Assembly (NCBI RefSeq): GCF_029867415.1
Contig: NW_026705004.1
Location: 852,001 to 916,000, forward strand
Direction: 5' to 3'
Length of the DNA stretch: 64,000 nucleotides
From: Vicia villosa
Taxonomy: Eukaryota; Streptophyta; Magnoliopsida; Fabales; Fabaceae
Of the stretch, positions 1 through 64,000 are shown piece by piece. The notes under the pieces are model-generated. The model was not told the origin of the DNA. It ran no database searches and saw nothing but the letters and a program-made list of their open reading frames with translations. The first letter of the stretch is position 1. The number at the start of each line of letters is the position of its first letter. Both the position numbers and the translations under genes were made by a program.

Positions 1-1450
1 AGTTTCAAGATGGTTATCTTTAACATCTAACAACTAACTTTAATTTCCGCACTTTACTATACCGTTCTTTATATTTCTCGCTTTATTGCTTTATTTTATC
101 ATTTCATCATGTTTATGTTTCCACTATTTTCTCTTTGTCCATTTGGACGTTTATATTCCGCTATTTTCTCTTTGTCCATTTGGACGCTATGTTTATGTTT
201 CCGCAATTTTCTTTTTGTCCACTTGGACCATACTTTACTTTTATGCTAAAACACTAATAAATAACCAAAATCTAAAAAACTCTTAAGGCTCTCTTTTGGA
301 CTATTGGTTACTATCCCTAGCATTTTGGAGACTCGGACTTATGGACATAAGACCTCTGGACTCTCATTCTGTTATTACTCTGTGATTATTCTGTCTGTCT
401 GGCATTGGATTGTTGTCTGTTTGTGTATGCAGGTATTTCCTTGAAAGTCCTTGATGGTTAATTCCAAGGCATTGAGATAAGGATTTTACCCGAAAACAGC
501 CGTTACTCTGTCCGATTTTTGTCAGAATTTTAATGTGCTTAATGCAAAGTGGTGCTAAGACAATAAGTTCATCTGGATCCCCAAGTGATAATGTTGGTTT
601 AGTATTGATAAGTCCAAAGGAAGGGAAATCTACCTTGACTCACAATGTCAAGTGTTGGCTTCTTATTTCGGTTAGACCGTTTCTTTCCTTAGCTTTTATT
701 TTACGCAATAGGATAGCCTCTTCATCTCCTCCCACTTCTTAGATTTTCAAAATCTTCTCCCTTTTTCAAAAACTTTCTTATGTTTGCAAATCTTTTCAAA
801 ACCTTTTTATTAAAAAATATCTTTTGCCCTTAGTGGCCCCTTTTTTTCAAAAGTTTAGACACTGTTAATTGTCGAAGCGAGTGGTTATACCCCACGATTT
901 TGAAATTGATTGATATAATGAGATCTTTTCCGCGTGAGAGAGCTAGTGGCATACTCGTTGATTTTATCCGAGTTGGAGCCCTTCTTTCATTAGCGATGCA
1001 AAGAACTCGTTTGTTCTCATGCTCAAGATCAATGACTGAGTATTTATCTCTAACGAAGATAAAGTGTTTATTTGTTTTAAAAATGTTTTCCCTTTTAAGA
1101 GGAACTACATTAGCTCTGACTTCTCCATTGCACCGAGGAGGTATGTAGGCACAAAGCTTAACGCTTTGCCGAGCTTATTTTAAAAATAAAACAAACCCTT
1201 TTTTAGCACACACGACACAGATTTTCAAAAAGGTTCCTGTGGAATACCACAGATATGAGGGGTGCTTTAAACCTTCCCCTCATATAATCAACACCCGAAC
1301 CTGAGTTCTCTTTCTTGTTTTAAAAACAAAACTTTGGGTTTTTCGTTCTTTTCCCTTTTCCTTTGAAAAAATAAAGCGCGGTGGCGATTTCAAATGAAAT
1401 ATTGATTCGAGTCAATCTTATGGCTTCGATATCAGATTTTCCCCGCTACA
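1..1450 (+). repeat. Ogre-1 5' LTR, 3' portion
   Basis: This stretch repeats at 15593-17042 with no net indel and ends in ccgctaca, directly followed by the primer-binding site. The first ~1970 bp of the LTR lie before the window. Small ORFs here recur in the other LTR and are not credible genes. Confidence 0.95.
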
Positions 1451-1456
1451 GAAAAA

Positions 1457-1474
1457 TGGCGACTTCACTGGGGA
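1457..1474 (+). other. Primer-binding site of Ogre-1
   Basis: TGGCGACTTCACTGGGGA begins 6 bases after the LTR end. The related Ogre copies at 19464-19481 (minus) and 62728-62745 carry close variants. Ogre elements are known to prime from tRNA-Arg; I did not check the tRNA itself. Confidence 0.85.
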
Positions 1475-2244
1475 TTCAGTTTTTTTTTTAAGTGTGTTAA
1501 GCCTATTTTTGTTTATCTGTGTGTTTATCTGTATATACTGTTGTGTGCTTTGTTTGTTTATCTTTTTTTTTTTGGTGCTTGATGGTTCCTCTGTGATGAG
1601 ATAAAGTTCTAACCCGAACTTTGGTGAGTAACTTGAGATAGGAGGTGTTAAGACCAATAGTCGCATGTCAGGAGCAATCCTTACCATGAGCGTCATATGG
1701 TGGAACCCCAATCAGTGGAGGCCTCATGGAAGGTAGTAGAGGTTGTTACGAACCATCGTGATAACGCTATTACTTTCAATAGTGAGTGTCCGTAGAAGCT
1801 GAATGGCCTAGAACCTTTTTAACCCATCTAAGCCTTTTTAGGATGTAGTGCAGAAACAAGATCCAGTACCAATTTGAGCTTGTTGTCATGCGATACTACG
1901 CTCAGACGAGGTCTTTTTAGGCATATTATTGGCGCCCATGAGCAATTGTGCGTGCCGGTAATATCCGATAGAAGATTGAAAACTCTGGGAACCTTTGTAG
2001 AACCCGATTGGAAGGTACAAAACTCCTTAGATCACGCCTTGTGGGATGGGTAGACCCATGGCTCCATGCTCGTGACGTCGAACCTAAGAACCTGGATTGT
2101 GTGATTTTATGTGATTTGCTGTGATCTTGTGTGCTCTTGATTGTGGTTGATGCATAAACCATGCATTCATGCATTCATAAAAATGACATTCACAAATGGT
2201 TTTCAAGGAACTTAGAGACATTTTTTGTAAACATCACAGGTACC
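1475..2244 (+). other. Ogre-1 untranslated leader
   Basis: No convincing gene lies between the PBS and the ORF1 start. Upstream in-frame ATGs exist at 2161 and just after, but the ATG at 2245 has the better context (taccATGg). The segment would hold the dimerisation and packaging signals, none of which I can identify. Confidence 0.6.
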
Positions 2245-3774
2245 ATGGATCAAAAGAGAAGCATCAAGAAGTACACTTTCAGGAATTCAAGTGCAAAGGA
2301 ATTGAAAGAGCTAGCAACTTTGGTTCCTAATATTGACAACTTCAAAAGCCGTTATGGGAAATTGATCTCTATCTTGAAGACCAAAGTGGAAAAAGGGATT
2401 CTTGAGACTCTTGTGCAGTTTTATGACCCGTTTTATCATTGTTTCACCTTTCCGGATTACCAACTTATGCCCACTTTGGAGGAGTATTCTTATTGGATTG
2501 GTTTGCCGGTTACGAATGACATACCGTTTAGTGGTCTGGAGAAAGAGCCTCAGGTTGATGAGATAGCAGAACTCCTTCAGTTGAAGATATCAGATGTGAA
2601 AGCAAACATGACTAAAAAAGGAGGAATTTGGGGGTTGACTTCTAAGTTCTTGATTGGAAAGGCTTCTATGTTGGCTAGTAAAGGAAGTATGATTGCTTTT
2701 GAGACATTTTTGGCCTTGCTCATCTATGGTTTGATACTCTTTCCCAACATTGACAATTTTGTCGATGTTAATGCTATTCAGATCTTCATGATTGGGAATC
2801 CTGTACCTACCTTGCTTGGGGACACTCATCATTCCATTCACCATAGAAATGATAAGAAAGGTGGACTTATCAACTGTTGCACTCCTTTGCTCTATAAGTG
2901 GTTTATTTCGCACTTACCTCAGACTAAGAGTTTCTTGAACAATCCTGATGGTCTCTCATGGTCTCAGAAGATCATGCCTCTTACTAATGGGAATATCCAT
3001 TGGTACAATCCTGCTTATGACATTGGTGAGATTATTGATAGTTGTGGAGAATTCCCTAATGTACCTCTTCTTGGTATACAAGGAGGAATTACCTACAACC
3101 CCATTCTTGCAAGGCGTCAATTTTGCTATCCCATGAAGGAGCGACCCGCTAGTATTCTTGTGTCAGGAATCTTCTATCTTAATCAAGATGGAAATTCGGA
3201 TATGAGAAATCGGTTTGTGCGTGCTTGGCATCATATTGATAGGAAAAGACATTTGGGAACGAAACAATGTGTTGCTCTCAAAGACTACACTGATTGGGTT
3301 CAAGCTAGAGCTCATACTTTTCAGATGCCTTATTTGCTTGAGGAGCCTTCTCTACCCATTGCTCCACCTTTGTCTTTCACTACTCCTGTTGAAAGTAATG
3401 AAGAGCATCTTGAGCTCGTGGCTAAGATGAGATTGGAAAGAGATGCTTGGGAGAAGAAGTTTCATACTTTGGAAATGGAGAATAAAGAGTTGAAGATACA
3501 TTTGAAAGAAAAGGATGAAATGCTTGATATCCAAGATGGTTGGTTGATGGAAAAGGATGATCAAATCCGTCATCAAGAAGAGTTGCTTCAACAACATGGA
3601 GAAAAGCGAAAGAGACAACAAGAAGATTCAGTTGCATGGAAGGAAGTTGCTGATAAGCTGATGGTCGAGAATGCTCATTTGAAGGCCTTTTATGAAGATG
3701 AGTTGGAGAAGCTCCGTAGGAAGCTGCAGAGAGGAGTTGGATCTTCGTCAGAAGTGTTCCCTTCTAGTTTCTAG
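2245..3774 (+). CDS. Ogre ORF1 protein (DUF7745 / plant-mobile-domain-like, coiled-coil tail)
   Basis: An intact ORF sits upstream of gag, which is diagnostic of Ogre. The frame is open from 2161 (537 aa); I prefer the ATG at 2245 (509 aa) because its context is strong. The first ~350 residues form a globular region with the pattern FYDPFYHCFTFPDY...TLEEYSYWIGLPV, resembling the DUF7745/plant mobile domain family of plant retroelements and host proteins. The last ~130 residues are rich in Glu, Lys and Leu with heptad-like spacing and should form a coiled coil. The function of Ogre ORF1 is not established. It is undamaged although the later ORFs are broken. The domain assignment is from memory of the family. 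Confidence 0.8.
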   Translation: MDQKRSIKKYTFRNSSAKELKELATLVPNIDNFKSRYGKLISILKTKVEKGILETLVQFYDPFYHCFTFPDYQLMPTLEEYSYWIGLPVTNDIPFSGLEKEPQVDEIAELLQLKISDVKANMTKKGGIWGLTSKFLIGKASMLASKGSMIAFETFLALLIYGLILFPNIDNFVDVNAIQIFMIGNPVPTLLGDTHHSIHHRNDKKGGLINCCTPLLYKWFISHLPQTKSFLNNPDGLSWSQKIMPLTNGNIHWYNPAYDIGEIIDSCGEFPNVPLLGIQGGITYNPILARRQFCYPMKERPASILVSGIFYLNQDGNSDMRNRFVRAWHHIDRKRHLGTKQCVALKDYTDWVQARAHTFQMPYLLEEPSLPIAPPLSFTTPVESNEEHLELVAKMRLERDAWEKKFHTLEMENKELKIHLKEKDEMLDIQDGWLMEKDDQIRHQEELLQQHGEKRKRQQEDSVAWKEVADKLMVENAHLKAFYEDELEKLRRKLQRGVGSSSEVFPSSF

Positions 3775-4058
3775 CTTTTCCTTTATTTTGTAATTTTGGA
3801 TTTTTGAATCCTTTTGTAAGCTTTTCTATCATTAATGAAGAATGTTGTTATGTTTTATGTTTTTTGCTAATGTTTACAATCAATGTCTTAAAGTTCCTTG
3901 AAAACCAATAAAAATAAAAATCATTTGCATTGCATTTCATGCATCATTCTGCATTTTGGTCTTGCTTCCGAGAGTATTCCCGAGGTCTTATTCAGTGTTC
4001 TTCATACAGAATCAAGCTGTCCCACCGGTATAATACTCGAGCTAACTGCAAGAAGAAG
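3775..4058 (+). other. Spacer between Ogre-1 ORF1 and gag
   Basis: AT-rich, with no gene. The gag frame is open upstream of 4059 to about 3930, so a longer gag amino end cannot be excluded. Confidence 0.5.
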
Positions 4059-5984
4059 ATGGAAGGTCTTGAACAAGAGAATCGTGAGCTACGTGAAGAG
4101 GTTGTTACTTTGAGATCTGGTGTGGATCGTCTCACTGCTCTGGTAGAGCCATTAATGGCTGCTCAGAATCAGAATCAGAATCAGAATCAAGTTCCTCCTC
4201 CCAATGCCCAAGCACAGGGTCAGACCATTGTGATTTGTGAAATTGCTGCTACAACAATTCCTGCTGTTCCTGTTGGTGCTACTCAGCAACGTATGCCTAA
4301 TGGATATCCCTGGGGCATGCCTGAAGGTTATTTGTCTGTTCCTGAGATGACTCGTCCGTTGACTCCTGTTATGGTCAACACATCTCCTATTGTTCATACT
4401 GGTCCTTTTGTCCCAGAGCCCATTTATGATGCTTCTCCAAGTGAAATTCATGACAGAATGGATGGTTTCCAAGATCAGTTTGAAGAATTGCAGAAAGAAA
4501 TGAAAGCTCTACGTGGGAAAGAACTGTTTGGAAAGAATGTGCATGATCTCTGCCTTGTTCCCAATGTGAAAGTGCCTGCTAAGTTCAAGTTACCTGAATT
4601 TGAGAAGTATAAAGGAAACTCCTGCCCTCAGGCACATCTGGTGATGTATGTAAGGAAGATGTCCACTCACACTGATGATCAACGTCTGTTGATCCATTAT
4701 TTCCAAGACAGTTTGACTGGAGCTGCTTCTAAGTGGTACATGGGCCTTGATAGCACCCATATTCGCACTTTTAATGACTTAGCTGAGGCGTTTGTGAAAC
4801 AATACAAGTATAATGTGGACATGGCTCCTGATAGAGATCAATTGCGAGCTATGATGCAGAAAGAAAAGGAATCCTTCAAGGAATATGCTCAGAGATGGCG
4901 TGAGGTTGCCGCCCAAGTGATTCCTCCGATGGAAGAGAAAGAGATGACTAAGATTTTCCTGAAGACTCTTGGTCCATTTTACTATGAAAAGATGATTGCA
5001 AGTGCTCCTGTAGACTTCACCGAAATGGTGGGTATGGGTGTCAGGTTGGAAGAAGCTGTGCGAGAAGGTCGTCTGGTTCGGAATGACAATTCGTCTGGTG
5101 GTGCGAAGAAGTATGGTTCTTCATTTCAGAAGAAGAAAGAATCAGATGCTAATGCTGTTTCTCATGGGAGGAATAGTCGATTCAGAAATCAGTCTCAACA
5201 AGTGGCGTCAGTAACTCCTGTTGTGAATTCAGTGCCTGTAGCTCCTGTTAATCAACAACCAGCAAGGCGGAATCCGTATCCTCGAGTTAATATTGATCCT
5301 ATCCCTATGACGTACACTGAACTGTATCCTACTCTAATTCATAAGAAGTTGGTTCAACCAAGGTCACCACCTCCTGTTCCAGAGAAACTCCCTTGGTGGT
5401 ACAAAGCTGATGCCACTTGTGCTTTTCATCAGAATGCTCCTGGGCATGATTTGGAAAACTGTCGGTCCTTAAAGAATGAAGTTCAGAGATTGGTCCGTTC
5501 TGGAATGCTTTCTTTCCGTGATATTGGCCCAAATGTGCAGAACAATCCATTGCCAACTCATGAAGCGTCTACTGTGAATATGGTGCATGGATGCCATGGG
5601 AAGTATAAGATTTATCGAGTGGAACACATCAGAGGATCATTGGTTGAGATGCATGCCACTCTGTGTGAGTATAGTCATTATGAGCATAACCATGCTGCTT
5701 GTAGGATTTGTTCAGTTAATCCTCGAGGGTGTTATATTGTGAGAAGAGATTTACAAGAGATGATAGATCAAAGGCTCATCGAGATTCTGAGGGATAGAGA
5801 TGAAGATGATGTCAATGTGATTGAACCATGCTTTGAAATCCCGGAATGTGTAGAGATTGGTTATTATGGCAAAGCTACTGTAGAACCTCTTGTGATATGT
5901 TTGCCTGGATCTGTACCTTATAGTTCTGACAGCTGTACCCTACAGATACAATGCCACCATGTTGGAAGCTGGAAAAGAAGTTGA
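4059..5984 (+). CDS. gag: Ogre-1 gag
   Basis: This encodes the structural capsid and nucleocapsid polyprotein. The ATG at 4059 (aagATGg) opens a short coiled coil (residues 1-30), followed by a Gln/Asn repeat and a Pro-rich linker. The retrotransposon gag domain lies around residues 180-370, with motifs such as GAASKWYMGL and FKEYAQRWREVAAQV. A histidine-containing zinc-finger-like motif, CAFHQNAPGHDLENC, lies near residue 454 and is typical of the Tat clade in place of the classic CCHC knuckle. The frame runs off its normal path near 5938-5943, where about two bases appear missing compared with the usual family reading; the continuation is in another frame. The gag domain itself is intact. 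Confidence 0.88.
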   Translation: MEGLEQENRELREEVVTLRSGVDRLTALVEPLMAAQNQNQNQNQVPPPNAQAQGQTIVICEIAATTIPAVPVGATQQRMPNGYPWGMPEGYLSVPEMTRPLTPVMVNTSPIVHTGPFVPEPIYDASPSEIHDRMDGFQDQFEELQKEMKALRGKELFGKNVHDLCLVPNVKVPAKFKLPEFEKYKGNSCPQAHLVMYVRKMSTHTDDQRLLIHYFQDSLTGAASKWYMGLDSTHIRTFNDLAEAFVKQYKYNVDMAPDRDQLRAMMQKEKESFKEYAQRWREVAAQVIPPMEEKEMTKIFLKTLGPFYYEKMIASAPVDFTEMVGMGVRLEEAVREGRLVRNDNSSGGAKKYGSSFQKKKESDANAVSHGRNSRFRNQSQQVASVTPVVNSVPVAPVNQQPARRNPYPRVNIDPIPMTYTELYPTLIHKKLVQPRSPPPVPEKLPWWYKADATCAFHQNAPGHDLENCRSLKNEVQRLVRSGMLSFRDIGPNVQNNPLPTHEASTVNMVHGCHGKYKIYRVEHIRGSLVEMHATLCEYSHYEHNHAACRICSVNPRGCYIVRRDLQEMIDQRLIEILRDRDEDDVNVIEPCFEIPECVEIGYYGKATVEPLVICLPGSVPYSSDSCTLQIQCHHVGSWKRS

Positions 5985-6285
5985 GATTAAGCCTCTGTCT
6001 TCTGTTGAGAATATAGCAGATGTTAGTAGAGTGACTAGAAGCGGACGAGTTTTTACTCAACCCCAAACAGTTGTGGATGTCCAGAGGAATCCTACTCGAG
6101 TGCCTGTGAACAATAATGATGCGACAAGAGTGAATGCTGGGTCATCTTCAGGAAAGGAGATGGATGAGATTTTGAAGCTTATCAAGATGAGTGATTATAA
6201 GATCGTGGATCAGCTACACCGTACCCCGTATAAGATCTCTATAATGGAGCTGCTGACAAGTTCTCCTGCTCATAGGGATTCTTAG
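5944..6285 (+). pseudogene. Ogre-1 gag-protease linker, displaced by frameshift and closed by a stop
   Basis: After the lesion near 5938-5943 the polyprotein continues in a second frame, recognisable by VTRSGRVFTQPQ and YKISIMELL, which normally lie between gag and protease in Ogre. It ends at TAG 6283-6285 where family members read through into the protease. This element therefore carries a frameshift and a nonsense change in the gag-pro linker. Confidence 0.7.
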
Positions 6286-7245
6286 ATGAAAATACTTGAT
6301 CAAGCCTTTGTGGATCATGATGTGACGCTGGATCAGTTTAATCGGGTTGTGAGTAATATCACTGCATGTAACAATTTGAGCTTCAGTGATGAAGATCTGC
6401 CTGAGGAAGTAAGAAATCATAATTTGGCTTTGCACATCTCTGTCAGTTGCAAAGAGGACTCGATGTCCAATATGTTGATCGATACTGGTTCATCTCTGAA
6501 TGTCATGCCAAAATCCACTCTTGCTAAGCTGTCTTATGGTGGTACACCAATGAGATTTAGTAATGTGATTGTCAAGGCTTTTGATGGATCGAAGAAATCA
6601 GTGGTGGGAGAGGTTGATTTACCTATTGGTATTGGACCATTTGTCTTCAAGATTACTTTTCAAGTGATGGATATTTTCCCTGCATATAGTTGCTTATTGG
6701 GACGCCCATGGATCCATGAGGCTGGGGCAGTTACTTCGACTCTCCACCAAAAGTTGAAATTTGTGAAAGATGGAAAGATGGTAGTTGTGAATGGAGAACA
6801 AGCTTTGCTGATTAGTCATCTCTCTTCGTTCCGTACCATAGAAGCTGATGAAGTGGTCATTGGAACTGCATTCAGAGCCCTGTCTGTTAATGATGAATTC
6901 AAAAAGGATGAAGCTTCCATTGCCTCCTTCAAACATGCTCAACTGGTGGTTCAGAATGGACATTCAGGAGTCTGGGGACAAATGGTGAGTTTGCAAGAGA
7001 ACAAGAATAGAGCTGGTCTGGGATTTTCTGCCTCGGACAAGTCTGCGATGAAGCCTGAATCTGCTTTTCGTCCTTATCAGGAGATGTTCCATAGTGCTGG
7101 GTTTCTGCATCCGACTCCTCCAGAAGTGAACGCTGTTATTGAAGATGAACTAGAGCCAGAAGTGCCAAACTTTGTGACCCATGGAAAGATGATTAAGAAC
7201 TGGATCACCATTGACATTCCTGAGTATACTCATGCTTCAAAGTAA
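6286..7245 (+). CDS. pro: Ogre-1 aspartic protease
   Basis: Retropepsin-type protease that would process the gag-pol polyprotein inside the particle. The active-site triad DTG is at residues 66-68 of this frame (LIDTGSSLNVMPK), followed by the usual hydrophobic strands and LLGRPWIHEAG, the conserved distal motif. The ATG at 6286 follows the TAG that breaks the polyprotein; in an intact element this would be internal. The frame closes at TAA 7243-7245, just inside a candidate intron, so the genomic stop is probably removed by splicing. Confidence 0.87.
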   Translation: MKILDQAFVDHDVTLDQFNRVVSNITACNNLSFSDEDLPEEVRNHNLALHISVSCKEDSMSNMLIDTGSSLNVMPKSTLAKLSYGGTPMRFSNVIVKAFDGSKKSVVGEVDLPIGIGPFVFKITFQVMDIFPAYSCLLGRPWIHEAGAVTSTLHQKLKFVKDGKMVVVNGEQALLISHLSSFRTIEADEVVIGTAFRALSVNDEFKKDEASIASFKHAQLVVQNGHSGVWGQMVSLQENKNRAGLGFSASDKSAMKPESAFRPYQEMFHSAGFLHPTPPEVNAVIEDELEPEVPNFVTHGKMIKNWITIDIPEYTHASK

Positions 7246-7510
7246 TTTGCTTTTATGTTTTTCAAAATCCTTTCATTCTGCCCAAGATGAAAGTGAAGTT
7301 GTTGGGGCTTTTTTCTGTTTGTTTTAAACATTAAAATCATCAATAAAAGTCATTTTGTTTCTGCATATACATGCTTTTTTTATCTTTTTGCTTTTTCTGG
7401 AAAGTGGTAACACAAAAAACCTTAAAAAATGTTTTCATTTGCCATAATCTGCACGATTACATGTTTGCATATATCTTTCCTTTTTCCTGAAATAATAATC
7501 ACTTGTGCAG
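7242..7510 (+). other. Ogre intron between protease and RT
   Basis: A 269-bp AT-rich segment starts with GTAATT at 7242 and ends with CACTTGTGCAG at 7510. Removing it takes out the protease stop and joins the protease frame (phase 2) to the RT frame, whose codons start at positions divisible by 3. An intron at this place is a known hallmark of Ogre. The frame match is seen directly; splicing itself is inferred. Confidence 0.8.
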
Positions 7511-9803
7511 ATTAATCAATAAAACCGTTGAAAGTAATGACCCTGCACCCTCTCCCAACTTCGAGTGTCCTGTGTATAAGGCGGAAGAAGAGAGTGATGA
7601 ATGTATTCCTGATGAGATTTCCCGACTGCTCGAGCACGAGGAAGACACCATTCAGCCGTATAAAGAGCCGTTAGAAGTCATCAACTTGGGTTCTGAAGAG
7701 GATAAAAAGAAAGTCAAGATTGGGGCATTGCTTGGTCAAGATGTTAAGAAGAGGATGGTAGAGCTTCTTAAAGAGTATGTTGACATTTTTGCGTGGTCCT
7801 ACCAAGATATGCCTGGGCTGGACACAGATATTGTGGAACATCGTTTGCCGTTGAAACCTGAATGTCCTCCTGTCAAGCAAAAGCTGAGAAGAAGTCATCC
7901 TGATATGGCGGAAAAGATTAAGAATGAGGTTTTGAAGCAGATAGACGCAGGTTTCCTTGTTACTTCTGTATATCCTCAATGGATTGCCAATATAGTGCCT
8001 GTTCCGAAGAAAGACAGAAAAGTTTGCATGTGCGTTGATTATAGAGATTTTAACAAAGCCAGTCCGAAAGATGATTTTCCTCTACCTCACATTGATATGT
8101 TGGTAGATAGCACGGCAAAGTTTAAGGTTTTCTCCTTTATGGATGGTTTCTCAGGATACAACCAGATTAAGATGGCACATGAAGACATGGAAAAGACAAC
8201 CTTTATTACGCCATGGGGGACATTCTGTTACAAAGTAATGCCTTTTGGGTTGAAGAATGCTGGCGCGACGTATCAGAGGGCCATGACCACTCTTTTCCAT
8301 GATATGATGCACAAAGAAATTGAGGTTTATGTCGATGACATGATTGCCAAGTCCCAGTCAGAGGAAGGGCACATGGAGGATCTATTAAAGTTGTTTCAGC
8401 GTTTGAGAAAGTATCGTCTCCGCTTAAATCCAAACAAATGCACTTTTGGTGTCCGTTCTGGAAAATTATTGGGTTTCATTGTCAGTCAGAGAGGAATTGA
8501 AGTAGATCCTGATAAAGTCAAAGCAATTCAAGAAATGCCAGCACCAAAGGCTGAGAAACAAGTGAGAGGTTTCCTCGGACGTTTGAATTATATCTCCAGG
8601 TTCATTTCCAATATGATTGCTACCCGTGAGCCAATCTTCAAGTTGTTAAAGGAAAATCAGGGATGTGTGTGGAATGAAGATTGTCAAAAAGCTTTTGACA
8701 ACATCAAAGAATATCTGCTTGAACCTCCCATTTTGCTCCCTCCAACTGAGGGAAGGCCTTTGATTATGTACCTCACAGTGCTTGAAAATTCAATGGGATG
8801 TGTGTTGGGACAGCATGACGAGTCTGGTCGAAAAGAGTATGCAATATACTACCTTAGCAAAAAGTTTACCGAGTGTGAAACAAGATACTCGCTGCTTGAG
8901 AAAACTTGCTGTGCTTTGGTGTGGGCTGCTCGCCGACTGAGACAGTATATGTTGAACCACACCACCCTATTGATTTCCAAAATGGATCCAATTAAGTATG
9001 TATTTGAGAAACCTGCATTAACTGGAAGGATCGCTCGCTGGCAAATGTTGTTATCAGAATATGATATTGAATATCGAGCTCAGAAAGCTGTGAAAGGAAG
9101 TGTGTTGGCAGAGTACCTCGCTCACCAACCAATTGATGATCATCAATCTATCAGAATGGACTTCCAAGATGAAGATATAATGTATTTGAAATCTCAAGAT
9201 TGGGATGAACCGTTGCCAGAAGAAGGGCCAGATCCTGAATCCAAATGGGGTTTAATTTTTTATGGAGCTTCTAACGTTCATGGCCATGGAATTGGCGCCA
9301 TTATTGTCACTCCGCATGGGTCACATGTACCTCTCACTGCAAGGATATGTTTTGACTGTACAAACAATATTGCTGAGTATGAAGCTTGTATCATGGGACT
9401 TGAAGAGGCCATTAATCTGAGAATTAAGATTCTTGATGTTTATGGAGATTCTGCGCTTGTGATTAATCAGATTAAAGGAGAATGGGAAACTCGTCATCCT
9501 GGCTTGATCCCTTACAAAGATTACGCCAGAAGGCTGTTGACATTCTTTAACAAAGTTGAATTCCACCACATCCCTCGAGATGAGAATCAGATGGCTGATG
9601 CATTAGCCACATTGTCCTCCATGTACAAAGTGAATTCCATAATGAGGAACCTCAGATTACAATCTGGCGTCTTGATAGACCTGCTCATGTATTTGCAGTT
9701 GAGGAATCAACAGATGAAAAGCCTTGGTATTTCGATATTAAGCACTTCCTTCAGACTCAAGAATACCCACTTGGGGCATCAAATAAGGATAAGAAAACTT
9801 TGA
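7511..9803 (+). CDS. pol: Ogre-1 reverse transcriptase with gypsy RNase H and a second, archaeal-type RNase H
   Basis: Copies the element RNA into DNA. Counting from the frame opening at 7503, RT covers about residues 110-300, with the catalytic YVDD at 276-279 and MPFGLKNAGATYQRAM before it. The gypsy-type RNase H (about 370-510) shows YYLSKKFTECETRYSLLEK but lacks the first catalytic Asp, as is usual in the Tat clade. A second RNase H of the archaeal type (about 582-705) carries AEYEACIMGLEEA, YGDSALVINQ and DENQMADALA; two RNase H domains are known for Tat elements. Its first catalytic Asp is replaced by Tyr (FYGAS, residue 587). A frameshift near 9625-9640 gives the ORF a spurious C terminus and separates it from integrase. 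Confidence 0.9.
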
Positions 9804-10972
9804 GGAGATTGGCTGGCAGTTTCTTCATCAATGCTGATGTTTTGTATAAAAGGAATTATGACATGGTTTTGCTCAGATGCGTGGATAGACACGAAGCAGA
9901 CATGTTGATGCATGAAATCTATGAAGGTTCTTTTGGTACTCATGCCAATGGACATTCGATGGCTAAAAAGATGCTTAGAGCAGGTTACTATTGGCTGACA
10001 ATGGAATCTGATTGCTACAAGTTTGTAAAGAAGTGTCACAAGTGTCAAGTGTATGCTGACAAGATTCATGTGCCTCCGACACTTCTCAATGTTATTTCTT
10101 CTCCATGGCCTTTTTCTATGTGGGGTATTGATATGATTGGCATGATTGAACCCAAGGCTTCAAACGGACATCGATTCATCCTGGTAGCAATCGATTACTT
10201 TACCAAGTGGGTAGAAGCTGCCTCATATGCTAATGTGACAAAGCAAGTTGTGGTCAGATTTATCAAGAACAACATCATCTGCAGATATGGTGTCCCGAGC
10301 AAGATCATTACTGATAATGGCTCGAATCTGAACAATAGCATGATGAGAGAACTGTGTGAAAGTTTCAAAATTGAACATCACAACTCTTTGCCTTATAGGC
10401 CAAAGATGAATGGAGATGTTGAAGCAGCAAATAAGAATATTAAGAAGATTGTGCAAAAGATGGTTGTTACGTACAAGGACTGGAATGAGATGCTCCCATT
10501 TGCTTTGCATGGGTACCGTACATCTGTTCGTACTTCAACCGGGGCAACCCCCTTTTCTTTGGTTTACGGTATGGAAGCAGTGCTCCCCATTGAGGTTGAG
10601 ATTCCATCACTGAGAGTTTTAATGGAAACCAAATTATCTGAGGCTGAGTGGTGTCAGAGAAAGTTTGATCAATTGAATTTGATAGAAGAAAAGAGAATGA
10701 AGGCTTTATGCCATGGTCAATTGTACCAGAAAAGAATGAAGAAAGCTTTTGATAAGAAGGTTCGACCTCGTGTATTCAGAGAAGGCGACCTCGTGCTCAA
10801 AAGGATCTTGTCTTTCACCTCTGATTCAAGGGGCAAGTGGACTCCTAATTTTGAAGGACCATATGTTGTTAAGAAAGCCTTCTCTGGCGGTGCATTAATT
10901 CTTGCAACTATGGATGGAGAAGAGCTCCCACGTCCCGTGAATGCTGATGTAGTCAAGAAATACTTCGCCTAA
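9638..10972 (+). CDS. int: Ogre-1 integrase (5' end displaced by frameshift)
   Basis: Inserts the DNA copy into the genome. The frame is open from about 9638; its first ATG is 9800, but in an intact element integrase is part of the pol polyprotein. Counting from 9800, the HHCC zinc-binding region is near residues 35-78 (HANGH ... CHKC). The core catalytic residues are Asp111 (WGIDMIG), Asp172 (ITDNGSN) and Glu208 (VEAANKN), giving the canonical 35-residue gap between the second Asp and Glu. A C-terminal region (RVFREGDLVLKR, GKWTPNFEGPY) matches the usual GPY/F-like module. No chromodomain follows, consistent with the Tat clade. The integrase reads as intact apart from the upstream frameshift. 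Confidence 0.9.
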   Translation, partial: HNEEPQITIWRLDRPAHVFAVEESTDEKPWYFDIKHFLQTQEYPLGASNKDKKTLRRLAGSFFINADVLYKRNYDMVLLRCVDRHEADMLMHEIYEGSFGTHANGHSMAKKMLRAGYYWLTMESDCYKFVKKCHKCQVYADKIHVPPTLLNVISSPWPFSMWGIDMIGMIEPKASNGHRFILVAIDYFTKWVEAASYANVTKQVVVRFIKNNIICRYGVPSKIITDNGSNLNNSMMRELCESFKIEHHNSLPYRPKMNGDVEAANKNIKKIVQKMVVTYKDWNEMLPFALHGYRTSVRTSTGATPFSLVYGMEAVLPIEVEIPSLRVLMETKLSEAEWCQRKFDQLNLIEEKRMKALCHGQLYQKRMKKAFDKKVRPRVFREGDLVLKRILSFTSDSRGKWTPNFEGPYVVKKAFSGGALILATMDGEELPRPVNADVVKKYFA

Positions 10973-10993
10973 AAATAATAAAAGAACAACTCG

Positions 10994-11136
10994 CTAAGTT
11001 GAAAACCCGAAAGGGCGGCTTAGGCAAAAAAGAGCGTCTCGGTGGATTGAAAACCCGAAAGGGCGGTCCAGGCAAAAATTAGAGACATAAACAGAATAAA
11101 ATACCCGGTGGACTGAAAACCCGAAAGGGCGGTCCA
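10994..11136 (+). ncRNA. Three-copy nested hairpin just after integrase
   Basis: Three units at 10994-11023, 11043-11070 and 11109-11136 share gaaaacccgaaagggcgg. Each folds into an inner CCC-GAAA-GGG tetraloop stem and an outer stem: CTAAG with CTTAG in copy 1, TGGA(T/C) with (G)TCCA in copies 2 and 3. Outer pairs change together (A-T to G-C twice, G-C to A-T once, T-G to C-G once), so pairing is kept while sequence changes. Function unknown; it would lie in the 3' UTR of the genomic RNA. Confidence 0.65.
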
Positions 11137-12172
11137 GGCAAAAGTTTGGGATTCATGGCAAGTAACTACATCAGACAAGACTTGATCATCAGCAGTCATC
11201 TGTTTATCATAAAGAAGTTCAGCATATTTCAACGGAAGCCTTTGCTTAGGAATTCCAAGTTGAGAGAGAGGATGGGGTCATTACATTTCAATGTACCTTT
11301 TCCACAAAATTACCACTTTCCAAACTTTGTAATAATCCATGGGGTCTCGCCTTTTGCAGGCTACCATTCTATTAAAAAAGTTTGAGCCTTTACCTTTTAT
11401 TGGCAATCTTATTTCTTTCATATCTCTCAAAATGTCATTTATTGTTGATAGTAATTGTTGAAACAAAAAGAAAATTGACTTCAACAAAATCCTTTTTTGA
11501 AATATATAAAAGGAAGTTTTACTTTGATTCATGAAGTGCAGTACAAGGAATGGATATGTTGATATATTCATATGCAAAAAAAAGAAGAAGAATGTGTTCC
11601 ACTCAAGGCACCTTTGGCCTGGTTCGAATATGGTGTAGAACTCAAATGTTTTTGTTCTCTCAGCTCCAATGTTCCCTAGTGTTGGGGTAGCATTTATTCT
11701 GAAGCCATCAAAAGATTGTTATAGCAGTTTCTGCTCTGGTGTTCAGCTTGAGACATGCTTGATTATGTTATTTTCGTACTCCGTCTCTTGAGTTAATTCT
11801 TGTGCTAAGTTTTGGCAGCATATGCATCATTAACATGCATCAAAAATAGTCATACATTCACATTTGATATCATGAAGTTTACTGTCAAACAGATTGCTCT
11901 TTCATTTAGAGTGTCTTAAGCAGAAAAAGCTCATTTTCCTTGAAAATTCCCACTGAATTTGTTTCTAGGTGGATAGTATGTTTCAGGTATTCTGTTCAAA
12001 TGTCTATGAACAGAAGACTAGTGAGTTCCTCCCTCACTTAGTCCAGTCTTTTTGGCAGCTTCTTTCCATTTGGTCATGGATTGAATTTTGGTTACTGGAC
12101 GATGAATATTGATATTATGCATTTGTGTTTGCATCCTCAAATCAATGAAAAGAGTATTATTGATTGCTCTTC
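11137..12172 (+). other. Ogre-1 3' UTR, unique part
   Basis: AT-rich non-coding sequence between the hairpins and the tandem array. I see no ORF with a recognisable product. Confidence 0.6.
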
Positions 12173-13215
12173 ATCGTCAGTGGTACGGCGGTACATCTCT
12201 TTCATCGTCAGTGGTACGTCGATGAATTATCTCTTTTATATCATCAGTGGTACGGTAGTATATCTCTTCATACCTTCAGTGGAACGTTGGTATGTGTTTA
12301 TCGTCAGTGGTACGGCGGTACATCTCTTTCATCGCCAATGGTACGTCGATGAATTATCTCTTTTTATATCATCATTGGTACGGTGGTATATCTCTTCATG
12401 CCTTTAGTGGAACGTTGGTATGTGTTATCGTCAGTGGTACGGTGGTACATCTCTTTCATCGTCAGTGGTACGTCGATGAATTATCTCTTTTATATCATCA
12501 GTGTTACGGTGGTATATCTCTTCATGCCTTCAGTGGAACGTTGGTATGTGTTATCGTCAGTGGTACGGCGGTACATCTCTTTCATCGTCAGTGGTACGTC
12601 GATGAGTTATCTCTTTTTATATCATCAGTGGTACGGTGGTATATCTCTTCATGCCTTCAGTGGAACGTTGGTATGTGTTATCGTCAGTGGTACGGCGGTA
12701 CATCTCTTTCATCGTCAGTGGTACGTCGATGAGTTATCTCTTTTATATCATCAGTGGTATGGTGGTATATCCCTTCATACCTTCAGTGGAACGTTGGTAT
12801 GTGTTTATCGTCAGTGGTACGGCGGTACATCTCTTTCATCGTCAGTGGTACGTCGATGAATTATCTCTTTTTATATCATCAGTGGTACGGTGGTATATCT
12901 CTTCATGCCTTCAGTGGAACGTGGGTATGCGTTATCGTCAGTGGTACGGCGGTACATCTCTTTCATCGTCAGTGGTACGTCGATGAATTATCTCTTTTAT
13001 ATCGTCAGTGGTACGGCAGTACATCTCTTTCATCGTCAGTGGTACGGCGGTACATCTCTTTCATCGTCAGTGGTACGTCGATGAATTATCTCTTTTTATA
13101 TCATCAGTGGTACGGTGGTATATCTCTTCATACCTTCAGTGGAACGTTGGTATGTGTTTATCGTCAATGGTACGGCGGTACATCTCTTCATGTCATCAGT
13201 GGTACGATGGTGTGT
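12173..13215 (+). repeat. Tandem array, ~127-bp higher-order unit, in the Ogre-1 3' UTR
   Basis: About seven to eight units. The marker ttcagtggaacg recurs at about 12275, 12403, 12529, 12656, 12782, 12910 and 13135. Each unit is built of four subunits of roughly 26-36 bp sharing the core TCAGTGGTACG, so this is a repeat of repeats. The last interval is longer because extra subunits are present. ORFs run through it in all plus frames because the unit lacks stops; I do not treat them as genes. The 3' UTR of Ogre elements is known to be hypervariable and a source of satellite DNA. Confidence 0.92.
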
Positions 13216-13610
13216 GTCCTATTAACGGAAGATTGGCATTCTGATTCAGGATGCATACTTTCTCATCCCCAGTGAAAGAGGATGCCCCCTTTCTCACCTC
13301 CAGCAAAGGGTGATGCTCTAACCTCTCTAGTGTGAAATGTTTTCCCCAGAGAAGTTTCTTTTCCCACCAAAGTTTCGTCTCTCCAACAAAGTCTTGCCTT
13401 CCCCAGTGGAGTTCTGCCCGCAAGACATTTGTTTCCCCAGTGGAGTTTCTTTTCCTCCCCAGTGTTGTCATGTTTCATCCTCATCATATGCATTCATTAG
13501 GCATGGCATAGCATCTTAGGTTCAAAAATTATGTTCTATATATTTAAGTCTCTTCGATTTCGTCAAAACGAAGATTTACAATCATCGTATCTCCGAATCG
13601 AAGAAACTTA
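13216..13610 (+). other. Ogre-1 3' UTR segment with scattered CCCCAGTG motifs
   Basis: Between the array and the PPT, ccccagtg recurs at irregular spacing (about 13267, 13404, 13435 and 13457), resembling decayed repeats. No gene. Confidence 0.5.
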
Positions 13611-13622
13611 AATAGGGGCATC
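13611..13622 (+). other. Polypurine tract of Ogre-1
   Basis: aataggggcatc immediately precedes the 3' LTR start TGTCATACCCC. The same motif precedes the Ogre-3 LTR at 43940-43951. It primes plus-strand DNA synthesis. Confidence 0.85.
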
Positions 13623-13884
13623 TGTCATACCCCAACTTTTGACCCTAAGATCATATATCAATGGCATTCAATCGTCAATCAAGAGCACTATTATGAAGCT
13701 TTATCTGTGATACTGTGATCATCTCTGAGGGGAACCATCAAGCACCAATGATTGTTTATCTTGTATGCATATTATACTAACCCAAATACCAAAAATATTG
13801 CTTTGTTTCTTTGTAGGCTTTTGTTTTGTAGGTACCAAGCCAAGACATGCAATAAACAAGGCATTTTTCATATTTTGGACTGAT

Positions 13885-14064
13885 GAAATCGATTTCCCTA
13901 CTGGGTAAATCGATTTCCCTGCAGCAATCTTCAACAAAATCACATTCTGGACAGCATGAAATCGATTTCCCTCTTGGGTAAATCGATTTCCCTAGTGTAT
14001 TTTGCGCCAAATTCTCTTCTGGAACAGAGTGAAATCGATTTCACTCCTGGGGAAATCGATTTCC
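13885..14064 (+). promoter_or_regulatory. Palindrome cluster 1 upstream of the Ogre-1 TATA box
   Basis: Six copies of the palindrome AAATCGATTT (flanked G...CC) form three pairs: 13885/13906, 13958/13979, 14031/14052. Starts within a pair are 21-22 bp apart and pairs repeat every 73 bp. The cluster ends about 235 bp before the TATA box, consistent with a promoter-proximal element. The binding factor is unknown. Confidence 0.7.
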
Positions 14065-14297
14065 ATGGGGCGAAATTCAAAAAAAATAGAGAGGGAAGCT
14101 TGACATCAATTTGGCACTTTTTTTTTCTTCTTTGATCATTTTTGTTACTTTATCAATTTTCCACCTCATCAAAATTAACTCCTTCATTAAACCCACTTAA
14201 ACCTCATTTTACCATTTAAATTCCACTTAAACACCAATTAACCACAAATTAATTACCAAACACAAAAAGACCAATTTGCCACTACTCTTGCTCCAAT

Positions 14298-14308
14298 TCT
14301 ATAAATAG
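14298..14308 (+). promoter_or_regulatory. TATA box of the Ogre-1 LTR promoter
   Basis: TCTATAAATAG followed by pyrimidine-rich sequence, about 675 bp into the LTR. Closely similar boxes occur in other LTRs here (45482, 60081, and minus-strand at 22031 and 52711). Confidence 0.7.
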
Positions 14309-14756
14309 AGACCTCTACTCTCTCATTTCTCAAGCTTGGAGAGCCAAAAAATTGCTTGCAAATTCATTTCTCACCCTTTCCAAAACCCTCACCCAAAGTT
14401 CATTTTCATAAGATTAGTGAGATTCACATTGAATCTTGCTAATTTTGAACTAAACCTTCTACATTTCTCTCTTTGCTTTGCTTGTTCATCTCCAAATTTG
14501 AAGGATCTACACACTTTGTGCTTGTTCTTGAAGTTACTTCAACATTTGTTTCAAGAATTGGTAAATTCCTAAACTCTAAGATGTAGATCTTTGTTGCTTG
14601 TGTTCAATGCATCTTTGATGCTATATTGGTCATATTTGATGGTGAATTGATGGAAATTTCGTGCTCAAGTTGATGTGTGATCATAAGGTGTTTGTATATT
14701 TGTTCAAATCAAGTTTCATGCCTTTAAATGATGTTTTTGCTGAAATTTACACTGAT

Positions 14757-14863
14757 GAAATCGATTTCCTTAAGGCTGAAATCGATTTCCTGCTGAACGT
14801 AACTTGTTTTTTTTGAAAACTGCACTATGGAAATCGATTTCCCCCTGCATGAAATCGATTTCC
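14757..14863 (+). promoter_or_regulatory. Palindrome cluster 2 downstream of the Ogre-1 TATA box
   Basis: Four more AAATCGATTT copies in two pairs, 14757/14778 and 14829/14851. The 21-22 bp and ~72 bp spacings match cluster 1. This cluster would be transcribed, where each pair could also fold into a hairpin. Confidence 0.65.
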
Positions 14864-14928
14864 TGCTGGCAGAATGTGGTTTTTTGCCTTTTTTTATGCT
14901 TGTTTTGGTTTCCTACTTCCTCCACTTA

Positions 14929-15130
14929 ATTAATATCATTGGATCTAGGATGTTGATAGGTTTGAAATGACCTAATCCATAATATTAGATGAATGATATT
15001 AATGATAGTGTGAGTTGATTATCTTTTGTGAATTTTATTCTTCTTCCTCCATTTCATTAATATCATTGGATCTAGGATGTTGATAGGTTTGAAAGGACCA
15101 AATCCATAATATTAGATGAATGATATTAAT
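14929..15130 (+). repeat. Tandemly duplicated 75-nt inverted repeat in the Ogre-1 LTR
   Basis: Copies at 14929-15003 and 15056-15130 (period 127 bp) begin ATTAATATCATT and end in its perfect complement AATGATATTAAT. An inner ATCTA/TAGAT stem is kept in both. The loops differ by a few bases. It lies downstream of the TATA box and would be in RNA. Confidence 0.75.
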
Positions 15131-17500
15131 GATAATGTGAGTTGATTTTACTTTATGCATTTTATCTTCTTCTTCTCCTTTTTTTCTTTTGATCGAAGAA
15201 AGTCTTAACACTTTGAGAATTCTTATGGATTCTTAGTAAAGACTAGATCGTTACCTATTTTCTTTTCGTGCGGTATTGCTTTCGGAGAATGATCTACATA
15301 TCATTTCTCTCGCATGCATTAGCACATAAAGTTTTGACCGGCCTCGTTGTAGGGTGATTTCTACATAAATCACTTGGCGATCTGCTTAACATAGCGCAAT
15401 ATTTTGTGTCCCGAATAAAAAAGATCAAATATGGAAGAGAATTGTATGTGGTTGATTTAAGACTTATGGAAATTTATCGTGTCGTCGCAATGATTTTATC
15501 AAGCTTCTGATAAAGTTCCATTGAATTTAAATCCGAGAACATCCTTCACTCACCATCGATCTTTCTTACTAACTTTGATAACATACTTGACAAGTTTCAA
15601 GATGGTTATCTTTAACATCTAACAACTAACTTTAATTTCCGCACTTTACTATACCGTTCTTTATATTTCTCGCTTTATTGCTTTATTTTATCATTTCATC
15701 ATGTTTATGTTTCCGCTATTTTCTCTTTGTCCATTTGGACGTTTATATTCCGCTATTTTCTCTTTGTCCATTTGGACGCTATGTTTATGTTTCCGCTATT
15801 TTCTTTTTGTCCACTTGGACCATACTTTACTTTTATGCTAAAACACTAATAAATAACCAAAATCTAAAAAACTCTTAAGGCTCTCTTTTGGACTATTGGT
15901 TACTATCCCTAGCATTTTGGAGACTCGGACTTATGGACTTAAGACCTCTGGACTCTCATTCTGTTATTACTCTGTGATTATTCTGTCTGTCTGGCATTGG
16001 ATTGTTATCTGTTTGTGTATGCAGGTATTTCCTTGAAAGTCCTTGATGGTTAATTCCAAGGCATTGAGATAAGGATTTTACCCGAAAACAGCCGTTACTC
16101 TGCCCGATTTTTGTCAGAATTTTAATGTGCTTAATGCAAAGTGGTGCTAAGACAATAAGTTCATCTGGATCCCCAAGTGATAATGTTGGTTTAGTATTGA
16201 TAAGTCCAAAGGAAGGGAAATCTACCTTGACTCACAATGTCAAGTGTTGGCTTCTTATTTCGGTTAGACCGTTTCTTTCCTTAGCTTTTATTTTACGCAA
16301 TAGGATAGCCTCTTCATCTCCTCCCACTTCTTAGATTTTCAAAATCTTCTCCCTTTTTCAAAAACCTTCTTATGTTTGCAAATCTTTTCAAAACCTTTTT
16401 CTTAAAAAATATCTTTTGCCCTTAGTGGCCCCTTTTTTTCAAAAGTTTAGACACTGTTAATTGTCGAAACGAGTGGTTATACCCCACGATTTTGAAATTG
16501 ATTGATATAATGAGATCTTTTCCGCGTGAGAGAGCTAGTGGCATACTCGTTGATTTTATCCGAGTTGGAGCCCTTCTTTCATTAGCGATGCAAAGAACTC
16601 GTTTGTTCTCATGCTCAAGATAAATGGCTGAGTATTTCTCTCTAACGATGATAAAGTGTTTATTCGTTTTAAAAATGTTTTCCCTTTTAAGAGGAACTAC
16701 ATTAGCTCTGACTTCTCCATTGCACCGAGGAGGTATGTAGGCACAAAGCTTAACGCTTTGCCGAGCTTATTTTAAAAATAAAACAAACCCTTTTTTAGCA
16801 CACACGACACAGATTTTCAAAAAGGTTCCTGTGGAATACCACAGATATGAGGGGTGCTTTAAACCTTCCCCTCATATAATCAACACCCGAACCTGAGTTC
16901 TCTTTCTTGTTTTAAAAACAAAACTTTGGGTTTTTCGTTCTTTTCCCTTTTCCTTTGAAAAAATAAAGCGCGGTGGCGATTTCAAATGAAATATTGATTC
17001 GAGTCAATCTTATGGCTTCGATATCAGATTTTCCCCGCTACAACAGCCAAATTATCTGAGAACTACCCAGCCCCAGGTTATGATCAAGGTTTTTAATTAG
17101 TACAAGAATGAAACTTCTACTTCTTAAGCTCAAAGGGGTTGACGAGGGATTAACATCCTTATATCTCCGCTGTTTGGGAATTTGAAACAATGCCTGTACA
17201 TCGTCAACATAGTCCGTTCAAAAGCATACTGTATGAGGTTGCGGTATCATTTTCGTCATCCTCCCTTAAAAGGTTCACAGCTTTAGCGAGAGTTAAATAT
17301 CACAAAACATATGCAAAGTAAAGATGCAATTTAAAATGAGTGATAGCGAAATAATTTATTCAAGACAAACATATGCAATGCACTAATGATGATTATTAAA
17401 ACAAATAATGTCTATCATGAGTCAAATGTTTAAACAAACAGAAAAGAAAATTGCAAATGAAAGTAGATCTAATGATCCCAAAAGTTCGTCCGTCTAGACG

Positions 17501-17767
17501 TCAATCAATCTTGTCATGACTAGGCATAGGAGCGGTGATCACCACAGGAGTTTCAGGAGGGTTGAATTTGATTTCTCCGTCATTGATCAGATCTTGAATC
17601 TTATTCTTCAATGTCCAGCAATTGTTTGTGTAATGTCCAGGAATGTTGGAATGGTACGCGCACCTCGCATTGAGTTTATGGCCAGAGGTGTTAGAATTCT
17701 TAGGAGCATCCCTCAGAGTAATCAATCTGATCTTCAACGGATGTTGTAATGTTTGAGACGACGACAT
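17501..17767 (-). pseudogene. gag: Ogre-2 gag C-terminal fragment
   Basis: The ORF reads CAYHSNIPGHYTNNC followed by WTLKNKIQDLINDGEI and ends in NPPETPVVITAPMP, the standard end of an Ogre/Tat gag with its His-containing zinc motif. The ~90-aa piece has no gag capsid domain upstream: tandem repeats and leader sequence occur where it should be. The N-terminal gag region is therefore deleted or rearranged. Confidence 0.75.
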
Positions 17768-17839
17768 TTGATTTGGGTGAATTGGCGCTTAGGTGCATCT
17801 GGCTTGCGTCGTTGTTGTGGAACTGGTGTAGAGATTCAG

Positions 17840-18290
17840 AGTATCCGGGGTTCGAGCTTCCGGAATGTGTATTTGATAAGAATGTTTTAGAATGTCCGGG
17901 GTTCGAGCTTCCGGAATGTATATCTGATTGGAATGTTTCAGAAGTCTGGGGGTCAAGCTTCCAGAATGTTCATCTGATTGGAACTTTCAGAATGTCCAGG
18001 GTTCGAGCTTCCGGAATGTATATCTGATTGGAATGTTTCAGAAGTCTGGGGGTCAAGCTTCCAGAATGTTCATCTGATTAGAACTTTCAGAATGTCCGGG
18101 GTTCGAGCTTCCGGAATGTATATCTGATTGGAATGTTTCAGAAGTCTGGGGGTCAAGCTTCCAGAATGTTCATTTGATTGGAACTTTCAGAATGTCCGAG
18201 GTTCGAACTTCCGGAATGTATATCTGATTGGAATGTTTCAGAAGTCTGGGGGTCAAGCTTCCAGAATGTTCATCTGATTAGGATTGATTT
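17840..18290 (-). repeat. 100-bp tandem repeat (two ~50-bp halves) in Ogre-2
   Basis: The marker gttcgagctt recurs at 17901, 18001 and 18101, with a one-base variant at 18201. Each 100-bp unit holds two diverged halves: one with tccggggttcgagcttccgg, the other with tctgggggtcaagcttccag. A partial unit starts at 17850. The region is non-coding on both strands as far as I can tell. Confidence 0.9.
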
Positions 18291-19462
18291 GTTGATGGTA
18301 TTTTTCTGACCAGTTGGTCGACCTGAAAGGAAAACTTAGTTTTATGTGATGTTATGAATGCAAATGCAATCTTTTCAAGGATCTTTAGGGATTTAGTTAG
18401 CAACATTAAAAAATAGTTTGGTCGCGTCTTTGTCTGAAGAATTCTGACTTTTGTTTTTGAATGTCTTTCTTTGAGAATCAAGCTCACGATATCCAGTGGG
18501 TCATAGCCTCTGATTCGGGATACTTGTACTTTTGAATTTGAGAGCATATGGCTAGAGAAAAATAAATCCTCTTGCCCCTTGATAGGTACAGCGTCTCTGA
18601 ATTGGAAGGTATGTGGCGAGAGGAAAGTAAATCCTCTTGCGCCTTGATAAGAGTTCAGTCCTTGATAAGAGCACCTGAAATTGTACGCCCTAAATTCCTA
18701 AGATCCTTGAAAGGGTTAGTAAACATGCAATGTTATGAGGTCATGATGTCATGAATGTTATGCGAATGCAGTGCATTAGGCATAGTGTGAGATAGTAAGG
18801 ACAAATAAGTCCTTTGAACAAAACCTGCAAGGGAACGAAGGTTAGTAGTGAACACAAACAAGTCACACAAGTCACACAACTTTTGGCTTAAGGCTTGCAT
18901 GGAGTCTGATCAGGTGTCCTTCCCAAGGGTATTTCTATGGATAAGGAGATTTCAGCAACGGGTTCTACCAAGTGACTCAGAATTGTCAGCCCCCTATAAA
19001 GCACCCTCGAACATGGTACATGCATACCACGCAATGATACTTTAGGAAGAAACCTATCTGAGCTGTAGTATCGGGTAGCGACCATAACTTGGCATGCACC
19101 AAGAATAGCCCTCCCACTACGTTCCTAAAAGTTAAGATGGGTTAAAGGTGACTAAAGGTCCTTGAGCTCCGACGCACCCAAAGATACATGCATAAACCTC
19201 TCTCATGCAAAAGAGGTACACAATAGCCAGTGGAAGCCTAACTCAAGCGCGAACTTCATTTTGACCAACCCCAAGCATGCACAAGGGGGGTCTCCATGAC
19301 TATGTCACTCCTAATCTTAAGTGTTCTTGAATCCGGGAATAGGATTCGTCCTTCATTTATTTCCCAAAACAGCCCTAAAAAAGAAAGCAAACAAAGCAAA
19401 CAATAGGAAACATTTAAGTGATTCCTAAACTTTTAAGGTAACCCCTCTTTTATAAGAAAATT
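18291..19462 (-). other. Ogre-2 5' leader with a short hairpin repeat
   Basis: Untranslated leader downstream of the PBS on the minus strand. At about 18553-18645 it holds two copies of an element whose minus-strand reading is CAAGAGGATTTA...TCCTCT, also found four times in Ogre-4 (63590-63850). No gene. Confidence 0.65.
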
Positions 19463-19463
19463 C

Positions 19464-19481
19464 TCCCCATCAGAGTCGCCA
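19464..19481 (-). other. Primer-binding site of Ogre-2
   Basis: The minus strand reads TGGCGACTCTGATGGGGA, four bases after the LTR end. It differs by one base from the Ogre-4 PBS. Confidence 0.85.
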
Positions 19482-19485
19482 GTTC

Positions 19486-22400
19486 TGTAATACGGTGAAC
19501 TGACTTTTTATCGGAATGTCGCGGTTAAGCAAGAGTCGCCACCGACTTTTATTTTATCCAAATTAATTAGAAAGGCTAAAAGAACAGGAAAAACCTTTTA
19601 AATAAAAACTGAGTTCGGGGGGTAATTATGCAAAGGGAAGGTGTAAGGCACCCTTTGCATCCATGGTTTTCCATGGGCTCTTAATTGCTTTGCTCTTTGT
19701 TTTCAGAAATGTAGAAGAAAAGAATATGGACTTTAGCTCGTAAATGAGCGTAGCCATTTTGAAGGTTTATGAGAAAGAATATGAAAAAGGTTTTAGAGCA
19801 AGGCAAAGCAATTAGGGGCAATTACCTGGTTATTTGATAAAAAGATTCTTTTAGCCTTTCAGGGTGAAAGGGTCTATCCATGCCATAAGAGGGCAGGAAG
19901 CCTTTCATTTGGAGGTTGAAGGGTCATCGAGAGTTCGTTCGCCACAAGACTGTCCCATGCCATAGAGAGGCAGGTAGTCTAAGGGAAGGATCAGAATAGC
20001 CCTTTTTTAGGCAGCCAGAGGATACCTCAACCTTTTCGTAGGCAACTTCCGAGGGTCGAGGTCATATTAGTGTATCGAAGGCAGCATCATTAGGGTCGTA
20101 TGACCTTTGTATTTATCGAGGCAGCATGGCTGAGGTATCCTCGTATTCGAGGGACATGGCTATTCTGCAAAAAACACAAGGCAACAAAGAGGTTACCCCA
20201 AAAGCGTGCGTGGGTGCAACAATCACGTGATTATATTCAGAAAATTATCTTGTAATTAATTGTTCTAAGTTGATTAGAGTCTTGCACTCCCTAAAATTAC
20301 TAACCACAGCAATTAATATTGATAATCAAAGCAATAAAGGGAAAGGGGAAAATGAAACCAGCGGGGGGAAAGGGAAATTGAAACCAGCAGGATAAACAGA
20401 TTAATAAGTTTAACACAAGTAATAATTGAGATCAGGGTTTAGGGTTACCGATATTCGAAGCTTTGACAACTGGTGAACCCTGAAAAAGTGGAAAAAATAG
20501 AAAGCAAAATAGGGTGAGTGCATTATCAGTTCGGAGGCAAACCTTGCTAACCCTAACAATAAAAGGATAACAAAATTTAAAATAAATAGATAAATAAATA
20601 GGTACTTAGCTTCGAATTTGATCTGATATGGTTGACAGTCGGAGGAAGCCTCGGGGTTAACCCTGAAAAATGGCAAAGGCCAAGGCAGAAAATAGATGTG
20701 AGCGTATGCGGAGTTCGAAAGGTAAACCTAAAAATAAAAGAAAACAAAATAGACTTTGAAATTTAATTGAATACTTAGCTTTGCATTTGACGTGGCGCAT
20801 AGTCGGAAGTCGTCTGATAATTACCCTGAAAAAGGAATGCACAAAAAAGTATTTTTTTTCAGTGTATAGCAAATTCTCGCAAACCCTGATTCGGGCGTAA
20901 ATTAAATAAAATTGGATTTAATTAATTATTGGTTTTCAACTTAATTAATTAAATCGATCAGAAATAAATTTTGAAAATTTTTTAAAAGGTCAAGATTTAT
21001 TTTTAATGAATTAATCGAAGTTAACTTGCTAATTTAAAACAATTTAACAATTTAAACTATTTTAAAACAAATAAAATAGAATCGAATAATCGATGATAAA
21101 ATAAAATAAAAAAAGTTTGTTAAAAAGTTTTTTTTTAGAGTTTTGTAAAAAGAGAAAATATTTATATAAAATTTATATATATAAATAAATAAATAAAAGA
21201 TTTTATGTAATTAAAAAGAAAAAGAAATTAGAAAACTTATCTTGTGATTCAGTGTGATCAGCTTCTGGGAGTCCATGGTGGGCTAGCAATTCCTGGACAT
21301 TAGATCTGTATCTGAGATAATCAGACGGTTGTACGATGAGGGTGCACGATGGGGCTCTTCAGGCAACGCGCGTGCGATGTTTGCGCGCCCAGCCCTGTTA
21401 TCTTCTTCCTCGTGGGTTTTTAGAAGACACAACACCTTCAGCCATGGTTCCATTGCGTTGCCATAGTTACCTTGCTTCAAATCCTGCGAATCTTTCATAA
21501 AAACGCATAAAAACATTCCAGATCACTTGTAAAGAATCTCACGAGTCCATTGGTTCTATTAATCGGACCGGAAATTGCTCCTAACCGAAAACCCCAATTT
21601 CGAACTCGTAAGACCTAGCCATGGTGAATGATGAAACCTGCAACGAAACTCCAATCAAAAGGCACAGGGAGCTTGCAAACAAATTTCTAAACATGAATAT
21701 ATACCCAAACACAATTTATGCCATGCGTATGAACGAATTCGAATTAAAAATTTCGAAGCCAAAACATGAACATTAGGATACGTTGGAATGCGCTTTGATC
21801 GATGAATACGGCTCAGTCACGTCCAGGAAGACCCAAGGAAGTAATTGCAACGCCTCCCCTAGTCTGAATCGATCTGGAATTTTATCTTTTCTCTCCTCTT
21901 GGTGCACGATTTTTCCAATGGTGGATAGGGCTCTGTTTTCGACTTTCCTCCTTGTGCACGGTTTTTCTGAGTTTGGGCAGAGCTTTCTTGCGGCAAAAAT
22001 CCTCTCCCTTTTTGGCATTTTAGAGTCATGTATTTATAAGAGATTCATTTAGGTTAACAAAACTAAACCAAATCTATATAATTCTTATGATTGAGGTTTG
22101 ATTTGAGATTCATATGAAATTTTGCTATTTTGGTCTCAATCAAATCTTCATCCAATTTCACACGCTTCATTTGCTGTCCAAGGCCAAGTCTTTAACTTCT
22201 AGAAGCATTTGAAATAACATTTATGATTTAATCCTTTTATTTTATTTTTTTAATAGTTTATTTCATGTTTACATGAATAAAATTCAAATAAACCTAAATA
22301 AATATCATAAAAATAACATAATGGATATAAAGAATTATTTTGATATCATGGGCTTGTTTAGAAGCCAAATGATGGGCCCATTAATCAAAAAATATCAAAT

Positions 22401-22577
22401 TTACTCAAATTGACTTTCCATGTATTTTCTCAATTTTAGCCAAATTGTGCGAGCCATTATCATATGGAAGTTTTCTAGGATTTTTGGGAAATCCCCAGGT
22501 GTCCTTTACAAGCCACTTTGGTATTGGTTTGAACTTGCACATAAGAAAATAGTATGGGCAAATTTTGGGGTATGACA
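19486..22577 (-). repeat. Ogre-2 5' LTR (~3092 bp)
   Basis: The minus strand starts TGTCATACCCCAAAATTTG at 22577 and ends in TATTACA at 19486. Its end region matches the Ogre-4 LTR end, including CGGTGGCGACTCTTGC-type sequence. It is ~700 bp shorter than the Ogre-4 LTR. Confidence 0.87.
22031..22040 (-). promoter_or_regulatory. TATA box of the Ogre-2 LTR
   Basis: CTTATAAATA on the minus strand, ~540 bp into the LTR. Confidence 0.55.
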
Positions 22578-24151
22578 GCGCCCCTCTTTGATCAGGGTCT
22601 CGATCTCGTCCTTGATGTGAACGCAATCTTCGGTGAGGTGCCAAAGACTTTTATGGTATTTGCACCACTTGGATTTTTCAGTACCCATACGGGTCAGGTT
22701 TGGCTTCGGGCGCGTACGCTAGAATTCTTGAAATCGGTGCTTTTGCATTCGGCCAAGATACGCTTGCGGGAAGCGTTCACTGGCGTGTACTCGGTGAAGC
22801 GACCAGAGGGTCCTCTTTGGTCTTTGGCTTCCCGAGTCCTGTCGTATTTTATTTTTTCTCCCCCTAGACGAGGAGGATTGTCATATCCTCAACTACGAGG
22901 GGTGTCTTGGCTCCTCGGCCTTCTTTTAATTGTTGCTTCTTTCTCCTTGTAAGCGATGTAAGCTTGCGCTTTGAGGAGGAGGGCGTCCATGAAGTGGACT
23001 TTCTCAATTCCGATAGCTTTCTTGAAATCGCTGTTGGGATTCAGCCTTCGGTCGAGGAGGTACCTTTTCATTTGGTCGGTAGTCTGGACCTAAATAGCCT
23101 CCCAGTTGAACCTATCGAGGTATGCTCGTAGAGGTTCATCGGCTCCCAAGACAATGGCCTCTAGTGAGGCTTCCGACTTGGGATGTCGTCGGGAGGCCGT
23201 GAAGTGGTTGGAAAACAAATTCTCCAGCTCCGTCCACGAGTGAATGGAGTAGGGTGGAAGTTTTCTGTACCATGTCATGGCGCCTTTCCTGAGGGTCATC
23301 GGGAAAATCCGGCATTTTATGGATCCCCGTACTACATGGTAGTCCATAACAACTTTGATGCTTAGGATGTGTTCGTCTGGGTCAGTGGTTCCGTCATAGG
23401 AATACAGCACCGAAGGTTTCTCCATCCCTCGGGGGAGGCGAACTTTTTTTATCTTCTCCAATAGTGGACTGCGAAAGTCGTCTTTGTCAATGTGCATGGG
23501 GGATTGGGAATGTCTTCCCTGGTGGCGGTGGTGACGCCGAGGAGGGCTTTGAGGCCGCTTCTTTCCAGGGGCTCTTTCTAGAGAATGTTGTCTGTCCTCT
23601 AGGGGAGAACGTTAACGATTCTTTTCAGGCATTTTACGCTCCAATGCTGGTCCGCAAGTTCGTAGCCTCGGGGAAGGACTCTCTGAGTCTTGTTTTCCTC
23701 GTTGTCGCCACGGGGACGGAGTGTCCCTTCGCCGAGGAGAGGGTGTGTAGGATTTGTATCAGTGAGACCTCCTCGATGGGGACTAGGAGCGAGAGGGAGA
23801 GCGTGATTGGTACCATCTCCGCGGCGGAGAGCGCGACCGTTGCCATTTCTCAAGTGTGGTGATTCTTCGATTTTTTTGGTACAGGAGACGGTTGGTCTGG
23901 TTGATTACGGTAAGTAGGAGAGCGGTGTTCAGATCAGTGTTCTTTGGAATAGGGACATCTACGTGGTCGTAGTTAATTTCTTGCTGATTCTCGAGCCAAC
24001 GAGAGGCTTTCTTGGAGGACAGAGTTGGATGTCTGCCCCTTGGGTCGACCTCCTTGCGCCTGGGTTGATCCTGCCGATCAGCGTTATTCGGGATCAGAGG
24101 GTCGAGGTTGAAAGGGTCACCGTTCGGGTGGGCATTGTTGTTGCTGACCAT
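22578..24151 (-). pseudogene. gag: Tat-type gag pseudogene
   Basis: Reading from 24151 downward, fragments in several frames make up a Tat-clade gag. There is an Arg/Ser-rich N terminus (24151-23783). The retrotransposon gag domain (23497-23090) shows RLPRGMEKPSVLYSYDG-type and GAMTWYRKLPPYSIHSW motifs. A middle part with MDALLLKAQAYIAYKEKEA lies at 23071-22889. The histidine zinc motif CKYHKSLWHLTEDC is near 22665-22620. Several frameshifts and stops separate these pieces, so it is not functional. Plus-strand ORFs over the same interval are antisense shadows. Confidence 0.82.
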
Positions 24152-24213
24152 GATGGTCGTGAATTAGTTTGAATTGCTTTGATCTTTGTTATTCAGAGAA
24201 AGATGGGGAAGTA

Positions 24214-24233
24214 CTTTCCCACAGATGGCGCCA
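24214..24233 (-). other. Primer-binding site of the Tat remnant
   Basis: The minus strand reads TGGCGCCATCTGTGGGAAAG next to the LTR end at 24235, a form common in Tat/Retand elements. Confidence 0.75.
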
Positions 24234-24234
24234 C

Positions 24235-24394
24235 TGATCGTACCTGATCAGATAGATCTTTGTGGCCTACAACAAACTCGATCTTTGTGAACTAGGGGGT
24301 GTACCTGCAAGGTACTCCGATGCCAAAGTGAGAAGAGAGAGCAACCAGAATGCAAGTACGAGGTAAAAGTGAGAATGAGTGAAGTTACCTGACC
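24235..24394 (-). repeat. Truncated Tat LTR end
   Basis: 160 bp between the PBS and the Tekay LTR start; minus-strand end ...GTACGATCA. The rest is displaced by the Tekay insertion. Confidence 0.65.
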
Positions 24395-25390
24395 TGTAAC
24401 AACCTAATTTTAGTATTTATTTAATTATATGGTTATACTATTTTATTTTATTTTATTTGGTGTATTAATTAATTAATTGATTGTTAGATAGTATAATAAT
24501 TGAATATATTAATTAATTTAGTGTGTATATTTGTGTCTATTTAATTATTGGTGTTATTTAATTTAGTAACTAAAATAGAAATAATATATAGTATGTATTA
24601 TATTGGGCTTATTAAATTATGTTAGGATGGGGAGTGTTATACTTAGGCCCATATGGTATAGTTAGTAAGGGTTAATGAGGAGGGATACCACATTTTTCTT
24701 CCATTTTTCCTTTTCATTTTCGGAGAGAGAGAGAAGCTGAGAAAGGAAAGAAGAAAAAGGGAAAAGAGGGAGAAAGGGGAAGAACTAGGAGCAACTAGGG
24801 TTTGAAGAAAAAATTGAAGAGGTAAGGGGGAGAATCCTTATTATTATGGGTTAGTATGATTGGGTCAATGGGTAGAAATATGTTTAGGTTGAAATCCCTA
24901 ATTTTTATGATTTTGACATTGTTAGGTCTTGATGAATAATTCTCTTTTATGATAAACTGTTATATGGCCTTGCATAACTTGATTTCTATTTCACTTGACT
25001 GCAATATGTGAAGAGATGGAAATTTGTGAGAAGAGAGATATTGTATTTTGATTTGTTTCCTAATTACTGTACAGTCTGCTATGCTTCTGTTAATATGTGT
25101 TGTTTTAAAAGAATATTGTAAAGAAGATCACGTGTCATATGCTAAGTGGATAAAAAATAAATTGAAAAGTCAAATGTATAAAACAAAAAAAAGGCTATGT
25201 GATTTTGGTTTCAGTATATCTACTTTTTTTAAAAAAATTTCGTGATGATGTGGTTTGAATAACAACTAAGTTCTTTTTATAAAAATAAGTTCTCTTGTTG
25301 TTAGTTTAATATTCTGGACATTAAATCCATCTATCCCTTATAGATATCACTAACATGTCATTTTACTCACATAATGAGTATACTACTATT
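24395..25390 (+). repeat. Tekay-type LTR, first part
   Basis: Starts TGTAACAACCTAATTTTAG, which mirrors the LTR end GGGTGTTACA at 50041-50050, the terminal inverted repeat typical of Tekay/Del LTRs. It is broken at 25390 by Sirevirus-1 and resumes at 41163 after the duplicated ctatt. No gene. Confidence 0.72.
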
Positions 25391-25890
25391 TGTAAGAACA
25401 AGCATACACTCCAAATGAGTTTTTGATTCATGGCAAACATCACAAGCAACCAAATACAAAAGCATAAATGAATGACTCAAGACAATGGAAGATTATGAAG
25501 CTCAAATCACTCAGAAAATGGTATTGCATCTGTTAGGTCGACCAAGCAAAGCCCTAGGTCGACTCAAAACCAGAGCAAACTCAGCAAAACTGACAAGGTC
25601 ACTGTTAGGTCGACCTACCCACACTCCCAGGTCGACCTAAACTGAAGGGATTTACACATGTCACTGTTAGGTCGACCTACCCACACTCCTAGGTCGACCT
25701 AAACTGAAGAAAAGTCACAAAAATGCATTTCAACTGACTTTAGGTCGACCTAAACCTTCAACAGGTCGACCTAACTGGAAACAACTGACTTTAGGTCGAC
25801 CTAAACCTTCAACAGGTCAACCTAACTGACTTTAGGTCGACCTAAACCTTCAGCAGGTCAACCTAACAGATTTTAGGCCAACCTAACAGG
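25391..25890 (+). repeat. Sirevirus-1 5' LTR, first 500 bp
   Basis: Matches 39532-40031 of the 3' LTR. Ends in the Athila target duplication acagg (25886-25890). Confidence 0.93.
25534..25890 (+). promoter_or_regulatory. Array of paired GGTCGACC palindromes in the Sirevirus-1 LTR
   Basis: Copies of (TTA)GGTCGACC(TAA) and one-base variants start at 25536/25557, 25608/25630, 25670/25692, 25743/25764, 25794/25815, 25835/25856 and 25876. Within pairs the spacing is 21-22 bp. The array continues after the Athila insertion (33828, then another pair to about 33895) and ends about 55 bp before a TATA-like TTTATATATATC near 33954. Clusters of palindromes in LTRs are a known feature of Sireviruses in general. 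Confidence 0.75.
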
Positions 25891-27064
25891 TGTTGAAAGT
25901 ATTTGTGGGTAAATATTTTCTGTAATATATCGTATCCACAGGGATTGGTTAATATCACTGCCGTTCTATAGTTGTTTATTTTGAGTTAAGAAATTTGGTT
26001 TGGTTTGTTTTATACTAATAATAATATCAAAAGCAAATAATAAAATAAAAGCAAGTAAAGGACTTTGTGTTAACAAATAAAGAAAGATGTTGAGTCTTTA
26101 GGGTTCATCAACCTAATCCTATACAATTATCAATTAATTCACAATAGAACAATCCTTTGAATCATTATCTTCACTTATCCTCAAATAAGATTCCATGTCT
26201 GCAAATCAAATTAGATAACTTTTACCGGTATGAGATTCGATCTCTCCAAATCACAATAACGATAATAGTAATTAAGAACGATAATTATGAAAACCCAATT
26301 ACAATTCCATCTCTGCAAATTGCAATTGAATCAATATAGTAACCTAGGGCAAAAGTTAAATCCTTTCTTTCGATCAAAGATTCAACGATAATTTAAGAAT
26401 AAAAACAAGATTTCTTATTGATAATGAATTCAAACAATTGTTCACAGGAATTAATCAATGGTAATGTACATTCATAGGTTAACTACTACCTTAGACTCAA
26501 CAAGAGGGATTTAGCTCTCCATAGACATGAAGAACATACGAGAATCAATGGAGGAATTCATCTTCATCAATAGAATGCCTTCAATTGGTAAAGAATCCAC
26601 CTTCTATTGTTATTCTCAGCTTCAGAATCAGATAGCTCTCCTAATTTCGCTCCCACAAAGTATATCTAACCACTTGGAAAACTAGGGCTTTAAAACAGAA
26701 CTTTTGGGCTTTTAACGCCGAGGCCGCGGCGCGGCAACGGGCTGGCGCGGCGCGCCCCTCAAACAGAAGTATTTTTGCGGCGCGCCTAGGAACTCTCGCG
26801 ACGCGCCCTTTGTACTTTCCATCTTTTTCTTCAGCCTTTGAGACTTCCAGCTTTCTTTCCTCCTCATGTTCTTCTTAAGTTCTTATTCAGCTCAAAACCT
26901 GCAACAATAACACCCACAAGTGATTCGATTTGCTTTACGCACGAACTAAACTTATTCAGTTCAATTCTTAATAAAAACCTATGGATTCATCACATTTTTG
27001 CATTGGTTTAGAGAAGAAATCACTTATATTAACACATGAATTTACCATTAATTTACTCCTAACA
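25891..27064 (-). repeat. Athila-derivative 3' LTR
   Basis: On the minus strand starts TGTTAGGAGTAAA and ends ACTTTCAACA. Near-identical to 32651-33824. Contains a GC-rich motif array at 26726-26807. Confidence 0.95.
26726..26807. promoter_or_regulatory. Paired GCGGCGCG motifs in the Athila LTR
   Basis: In otherwise AT-rich DNA, GCGGCGCG starts at 26726, 26747 and 26777, with the variant GCGACGCG at 26798. Both pairs are spaced exactly 21 bp. The same array is in the other LTR near 33486-33567. Several copies overlap the palindromes CCGCGG or GGCGCGCC. Confidence 0.7.
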
Positions 27065-27080
27065 AACTCTCCCCAACTTA
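27065..27080 (-). other. Polypurine tract of the Athila derivative
   Basis: The minus strand reads AAGTTGGGGAGAGTT directly before the 3' LTR. A similar tract recurs inside the 3' UTR near 27728-27742. Confidence 0.75.
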
Positions 27081-28586
27081 GAGTTTTGTTTGTCCCTAAA
27101 CAAAATTACTTACCTCCAGCAAAGTTTACCGACAATCAAGCAACAAGTTTTTCAAAAAGTTTTTCTCAAGTGGTTCAATCCAGTAACCAAATCAAATACT
27201 CCTCTTCTACCTGCAAACTCAGAACATCCACATGAAACAAACGTTGAAAGCAAATTACCTCCAGAAGTTCAAAACACTACACAATTGTAATTGAATCAGC
27301 ACTAATCACTCTCATCAAAAAGTATGATGAATAAACGAGGGGTTAAACACTCATCCAAACAATTAAATCAACAAAGATCCATATCATACGTTCACCAAAT
27401 TGCCCGCATCAAGTCTTGTGGAATCTGAGAATCAGAAGGTCTTTCTATGGTTGTAATGTGGTTTAGATTCAAAGAAAAGAAGATAATCAAGGGTTGTTCC
27501 TAATATAGGGAAGCATCCAATTCATAACTTATTTCTTTTTCTCTAAAACTCTACTTCCTTTACCTGTCCATCTTTTTTCATTCATTCGTAGCTTGATTCT
27601 TCTTTTTCACTTTTTTTTTTCAACAATCTTTATATTCAAACGTTGTTACTTCTCTTTTTTTTTCAAGCTACGACTTCTTTTATCTTTCACCGATTACCAT
27701 AAGTACTTACTCTTCTTTTAAATGTGACTCTCCCCAACTTGGAGATCAACCTGTATTCAGATTATATGAATGCTCCCCTACTTTCTAAAAAGGTCAAAGA
27801 GAAAACACATCACCAAATTTTATGGTTGATGGTCCAGAACAAAACTTTTTATTGAGATCAAAACTCACCAGATATTTTCCTTGGTGTATATTATAATGCT
27901 TACCTTGACCTCAGGCTCAAAGAATGGTTAGCAAAGGATCACACTCTCACAGAAGAAGATAATTTTTACGGTGGAGTCGGCTCAAAGAACTCTCAAATTC
28001 AAACAATTGCCTAAATCACTTCCACAGATTTCCACAGACGATGCAACAACCGGTTTAGCATGATACGAACACGTCAAAAATAATTGATGGTCTTCCTGCA
28101 TATAGTAAACAATGGAAAGCTTTCCTCACAATGGTTAAGGCTAAGCTGATCCAATAAACAATGTACCATAAAGAACTTCTGTTAAGAATTTACTAACACC
28201 TTAAGTTTCATTGCACACATTAAGAGTTTGAGTTTGAAATTTCATACCTGCTTTGTTACTTATTGAAAAAGAGAGTGAAACTCAAAAATTTTGAACATTC
28301 ACTTACTACCACTTTCATACATGTTGCTTCATTGTTGATACTTCGCTTGAGGTTCTCGCTTTGTTATGGGACTACTTACTCTAACTGGGAAAAAAAACTA
28401 AAACTGAAAGAAACAACGAATTGCAAAACTTACCATAACTTAATTCAAACAAAACAAGTCATAGTGACCACTACGGTTCACTAGAGTCTAGATCAGATAA
28501 ACAGAAAACAAAACAGCAGTCTTATCATCAACTCAATTACCAACACAAAACAATTTTTCACTCACTCGTACATCTCCTCTCAAATC
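27081..28586 (-). other. Athila-derivative 3' UTR
   Basis: AT-rich with long T runs on the plus strand near 27600-27665. I see no credible gene on either strand. Confidence 0.6.
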
Positions 28587-29861
28587 TCAAACAAACATGG
28601 CATCAATATCATCATCAATATCCGCCTCATTATCCTGGCCTTGGTTATCAGCCCCAGCAGTACCACCTGCATCTGCACCTGTACCCGTGCCTGCATCCCC
28701 CCCAACAGGAAAAGGGTTGGTCTCCGGCCAACCACAGTAAGTGAAATAGCTTTCCCTGGTTGGAAAAGTTCTCTCTTCAGGAGCTACAGACAGGTTCCTG
28801 AATTGTTGCTGCATCGCATCATGCAGAAAAATCTGGGATTTCTGATTAGCTTCGAACATAGCGGAGTAGTAATGATGGGCCACCAGAGGGTCAAACAGAG
28901 CTGCATTACCCTGAGGAGGTGCTGCAGGAACAGAAGGTCCAGCTGGAGGAGAATCGGCTGCCTGATCTCGGTAATATGGCTTTGCACAAAACCTGTCAAT
29001 AAAAATATCATCAATAAAAGTGTTAATAACGTGATGTCCCTGTGCAGGAATCTCTACTCCGGCGTCTTTACAAAGACCCATAATCAATCCAGGTAATGGC
29101 AACACACATTTGGCATTAATGCCATGTTGTGTGTCACTCAAAGCAGCTCGTCGCAATTCCTGCGAGAGGATGAAGGCGACATCAACAGAATTTTCCGTCA
29201 TGATTGTGGTTATTAAGAAAGCCACATCAAGAGGAATGGTGGTGACATGAGTCCTTGGCCGGATGTTGTAGAGGATCACCGATAGAATTCCCCTTGCTGA
29301 AACCTTTAGATCTTTCCTGTTGTAGTGAGTCGGGTTCCCTTGCCGACTAAGCTCTGGTCCTCGCCCCCTAGTACAGATTTTCTCAGTCATCAGTTCCACA
29401 AAGTCGACACAGTTGTTGACATTCTGCCGGTAGAAGCATTTTTCATTTTCACCCAGTTGGAGTGGTTCCCCTAAAAATTCACTGATTGACTCTCTGTCAA
29501 ACGCCACAGTTTTGCCTCTTACATAGGACTGATACGAGTAAGCGACAGATTCATCAGTAGTCTTGATTGCATTGGCGTAAAATTCCTTGACTATGTCATA
29601 GTCAATCACAGTGTGTGGCTCGAAAACTTTTTCCCAATTCCTGTTTTCCAGAAAACCCCACATGTTAGCATAAGGAGCATCTTCATCTCCCCGAGGTACC
29701 ACGACTTTCTCAGCCAGGATGGTTCTAGAGCCCAGAGCCTTGAACCTGTCTGCTTGAGCCCGACCTAAAAACTTATCAGCTTGATTTGCAGTAGCACGGG
29801 ATCCTCTAGGACCAGAGCTTGTGGACTTGGTGCGCACTCTCTTGGCTGGATTCATCTGCAA
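28587..29861 (-). CDS. Accessory ORF of the Athila derivative (putative plant transposon protein family)
   Basis: An intact 424-aa ORF. The N terminus is basic and Ser-rich. A globular region follows with NRNWEKVFEPHTVIDYDIVKEFYAN and SISEFLGEPL, and then LPLPGLIMGLCKDAGVEIP, which resemble the plant transposon-protein family often annotated next to Athila-like retroelements (I believe Pfam Transposase_32). The C terminus is Ala/Pro/Gly-rich and ends in an acidic tail (DNEADIDDDIDAMFV). No catalytic motif is visible, and the biochemical role is unknown. In this element it stands where pol would be expected, directly after gag and a 760-bp spacer. Its intact state in a very young insertion suggests the element was recently functional with it. 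Confidence 0.72.
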   Translation of the reverse strand: MQMNPAKRVRTKSTSSGPRGSRATANQADKFLGRAQADRFKALGSRTILAEKVVVPRGDEDAPYANMWGFLENRNWEKVFEPHTVIDYDIVKEFYANAIKTTDESVAYSYQSYVRGKTVAFDRESISEFLGEPLQLGENEKCFYRQNVNNCVDFVELMTEKICTRGRGPELSRQGNPTHYNRKDLKVSARGILSVILYNIRPRTHVTTIPLDVAFLITTIMTENSVDVAFILSQELRRAALSDTQHGINAKCVLPLPGLIMGLCKDAGVEIPAQGHHVINTFIDDIFIDRFCAKPYYRDQAADSPPAGPSVPAAPPQGNAALFDPLVAHHYYSAMFEANQKSQIFLHDAMQQQFRNLSVAPEERTFPTRESYFTYCGWPETNPFPVGGDAGTGTGADAGGTAGADNQGQDNEADIDDDIDAMFV

Positions 29862-30620
29862 TTAAACAATGACAGAGCAGCATAGCGGGTTAGATAAACA
29901 AAACAAAATTTGTCAACAATCTCCAGCCGCGGCGCGACTGCGGTTTCCCGCGGCGCGGCTGCGGCGCATCTAAGGGTTCCTTCCCTGCACTGAACCTTCT
30001 TTGAAGGTCCTAACGCCCTTAGTCAGACCAAAGCAGAGCAATTGGACAATAAAACAATGTCTTCTACCCTAGGGTTCACACAAATATCATTTAATTCTTA
30101 ATACCTCATGATTTAGGGTTACCTTCAAGTGAAACACAGCGGCTAGAACACAAGAGTGGAGAGTGAGGAACATACCTTGCTGTAGATTGAGTAATGATGG
30201 GCAAAAATAGCGAACTGGGTGATTGATTGGAGCTCTGAACCGGAGGTTGCGCTTTTGGACTTGGAAGTTGTAAAAGATAGAATGAGGGGGAAGTGAGGGT
30301 TTTCAAAATAAAACCTATTTTTAGCCTTGTACCGCGGCGCGCAAGCGTACCTCCGCGGCGCGCAAATATTTCTATTTTGCGTCGCGGCGCGCGCTTAACG
30401 CCCGCGGCGCGATCCTTTTTAAAAAATTTCTTTTGTTCCTTGTTCCCCCACTTCGCTCTTTTGCAACTTCCCTTGTGCTGATGGCACTGATTGATGATAA
30501 CTGAATAAACTAAAAAGATAAAAGAAAATTACTTAAATTGAAAGATGCTTACTCTGTTGGGTTGCCTCCCAACAAGCGCTTCGTTTAACGTCGCATGGCT
30601 CGACGGTTAAACCCCTTTGA
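29862..30620 (-). other. Spacer between gag and the accessory ORF, with GC motif pairs
   Basis: Non-coding. GCGGCGCG starts at 29929 and 29950 (21 bp apart), then at 30334 and 30355 (21 bp), and 30384 and 30404 (20 bp), repeating the LTR pattern. The minus strand near 30620 holds the gag stop region. Confidence 0.65.
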
Positions 30621-32528
30621 CTAGGAGTTCAACAAGGAGATTGTGCATACTTCTCTATCAAACTCTCCCCCAAGGTAGCTTTTTAACCGTTCTCCCTCTA
30701 GTGATCTTTTTTTCGCCGATACCTCCTTCATAAATTTCTTATACACAGGTACGTGTTCCAGTGCTTCAAAGAAAGGTAAATTCACTTCTAACTTTTTGAA
30801 CAAGGACGTAAATTTACGAACGTCTTTCTCTTTTGAATCCTTCTTTGTTACTCGCAAGGGGAGGGGTGGTTTAATCACCTGTTCAACATCTTTCTTATTT
30901 TTTTCTTCAACTGGTTTCATTGGTAGTATTACAACTTCTGGCTCTTTTAGGTCCTCTCTTATTTCCAGATCTACCTTCATCGCCATAGGGTCACCTATCT
31001 CTTCTTTCTCTTTTTCCGATTCTGAACCCCTTTGACTCCTTGTTGTAACAGCATTAATTTTCTCCTGGTCTTGCGGTTTTTTTCCGGTTGAGTTTGGTAA
31101 GGCTCCTTGTGCCTGTAGAGTAAGTTGATGTGTTATTTGCCCCACTTGAGTTTGCAGGTTTTTAATTGCCGCTTCCTGGTTCTTCTGATTTATTACTGAT
31201 GTTTGAATGAACTGATTCACTGTCTCCTCCAACTTGGATTGTCCTCCTTGCTGTTGTTGGGGTGGTTGAGTGTATGGTTGGAATGCTTGTTGTTGATACC
31301 CTTGATTCGGTGGTCTTTGTTGGTACCCTTGGTTGTTGTATCTTGGTGGATAACCTTGTTGGTATGGCTGATTCTGATATTGATTCTGCCTTTGTCCTTG
31401 GTTATTATTCATGTAATTCACTTCTTCTTCTTGCACTGGTGGACAGAATCCTGTTTGATGATCTCCCTTGCACAATTCGCACCTAGCAACTTGATATGAA
31501 TTAGATACCCCGCTCAGCTCCTTGATTTGTTGTGGTAGTTTAGACATTTGTTGTGTCAAAAGTTCCACTTGTGAAGTTAGCAATTTGTTCTGAGCAAGTA
31601 GAGCATCACTGTTGTTCAACTCTAACATTCCGGGTTTCTTATCTCTTACCGTTCGATCATGATTGCCTTGACGATCATTTAGAGCCATTCGCTCTATTAT
31701 CTGAGTAGCTTCTTCAGGTGTTTTGGACATGAGAGAACCACCAGCTGTGGCGTCCAAAAGTGTCTTGTTTGTAGCTGTGAGACCGTTACGGAACATATGG
31801 ATTTGGTCAACGTCTGAAAAACCGTGTCCTTTGCACTTTCTCAACATAGCTTTATACCTTTCCCATGCTTCATTCAAAGATTCATTACTACCTTGAGAAA
31901 ATACTGCTATTGCTGTTTTTGCTTCGAAGAATCGGTTTTGAGAGTAAAACCTTTCCAGAAATTTTTCTTCCAATGTGTTCCAATTTGTCATCACTACCTC
32001 GGGTTGATCCAGATACCAATCCTTTGCCTTAGATAGCAAAGAGTGTGGGAACAACCTCTTAAATAATGCTTCCTCATCAGCTTGAGCGACACCCGTAGTA
32101 CCCGCTAACTCATAGAATCGAGTAAGATGCGTGTACGGGTCTTCATGGTCCAATCCGGCGAAAGGACTTGCACAAATCAATTGTATGATACCGGTCTTCA
32201 GTTCTGTCGGTCGCCCGTTGGCGGCAGTTCTCGCGAACTGAGGATTGAGTCTTGGACTATTAGCACATGGACCATTAGCAGCCATGTTGCCAACAGTAGG
32301 TTGTATAAAGACTTCCGGTTCTTCCTCCGTGAATAGTTCGTGAAAGAAGACTCCTTCTTGCGACTCGTCAATGGTTTCAAGTTGTTGTGACGATGTCGCG
32401 GTTGCGTTGTCTCTTGCTTTTGCTATGTTCGCTCTTTTTCGTGCTTTGCTATTTAACCTCCTAGCGGTCCTTTCGATCTCGGGATCAAAAAGAAGTTGAT
32501 CGCTAGAAACTTTGCTGCGCATACACAA
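30621..32528 (-). CDS. gag: Athila-type gag
   Basis: A 635-aa ORF. The retrotransposon gag domain is in the first half (LICASPFAGLDHEDPYTHLTRF, KAKDWYLDQPEVVMTNWNTLEEKFLERF, SLNEAWERYKAMLRKCKGHG). A knuckle-like CELCKGDHQTGFC follows near residue 340, with one residue fewer before the His than the classic CCHC. After it comes a long Gln/Asn/Tyr/Pro-rich stretch and a basic-acidic tail (FTSLFKKLEVNLPFFEALEHVPVYKKF), which in Athila normally precedes protease. The frame closes before any DTG/DSG motif, so protease and the rest of pol are missing. It is otherwise undamaged and could be a working capsid protein, with enzymes supplied in trans. Confidence 0.88.
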   Translation of the reverse strand: MCMRSKVSSDQLLFDPEIERTARRLNSKARKRANIAKARDNATATSSQQLETIDESQEGVFFHELFTEEEPEVFIQPTVGNMAANGPCANSPRLNPQFARTAANGRPTELKTGIIQLICASPFAGLDHEDPYTHLTRFYELAGTTGVAQADEEALFKRLFPHSLLSKAKDWYLDQPEVVMTNWNTLEEKFLERFYSQNRFFEAKTAIAVFSQGSNESLNEAWERYKAMLRKCKGHGFSDVDQIHMFRNGLTATNKTLLDATAGGSLMSKTPEEATQIIERMALNDRQGNHDRTVRDKKPGMLELNNSDALLAQNKLLTSQVELLTQQMSKLPQQIKELSGVSNSYQVARCELCKGDHQTGFCPPVQEEEVNYMNNNQGQRQNQYQNQPYQQGYPPRYNNQGYQQRPPNQGYQQQAFQPYTQPPQQQQGGQSKLEETVNQFIQTSVINQKNQEAAIKNLQTQVGQITHQLTLQAQGALPNSTGKKPQDQEKINAVTTRSQRGSESEKEKEEIGDPMAMKVDLEIREDLKEPEVVILPMKPVEEKNKKDVEQVIKPPLPLRVTKKDSKEKDVRKFTSLFKKLEVNLPFFEALEHVPVYKKFMKEVSAKKRSLEGERLKSYLGGEFDREVCTISLLNS

Positions 32529-32629
32529 TCTTCTGCAAAACTAGCAAACACGTGAAACAACCAAATAGAGAAAATAAAAATTAAAACTCAAAATAAGAAC
32601 TATTGCAATGCATGCAATATTGACACCAA

Positions 32630-32647
32630 TCCCCGGCAACGGCGCCA
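32630..32647 (-). other. Primer-binding site of the Athila derivative
   Basis: The minus strand reads TGGCGCCGTTGCCGGGGA, the standard Athila-type site (tRNA-Asp in this group), three bases from the LTR end. Confidence 0.88.
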
Positions 32648-32650
32648 ATT

Positions 32651-33824
32651 TGTTGAAAGTATTTGTGGGTAAATATTTTCTGTAATATATCGTATCCACA
32701 GGGATTGGTTAATATCACTGCCGTTCTATAGTTGTTTATTTTGAGTTAAGAAATTTGGTTTGGTTTGTTTTATACTAATAATAATATCAAAAGCAAATAA
32801 TAAAATAAAAGCAAGTAAAGGACTTTGTGTTAACAAATAAAGAAATATGTTGAGTCTTTAGGGTTCATCAACCTAATCCTATACAATTATCAATTAATTC
32901 ACAATAGAACAATCCTTTGAATCATTATCTTCACTTATCCTCAAATAAGATTCCATGTCTGCAAATCAAATTAGATAACTTTTACCGGTATGAGATTCGA
33001 TCTCTCCAAATCACAATAACGATAATAGTAATTAAGAACGATAATTATGAAAACCCAATTACAATTCCATCTCTGCAAATTGCAATTGAATCAATATAGT
33101 AACCTAGGGCAAAAGTTAAATCCTTTCTTTCGATCAAAGATTCAACGATAATTTAAGAATAAAAACAAGATTTCTTATTGATAATGAATTCAAACAATTG
33201 TTCACATGAATTAATCAATGGTAATGTACATTCATAGGTTAACTACTACCTTAGACTCAACAAGAGGGATTTAGCTCTCCATAGACATGAAGAACATACG
33301 AGAATCAATGGAGGAATTCATCTTCATCAATAGAATGCCTTCAATTGGTAAAGAATCCACCTTCTATTGTTATTCTCAGCTTCAGAATCAGATAGCTCTC
33401 CTAATTTCGCTCCCACAAAGTATATCTAACCACTTGGAAAACTAGGGCTTTAAAACAGAACTTTTGGGCTTTTAACGCCGAGGCCGCGGCGCGGCAACGG
33501 GCTGGCGCGGCGCGCCCCTCAAACAGAAGTATTTTCGCGGCGCGCCTAGGAACTCTCGCGACGCGCCCTTTGTACTTTCCATCTTTTTCTTCAGCCTTTG
33601 AGACTTCCAGCTTTCTTTCCTCCTCATGTTCTTCTTAAGTTCTTATTCAGCTCAAAACCTGCAACAATAACACCCACAAGTGATTCGATTTGCTTTACGC
33701 ACGAACTAAACTTATTCAGTTCAATTCTTAATAAAAACCTATGGATTCATCACATTTTTGCATTGGTTTAGAGAAGAAATCACTTATATTAACACATGAA
33801 TTTACCATTAATTTACTCCTAACA
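32651..33824 (-). repeat. Athila-derivative 5' LTR
   Basis: 1174 bp, near-identical to 25891-27064, including the GC motif array at about 33486-33567. Confidence 0.95.
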
Positions 33825-33829
33825 ACAGG

Positions 33830-34956
33830 TCAACCTAACTGGGACAATTTCAACTCTGCTTCTGTTAGGTCGACCTAAGCACTAAAGTAGGTCAACCTAT
33901 TTGCTGAAAACTTCCCAAATTATGTGTTTTCTCTGCTCCAACATACCAGCAACTTTATATATATCATTCCATGATAATTATTCATCAACACCAACAACTA
34001 AAAGATACACAAAGGCTTCTCATCTTCGTTCTTCATCATCTCCAACACAATTACACATAATCATTCTTGCGTTGAGGGTTAGTGATCGAGTTCGATAACG
34101 TCCATGGAACGGAATTGAAGATTCCTAGTGGGTGAAGATTTGTGGGGTTTTTGGTGAATAAAATCTGAGGGTTTTGTCCTCCAAGATTGGTGAATTTGGG
34201 GGGTTTTTATCAAGAGGCTTCATCAAGGATCCAGCTGAGTGTGAAGATTGAAGAACAAGTGTTCAAGCAATTCAAGACACTGCAGAAAGGGATCAAAGTG
34301 AAGCTCTTGGAAGACCTTGATCTGGCTCAAGATTAAGGGGGAAGAAGATTCAAAGGATCGACAAATTTGGTTTATTGTTTATCGCTTTGTTATCTTCTTT
34401 GTATAAACTGCTTTCAACATTAATGGAAGATTTCCCAATTTCAGTTTGGAATTGGGGGCAGACATAGTCGTAGCGAGGACGATCGACGAACTGCCTAAAC
34501 AAATATCGTGTTCTTGTCGCTTTTATCTTTTCATTTACGTTCTGTTCATATTTGGTTATAATTGCAAATTGATCAACGATTCGAGTGTTAAAATTGTGAA
34601 TTAAGAACTTGTATAAACATCACAATTCATCACACATTGAATCACTATCAATTTGATCATTATCACCAAGTGTTTGTGGTTTTGCTTCTTTCACTATTAC
34701 TGCATTGCAAACATCGTTCATCATATAAGAAGATAATCGATTTTCATTAGAGCGACGTATTGATTCTATAGGGTATTCTCTTATCATTCATCTCAAACTG
34801 TTTAGTGGTTTTAACACATATACAATCGTTTCAATAGTGGTCCGGAATAGACACGAGTCGATTCAGAACCGCTTTCGCTTAAAGTTCAATTAATTCCGAA
34901 AAACTGTGTGAGATCTATTCACCCCCCCCTCTAGATCCTTAGGCCAGCGTCTAACA
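33830..34956 (+). repeat. Sirevirus-1 5' LTR, remainder
   Basis: Continues the LTR after the Athila insertion and matches 40032-41162. It carries the last palindrome pair, a TATA-like TTTATATATATC near 33954, and near its end a C-run followed by TCTAG, also seen in the other LTR. Ends TCTAACA. Confidence 0.93.
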
Positions 34957-34957
34957 A

Positions 34958-34976
34958 GTGGCATCAAGAGCTCTGG
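34958..34976 (+). other. Primer-binding site of Sirevirus-1
   Basis: GTGGCATCAAGAGCTCTGG follows the LTR end, a variant of the initiator-Met site (tggtatcagagc) used by most copia elements. Confidence 0.7.
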
Positions 34977-35011
34977 TTTATTCCGTGCTACGTGAAACAC
35001 TTATTGGAAAG

Positions 35012-36652
35012 ATGGCTTCCAGACCTAAAGGGGCTCACAATAGAGCTCCAGTTTTCAACGGTGAAAACTATGGCTATTGGAAGGATTGTATGTGTGTCCA
35101 TATCAATGCCATTGATAGGAACATCTGGAAAGCTATTGTCAATGGTCCCTTTCACATCACCATGACAAATGCAGCTGGTGCAGTTGTTCCAAAACCAGAA
35201 AATACTTGGGATGCAAATGACGAAAAGAGATATGCATACGATTGGAAAGCGAGAAATATTCTAATCTCAGCTCTAGGAGTTGATGAATACTATCGTGTTT
35301 CCCATTGTATATCCGCTAAAGCTATGTGGGACACATTGCAAGTTGACCATGAGGGAACGGATGATGTCAAACTAGCTAGAATCAATACGCTAACTCAAGA
35401 GTTCGAACTCTTTCACATGGAAGATGGTGAATCCATCGAAAACATGCAAAAGAGATTCGTTCATTTGAAAAATCATTTAAACTCTCTTGATAGACCTGTT
35501 TCCAATGCAGTTGCTACTAAAAAAATCTTGAGATGCTTGAATAGGGAATGGCAACCCAAGGTTACGGCAATAAAGGAAGCAAATGATCTAAACACCTTAG
35601 ACATCACCACTCTCTTTGGTAAACTAGAAGAACATGAACAACACCTTAAATGTCTTGACATGCATGAGAAAAGAAAAAAGAAAGATAAGAACATGGAGAA
35701 AGAGGTAGAGAAGAAGTTAATTGCTCTAAAGGCTTCAAGCTCCAAGACCTCAAAGCAAGAGCAAGAGGATAGTGATACGAGTGATGATGAAGACTCCGAT
35801 GATGAGGAAATGAGACTGTTCGTGCGAAGATACAACAAGTACATAAAGAAAAATGGAGCAAAACACTCTGGTAAAAACTTGATTAATCATAGGAAGCAAT
35901 TCGACAAGTCCAAACAAGACGATGATAATAAAAGAAAATCCAAAGGTCCTTGTTTCAATTACGGCAAAGATGGTCATTATAAACCGGATGGTCCATATCT
36001 CAATAAGGAGAAAGACAAGAATCAAAGCAAAAGTCACAACAAGTCAAGAAGAGCTTATATAGCATGGGAAAGTGATTCCTCAAGTGAAAACTCATCAAGC
36101 GATGAAGAAGAATCAGCAAACTTATGTCTTACGGCTCATCAACACAAGAAAAAGAAACGTGTAAGTCATCTTAAACCTGAACTTGTAGATAAGGTATCTC
36201 ATGCTCAATTAAAATTAGCTTTTGAAGAACTACATAGAGATGCAATTGAAGCTTTCAAACTTTTGGCCTCAAATAAGAAAAAAATTTCATATCTTGAATC
36301 AAAAGTTGAGAAGACCGAAAAGGACATGGAAGCTTTAAAACAATCTATGCTAGATATTCAAAAGGACAAAGTTGAGATAGATCCTACATCATGGTTTGGT
36401 TGTGAGACATGTCATATTTGGCAAAAAGAAGTAAGAGATCTAAAGGCCAAGTTAGATAAGGCTCTACAACCAAAAGTGACTTTTGCGGTTGATCCAAATA
36501 AGTTCAAAAGATCGTATACTCCTTTATATAGTAAATACACTTTTGTACCAAAAGTATCAACTAGCAAAACAACATACTCTCATCATATTACTTGTCACTA
36601 TTGTTGCAAAGAGGGACATACCATTGAAAAATGCAAATTTAGAGGATTTTAG
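35012..36652 (+). CDS. gag: Sirevirus-1 gag
   Basis: Start chosen at ATG 35012 (MASRPKGAHNRAPVFNGENY), since the in-frame ATG at 34958 lies inside the PBS. The copia gag domain (UBN2 type) is in residues ~15-230, with FNGENYGYWKDCM, LISALGVDEYYRVSHC and AKAMWDTLQ. An acidic Ser/Asp stretch follows. The first zinc knuckle is broken: CFNYGKDGHYKPDG has lost the second and last Cys. A second one, CHYCCKEGHTIEKC near the C terminus, is complete CX2CX4HX4C. A coiled-coil-like stretch (LESKVEKTEKDMEALKQSML) lies between them. The frame is open to 36652, so gag looks translatable although pol is badly damaged. Confidence 0.87.
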   Translation: MASRPKGAHNRAPVFNGENYGYWKDCMCVHINAIDRNIWKAIVNGPFHITMTNAAGAVVPKPENTWDANDEKRYAYDWKARNILISALGVDEYYRVSHCISAKAMWDTLQVDHEGTDDVKLARINTLTQEFELFHMEDGESIENMQKRFVHLKNHLNSLDRPVSNAVATKKILRCLNREWQPKVTAIKEANDLNTLDITTLFGKLEEHEQHLKCLDMHEKRKKKDKNMEKEVEKKLIALKASSSKTSKQEQEDSDTSDDEDSDDEEMRLFVRRYNKYIKKNGAKHSGKNLINHRKQFDKSKQDDDNKRKSKGPCFNYGKDGHYKPDGPYLNKEKDKNQSKSHNKSRRAYIAWESDSSSENSSSDEEESANLCLTAHQHKKKKRVSHLKPELVDKVSHAQLKLAFEELHRDAIEAFKLLASNKKKISYLESKVEKTEKDMEALKQSMLDIQKDKVEIDPTSWFGCETCHIWQKEVRDLKAKLDKALQPKVTFAVDPNKFKRSYTPLYSKYTFVPKVSTSKTTYSHHITCHYCCKEGHTIEKCKFRGF

Positions 36653-36725
36653 TTCCTAAAGGAGTATTTCAATGGTTGCCTAAGTGCAACAATTTATGCA
36701 CTCACCACCTAGGACCCAATGAAGA

Positions 36726-37094
36726 TTGGGGACCTTCCACTCTAAATTAATTTTGCAGGAAAAGTGTCTTGACATTGCCGAAAGGTTGTGGTTCCTTGAT
36801 AGCGGATGTTCAAGACACATGACGGGAGACATATCACTCTTTGTTGAGTTCCACGCAAAGAAAAAGGGGTATGTCACCTATGGAGACAACAATCGGGGAG
36901 CTATACTTGGTAAAGGAAGTGTAGGTAACCCATCTACCACAACAATAACTGATGTGTTACTAGTAGAAGGTCTTAAACATAATCTCCTAAGTATTAGTCA
37001 ATTGTGCGACAAAGACTTCAAAGTAACTTTTACAAATTCTGGCTGCACAATAGAACATATTAAGAAAAGAGAGATCATGTTTAATGGCACATGA
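36726..37094 (+). pseudogene. pro: Sirevirus-1 protease fragment
   Basis: LWFLDSGCSRHMTGD is the copia protease active-site region (DSG), followed by LLSISQLCDKDFKV. The frame stops at 37092 where the GAG-pre-integrase region should begin; the integrase zinc-binding and DDE core are absent. About 190 bp of unrecognisable sequence separate it from the RT fragment, so a deletion has removed integrase. Confidence 0.82.
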
Positions 37095-37282
37095 GTAAAC
37101 CATATTTATATGCTAAAACTTGGACGAAGGCATAATTTTTTTTGGTTACTCTCAATCTAGTAAGGCATATAGGCATATAGGTTCTCTCAATTCGATTACT
37201 ACTTATTGTTGAAGAGTCAGTTCATGTGTCCTTTTGATGAATCTTATGCAAAATGTGTCGAGAAAGGTATATCTTTTAATAA

Positions 37283-38344
37283 GTGCAGGCCCATCTACTG
37301 AAGACATTTGTCAAAGATAAGGAAGACGAAAGTGAAAGTTTTGCAAAGGAAGATGCTAAGAAAGAGAAAGATGAGTCTCATGATAGTGTTGAAAAAGAAA
37401 GCATCTCAAACAATGAAGAACTTCCTAAGGCCTGGACAAATGTAAAAGATCATCCAATCGACAACATAATAGGGGACATCTCAAAGGGCGTGACAACACG
37501 CTCCAAGATAAGTAACTTTTGTCATCATTTTGCTTTTGTTTCACAAGTTGAACCGAAAAACGTGAAGGACGCATTACTTGATGAGCATTGGCTAATGGCC
37601 ATGCAAGAAGAATTAAACCAATTTAAACGGAATGATGTTTGGGACTTTGTCTCTCATCCGGGATATCATCAAGTAATCGGTACTAGATGGGTTTTTCGTA
37701 ACAAACTTGATGAAAACGGAGTTATCACTAGAAACAAAGCTAGATTAGTTGCTCAAGGTTACAATCAATAGGAAGGTATTGATTATGAAGAGACATACGC
37801 TCCTGTAGCACGTCTCGAAGCTATTCGCCTCTTACTTGCCTATGCTTGTTCAAAAGACTTCAAACTATTCCAAATGGATGTTAAAAGTGCCTTTCTAAAT
37901 GGCTATATAAATGAAGAAGTCTATGTTGCTCAGCCACCCAGCTTTGAGAATTACATGCATCCAACTCATGTTTATAAGCTGAAACGTGCTCTATACGGTC
38001 TTAAACAAGCCCCTCGGGCTTGGTACGAACGTTTGAGCAAATTTCTTCTTAGCCAAGGGTACTCTAAGGGTAAAGTTGATACTACTCTCTTTATTAAAAT
38101 AAAAGATAAAGATGTACTCTTAGTCCAAGTTTATGTAGATGATATTATATTTGGGTCGACTAATGCAAAACTTGTCAAAGAATTTTCTAAGCTTATGCAG
38201 AGTGAATTTGAGATGAGTCTCATGGAGCTGCTCAAAAGATTTGGAATGAGTGAAGCGAAGGAGATTGACACACCTATGACAACAAATACTAACCTAGACA
38301 AAGATGAGAAAGATATCAATCTTGTCCAAAGGAATCTCACTTAA
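37283..38344 (+). pseudogene. pol: Sirevirus-1 reverse transcriptase, interrupted
   Basis: The N-terminal part (WLMAMQEELNQFKRNDVWDF, GTRWVFRNKLDENG, ARLVAQGYNQ) ends at TAG 37769-37771. The frame then continues through APVARLEAIRLLLAY, MDVKSAFLNGYINEEVYV, LYGLKQAPRAWYERL and the catalytic YVDDIIFGSTN. Near 38220 the text jumps from the palm/thumb motif to a more distal one (GMSEAKEIDTPM), so an internal deletion is present. The stop is a C-to-T type change at a Gln codon. Confidence 0.87.
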
Positions 38345-38832
38345 AAGCTGTCAAAAGAATTCTGCGATATCTACGTGGAACTCCTACATATGGCCTATGG
38401 TATCCGAAGGGAAATGAGTGTTATTTGGTAGGATTCTCCGACTCAGATTTTGCTGGCTGCAAATCCGATAGAAAGAGCACCAGTGGAACATGTCATCTAT
38501 TCTCAAATTCATTGATAAGTTGGCATAGCAAGAAACAAGTATCGGTTGCATTATCTACTGCTGAGGCAAAATATGTAGCTGCCGGAAGCTGCTGTGCGCA
38601 GATATTATGGCTCAAGCAACAACTTCTTGACTTTGGTATTAAACTTGATCGTATACCTATCATGTGCGACAACACAAGTGCCATAAACTTGAAGAGCAAG
38701 AAGCAACAAGCTGACATCTTCACCAAACCTCTTGCAACGGAGCAGTTCTTCAACATTCATAGGGAATTAGGGATATTAGATATCTCTAATTTTGAGCTAA
38801 ATGCGTTTGTTTTCTTAATTTTATTCCTTTAA
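38345..38832 (+). pseudogene. pol: Sirevirus-1 RNase H, frameshifted and deleted
   Basis: From about 38345 the frame reads KRILRYLRGTPTYGLWYPKG-type sequence, then GFSDSDFAGCKSDRKSTSG with the catalytic Asp, and LSTAEAKYVAAGSCCAQILWL. It is in another frame from RT. The stretch between CDNTSAINL and QADIFTKPL is shorter than normal, so the RHHFLRD-type segment is deleted. Not functional. Confidence 0.85.
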
Positions 38833-39518
38833 TTTATATATATATTGATTATGCTCAAGCTAACATCTCTCTCAGTATGAAGGTAGTTCATCATCAAATC
38901 AAGCATCATTCCACATTGACTAGAGGAATATACTTCATTCTACAAAATGATGACGAGATACCTACAATTGAGAAAGTGGTAACATGTTTGTTGTTCACTT
39001 CCAAAAATATCATTGATGCTATAATATGCTATCAATTAACATGTTTATAGTGACTTCTTATATGCTTCTCCACCTATCTCATTTACATGTATATGTTGTT
39101 CATCATTACTCATAACATATCATGTTTGGACATAAAAATAGTAGAATAAGCATACATCTAACATGTTTGGGCAAACGTTAGCGAGCATTGCATTAGTTCA
39201 TTTCATTGCGTTGCATCTCATTTCTGTCATGTTAGTATGTCTTTTATTACTTGAACTTAAGCTTGGTTTGTACCTTTAAATATGTTTGGATATTATGCTC
39301 TATTTCTTTACTATTGTGTTATGTAAGACATTGTTTTGTTTAGATTATTTTGTTATTCTCTTCTACTATTCTCCTGGTTTCTTTCTTTTGATGTTGTCAA
39401 AGGGGTAGATGAGTTGAGAGTACGGGGGAGCTTAGTACGGGGGAGCTTAGTACGGGGGAGCTTACGCATACAAGACCGGGAGAGCTTTCGTCATTTAATC
39501 AAATGTTTGCCATCATCA
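38833..39518 (+). other. Sirevirus-1 3' non-coding region with PPT-like repeats
   Basis: AT-rich, no gene. At about 39420-39470 the 15-bp unit AGTACGGGGGAGCTT is repeated three times, each carrying the GGGGGAG core of the PPT. Confidence 0.75.
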
Positions 39519-39531
39519 AAAAGGGGGAGTT
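39519..39531 (+). other. Polypurine tract of Sirevirus-1
   Basis: AAAAGGGGGAGTT precedes the 3' LTR. The wider context CATCATCAAAAAGGGGGAG is shared with Sirevirus-2 (minus strand at 53298-53320). Confidence 0.85.
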
Positions 39532-41162
39532 TGTAAGAACAAGCATACACTCCAAATGAGTTTTTGATTCATGGCAAACATCACAAGCAACCAAATACAA
39601 AAGCATAAATGAATGACTCAAGACAATGGAAGATTATGAAGCTCAAATCACTCAGAAAATGGTATTGCATCTGTTAGGTCGACCAAGCAAAGCCCTAGGT
39701 CGACTCAAAACCAGAGCAAACTCAGCAAAACTGACAAGGTCACTGTTAAGTCGACCTACCCACACTCCCAGGTCGACCTAAACTGAAGGGATTTACACAT
39801 GTCACTGTTAGGTCGACCTACCCACACTCCTAGGTCGACCTAAACTGAAGAAAAGTCACAAAAATGCATTTCAACTGACTTTAGGTCGACCTAAACCTTC
39901 AACAGGTCGACCTAACTGGAAACAACTGACTTTAGGTCGACCTAAACCTTCAACAGGTCAACCTAACTGACTTTAGGTCGACCTAAACCTTCAGCAGGTC
40001 AACCTAACAGATTTTAGGCCAACCTAACAGGTCAACCTAACTGGGACAATTTCAACTCTGCTTCTGTTAGGTCGACCTAAGCACTAAAGTAGGTCAACCT
40101 ATTTGCTGAAAACTTCCCAAATTATGTGTTTTCTCTGCTCCAACATACCAGCAACTTTATATATATCATTCCATGATAATTATTCATCAACACCAACAAC
40201 TGAAAGATACACAAAGGCTTCTCATCTTCGTTCTTCATCATCTCCAACACAATTACACATAATCATTCTTGCGTTGAGGGTTAGTGATCGAGTTCGATAA
40301 CGTCCATGGAACGGAATTGAAGATTCCTAGTGGGTGAAGATTTGTGGGGTTTTTGGTGAATAAAATATGAGGGTTTTGTCCTCCAAGATTGGTGAATTTT
40401 GGGTGTTTTTATCAAGAGGCTTCATCAAGGATCCAGTTGAGTGTGAAGATTGAAGAACAAGTGTTCAAGCAATTCAAGACACTGCAGAAAGGGATCAAAG
40501 TGAAGCTCTTGGAAGACCTTGATCTGGCTCAAGATTAAGGGGGAAGAAGATTCAAAGGATCGACAAATTTGGTTTATTGTTTATCGCTTTGTTATCTTCT
40601 TTGTATAAACTGCTTTCAACATTAATGGAAGATTTCCCAATTTCAGTTTGGAATTGGGGGCAGACGTAGTCGTAGCGAGGACGATCGACGAACTGCCTAA
40701 ACAAATATCGTGTTCTTGTCGCTTTTATCTTTTCATTTACGTTCTGTTCATATTTGGTTATAATTGCAAATTGATCAACGATTCGAGTGTTAAAATTGTG
40801 AATTAAGAACTTGTATAAACATCACAATTCATCACACATTGAATCACTATCAATTTGATCATTATCACCAAGTGTTTGTGGTTTTGCTTCTTTCACTATT
40901 ACTGCATTGCAAACATCGTTCATCATATAAGAAGATAATGGATTTTCATTAGAGCGACGTATTGATTCTATAGGGTATTCTCTTATCGTTCATCTCAAAC
41001 TGTTTAGTGGTTTTAACACATATACAATCGTTTCAATAGTGGTCCGGAATAGACACGAGTCGATTCAGAACCGCTTTCGCTTAAAGTTCAATTAATTCCG
41101 AAAAAACTGTGTGAGATATATTCACCCCCCCCCCCTCTAGATCCTTAGGCCAGCGTCTAACA
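39532..41162 (+). repeat. Sirevirus-1 3' LTR (1631 bp)
   Basis: Uninterrupted copy of the LTR, TGTAAGAAC to TCTAACA, with the complete palindrome array at about 39675-40100 and TATA-like sequence near 40156. The C-run before TCTAG is longer than in the 5' LTR. Confidence 0.95.
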
Positions 41163-42615
41163 CTATTTAGTTGGGATTTCATACATGTATTGATTTATAT
41201 ATGTTGCTTAGTATCATTTATATTGATACATACTAGTTCAATGAGATATACAAATATATAGATAAATTGAGAATGTCAATTTTTTTTTGTAGCAACACTT
41301 AGGAAATATATATTGGTATGATACAAATTGAAAATGAGGACTGTTTTTATGAAATGCAAAACAGTCTCGTTTGATCGAATAACCGAATTAAGCGGTATAA
41401 TTAATTGTCTGGAATTTGATGAAAATTTACGCGGTAGCTAAGTTTAATTAGTAGATTAACATGGTGGTGTTATTTTGTTGAAAATATGATATTTACGAAC
41501 CGATCGAAATAGTATGGATTTGAATATCTTTTATATTAAATATTGGTTTTGGAATAGAAAATGAATTAGTAACTTGAAACTAATGTAGTTTAATTATTAA
41601 TTAGTTGATCTAATTAATAGTTAAATTAAGTTCAATAAGTATAATTGATTAGAATGTAATGGATATTGAATTGATTATTTGTTTGTCGGTAACTTACGGT
41701 ATTTTGGAAAGTTGACCTTAATTGTATTTTCGGTTAAATACTAATGAATTGATACTTGGTTTGGAAGTTTATTCTTATATTTTGTTGGAAATATGAATTA
41801 ACATGAGATAGTATGATTTACTAGTGTTAATTGTATTTTGAGAATCATAATTGAATATTGTTTCTATTATGTAGATTGATATCAATGTGTTGTGAATGTT
41901 GTGTACAATTTGATATATAATTCATAGAGTTGAATTATTGTTGGTATGTGGTAAGTTAAGATTGATGATATAATCTTAATTGCATAGTTTGGTTGGTAAT
42001 TGTACATTCATTCATGGCATAGTCGACTTTATTGTGGAAGCGGTGAAACTGTGGGTTCACATGGTAATAGACGGTGCTCCTTGAATGGAAATAGACATAG
42101 AATGCGTTGATCCTTAATTGGAAACATGCGTGGTGGCTTTGATCTTGTCCGGATCGGAAGTGTGGCTTAGATTCTAGATATTGAATCGGAAAACGGTGAA
42201 ACGTTGGGCTCACATTGTGGTACCACATGCATAGTGTCACATATCTTGCATTTTGTCACATTAGAGTATGCGATAATTGAATATGTGAAATTGATGTAGT
42301 TGTGATATATGTATGAGTTTGATAATTGAAATGGGTGATGTTTGGATACATACTTGGTTAAATGTGTGAATATGTGATAATTATGGTTAGGTGCATAATT
42401 GGAAAGATAGTATTGGAATTAGAATATTATACTTTTTATACTTGTTGGATACTTAATCTATGTGAATATATTGAATTGTATTATTTTACATGATTGGGAA
42501 TGGTATAATAAATTCCTATAATTGTTGATCTTAACCATTGTATCTTATTATACTTTCTTCATAATGATTCGTATTCTCACCCTTTTGTTTTAATGTTGCC
42601 CTTGTTTAGCGACAT
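41163..42615 (+). repeat. Tekay-type LTR, second part
   Basis: Begins with the duplicated ctatt and continues the LTR started at 24395. AT-rich, with two related stretches containing cggtgaaac...ttcacat (about 42041-42064 and 42191-42216), and near 42570 tattctcaccc, a motif I associate with Tekay LTRs. The right limit is approximate: Ogre 3' UTR-like sequence begins at about 42616. No gene. Confidence 0.6.
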
Positions 42616-43125
42616 TCAACAGTCTTCTTCAGATAAGATAGTCTGCTTCGCATTTTGGAATTCCCTACAGGTTTGGTATTTCCCCAGCAAGGTCGAGAGA
42701 TGCCACTTTTTCGTCAAAGAAAATAATTCAGAATCTCCCAGCAGATCGACAAAATGATTCCCCAGCAGAATCAGTGAATGGTAGTCTTCATCCAGAAGAT
42801 AGTTCATGATCCCCAGCGGAGTCAACAAATGGTAGTCTTTCCCCAAGGAAAGACAGTTTGTCTGTTAAATACTCAAGAGATCGACAAATGGCAGTTTCTT
42901 CAAACAGTTTGTCTGTTTCAGGGATGTTTAGTTCCCCACAGAGTCAATAAATGGTAATTTTCCCCTTAGGAAAACAGTTTGTTGATTCCCCAGGCACCAG
43001 TCGACGAATGGCAGTTTTCACCCCGAAAACAGTTCGTCCGCCTTCAAACAAAGTCATTAGCCCCTCAAAAGAGCGCGGGCCCATATGACAATCTTTCAAA
43101 GATGCCAAGTCAAAAGGGAAGATGG
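42616..43125 (+). other. Ogre-3 3' UTR, proximal part
   Basis: Irregular repeats of ccccagc(a/g) and cgacaaatggcag(t)-type motifs. No gene. Confidence 0.5.
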
Positions 43126-43590
43126 TGAAGTTTCTTTATTTACCGTCAAATGGTATCTCATCTCCAAGTGCTGATGAGAAGTTTGATGAGGAAACAAACC
43201 TTTGAAGTTTCTTTATTTACCGTCAAATGGTATCTCATCTCCAAGTGCTGATGAGAAGTTTGATGAGGAAACAAACCCTTGAAGTTTCTTTATTACCGTC
43301 GAATGGTATCTCATCTCCAAGTGCTGATGAGAAGTTTGATGAGGAAACAAACCTTTGAAGTTTCTTTATTTACCGTCAAATGGTATCTCATCTCCAAGTG
43401 CTGATGAGAAGTTTGATGAGGAAACAAACCTTTGAAGTTTCTTTATTACCGTCAAATGGTATCTCATCTCCAAGTGCTGATGAGAAGTTTGATGAGGAAA
43501 CAAACCTTTGAAGTTTCTTTATTTACCGTCAAATGGTATCTTACCTCCAAGTGCTGGTAAGAAGTTTGATGAGGAAACAAACCTTTGGAG
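43126..43590 (+). repeat. 77-bp tandem array in the Ogre-3 3' UTR
   Basis: tgaagtttcttta recurs at about 43126, 43203, 43280, 43356, 43433 and 43509: six near-identical units of 76-77 bp, each with tggtatctcatctccaagtg. The position equals that of the 127-bp array in Ogre-1 but the sequence is unrelated. Confidence 0.92.
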
Positions 43591-43939
43591 ATTTTCTCTT
43601 TATCTGAGATATTGTCCAAAACGCAACTGAGACCAGTTTCGAGATATGGACATCCGAAACAAGGGGGAGGTTGTTTACCTTTTTCTAAGTATCAACACTT
43701 AGTTAAAGAAGATGGATTGCGCATCCTACATTGCCATCCATTCACCAGAATCCACATCAAGTATTTCTGCAGGAGTTTGTCTCCTCATCCCCCGCCAAGT
43801 GCGACAACGGGATCAAATCATGCAAAGATTTTATCATCTCAGGAGCGCCCAAAATTCGGGCATTCTTTGATATTTAAGTCTCTTTTACGCAGGAGAAATC
43901 GAGATCTCAATCTCTCTCCCTCCAGATAAAAGAAACTTA

Positions 43940-43951
43940 AATAGGGGCATC
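43940..43951 (+). other. Polypurine tract of Ogre-3
   Basis: aataggggcatc, identical to the Ogre-1 PPT, next to TGTCATACCC. Confidence 0.85.
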
Positions 43952-45481
43952 TGTCATACCCTAATTTTTGACCCCCCTGAGATGACATATCTTCAGGATT
44001 TTCATCAAGTCAAAGCAAGTACCCAGAGCAGCCTGACATTCAATCGAGGGTGTTCAAAGACAAGAAAACTCAGGCAAAGGATCAATCAGTAGAGGGATTA
44101 GTCTCTAATACAATCATAAGACTCAAAAGCCTCATTATTACACCTATGATTGATTAAGACACCCAGTCATCTAAGCACAGGATTACTCAGATCAACAGAC
44201 TAGGGTTTGGAGCCTATCAAGGACTAAAATCAGGGATCACCTTTGGGAAACCCTAAAAGGCCCAAAGAGACCATTCAAAGACATTAATCATCTTCCAATA
44301 TCTCATATTACAAGATCCACTGGACATTACACCTCAATTCAAAGTCTACACTCATCATTGTCCTCTGGTCGACAATTAGGGTTTTTGACCTAATTCACCA
44401 AGATAGTTGACTTTTAATCAGGACATGGATCCAAAACTCAAGACATGATTCAATAATCTCTACTACCTCAATATAATCCATTTACATCATTCATTTGAGG
44501 AGAAGATCTTGTTTCTACACAAAAGTCCAAAAATTCACTTTGTCAGGCAAAAGTCAACTGTATGGGATCACCCTTGACTTTTAAGGTTTTTGGTCAAAAA
44601 ATGACTTTCAAAGATCAATATCATCAATATATGGATGTCAAAGTCATTTGACCAAAGAAATTCAAAGAAATTCATCAAGGAGCAAAAAGTCGGGAATTAG
44701 GGTTTTTGAAGGCATGGTGAGAACTCAAAATTTCACCTACACAACTCAAAAAACTTCCAACATGAAAGTTGTAGATCTTGCAAAATAAAACAACATCTTA
44801 CAAATGAACGTTTTTCAAAAGATCAATCATTTATGAAGTTTTGGAAATTTTGAAGTTTAGGTCATAAACACTTAGAAATTTTTCTAAGTGTTTTAACCTA
44901 GTTTTCATCCAACTTTGGGCTCATTTTTCACAAATTTCCCAAATGATTCTGAAGAAGACATAAACTAATGGTTTAAAGTAGATGTTTAGGGCTTTCCAAA
45001 TTGTGTTCAACCTTCTCCAAATTCAATTTGAGCTAAGAGTTATGCTTGTTCAAAGTTGGCCTCATGAAGTAAAATTATAGGTCATGGACACTTTTGGACT
45101 TTGCAAATTTTGTGCAAATAACCTCTCTTATGGATGCTACACGACCCATAACACATCTGAAACCATGCCATGCATTCATTTTCACCATGCCATAAGAATT
45201 GAAGAAGATTCTAAAAACAAGAACATGTGATTATGTAATGATTACATTTGTGAATTTATGGCAAATTGATGAATCACCCAAGGAATCTTCTCATCAACCA
45301 ATTAGAGCTCACTTTGCATCTGAAATGTCCCCTAAGATCAGATAGAATCAATGGATAGGGGAAGCTAGCCCGAAAATGCATCATTGCATTTTGGAGATTT
45401 TTTGAATTTCTTCATGGCTAAGAAACCAAACTCACTACACTAAGCAAGCTCACCACAGCCAATTGATCTGCATCCATTTGC

Positions 45482-45491
45482 CTATAAATAC
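45482..45491 (+). promoter_or_regulatory. TATA box of the Ogre-3 LTR
   Basis: CTATAAATAC, ~1530 bp into the LTR, followed by a CT-rich stretch. Confidence 0.6.
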
Positions 45492-46439
45492 AGAGGCATT
45501 CCTCATTCAAAAACACACCAAAGCAACCATATTCCTTGCTTTCTCTTTCTCTTCTCATGTTCATTGTTTTTCATAGTTCTTTGGCAAGAAGAATCGATTT
45601 CTTCAAACCAGAGCTCATCTTTGGGAAGTGAACATTCTAACATCTCAAGGGAGGTCATTTGAGGTGATCCAAGCACCTGGATCACTTCTGTAAGTGGAGG
45701 AACACCATTGTTGCTCTCACTTTGGAGCATTTGCAGTTGGAGGTCCATGGAGTAATTCAGGAGGTTCCGAGCCAAGCCAATCATCCAGGCACACTCCTCA
45801 GGTCATAGTGAAGCTAACCAGATGGCTGCAGCTCATCTGTAACTCAAGAATCAACACCCTCCATGTTCACTTGAAGCTGAAATCGAGGGAGGTCCATAGA
45901 ACAATTCAGAAGGATTCAGGCTACAATAAGCATTCAGTTAGCATCATTGAGTCTCAGGGAAGCTATTGAGATCATTCATTCAAGCCCAGGTGCTCTCAAT
46001 CATCCTCACGACCTCCATTTTCAGAGGTAAGTTTCTGAACTTCACCTCTTTAATTTAAGCACTCACTGAGTTAAAGCTCGATTCTATCTTGTTTAGCATC
46101 ATCAGAGGATTGAAAACCCTCTATCATCTTGCATTTATTCATCTTGTTTGTCATTTAATTTCAAATTTAGGGTTTATATGTTCTTAGAGTTTTCTGAGAA
46201 ATTAGGTAGCTATAGTTCATATAAATAAATGTTAGTTACATATCTGGATTCGTGAGGAAATTTAGAACAAGATTGATGTTTACATCATGTCATTTAGTTG
46301 AGAAACCAGAGAGTTAGGATTTTGAAAATCTTTGAGCTCGAGGAAGAAGATGACTATGGCCATGGCGCGCAAAATTTGAATCTGGGGCCAAAGTTTATTT
46401 TATTTTGAATGGTATGCGTTCCTTAAACGACTGAACAAA

Positions 46440-46525
46440 CTTGCCCTAGTGGCCTCCCATACGCCCTTAGTCTCATCATGCCTCAAGTCTGGGGTTCGAA
46501 TCCCCCTCGCCCCAGACTTTTTGAT
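46440..46525 (+). other. tRNA-like module 1 in the Ogre-3 LTR
   Basis: A perfect B box GGTTCGAATCC (46493-46503) sits in a canonical T arm, GGGG-TTCGAAT-CCCC. T runs follow (46516-46536). The A box is weak. It is not a complete tRNA. Confidence 0.45.
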
Positions 46526-46596
46526 TCTTTTATTTTTCAATGAGTTACTAGTTGTTTTGAAACATAACCAAATGAATGCAAGTTACTATCACCACA

Positions 46597-46690
46597 CGCG
46601 CGTTGGCTCAGTGGTGTTTGTTTTGAGTGTGTGACCTAGAGGGCGTGGGTTCAAACCCTCCAAGGGCCAAAACTATTTTTTTTAACACAC
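46597..46690 (+). other. tRNA-like module 2 in the Ogre-3 LTR
   Basis: A box TGGCTCAGTGG (46604-46614) fits the pol III consensus. The B box GGTTCAAACCC (46648-46658) has one mismatch. They are 33 bp apart, and a run of eight or more T follows at about 46674. This resembles the head of a tRNA-derived SINE. Confidence 0.5.
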
Positions 46691-47239
46691 AAATTCTTTC
46701 ATTTTCTCACAAACTTCACATATTTATTTAACCTATCAAATTAATTTATTTTCACTTCATTTTTCACACACTTATCATTTAATATACCTATTTTGTGAAT
46801 AATAAAAAAAATCATAAAAATATTATTTATTTCATATATTTTTTATTAGGTTTAAAATAGTATGTTTTAAGTGTTTTCTTAAATACTTTAAATACATATA
46901 TTCACTTTGTTTTAACCTAATCATTTTGTAAATAAAGTTTATGATAAAAACCCTAATTGTTTAGGTCTTAATTAAGTAAAAATCTTTATTTTTACTTTGA
47001 TTAAGTTGACTTTTGTCAATATTCAAAACTGTTTTCAATCTCTAATTAAACGGATGATTAAGGTTTTCAAACAACAAAACCTTGTATCATTCCAAATCAT
47101 TTTCAAATTGCTTTTACACCAGTACTGTAAAGTACTGGGCCTCTAATAGAGTGTAAGTCCCAAAAACCTTCTCTTCTTAGCTTGTTTTCAAAACTGTATT
47201 TTCAAAATCTTCTTTCTGTTTTCAAAACATTCTTCTGGT

Positions 47240-49110
47240 ATTTGAAGGGCATTATTCCCGGTGAAACTCTTCAGATACCTATGTGACCTTTGTCCATCTT
47301 CACTTCTTCTGTTTTCAAAAACCATTAACTGTTTATCATATATATATTCAACTGTTATCCATCAATTACTGGTAAGGCTCTGTACATACTTCTTCAATGG
47401 CCTCCACTCCATCCAGGTTAGGCTTTACAAGCTTTCAATTTACAGTCTTTATTTAAATTACTGTCAAATATAAATTGTGCATATATTAGTTTAGAACTAC
47501 GTTTGAGTATAAACCTTAGGACAGTTAAACTATATATATATTATAGGAATATGGCCTAGGATTGAGAATGTCTTCCCGGTGAAGGCTCTTTCCTAATTAG
47601 AGATCTGTAGTTCAAACCCCCAAGATGAATTATTCCCGGTGAAACATCTTGGCAAAAACCTTAGAATCCAAATAATAGGACACATCCACCCAAAGAGGAA
47701 TTATTCCCGGTGAAACCTCTTACCCATTTGCTTAGAGCCAAAATAAGTTCAAAACTACATAGCTTTCTCTTGTGCTATAACAAGGACCCTCGATTAGCCT
47801 CCTCTTGGGCTTTGTACAAGGACCCACAGGCTTCTTAAAAGCATTTCCAGCTTCCTCTTGAGCTTGTATACAAGGACCCATCAGGTTTCTTATAAACATA
47901 GGAACAGGTCTTTAGTCACCTTTTAACCTACCCTGGTGAGTTTCTTCCAATTTAAACCAGACTTTAAACAAGCTAAGTTTGTCTCAATTTTGCATTGAGT
48001 ACACCTTTTGGAATGAGAGACATGGACAGTCTCTGTCACCCTTATCTTCATCAATCTTCCTTAGCAGAGTCTAGGATCTATGTTTATTTTCTCCTCAGCA
48101 TGTGTCAGCCTTCATCTTGGGCTTTAAACAAGAAGTCTCCATTAGATAATCTTTCTGCCATTCATGTTAATAAACCCCTGGAAAGGGTTAGCCTCCAAAG
48201 TCAATTAAAATCAACCTCCATAAATCTCTGGAAAGGGTTAGCTTTCACACATTCCTTCATTTCAATAAAACCCCTGGAAAGGGTTAGCCTCCAAAGTCAA
48301 TCATTAAATGTCAAAAAAATAAAGATTCATTTCTCTTAGGAGATAATTTCCCCAAAAGAGTCAAAACCCCTGGAAAGGGTCAGCCTCCAAAAACATGATA
48401 AAGTCAGTCTTTTAACAGACAAATTCACCAGCTGAGTCAAAATCCCTGGAAAGGGTTAGCTTCCAAAGAAAAACAGTCTTTTAATAAATAAAACCTCCTC
48501 AGTAGAGTCAAAAAACCAACAAAAAACAGTTAGCCTCAACCTTGGGCTTCATACAAGGCACCCAAACAATAAAACTCCCTTGTCAAGAGTCAGCCTCAAC
48601 CTTGGGCATTGTACAAGGCAGATAATAGAGTCTCCCCAGTGAGTTCTTCATCATTCAGTAGCCACAACCTTGGGCTTTGTACAAGGCAGATAAACCATAT
48701 TTTCATGTGTCAAAGATTCCTAACACCTAGGATCTTTTCCCCATAGAGTCATCCATACTCAGTTTATTTAAGAGTCCGCCACAACCTTGGGCTTTGTACA
48801 AGGCAGAAAATAATGTTTTCCCTAGCTAGAGTTAGCCACAACCTTGGGCTTTGTACAAGGCACATAAAATAGAGTCATTCATTCAATTATCCTCAACAGT
48901 TAGCCACAACCTTGGGCTTTGTACAAGGCACATAAATAGAGTCTCCCTAAGTAGAGTCAGCCTCAATTCTGGGCTTTGTACAGAACACAAAAATATCATG
49001 TAATTAATCCCCAGTGGAGTCATCTCCCAGAGTCAATAATATATTAATTAACCAATCAAAAAGCCTCAAGCTTGGGCCTCATACAAGCCAGCTAAAGTCA
49101 AATCTTTTAT
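47240..49110 (+). repeat. Minisatellite-like families in the Ogre-3 LTR
   Basis: Three interspersed motif families follow in order: attcccggtgaaac (four copies, 47246-47710), cctggaaagggttagc (five to six copies, 48175-48470) and ccttgggctttgtacaagg (about nine copies, 48540-49095). The third can fold as CCTTG with CAAGG, the second as CCC with GGG. Confidence 0.75.
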
Positions 49111-50037
49111 ACAGTTGATAGACATAGCTTATCTCTATAGAGAGATATTTTTACTACTCTACCACATTCAAACAAACAAACATTTCATTTCAATTTTAAT
49201 CAAGTCTCCCATTTAGGATTTTGAAAGGCATGAGCTGGCAGTAAAACCCAGACATGTGGTAACTTTCCCTAATTTGGATGAGCATCTTTCTTTCATTTAA
49301 GAGGCATTTGACTGGTATACTTGCACATACACAAGTAAGGTCCCCCTCTTGAATGAAATGAATTCAGTTATTCTGTCACACTTTTAAATGTTTGTGGTAG
49401 AATAGTATAAATACCTCTCTGTAGAGATGATTTCATGTCTCTCTACTGTAAACAGAGATTTAATTCCAAGCTTCAACCTTGAGCTTCAAGCAAGGAACCA
49501 AAAACAGTAATTTCCCTAGTTAGTTCCCCGAACTACATTAAGCTCTGACTTCCACTAGGGATATGTAGGCATGAGGTTCACAAGGAATCTCAGCGAGCTA
49601 ATAAAATACCAAAAATAATCAGTCTGTCTGTCTGTCTGTCTTTTAAAATCAATTCAATTCCTTCTCCTAATACAAAGGAGAAACTTTCCCAATCATTAGC
49701 AGCAAACACAATCACAATGACACAGAGAAGGTTCCTGTAGAGTACTACAGATATGTAGGGTGTTTAAACACTTCCCTATGTATAACCGACCTCCCGGACT
49801 CCAGAATTTCTAGTCTAGGTGAAATCCCCACACTTAGCAAACTCCTAGGGTTTAGTTGAGATCTTTTTTCCCCTTTCCTACTCGTAGGACAAATAAGAAA
49901 GTTCGTGTGATATCGTAGGAAGAACTGAAACAAAATTCATCCCACCACGGGCGCATTCTCCTTCCAAATTTCGCGTGAAGGGTTTAGCGTGCCGTCCTCC
50001 CAAGTGAAACGGGGAGGTAAAGAAAACGACCACCACA

Positions 50038-50050
50038 AAGGGGTGTTACA
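50038..50050 (+). repeat. Tekay LTR 3' tail
   Basis: Ends GGGTGTTACA, the inverted counterpart of TGTAACAACC at 24395. Only a short tail is recognisable; most of the LTR end appears deleted. Confidence 0.6.
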
Positions 50051-50054
50051 TTAG

Positions 50055-50066
50055 TGGTATCAGAGC
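50055..50066 (+). other. Primer-binding site of the Tekay element
   Basis: TGGTATCAGAGC, the initiator-Met site, five bases after the LTR end. Confidence 0.9.
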
Positions 50067-50178
50067 ATGGTCGACCAGTTGATCAATAGTCGTTAATGTT
50101 TTCTAATCCTGTTGTATTTGATTTGTGTATCTGACACAATCAATACTGTTTGTCTGGTTGTTTTATTGTCGTAGGACG

Positions 50179-52087
50179 ATGGTTGCAGGCAGGAATGATG
50201 ATGCCATTACTGAGGCGTTGAGGATGTTGGTTGGCTCCATTGGTCAGATTCCACAAGCGAATGCTAGTAACCGGAATGGAGATGATGATGATGAGTACCG
50301 TGCTTTGGGGAAGTTCCAGAGGAACAATCCTTCTGTCTGTGAGGGTGAGCATGAACCTAATAAAGCTCAAGCTTGGCCGAAGGCAATTGAGAAGATCTTC
50401 AGAGTCATGAACTGTACTGATGCTTAGAAAGTGCAGTTTGGTACTCATATGCTGGAGAAAGAAGCTGAAGATTGGGGGAACAATACTCTTCAGAGGTTTG
50501 AAGAAGATGGAATTGAGGTTACTTGGACCCTTTTCCGGGATATCTTCTTGGAGAACTATTTTCCGGAAGATTGTCGTGGGAAGAAAGAGGTGGAGTTCCT
50601 TGAGTTGAAGCAAGGAAATGGTACTGTTGCTGTTTATGCTACTAAATTTTAGGAGCTTATCAAATATTGTCCCCATTACAATACTGCTATTATTGAGAGA
50701 TCTAAATGCTTGAAGTTTGTGAATGGCTTGAGACATGACATCAAGAAGGCTATTGGTTACCAACAGATTACCCATTTTACTGAATTGGGTAACAAGAGTC
50801 GGATTTATGATGAGGATAGTAGGGAGAGTGCTTCTTTCTACAAGAGCTTGAAATGGAAGAATCAAGATCGTGGGAAACCATATGATGACAAGAGGAAGCA
50901 ATCTGGTTTTGACAAGAAGCCAAGTGGGGGAGGATCTTCTACTCCACTTAAGTGCTTCAAATATGGTGTTGAAGGTCATTGTGCTATTGATTGTGATAAG
51001 GATTCTGTGACATGTTTCAAGTGTGGCAAGAGTGGTCACAAAGCAAACAATTGCAGGACTGGTTCGAGTGTGACTTGTTTCAACTGTGGAGAGAAAGGTC
51101 ACATTAGTACCAAATGTGATAAACCAAAGAAGGAGCAAGCGAAGGGAAAAGTGTTTTCATTGTCTGGTGCGGAGGCCACTGCTGATGAGAGGCTAATCCA
51201 ACGTACGTGCTTTATTAATAGTACACCTTTGATTGCTATTATTGATACCAGTGCAACACATTCTTTCATTTCTTTGGATTGTGCTAAGAGATTGAATCTT
51301 GTATTATCTGATATGCGTAGAAGTATGGTTATTAATACACCTGTTATGGGTTCTGTTTCTACTTCTTATGTGTATCGGAATTGTCCGTTGAGTATCTTTG
51401 GTAGGGATTTTGGAATTCATTTATTTTGTCTTCCTTTAGAACAGGTTGATGTGATTTTGGGTATGAATTGGTTAGAATTTAATCGTGTGTATATCAACTG
51501 TTTTGATAAGACGACTATTTTTCCTGAGATTGGTGTTAAGGAAGAGTTGTTTTTGTCTGCTAAGCAAGTTGATGAATCGATGCAAGAAGGGGTTGAATTG
51601 TTTATGTTGTTAGCAACTATGAATATTCGTGAGAAGAGAAAAATTGAAGAATTGTCAATAGTTTGTGAGTTTGCGGAGGTATTTCTTGAAGATATAAGTG
51701 ATTTACCGCCGGAACGTGAAGTGGAGTTTTCGATTGATTTAGTTCCTGGAACTAGTCCTGTATCGATGGCTCCATATAGGATGTCTGCTTCTGAGTTGAA
51801 AGAGTTGAAGAGACAACTTGAAGATTTGCTTAAGAAGAGGTTTATTAGTCCTAGTGTATCACCGTGGGGTGCACCTGCTCTATTGGTCAAGAAGAAAGAA
51901 GGTTCGATGAGATTATGTGTTGATTATAGACAATTGAACAAAGTGACGATTAAGAACCGATATCCACTTCCGAGAATTGATGATTTGATGGATCAGCTGG
52001 TTGGAGCTTGTGTGTTTATCAAGATTGATTTGAGGTCTGGGTATCATCAGATTTGTGTGAGAGCTGGGGATATTCAGAAAATTGCTT
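50179..52087 (+). pseudogene. Tekay chromovirus gag-protease-RT, truncated by insertion
   Basis: ATG 50179 begins a chromoviral gag in one frame. TAG 50425 and TAG 50650 interrupt it at what are probably Trp and Gln codons. Three zinc knuckles follow: [14 protein letters not shown] has lost a Cys, while [14 protein letters not shown] and [14 protein letters not shown] are complete. The protease site reads IDTSATHSF instead of DTG (near 51244). RT starts with [26 protein letters not shown] sequence, [39 protein letters not shown] and [11 protein letters not shown] with the first catalytic Asp. It ends at 52087, where Sirevirus-2 inserted; the last residues of the open frame come from that LTR. 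The rest of pol would lie beyond the window. The long minus-strand ORF over gag is a shadow. Confidence 0.9.
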
Positions 52088-53297
52088 TGAAGGATAGAAA
52101 AACACTTAGAAAGGGGGGGTTTGAATAAGTGTAGCTTTAAAAACTTGACAGATAAAAATAAATTGCACAGTTATTTTTATCCTGGTTCGTTGTTAACTAA
52201 ACTACTCCAGTCCACCCCCGCAGAGATGATTTACCTCAACTGAGGATTTAATCCACTAATCGCACGGATTACAATGGTTCTCCACTTAGTCAGCAACTAA
52301 GTCTTCCAGAGTCTTCTGATCACACACTGATCACTCCAGGAACAACTGCTTAGATACCCTCTAAGACTTTTCTAGAGTCTACTGATCCACACGATCACTC
52401 TAGTTACAACCTGCTTAGATAACCTCTAAGACTTCCTAGAGTATTCTGATCCACACGATCACTCTAGTTCCTTACAACTTAATGTAATCAATTCTAAGAG
52501 TATTACAAATGCTTCTTAAAAGCGATAATCACAAACTGTGATATTTCTCTTAATCGTTTAAGCTTAATCTCACTAATATATTACAACAGCAATGTAGTGA
52601 GCTTTGATGAAGATGAAGATTCTGAGTTTTGATTTGAACAGCGTTTGAGCAAGTTTAATATGAGTTGTTTTGGTGCAGAATCGTTAACCTTGCTTCTCAT
52701 CAGAACTTCATATTTATAGGCGTTGGAGAAGATGACCGTTGAGTGCATTTAATGCTTTGCGTGTTCCGTACAGCATCGCATTTAATGTTATACGCTTTTG
52801 TCAACTACCTCGAGCCTTGTTCATGCTGTGTCTACTGACGTAGCCTAGAATAGCTTTTAACGTTCCTTTTGTCAGTCAACGTAGCTTGCCACTTGTACTT
52901 CCTTCTGATCTGATGTTTGTGAATACAACGTTTGAATATCATCAGAGTCAAACAGCTTGGTGCATAGCATCTTCTGATCTTCTGACCTTGAAGTGCTTCT
53001 GAGCGTGATACCATCAGAACTTCAGTGCTTCTGTTCTCTTGTTCTTCTGATGCTTCCATAGACCCATGTTCTGATTCTGCTTCGACCATCTTCTGATGTC
53101 TTGCCAGACCATGTTCTGATGTTGCATGCTGAACCCTTTGAGACAAAGCTTCTGAGCGCTGAATTATGCGTACTCTTTATATATTTCCTGAAAAGGAAAT
53201 TGCATTGGATTAGAGTACCATATTATCTTAAGCAAAATTCATATTATTGTTATCATCAAAACTAAGATAATTGATCAGAACAAATCTTGTTCTAACA
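52088..53297 (-). repeat. Sirevirus-2 3' LTR (1210 bp)
   Basis: On the minus strand starts TGTTAGAACAAGATTTG and ends TTTTTCTATCCTTCA, with a C-run near the end as in Sirevirus-1. It is rich in the motif TTCTGA / TCAGAA, in places every 22-24 bp (53045, 53069, 53091, 53114). Minus-strand TATA box CCTATAAATA at 52711-52720. Confidence 0.85.
52711..52720 (-). promoter_or_regulatory. TATA box of the Sirevirus-2 LTR
   Basis: CCTATAAATA on the minus strand, ~580 bp into the LTR. Confidence 0.55.
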
Positions 53298-53315
53298 ATC
53301 TCCCCCTTTTTGATG
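53298..53315 (-). other. Polypurine tract of Sirevirus-2
   Basis: The minus strand reads AAAAAGGGGGAGAT before the LTR. Additional PPT-like copies lie at 53412-53467 and 54272-54286. Confidence 0.85.
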
Positions 53316-53411
53316 ATGACAAAAACATATATAAATGATATGAATTTGCGATCAGAAAGAACAGACGGGAAAAGACAAATTACACAGCTATAGCATAAGC
53401 ATATGAATATG

Positions 53412-53467
53412 TCTCCCCCTGAGATTAACAATCTCCCCCTGAGATAAATAATCTCCCCCTGAAATAA
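53412..53467 (-). repeat. Triplicated PPT-like unit in Sirevirus-2
   Basis: Three near-identical copies of ctccccctga(g/a)at (plus strand) in direct repeat, ~100 bp from the true PPT. This parallels the threefold GGGGGAGCTT repeat in Sirevirus-1. Confidence 0.75.
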
Positions 53468-53554
53468 ATACTCGAAGAACTTTAATAAAAGACTTCCCTG
53501 ATTATTTCGGTAGAGACGATCATATAAGCTTCTGTCTTTAGAGAATTCCTAGCT

Positions 53555-53820
53555 TCTGACTTCTGCTTCCATTGGACAGCTTCAGAACTAGAATTTCCTT
53601 AGATCCCTAGAACACTCACAGCTTCTGATTCCTGCTTCCATCTAGGACAGCTTCAGAACTTGAATTTCTTTGATCTTCTGAACATTCACAGCTTCTGATT
53701 TCTGCTTCCATTTAGGACAGCTTCAGAACTTGAGTTTTCTGGATCTATAGAACATTCACAGCTTCTGATTTCTGCTTCCCTCGGATAGCTTCAGAGCTTT
53801 GAATTTCTACCAACATCACT
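53555..53820 (-). repeat. ~65-bp tandem repeats in the Sirevirus-2 3' UTR
   Basis: Four diverged units with gcttctgat...tgcttcc...agcttcagaact, near 53550, 53620, 53690 and 53760. No ORF. Confidence 0.8.
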
Positions 53821-54458
53821 TCATGCTAGATTTGTATCAGAACATTGTTGAATGTACCAGAGCATCATCTGAGCATCTCTACATCCTGAAATGTTACAGA
53901 ACAAAAACTAAACGACAAAAGTCAGCATGAACGAGTCAGAACATAAAATGTATATTCGAACACATTATATGTATCAGAGCCATATAGTCTAAAATAATGT
54001 ATCAGAGCAAATAGAATTTTGTCATAGCAAATAGTCAAATATGGATCAAATTCTATTATCAGTGCTTCTGATCTCTGAAGCTTGATAGCACTCAGCTTGC
54101 TTCAGTTTCCATGGTTTTGCTTCTTGTGTTTGCTTTGCTTTGAAGATTTTCTTCACTTCTTTATACCTGCAAAACACTTAAACCATATAGAACTTGCAGT
54201 TCTTGTTAGTAAATGTGTGGGCGCTTTACCCAGCAACTGATAGATTAAATCAAATCATTTATCATTTATCTTCTCCCCCTTTTTGTCATATCATCAAAAA
54301 GCAAAAAAAAAGATTCAGAGATAAACAAACGAAACACACGGAGGAAGGAGATGATTTCATTGAAGTTTAAACAGCAGGTATGGAAGTACATGAAGACACG
54401 AAAGATCAGATGCACAAAGACAGATGCAACGAAAAGAAAGAAACAACACAGACTCAAT
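53821..54458 (-). other. Sirevirus-2 non-coding region after the accessory ORF
   Basis: Continues the TTCTGA-rich sequence. A second PPT-like stretch (minus-strand AAAAAGGGGGAGAAG, about 54272-54286) is present. No gene seen. Confidence 0.55.
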
Positions 54459-56504
54459 CTAAGATGGCCCTAGTCTTGACAAGATCTTGGTCAGCATCTC
54501 TTGAACCACATTGTTGTGTCCTTCTTGCCTCACCATGAAAGCGCTATACTCAGCATTGAGTGAGCTTTGCTCATCCTGTCTTTTCTGAATTTCTTCCAGA
54601 GTCCTTGCAAGACGAGAAGATTCATCAGAAGAAGCTTCACCGCTTTCAACCACGGGAATGGCATGTCGATCTGCAGCTTCCATAGATAGATCATTTGCAG
54701 GGATTTCCTCAACAGGAACAGTTTTAGCAACATGATCTTCAGCATCTGCTTCTTGCATAGAAGCATCTCCATATTCTGCAGCAGGAATTTCCGAGTCTCC
54801 ATTCTCAAGTGCCTGAAGAATGGCAGCTAGATTCCTTGGAGCAGAAGGACCTTCAACTTCTGGTGGGTCAACAACTTCTGGAATGACCAAGCTTGGGTCT
54901 TTCACAGACGGGTTTTCCCTCAGATAGTCAAAGAGAGTCTTGAAATCTCCGAGCAGAACAGGATATTGAGGAATAAAGATAACAATATCCCTGCATGGAT
55001 TTGCTTCCATTTCAGCAGCCAATCTTAATTGTTCCATCTCATCCAAGAAGGGCTTCTCTTCCAACAGATGTCTTCCTTTGAGACTAGCAAACCAGAAGTC
55101 TTCATAATTCCTCAGAAAAGCTTTGGCCACATCCTCAGTCTTCTTCTGCTTCTTACTCTTCGGCTCTTCAAAAATCTTTGTTTTGCCGCTAGCGATTTCT
55201 TTCCTTCTGACATATGCCAGAACTTCTGGTTGATTCTCAGCCTCTTGAGAGATATTTTCTTCATCAGATTCTTGAAGAATCATCTTTGTTTTTCCGATTT
55301 TCTTCTTCTCAACAACTTCAACAATCTCAGCATTGTTATTAGACTTCTTCTTCTTTTTCTCAGCTTCCTTCTTTTTCTTCTCAAGATCAGCAGAGACAGC
55401 CTTAGCAACCTTTGCAATGACTTCTTCTGGGACCACTTCTTTATTGGTGGTAGCAGCAGGATGATCAAACTTTCTTTTGGTCCTTTCTTCCTTCTTACGA
55501 TTTACTTTAATAGGAGCACCTTTGTCTTGATCTTTAAGACTCTTATCCTCTTTTTGTGACTTCAGATACTTAGTTCTGACTTCAGGTACCTCACTATTGA
55601 AGAAGATTTCAAAGTCAGCTAGTACTGGTTTTCTTCTGATTCTTGTTCCAGCTAGAGGTTGAGGAACTTTGAGGATAGTGTCAATAATTTTCATCTTCTT
55701 CAAAGAAAAAGCATTCAGACAGGCTCCAGAGGTGACAGCAAGGTCTTTGATAATACCTTCAGACTCCAGACTCTCAACAATCTTGGAATGCACCAGAAGG
55801 TTTGTAATAATTCTACCAAAAGGAATGATTGTTCCACCATTTTCTTTTCTGAAAGCGTTTCTGGAATCCTTTACTGCTTTCCACATATGGTTGAAGATAA
55901 TGTAAATCGCATCAACCTTCTTCTGAGTGGCAATGCAATACAGAATATACCTTTGATCATTATTGATGAAATTCGGGGCATGTGTTGATTTCCTATGGTA
56001 GAAACACCCAAGAAGGATCTTTGTCCAGATTCTGTAGACATCTTTCAAATCCTTGACGTGTTTTGTTTTCTTGACATTTAGATAGAGAGTGGATAGAACC
56101 TCTCCCAAATCTGCCCTTTGATCAAACTCATAAACCCCTTCAGGATTTTTCAGATCAAACATCATTCTTAGGATGTTTTCAGTAATAACAACAAACTTTC
56201 CATGGACGAAAGAAAGTATAGATTTTGGAGCAACCACAGCATGTGCCTAGAACTCCTTGACAAGATCCGGATAAACTGGACCAACGAACTCAGCAAACAA
56301 CGAGGTCCATCCTTGAAAGATGATGTCTTCTTTAAGGTGAAATTGGTTTTCTTCAATGTTGTCAAAGTCAACCATGAGTTCACACAGAACTTCCAATTCA
56401 TCTTTAGGAATGGAGCATGCAACAACAGGAGTGAGTTGCAAAGTTTCTTCTTGGAGATGATGAGGAACAGATGACTCAGCATTTTGGGATGAGAAGGCAG
56501 CCAT
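54459..56504 (-). pseudogene. Sirevirus-2 accessory (envelope-like position) ORF, one in-frame stop
   Basis: In the frame starting at ATG 56504 (MAAFSSQNAESS) a single TAG at 56249-56247 interrupts an otherwise open reading of about 680 codons; the long open part begins at 56237. The N-terminal half is globular, with KHVKDLKDVYRIWTKILLGC and GGTIIPFGRIITNLLVHSKI. The middle is Lys/Glu-rich and probably coiled or disordered. The C terminus is acidic and ends in EEIQKRQDEQSSLNAEYSA-type helix. Soybean SIRE elements carry an envelope-like ORF in this position, but I see no convincing signal peptide or membrane segment here. The IPFGRIITNL region resembles the accessory ORF of the Athila element. 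Function unknown. The stop is a C-to-T type change. Confidence 0.65.
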
Positions 56505-56531
56505 GGATGCAGAATGAACAAAAACGAACAA

Positions 56532-57311
56532 GAAGAGCGAACTGGGTTTTCGATTAGGGTTTTTAGAAAACGGCTAAGAACTTTTCAAACGAGAGAATGC
56601 AAGGAGAGAGAGAGAGAGAGACAAAGGAGCGAAAAAAAATGTAAGATATGATTTGAAAAGAATATATAGAGACGGATTTGAGAAGGAAAATAATAAGAAA
56701 TATAAACTGAACAGTTCCAGAATCAAAAGAAATCAATTTTATTAAATGATGAGTGACGTGAGGAGAGAGAACGTGGTAAATGAAATGATTTAAAACAGTT
56801 ACCTAGGTCGGCGTCTTTTCAACTGCACGCTTTGTACTAACCGTACAGACACGTGTTCACCATCAGATAATAGATGACAGCTGTAAATTTCAGAATAGAT
56901 TTTGCGCCTTCAGATTCAGATCACTGCTTCTGATCTGATCAACTTTCTCTTCTGGAAACACTCCTTCTGAAGTGTGCTGATATAAATCTGAATGATCTTC
57001 TGATCCATTACTTCTGATATACACAGCTTCTGGAGGTTCACTTCTTTGTTCTGCAGCTTCTGATAAGACGAAACTGTATCTTCAGAAATTCTTAAACGCT
57101 TTGTTTCATTTGAAACAAGTTTATCATCAAACCAGATATTTATTGATTCGTCCACAATCAATGTTTCAATATTGTATATTCTGTAGCATTTAGAGCATTC
57201 AGAATAACCAAGAACGAAACATCAATGCTTTAGAGACAAACAAAACAGATGGTTCCAAGACTAATAAACTTTCTTTTCTGATTTCCTACGAACATAGTTT
57301 CTTCAACAGAT
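56532..57311 (-). other. Spacer between Sirevirus-2 gag and accessory ORF
   Basis: Non-coding and TTCTGA-rich, with a (GA)n run near 56608-56631. This is where all of pol would normally lie. A TATA-like atatatag (56682) is present, but I cannot tell whether the accessory ORF has its own promoter. Confidence 0.6.
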
Positions 57312-58921
57312 TTAAGAACCAGAACTTGGAAGACAATCTTTCTTCCCTTCAAGTGTTGAGACCAACTTGAGTCCAGGAGACATGTCATGTTGACTTTTGT
57401 CTTCTTTGTCGCCAAGAGAATCTGCAAAAGAAATAGTCTTTTTCTTTGGTACCCACATTTTCTTGGGTCCTTTCTTGTTAGTTCTCTTCAAGTTCTGATT
57501 GAACTTGGGTTTAACATTGTAAGCAATAGGAGGAACAGTATGATAATTTTTAATGTGAGCTTCATGATATTTCCTAGGTTGTGTCACATGCTTTTTGGTG
57601 TGTGTTATGTGAAAACTTTGAGCATGTGAAGTGTGCCTAATATCATGGGAGTGGCCATACTTGAACTGATCATACAATGGCTTGTATGTGAATTTCATTT
57701 CATCAACAGGTTCAAGTTTGTATGGGGTTTCACCCTCAAAACCAATGCCAACTCTTTTGTTTCCAGACACAGCATATATCATAGAAGCTAGCTGACTTCT
57801 GCCAATACTTCTAGATAAGAACTTCCTGAAACTTAAATCATATTCTTTCAGAATATGGTTTAGACTAGGAGTGGATTTTTCTGAATCAGAAGGAGATCCA
57901 ACATTATTGGATAATTTTAAAAGTTTTTCTTTTAATTCAGAATTCTCCAACTCAAGCTTCTTTGTTTCAAATTCAAATAGCTTTTTCAGCTTTTTGTATT
58001 TGAGACTAATCTGAGACTTGAGTTCCAGAAGTTCAGTTAGACCGGAAACTAACTCATCTCTAGTAAGTTCAGAAAATACCTCTTCAGAATCTGATTCTGA
58101 TGTAGATTCTGATCCGTCATCCTCTGTCGCCATCAGCGCATAATTAGCCTGCTCATCTTCAGAGTCTGAATCATCTTCTGACTCATCCCAGGTTGCCATA
58201 AGACTTTTCTTCTTATGAAACTTCTTCTTGGGATTTTCCTTCTGAAGTTTTGGACATTCATTCTTGAAGTGTCCAGGCTCATTGCATTCATAGCACATGA
58301 CCTTCTTCTTGTCAAATCTTCTGTCATCAGAAGATTCTCCACGTTCAAATTTCTTTGAACTTCTGAAGCCTCTGAACTTCCTTTGCTTGGTCTTCCAGAG
58401 TTGATTTAGCCTTCTGGAGATCAAAGACAGTTCATCTTCTTCTTCAGATTCTGATTCTTCAGGATCTTCTTCTCTAGCCTGAAAAGCGTTAGTGCATTTC
58501 TTGATATTTGATTTTAATGCAATAGACTTACCTTTCTTTTGAGGCTCATTTGCGTCCAGCTCTATTTCATGACTTCTCAAGGCACTGATAAGCTCTTCCA
58601 GAGAAACTTCATTCAGATTCTTTGCAATCTTGAATGCAGTCACCATAGGACCCCATCTTCTGGGTAAGCTTCTGATGATCTTCTTTACGTGATCAGCCTT
58701 GGTGTATCCCTTGTCAAGAACTCTCAATCCAGCAGTAAGAATTTGAAATCTTGAAAACATCTTTTCAATGTCTTCATCATCCTCCATCTTGAAGGCTTCA
58801 TACTTCTGGATTAAAGCTAGAGCTTTAGTCTCCTTGACTTGAGCATTTCCTTCATGAGTCATTTTCAAGGACTCATATATGTCATAGGCCGTTTCCCTGT
58901 TAGATATCTTCTCATACTCAG
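57312..58921 (-). pseudogene. gag: Sirevirus-2 gag, N terminus cut off by Ogre-4
   Basis: About 536 residues of Sirevirus gag. The UBN2-type domain has LALIQKYEAFKMEDDEDIEKM, RSLPRRWGPMVTAFKIAKNL and LEELISALRSHEIEL. A complete zinc knuckle, CYECNEPGHFKNEC (CX2CX4HX4C), lies near 58300-58260. An acidic Ser/Glu stretch and a Lys/Leu/Glu coiled-coil-like segment (KLFEFETKKLELENSELKEK) follow, then a basic tail with GPKKMWVPKKK. The frame closes at 57312 with no protease. The 5' end is replaced at 58921 by Ogre-4 LTR sequence; the first four codons of the open frame beyond it belong to that LTR. Confidence 0.9.
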
Positions 58922-60080
58922 TGTCATACCCCAAAATTTGCCCATGCTATTTTTCACACACAAAACCAAATCAAAAGACAAAGCTCCAAAACACAGTCTC
59001 CCACACAGAAGTTCTAAACTAGGGTTTGAATAATTCAGAGGAAAATCATTGAATCAATGGCTCAAGGTGGCTCCATAGGGTCACCAACATCCCAAAGAAT
59101 CTCTATGCAAAGTTTCAAGTCAAACAGAGCAAATTGGGTCCCTCAAATCCTGATTAGGTCAACAGTCAACCCTCAAGGGCAAAACAGTCATTTCAAGTCA
59201 AAATACAGTCAAAACTCAAGATATTTGGTCAACAACATCCTCATAACCCTAAAACCATCATTTGATCAAGGGTTGATCATGATGATGCAAGGAAAGATCG
59301 GAAAAGTCAAAAGTCAAGAGTTACTATTTTGGGCATGAACTGAAAAAGTCAACCAAACTTTGAAAATTCACCAAATATTCATACTTCATCAGAAAAATTC
59401 CCACCAAAGCTCATTTTGAAGAGAATTCATTCCTCTATCCAATGGTCCAAGAATTAGAGCCCATAGATCAATGGTTCAAGAGATATGGCTTCATACATTA
59501 TAGGTCCTCTTCAAAAGTCAACAAAAGGACACTTTCTTCAAAAGGTCATAAAATGAGAATGAAAAATGATTTTGACATGGAACCAAAGACATTGGTTAGA
59601 GGACTCTCTAAGGTTTCCAAAATGTCCTGGAACACTTCCATACCTCAAAAAATGAGAGAGATAGGCCTTGTCAAAGTTAGGCTATTTTGGAGGGAAAAAT
59701 GTGAAGGAATTCAAATATTTTGCAAATAGGCCCAAGTTCTTTTGATCCAATCTTGCTATACAAGTCATTTAGAAGCTCCATTTGCCATGTCACGAATTAT
59801 GGATGAATAATTGATTTTATATGATTTTTTATTCATTAAAAATACAAGACTAATCAAATATTTTGAAAGAAAATAGGAAAAGATGATTTTATTTTGTTTC
59901 TAATCAAATTAAATCATCATTTAAGTCATATATTTGATTCAGATTCGTGGTCAAGAGAATTGGAAGAAAAAGGTTGAGATTTGGCCATAGTTAGAAATTT
60001 GCAAAATCAAATTCCAATCAAAGTTGCAAATCATGATTCAATGAGATTCTCTACAAATATGTTGACCTAAAAGGTTCCAA

Positions 60081-60090
60081 TATAAATACA
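60081..60090 (+). promoter_or_regulatory. TATA box of the Ogre-4 LTR
   Basis: TATAAATACA, ~1160 bp into the LTR. Confidence 0.6.
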
Positions 60091-60786
60091 CAACTGATCC
60101 AAACCCTAAGGGGACGATTTTCTGCAGTCAAAGAGCCATAGCCGAGTTCATACAATTCAAGAAAATTGGAATTCGTATCTGGAGTTGCAGCCTAATTCAA
60201 GACGTCCTAAAGATTCGAGCACGTTCCTAAAGGTCTCCTGGAGCTATATCAATCACTACGAGGTTCTGAATCGTCAGGAACGCATACATAAGAGCCACGG
60301 TTTGGTCGATTTTCTTCAAACTCAATTTCATAATTTGGTGCATTATCAACGAATTTAAATTGTATGATTAAGTTTTTCATGATGCTATGTATAATTCTGG
60401 AAGCTTAATTGTATTTATGTGCTCGTATGGAGAATCCACCATTATTAGGGTTAGAGCTCCAAATTTAGGGTTCTATAAAATAGGGGAAATTAGGAAGAAC
60501 TATGAATCCTATCACGTGTAGGGAGGTTGGACGAACTCATTGGTGTATTCGCGATGGATTTATGATGTTCGTATGAGATTTTGTTGGTGCAGGTACATTG
60601 GCTACGAAGCGTTGTCCATGGCTAAACCGTAGCAAAATTCTTAGACTGAATTTGCAGGTTTTGTGAGGAAGACAAAGGCGTGGCATATGGCTATTGGCCT
60701 GTTTAAAGTTCGCGCCAGTTTCTGAATCTTTGAACAAGGTTTATTATATTTTTAATGGAACGCGTTACGTTTACAACAAACGCATC

Positions 60787-60860
60787 TGGTTCGAGTGGCA
60801 GAGATGCGTGCGTTAAGGCGTTACGCTGCTAGGGCAAGGGTTCGATCCCTGCCTCTTGCA
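60787..60860 (+). other. tRNA-like module in the Ogre-4 LTR
   Basis: A-box-like TGGTTCGAGTGG (60787-60798) and a perfect B box GGTTCGATCCC (60839-60849), 40 bp apart. The B box sits in a stem GGCA-(A)-GGG / CCCTGCC. A T run follows at about 60866. The same module is not evident in the shorter Ogre-2 LTR. Confidence 0.5.
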
Positions 60861-62727
60861 TATTATTTTTGCCTAATTTGCAGGTTAGCAATATTGAAGG
60901 ATCCAGCGTACGCAGGTCACAAAGGAACATGATACACCTTCGCATCACAGCCCTTGGATCACACATAGAATAGATCCAACGCTCCAGGAGTGTAACCTCA
61001 TTATAGACATCCAGAATCAGCACAACACCGAATCACCTACCAGCTAAGTGTCTTTTAATTTTTTTTTAGGTTGTTTTTTTTCTTTTCTTATTTAATATAC
61101 ATATATATACATATATATATGTTTATTTTATTTTTATATAATTTCTTTTAAACAAAAACTTTTATTTATTTCTTTTTACATAATAATAATTTTATTTATA
61201 TTATTTATTTATTTAATTTACTTTTTTATTTATTTTATTTTACTTTTATTTTCTGAATCATTTAAAATTAGATTATTTATTTAAATATCATTGATAAACT
61301 CATGTTTATTTTATTTTAATTCATAAAATTAAGAGGATGCTTTTGTCCGATTAAATTATTTTCTCCTCTTCGATTTAATCAATTAGGTTGCGAGACCAAT
61401 AATTAATTAAATCAATTGCGTTCCTTTACTCAATTTATGCCCGAATCAGGGTTTACGAGAATTAACCCTACACTGAAAATATTTGTTTTTCTGTGCCGTT
61501 TTCAGGGTTGCTTTTCTAGTACACTCCGACTACGCGCCACGCCCTTCACAAAGCTAATTCTTTAATTTATTTCATTTTAAAAGTCTGTTTCGTTTCCTTT
61601 TGATTTTAGGGTTTGCCCTTATATCTCTGAACTGTGCATACATTCACCTTTCTCTATTACTTGCTTTGCCATTTTTCAGGGTTAACCCCGAGGGCTTCCC
61701 GCTAACCATATCAGATCAAATCAAGGGTTTGTCAAATTGCCACGAGTATCGGTAACCCTAAACTCTAACCCTGATATTTGCTTGTCTTTTATTATTACTT
61801 GTGTCAAACCCTATTAGGGATCCGCTGGTTTCATTGTCCCCTCCCCCTTTATTGCTTTATATTATTATGTACTGCGTGGTTAGTAAAATAGGGAGTGGCA
61901 ACCTTAAACTGACTTAGAATAATTAATTAAAAGATAAATATCCGAATTGAATCACGTGATTGATGCACACACGCACGCTTTTTGGGTAACCCTCTCTGTT
62001 GCCTTGTTGCCTGTTGCCTTGTTGCCTGTTGCCTTTGTGTTTTTGCAGAATAAGCCTCGTCCCTCGAATTCGAGGATACCTCAGCCATGTTTCCTCGATA
62101 AAAAGGTCACGACCCTAATGATGCTGCCTTCGATACGCAAATGACCTCGACCCTCGGATGTTGCCTACGAAAAGGCTGAGGTATCTTCTGGCTGCCTACG
62201 AAATGGCTTATTCTGATCCTTGCCTCAGACTACCTGCCCTTCTATGGCATGGGACAGTCTTATGGCAAAGGATGCTTCGATGACCCTTCAACCTCCAAAC
62301 GAAAGGCTTCCTGCCCTCTTATGGCAAGGATAGACCCTTTCATTCTGAAAGGCAAAAAAGAGACCTATCATATGAGTTTAAGGTAATTGCCCCTAATTGC
62401 CTTGCAATGCTCAAACCTTTTTATTATATTCTTTCTCGTAATTTTTCAAAAGGGCAACGCTCATTTACGAGCTAAAGTCCCTATCTCTTTCATCTACTTT
62501 TTCTAAACAAACGAGCAAGCAAAGCAATTAAGAGCCCATGGAAAACCATGGATGCAAAGGGTGCCTTACACCTTCCCTTTGCATAAATTACCCCCCGAAC
62601 TCAAAATCTTTCAAAGGTCTTTCCTGTTCTTTTTTCCTTTCCTAAAACTGGATAAAATAAAAGTCGGTGGCGACTCTTGCTATCCGCACATTTCGAATAA
62701 AAAAGTCAGTTCACCGTATTACAGAAC

Positions 62728-62745
62728 TGGCGACTCTGCTGGGGA
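62728..62745 (+). other. Primer-binding site of Ogre-4
   Basis: TGGCGACTCTGCTGGGGA, four bases after the LTR end. Confidence 0.88.
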
Positions 62746-63580
62746 TGCTTTCGATTAAAAAGAGGGGTTACCTTAAAGTTTATGATCACTTTAATTGTTT
62801 GATTTGCTTGCTTTACTTTTCAAGGTTGCTTTGGGTATTGAACAGAAGATGAGTCCTACACCCGGATTCGAGTGCACCTTAAGATAGGAGCGGCATAGTC
62901 ATGGAGACCTCCCTTGTGCATGCTTGGGATTGGTCAATATGAAGTTCGTGCTTGAGTTAGGCCTCCACTGGTTATTGTGTACCTCTTTTGCATGAGAGAG
63001 GTTTACGCATGTATCTTTGGGTGCGTCGGAGCTCAAGGACCTTTAGTCACCTTTAACCCATCCTAACTTTTAGGAACGTAGTGGGAGGGCTATTCTTGGT
63101 GCATGCCAAGTTATGGTCGCGACCCGATACTACATCTCAGATAGGTTTCTTCCTAGAGTATCATTGCGTGGTATGCATGTACCATGTTCGAGGGTGCTTT
63201 AGAAGGGGCTGACAATTCTGGGTCACTGGTAGAACCCGTTGCTGAAATCTCTTTATCCATAGAAGTACCTTTGGGGAAGGGTAGTTACCTAGTCAAACTC
63301 CATGCAAGCCTTTAAACCTAAGGACATTTGTGTGACTTGCTTGTGTGTGCTACTAACCCTTTCTATTTCCTTGCAGGATTTGCTTGTAGGACAATTCGTC
63401 CTCATTATCTTATGCTTTAACCTTCTATTTCCTTGCAAGATTTTTTTGTAGGACATTTCGTCCTTATTACCTTATGCCTTACTTAATGCATTGCATCTGC
63501 ATGACATCATGGCATCGTAACATCGTATGTTAACTAACCCTTTCAAGGATCTCAGGAATTTAGGGCGCCCAATTTCAGAT
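62746..63580 (+). other. Ogre-4 leader, unique part
   Basis: Non-coding. It matches, inverted, the Ogre-2 leader around 18700-19460 (for example gcatgcttggg and ggaacgtagtgggagggct), confirming family identity. Confidence 0.7.
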
Positions 63581-63850
63581 GCTAATTATCAAGGACTAAA
63601 TTCCCATCAAGGGGCAAGAGGATTTATTTTCCTCTGGCCACATACTTCCAATTCAGAGACTCAGTACCTATCAAAGGGCAAGAGGATTTATTTTCCTCTG
63701 GCCACGTACCTTCCACTTCAGAGACTCAGTACCTATCAAGGGGCAAGAGGATTTATTTTCCTCTGGCCACATACCTTCTAATTCAGAGACTCAGTACCTA
63801 TCAAGGGGCAAGAGGATTTATCTTCCTCTAGTCATGTACCTGCAAATTCA
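63581..63850 (+). repeat. 64-65-bp tandem repeat in the Ogre-4 leader
   Basis: Four units; tcaaggggcaagagg or variant starts near 63608, 63671, 63736 and 63801. Each contains AGAGGATTTATTTTCCTCT, a 6-bp stem hairpin. Ogre-2 has only about two units at the equivalent place. An ORF through it is a repeat artefact. Confidence 0.85.
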
Positions 63851-64000
63851 GAAGTATTCCGAATCAGAGGCTATGACCCACTAGATATGGTGAGCTTGAT
63901 TCTCAAAGAAGAACATCCAAAAATCAGAGTTCTTCAAACGAAGATGCGACCAAATCATTTTCTAATGTTGCTAACTAAATTCCTAAAGATCCTTGAAAAG

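Follow-up and report, generated by a model that had tools for sequence, protein, structure and literature searches.

The window analysed here, a 64,000-nucleotide stretch of the Vicia villosa genome, holds an Ogre element, a Sirevirus-type (Ty1/copia) element and an Athila-like element (Table 1). The 5' LTR of the Ogre element is truncated at the window edge; positions 1-1450 match 15593-17042 at 99.1% and represent the last part of this LTR. Its internal region follows the Ogre layout, with an extra ORF1 ahead of gag, then a sub-cut-off protease, reverse transcriptase plus RNase H domains, and integrase. A structural model of ORF1 comprises a globular domain and a long C-terminal coiled-coil-like helix region (~414-526), and no solved fold matched it. 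The 5' LTR of the copia element is interrupted by the Athila insertion, and its second part holds the final dyads (GGTCGACC at 33868) as well as a TATATAT at 33956. Before the 3' LTR stand three AGTACGGGGGAGCTT units at 39419-39464, with CGGGGGAG instead of the Sirevirus AGGGGGAG polypurine tract. No accessory ORF was recognised among the copia ORFs scanned, a set without the ORF at 37772-38344. In the Athila-like element, the primer site near 32630-32650 is one that we take to be tRNA-Asp-like, and PF03078 had no match among the ORFs scanned.

Table 1. Elements, arrays and reading frames in the window
Feature	Position	Strand	Remarks
Ogre ORF1, DUF7745/PF24924	2158..3771	+	no earlier ORF past the LTR reaches 150 aa
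Ogre gag, protease, RT with RNase H domains, integrase ORFs	3918..10972	+	protease below curated Pfam cut-off
Ogre 3' LTR	13627..17042	+	start ~13627 read from sequence after purine-rich stretch
Ogre proximal array, three AAATCGATTT pairs	13886..14062	.	gaps 21-52-21-52-21
Ogre LTR TATA-like TATAAAT	14300..14306	+	
Ogre distal array, two AAATCGATTT pairs	14758..14861	.	gaps 21-52-21
Sirevirus-type (Ty1/copia) 5' LTR, first part	25389..25890	+	99.8% match to 39530-40032
GGTCGACC array, copia 5' LTR	25536..25863	.	gaps 21-51-22-40-22-51-21-30-21-20-21, one mismatch allowed
Athila-like 3' LTR	25891..27065	-	99.7% match to 32651-33825
Athila LTR array, CGCG-N-CGCG	26725..26805	.	gaps 21-30-21, one of the copies mismatched at one base
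Athila accessory ORF, 424 aa	28590..29861	-	PF20167 Transposase_32, E 1.7e-33
Athila internal arrays	29928-29957 and 30333-30411	.	gaps 21 and 21-29-20
Athila gag ORF	30624..32540	-	52% identical to L029 gypsy element, 669 aligned columns
Athila-like 5' LTR	32651..33825	-	tRNA-Asp-like primer site next on minus strand
Athila LTR array, second LTR	33485-33565	.	same array as 26725..26805
copia 5' LTR, second part	33824..34956	+	98.9% match to 40026-41162
copia-type gag ORF and broken-up ORFs, partial RVT_2 domain	34955..38832	+	
Sirevirus-type 3' LTR	39530..41162	+	array 39677 to 40099, 15 copies, one mismatch allowed

Each element repeats its own short dyad with CpG in its core, as a preliminary description of this DNA had reported; the words are family-specific and symmetric over 8-14 bp. 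The counts and coordinates given there were verified: the 10 copies of AAATCGATTT in Ogre form five pairs, every one at 21 bp, and the 12 copies of GCGGCGCG in Athila include four pairs at 21 bp and one at 20 bp. GGTCGACC of the copia element occurs 22 times, and each of the three counts was reached in 0 of 100 shuffles. The claim that all Sirevirus pairs lie at 20-22 bp stands for the neighbours at 21 or 22 bp, whereas other exact neighbours lie at 30, 40-41, 51, 72 and 94 bp. The description of GCGGCGCG as a palindrome was rejected, as what recurs is an odd dyad, CGCG-N-CGCG; a count of this unit brings in CGCGACGCG at 26797 and a further copy at 33557, so that the Athila LTR array consists of two pairs (21, 30, 21), counted once because the LTR copies are 99.7% identical. 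Allowing one mismatch, the two copia LTR arrays hold 12 and 15 copies of GGTCGACC, above the at least eight palindromic copies per element that characterise Sirevirus RM boxes. The copia array ends ~60 bp ahead of its TATATAT, the RM-box position relative to TATA, in line with the proposal that arrays lie just upstream of the TATA box. This proposal holds only partly for Ogre, where the proximal array ends ~238 bp before the TATAAAT (~14300) and the second array lies ~450 bp past it; by eye, the spacers of the two arrays differ. In the Athila LTR the sole TATA-like match lies ~710 bp after the array. Symmetry past the core is partial and not above the prediction from column make-up; in the second Ogre group, 31% of 16 copies are symmetric at position 6. 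The commonest bases flanking the window and L041-type dyads are TAGGTCGACCTA, not the RM core signature CGG...CCG.

Pairing extends well beyond the window. In the 2.03-Gb assembly of this single species, pairs with starts 13-43 bp apart number 16,451 for AAATCGATTT and 29,973 for GGTCGACC, against 4 and 7 for the reversed words; among the first 50 matches listed for each word, spacings are 21-22 bp only for AAATCGATTT, and 20-22 or 39-42 bp only for GGTCGACC. Of the 230 exact copies in the arrays read, all but five are partnered at 18-23 bp, one mismatch being permitted in the partner (225/230: 65/66 for Ogre, 145/149 for GGTCGACC and 15/15 for Athila). With one-mismatch copies included, 4/76 Ogre, 16/215 GGTCGACC and 0/16 Athila copies are unpaired. 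A spacing of exactly 20-22 bp, true of the Ogre and Athila pairs in the window, is too narrow a statement for the Athila relatives, in which 18-19 bp pairs are commoner than 20-22 bp pairs; the rule was therefore widened to 18-22 bp. So worded, a rule common to Ty1/copia and Ty3/gypsy lineages is borne out across words and arrays, and the flat or family-specific distribution that would contradict it did not appear in the sets examined. Unrelated retrotransposons in Vicia villosa use different short palindromes, mostly paired about two helical turns apart.

The distances between pairs are also quantised near whole turns, mostly near 20, 30, 40 and 51 bp in the arrays read, which agrees with the DNA-helix geometry first suggested for the pairs themselves. 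After spacers with at least 65% identity were collapsed, 43 gap clusters remained: 20 lie at 19-22 bp, and most of the remaining 23 fall at 29-30, 40-42 or 50-54 bp. The best common period for all 43 is 10.3 bp. Over 10.0-10.7 bp, the maximum seen for the 23 inter-pair clusters was reached by 0 of 20,000 uniform draws; taken by themselves, the inter-pair gaps agree better with a period of 11.0 bp than with 10.3 bp, and with each family contributing a single value per length (19 in all) their Rayleigh p was 0.001. In a second set of arrays, none of them used in that test, the pre-set test (10.3 bp, zero phase) gave p 0.0022, and the maximum over 10.0-10.7 bp gave p 0.085. The fit to whole turns is poorer for the Athila-type 18-19 bp pairs and for the irregular arrays of TACGCGTA (11, 44, 55, 63, 81), a further paired word, found upstream of PF20167 ORFs.

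The length of these intervals is constrained even as their sequence diverges. In Ogre arrays, spacers of <75% identity changed length by >2 bp in 2/205 comparisons, against ~63% of 933 outside arrays. Here as elsewhere in the analysis, comparisons share loci and hence are not independent, with about five words in three lineages behind them. Among Ogre spacers of at least 90% identity, length change was no rarer inside arrays than outside (0.13 vs 0.09). The 121 comparisons of GGTCGACC ENV-type intervals gave changes of 0 bp in 96, 1 bp in 12, 11 bp in 9, 12 bp in 2 and 61 bp in 2, and none of 2-10 bp. The dyads themselves change at a rate ~4x below spacers and ~2-3x below the remaining sequence. 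CpG-decay variants (TpG/CpA) account for 18/35 one-mismatch GGTCGACC copies and 3/5 Ogre copies, a spectrum consistent with germline methylation at the dyads.

Arrays also lie directly upstream of accessory ORFs, a location that the preliminary description had missed. In the Athila-like element the internal arrays precede the accessory ORF by 67 to 550 bp, and the accessory ORF predicts array location more widely: paired CpG dyads occur in 9/10 regions upstream of PF20167 ORFs, the array being absent at L064. At least two pairs are found in 8/10 such regions versus 7/220 comparison windows, all seven of which are CpG dyads, and 9/49 exact copies upstream of these ORFs are unpaired. At L041, seven copies at 2634-2829 stand immediately upstream of ORF3 (1309-2553, minus strand), corresponding to the extra ENV-side copies of RM-box elements. 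Related Athila elements (gag 52% identical) carry different dyads in similar geometry.

Similar motif clusters have been described before. Sirevirus RM boxes are high-copy, CpG-rich palindromes in LTRs upstream of the TATA box, and more of them precede the ENV-like ORF (Bousios et al. 2010, PMC2829016). The RM words CGGTCGACCG (Vitis) and ACAATCGATTGT (Tnd-1) have cores identical to those here, and Tnd-1 likewise lacks the CGG-CCG signature. The available text of that paper terms the RM box Sirevirus-specific, lacking in the classic Ty1/copia elements compared, and gives no spacing; here, the dyads are paired at about whole turns and occur also in Ogre and Athila (Ty3/gypsy). In VANDAL DNA transposons, dense family-specific short motifs in non-coding regions co-evolve with the element-encoded protein VANC (PMC5735166, PMC10398659, in the parts available). 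The arrays described here share with these the high density of family-specific short motifs in non-coding parts of the element and their evolution in concert; VANDAL motifs, however, are described as having one orientation and evolving as tandem repeats, unlike the paired, phased dyads of LTR retrotransposons. We found no publication that states this spacing rule or connects such arrays with accessory ORFs, the Sirevirus palindromes being already known. Palindrome clusters were previously described as a Sirevirus feature; the present data add a geometric rule across Ty1/copia and Ty3/gypsy, with gaps close to whole turns, and a predictable site upstream of accessory ORFs.

We consider it fairly likely that the arrays are helically phased candidate sites to which protein dimers, perhaps encoded by the elements, would bind. 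As clusters of double-stranded DNA binding sites, they would offer in each palindrome a site for one symmetric protein dimer; the working unit would be two sites about two turns apart, where a dimer of dimers could bind cooperatively on the same DNA face, and units placed about whole turns apart would keep the bound proteins aligned. The arrays would act on the LTR and, where an accessory ORF is present downstream of gag or pol, on the region directly upstream of it, in which an internal array may serve a promoter. Within a family the site word changes in concert while the geometry stays constant, as would be expected if words track a shifting DNA-binding specificity. The binder could be an element-encoded, sequence-specific factor for each family, an activator or anti-silencer comparable to VANC for VANDAL, which we favour by a modest margin over a fixed host factor. 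The globular domain and long C-terminal helices of the Ogre ORF1 model speak for this reading; against it stand the lack of a matching solved fold, the copia element of the window, which has arrays and no recognised accessory ORF, and the published ENV-less Sireviruses that carry palindromes (PMC2829016). The architecture would suit docking sites at which paired proteins turn elements on or shield them from silencing, with a corresponding effect on transcription or methylation.

Host transcription factors may instead bind the dyads, the lineages having converged on paired sites through cooperative binding two turns apart, with accessory ORFs as unrelated passengers; this is possible, if doubtful. 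Pairing, phasing and the other DNA evidence count for it too, the window copia element has a full array and no recognised accessory ORF, and, in the available part of PMC2829016, ENV-less Sireviruses carry palindromes too and PLACE mainly recovered stress-factor sites. However, the words are family-specific, with related Athila elements using different words across copies, and a general host factor does not predict arrays upstream of PF20167 ORFs in 9/10 cases. A role in RNA, whereby paired palindromes form hairpins in U3-containing transcripts for dimerisation, packaging or 21-22-nt small RNAs, seems improbable. Folding far exceeds dinucleotide shuffles in the Ogre (z -8.5 and -7.9), copia (-9.3) and Athila internal (-2.9) arrays, and the hairpin signal is strong in Ogre and copia, yet the array of the Athila LTR shows no gain over its shuffles (z +1.1); and since palindrome pairs always fold, the fold is not independent evidence for such a role. 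In maize Sireviruses, LTR palindrome clusters with hairpin potential, similar to those here, show a small-RNA excess at structured regions; the interpretation there invokes RNA structure and small RNAs, and the available text makes no mention of helical phasing (Bousios et al. 2016 via PMC10760457). The 11-bp step is also compatible with an A-form RNA helix, but folding does not require whole-turn pair-to-pair gaps or interval changes mainly of 0-1 or 11-12 bp, and these gaps speak for a DNA-based mechanism rather than for the 21-22-nt small RNAs raised initially.

Ordinary tandem duplication, in which short units were copied and drifted so that spacing is a relic of unit length, surely adds to copy number; as the source of the spacing we judge it quite improbable. 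TRF detects tandem units of 73 bp in Ogre and, in the copia element, of 41 and 51 bp, pairs being partly tandem copies, and non-palindromic repeated 10-mers show some excess at 20-21 bp (404/5,575). Against this, the 43 collapsed clusters remain in the same spacing classes, spacers keep their net length despite diverging faster than dyads, near-palindromic 10-mers are repeated at 21-22 bp in 32/133 cases versus 302/5,575 for non-palindromic ones, and unrelated words in three lineages share one geometry. Whole-turn phasing is a nucleosome feature as well, and a signal in which helically phased CpG positions nucleosomal DNA or guides maintenance methylation would accommodate the CpG in all array words and the decay of about half the GGTCGACC variants, but it is very unlikely, as symmetric, family-specific words of 8-14 bp exceed the needs of CpG phasing.

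Returning to paired protein sites, we tentatively extend the sequence-based argument to a common machine in Ogre, Athila and Sirevirus, although it may well not hold: the accessory protein would bind phased CpG-palindrome pairs both in the LTR of its element and in front of the ORF that encodes it, protecting or activating the element, word and protein specificity would co-evolve by family, and non-autonomous elements would keep the sites and be served in trans. PF20167 showed no significant similarity to the window Ogre ORF1, and an hmmscan reaching to E 10, which covered three relatives as well as this ORF1, listed DUF7745 and not the PMD family PF10536. Plant mobile domain (PMD) proteins and PMD-encoding Gypsy elements are a possible parallel; in the published portions available, PMD is present in 57% of Ogre elements (PMC6317226), a captured PMD in MULE anti-silencing is a speculation (PMC5418596), and the DOWN promoter motif is linked to the PMD proteins MAIN/MAIL1 (PMC7156037). 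The function of LTR palindromes and that of the extra ORFs merge into one direct binding question. If true, the common machine would be a retrotransposon counterpart of VANC and give the extra Ogre and Athila ORFs a function, and it would explain how very abundant repeats in a legume genome recruit regulators despite CG methylation.

The window forms part of contig C81 in the 2.03-Gb Vicia villosa assembly. Its Ogre element carries ORF1 with the DUF7745 domain, gag, a weak protease match, reverse transcriptase with RNase H domains and integrase, and its copia element has a gag of copia type along with a partial RVT_2 domain. The 5′ LTR of the latter is split by a nested, minus-strand Athila-like element with gag and PF20167 (Transposase_32) ORFs; the LTR pairs of the copia and Athila-like elements are 98.9–99.8% identical.

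Coordinates of the Ogre LTR and of repeats and loci noted alongside the arrays (L030 and L041 are loci fetched for comparison)
Locus	Position	Strand	Feature	Details
Window	12173–13211		Large tandem array between Ogre integrase ORF and 3′ LTR	Period 127 bp; subunits ~31 bp, with GTGGTACGGCGGTAC-like words
Window	~13627–17042		Ogre 3′ LTR	
Window	17785–18381		50/100-bp tandem repeat	Contains TTCCGGAA, another CpG palindrome, spaced 51 and 100 bp
Window	18790–20186 / 62027–63410		1.4-kb repeat	Two inverted copies, 86% identity
Window	43063–43675		Tandem repeat	77-bp unit, ~6 copies
L030	280–418		Loose series of TTTACGAAAA/TTTACGGAAA/TTTCCGAAAA	Gaps 50, 51, 28 bp; possibly another CpG-centred family
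L041	1309–2553	minus	Copia ENV-like third ORF	Weakly similar to gypsy (Athila-like) PF20167 ORF

The preliminary description had proposed that paired CpG palindromes, with starts 20–22 bp apart, are common to three unrelated retrotransposon families. Its word counts and pair spacings were recovered for all three, each exceeding all 100 shuffles; its Athila word GCGGCGCG is not self-complementary, however, and was discarded as a palindrome in favor of the real dyad, CGCG-N-CGCG. The pairing within arrays becomes visible once one mismatch is allowed: start-to-start gaps then run 21-52-21-52-21 and 21-52-21 in the Ogre arrays, 21-51-22-40-22-51-21-30-21-20-21 in the copia 5′ LTR, 21-30-21 in the Athila LTR, and 21 and 21-29-20 in the internal Athila arrays. 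Over the window and the fetched arrays, a partner with at most one mismatch lies 18–23 bp from 65 of 66 exact Ogre copies, 145 of 149 exact GGTCGACC copies (the copia word) and all 15 exact Athila copies. The alternative that such pairs serve as RNA hairpins is less likely and at most partly supported: folding is strong in the Ogre and copia arrays, moderate in the internal Athila array and absent in the Athila LTR array.

At the DNA level, the gaps fall near whole helical turns. Across the window and the fetched loci (among L001–L020, many overlap), 420 gaps no longer than 80 bp were gathered, and those with spacers at least 65% identical were collapsed into 43 clusters. Twenty of these lie at 19–22 bp, and the other 23 at 27 (1, from a one-mismatch copy present by chance), 29–30 (3), 40–42 (3), 50–54 (11) and 61–75 bp (5). 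For all 43 together, a period of 10.3 bp fits best (R 0.76). When the 23 inter-pair clusters are taken alone, none of 20,000 uniform draws matched the maximum R over 10.0–10.7 bp, 11.0 bp fitting them better than 10.3 bp (R 0.74 vs 0.66); using a single value for each family and length gives a Rayleigh p of 0.001. A second set, from arrays outside the first test (nine PF20167 loci and a further fetched locus, L040), gave p 0.0022 when tested at a pre-set 10.3 bp with zero phase, and p 0.085 for the maximum over 10.0–10.7 bp. Rather than as exactly 21–22 bp, we word the spacing rule as pairs at 18–22 bp whose gaps fall near whole turns.

Spacer length is held while spacer sequence diverges. For the Ogre arrays, dyads with their 4-bp flanks carry 0.075 substitutions per site, spacers 0.324 and the sequence outside 0.132; the corresponding values are 0.042, 0.152 and 0.112 in the ENV-type GGTCGACC set (L041, a copia element that has a third ORF besides gag and pol, widened to L033 and L042–L046 via LTR similarity), with some built-in bias, as dyads were located by their word. 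In the same comparison, which covers the pairs that could be aligned over 250 bp (36 of 55 for Ogre, 15 of 21 for copia), with totals excluding pairs above 97% identity, alignment-based indels per substitution were 0.20 in spacers, 0.47 in dyads and 0.31 outside for Ogre, and 0.24, 0.13 and 0.25 for the copia set. Since this rate proved uninformative as a test of arrays against their surroundings, net interval lengths were used instead. Among Ogre spacers below 75% identity, a net length change exceeding 2 bp occurred in 2 of 205 comparisons, against ~63% of 933 outside the arrays (ordered pairs of 11 loci, hence not independent, with a different anchoring of the outside intervals); Ogre spacers of at least 90% identity showed no inside/outside difference in net length change. 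The same test on the ENV-type set found ~30 of 69 changed, against ~56% of 212 outside. The changes differed in size, however: of 121 unordered ENV-type comparisons, 96 showed no net change, 12 a change of 1 bp, 9 of 11 bp, 2 of 12 bp and 2 of 61 bp (a pair being absent there); none changed by 2–10 bp, whereas alignment gaps outside the arrays span 1–9. We take these interval changes as the strongest single sign of what would be a helical constraint. Pure tandem duplication was rejected as the whole cause on the basis of the collapsed gap clusters, the spacer divergence and the held net lengths.

The pairs are abundant genome-wide. In the 2.03 Gb, GGTCGACC pairs with starts 13–43 bp apart number 29,973 per strand (7 for the reversed word), and pairs of the Ogre word AAATCGATTT 16,451 (4 for the reversed word). 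Among the first 50 forward matches listed for each, all on contig C1 and not independent, as LTR pairs and same-family members are included, GGTCGACC starts lie 20–22 bp apart in 35 and 39–42 bp in 15, with none elsewhere in 13–43, and AAATCGATTT starts 21 bp apart in 43 and 22 bp in 7. Prokaryote genomes served as an unrelated control, in which a scan with AAATCGATTT matched at least 119 stretches; of 80 matches listed, 79 held a pair after filtering, and these were spread over 15–35 bp, with 17 at 21–22 bp (7 or 8 if flat) and 12 at 24 bp, single values that related species among the records may have swollen. Three scans of viral_contigs matched 0, 0 and 4 contigs. The four carry TAATCGATTA pairs, at 22 bp in L070, 21 bp in L071 and 23 bp in L068 and L069.

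A scan independent of any preset word covered 220 windows of 900 bp from 20 loci of 10 kb, which were placed at round coordinates. Seven windows (from five loci) held at least two pairs at 18–23 bp, all of them CpG dyads: AATCGATT in four, CGCTNAGCG in two and GGTCGACC in one. Four further windows held a single pair, each of a different word without CpG, which looks like background. Near-palindromic 10-mers repeated within 12–60 bp lay at 21–22 bp in 32 of 133 cases and non-palindromic ones in 302 of 5,575, in a set (window and L021–L041) that includes L041, itself picked by word. Across the window together with 20 loci of 10 kb, 20 of 62 same-word palindrome pairs within 120 bp were at 21–22 bp, all of them GGTCGACC or AATCGATT.

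The window's Athila element and L041 each have an additional array immediately upstream of their accessory ORF. A genome search for PF20167, with 150 scored of 15,269 candidates, supplied ten ORFs picked by length class, their DNA not viewed beforehand. Within ~900 bp upstream, nine of the ten, which belong to a few related families and represent perhaps three or four independent cases, carry paired CpG dyads at 18–21 bp (CGCTNAGCG at five loci, CGCG-N-CGCG at two and an additional word, TACGCGTA, at two), and the region at the tenth, L064, has none. At least two pairs occur in 8 of 10 such regions vs 7 of the 220 windows elsewhere, and 40 of 49 exact copies have a partner. At L059 and L063, which precede ORFs 445 and 503 aa long, TACGCGTA occurs in 9–10 copies with less regular gaps (11, 20–21, 30–32, 44, 50, 55, 63, 81).

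The L041 and Athila ORFs show weak profile similarity (E 3.5e-4, probability 37%) and no match in pairwise comparison; PF20167 scores E 4.8e-5 on the L041 ORF, below the curated cut-off, hinting at an accessory gene common to, or exchanged between, this copia element and gypsy Athila-like elements. Ogre ORF1, which is the first long ORF to follow the LTR, has no significant similarity to the Athila ORF (pairwise best E 0.008 over 25 residues), nor is it similar to PF20167 or the L041 ORF. Its structure model (mean pLDDT 79.6), a globular part with long C-terminal helices, is compatible with dimerization, and no solved structure in the PDB matches it (best E 2.1); the PF20167 ORF model (mean pLDDT 49) was too poor for use. 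A stretch of P0126, a Vicia villosa protein with a RICESLEEPER-like annotation, is 81% identical to 28% of the third ORF of L041; P0126 is probably a fused gene model.

Judged from the words themselves, dyads change in concert within families. Athila elements whose gag is 52% identical use CGCG-N-CGCG in the window and CGCTNAGCG in L029, with similar gaps. Two Ogre groups have AATCGATT in common and differ in their flanks (GGAAATCGATTTCC-like vs TGCAAATCGATTTGCA-like); outside the core, symmetry is incomplete and does not exceed the prediction from column make-up, and compensatory, symmetric flank change between the groups was not borne out beyond that prediction. Where a one-mismatch copy is paired with an exact one, the change is CpG to TpG/CpA in 18 of 35 GGTCGACC and 3 of 5 Ogre cases, where 2 of 24 possible changes would qualify; germline methylation of the dyad CpG would be expected to have this effect. 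The CpG observed/expected ratio is higher in Ogre (1.0 vs 0.63) and Athila (1.48 vs 0.52) arrays and not raised in the copia array (0.56 vs 0.78).

According to the portions of PMC2829016 available, Sirevirus RM boxes, among them CGGTCGACCG and ACAATCGATTGT, are palindromic, lie upstream of the TATA box and of ENV, and are absent from the classic elements compared; its wording uses 'spacing' a single time, within the title of a reference, and never 'apart', 'interval' or 'separated by'. No common spacing rule appeared in titles and abstract openings on palindromes, spacing, and Ogre, Athila and Sirevirus LTRs, within partial open-access coverage. Taken together, the pattern is real, reaches wider than had been claimed and is most readily accounted for at the DNA level. 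We consider it fairly probable that the arrays are sites for putative DNA-binding proteins, a judgement lowered a little because the flank symmetry that had spoken for it stays within column make-up. As far as the accessible part of PMC5735166 goes, VANC arrays would be the nearest functional parallel to these dyad arrays.
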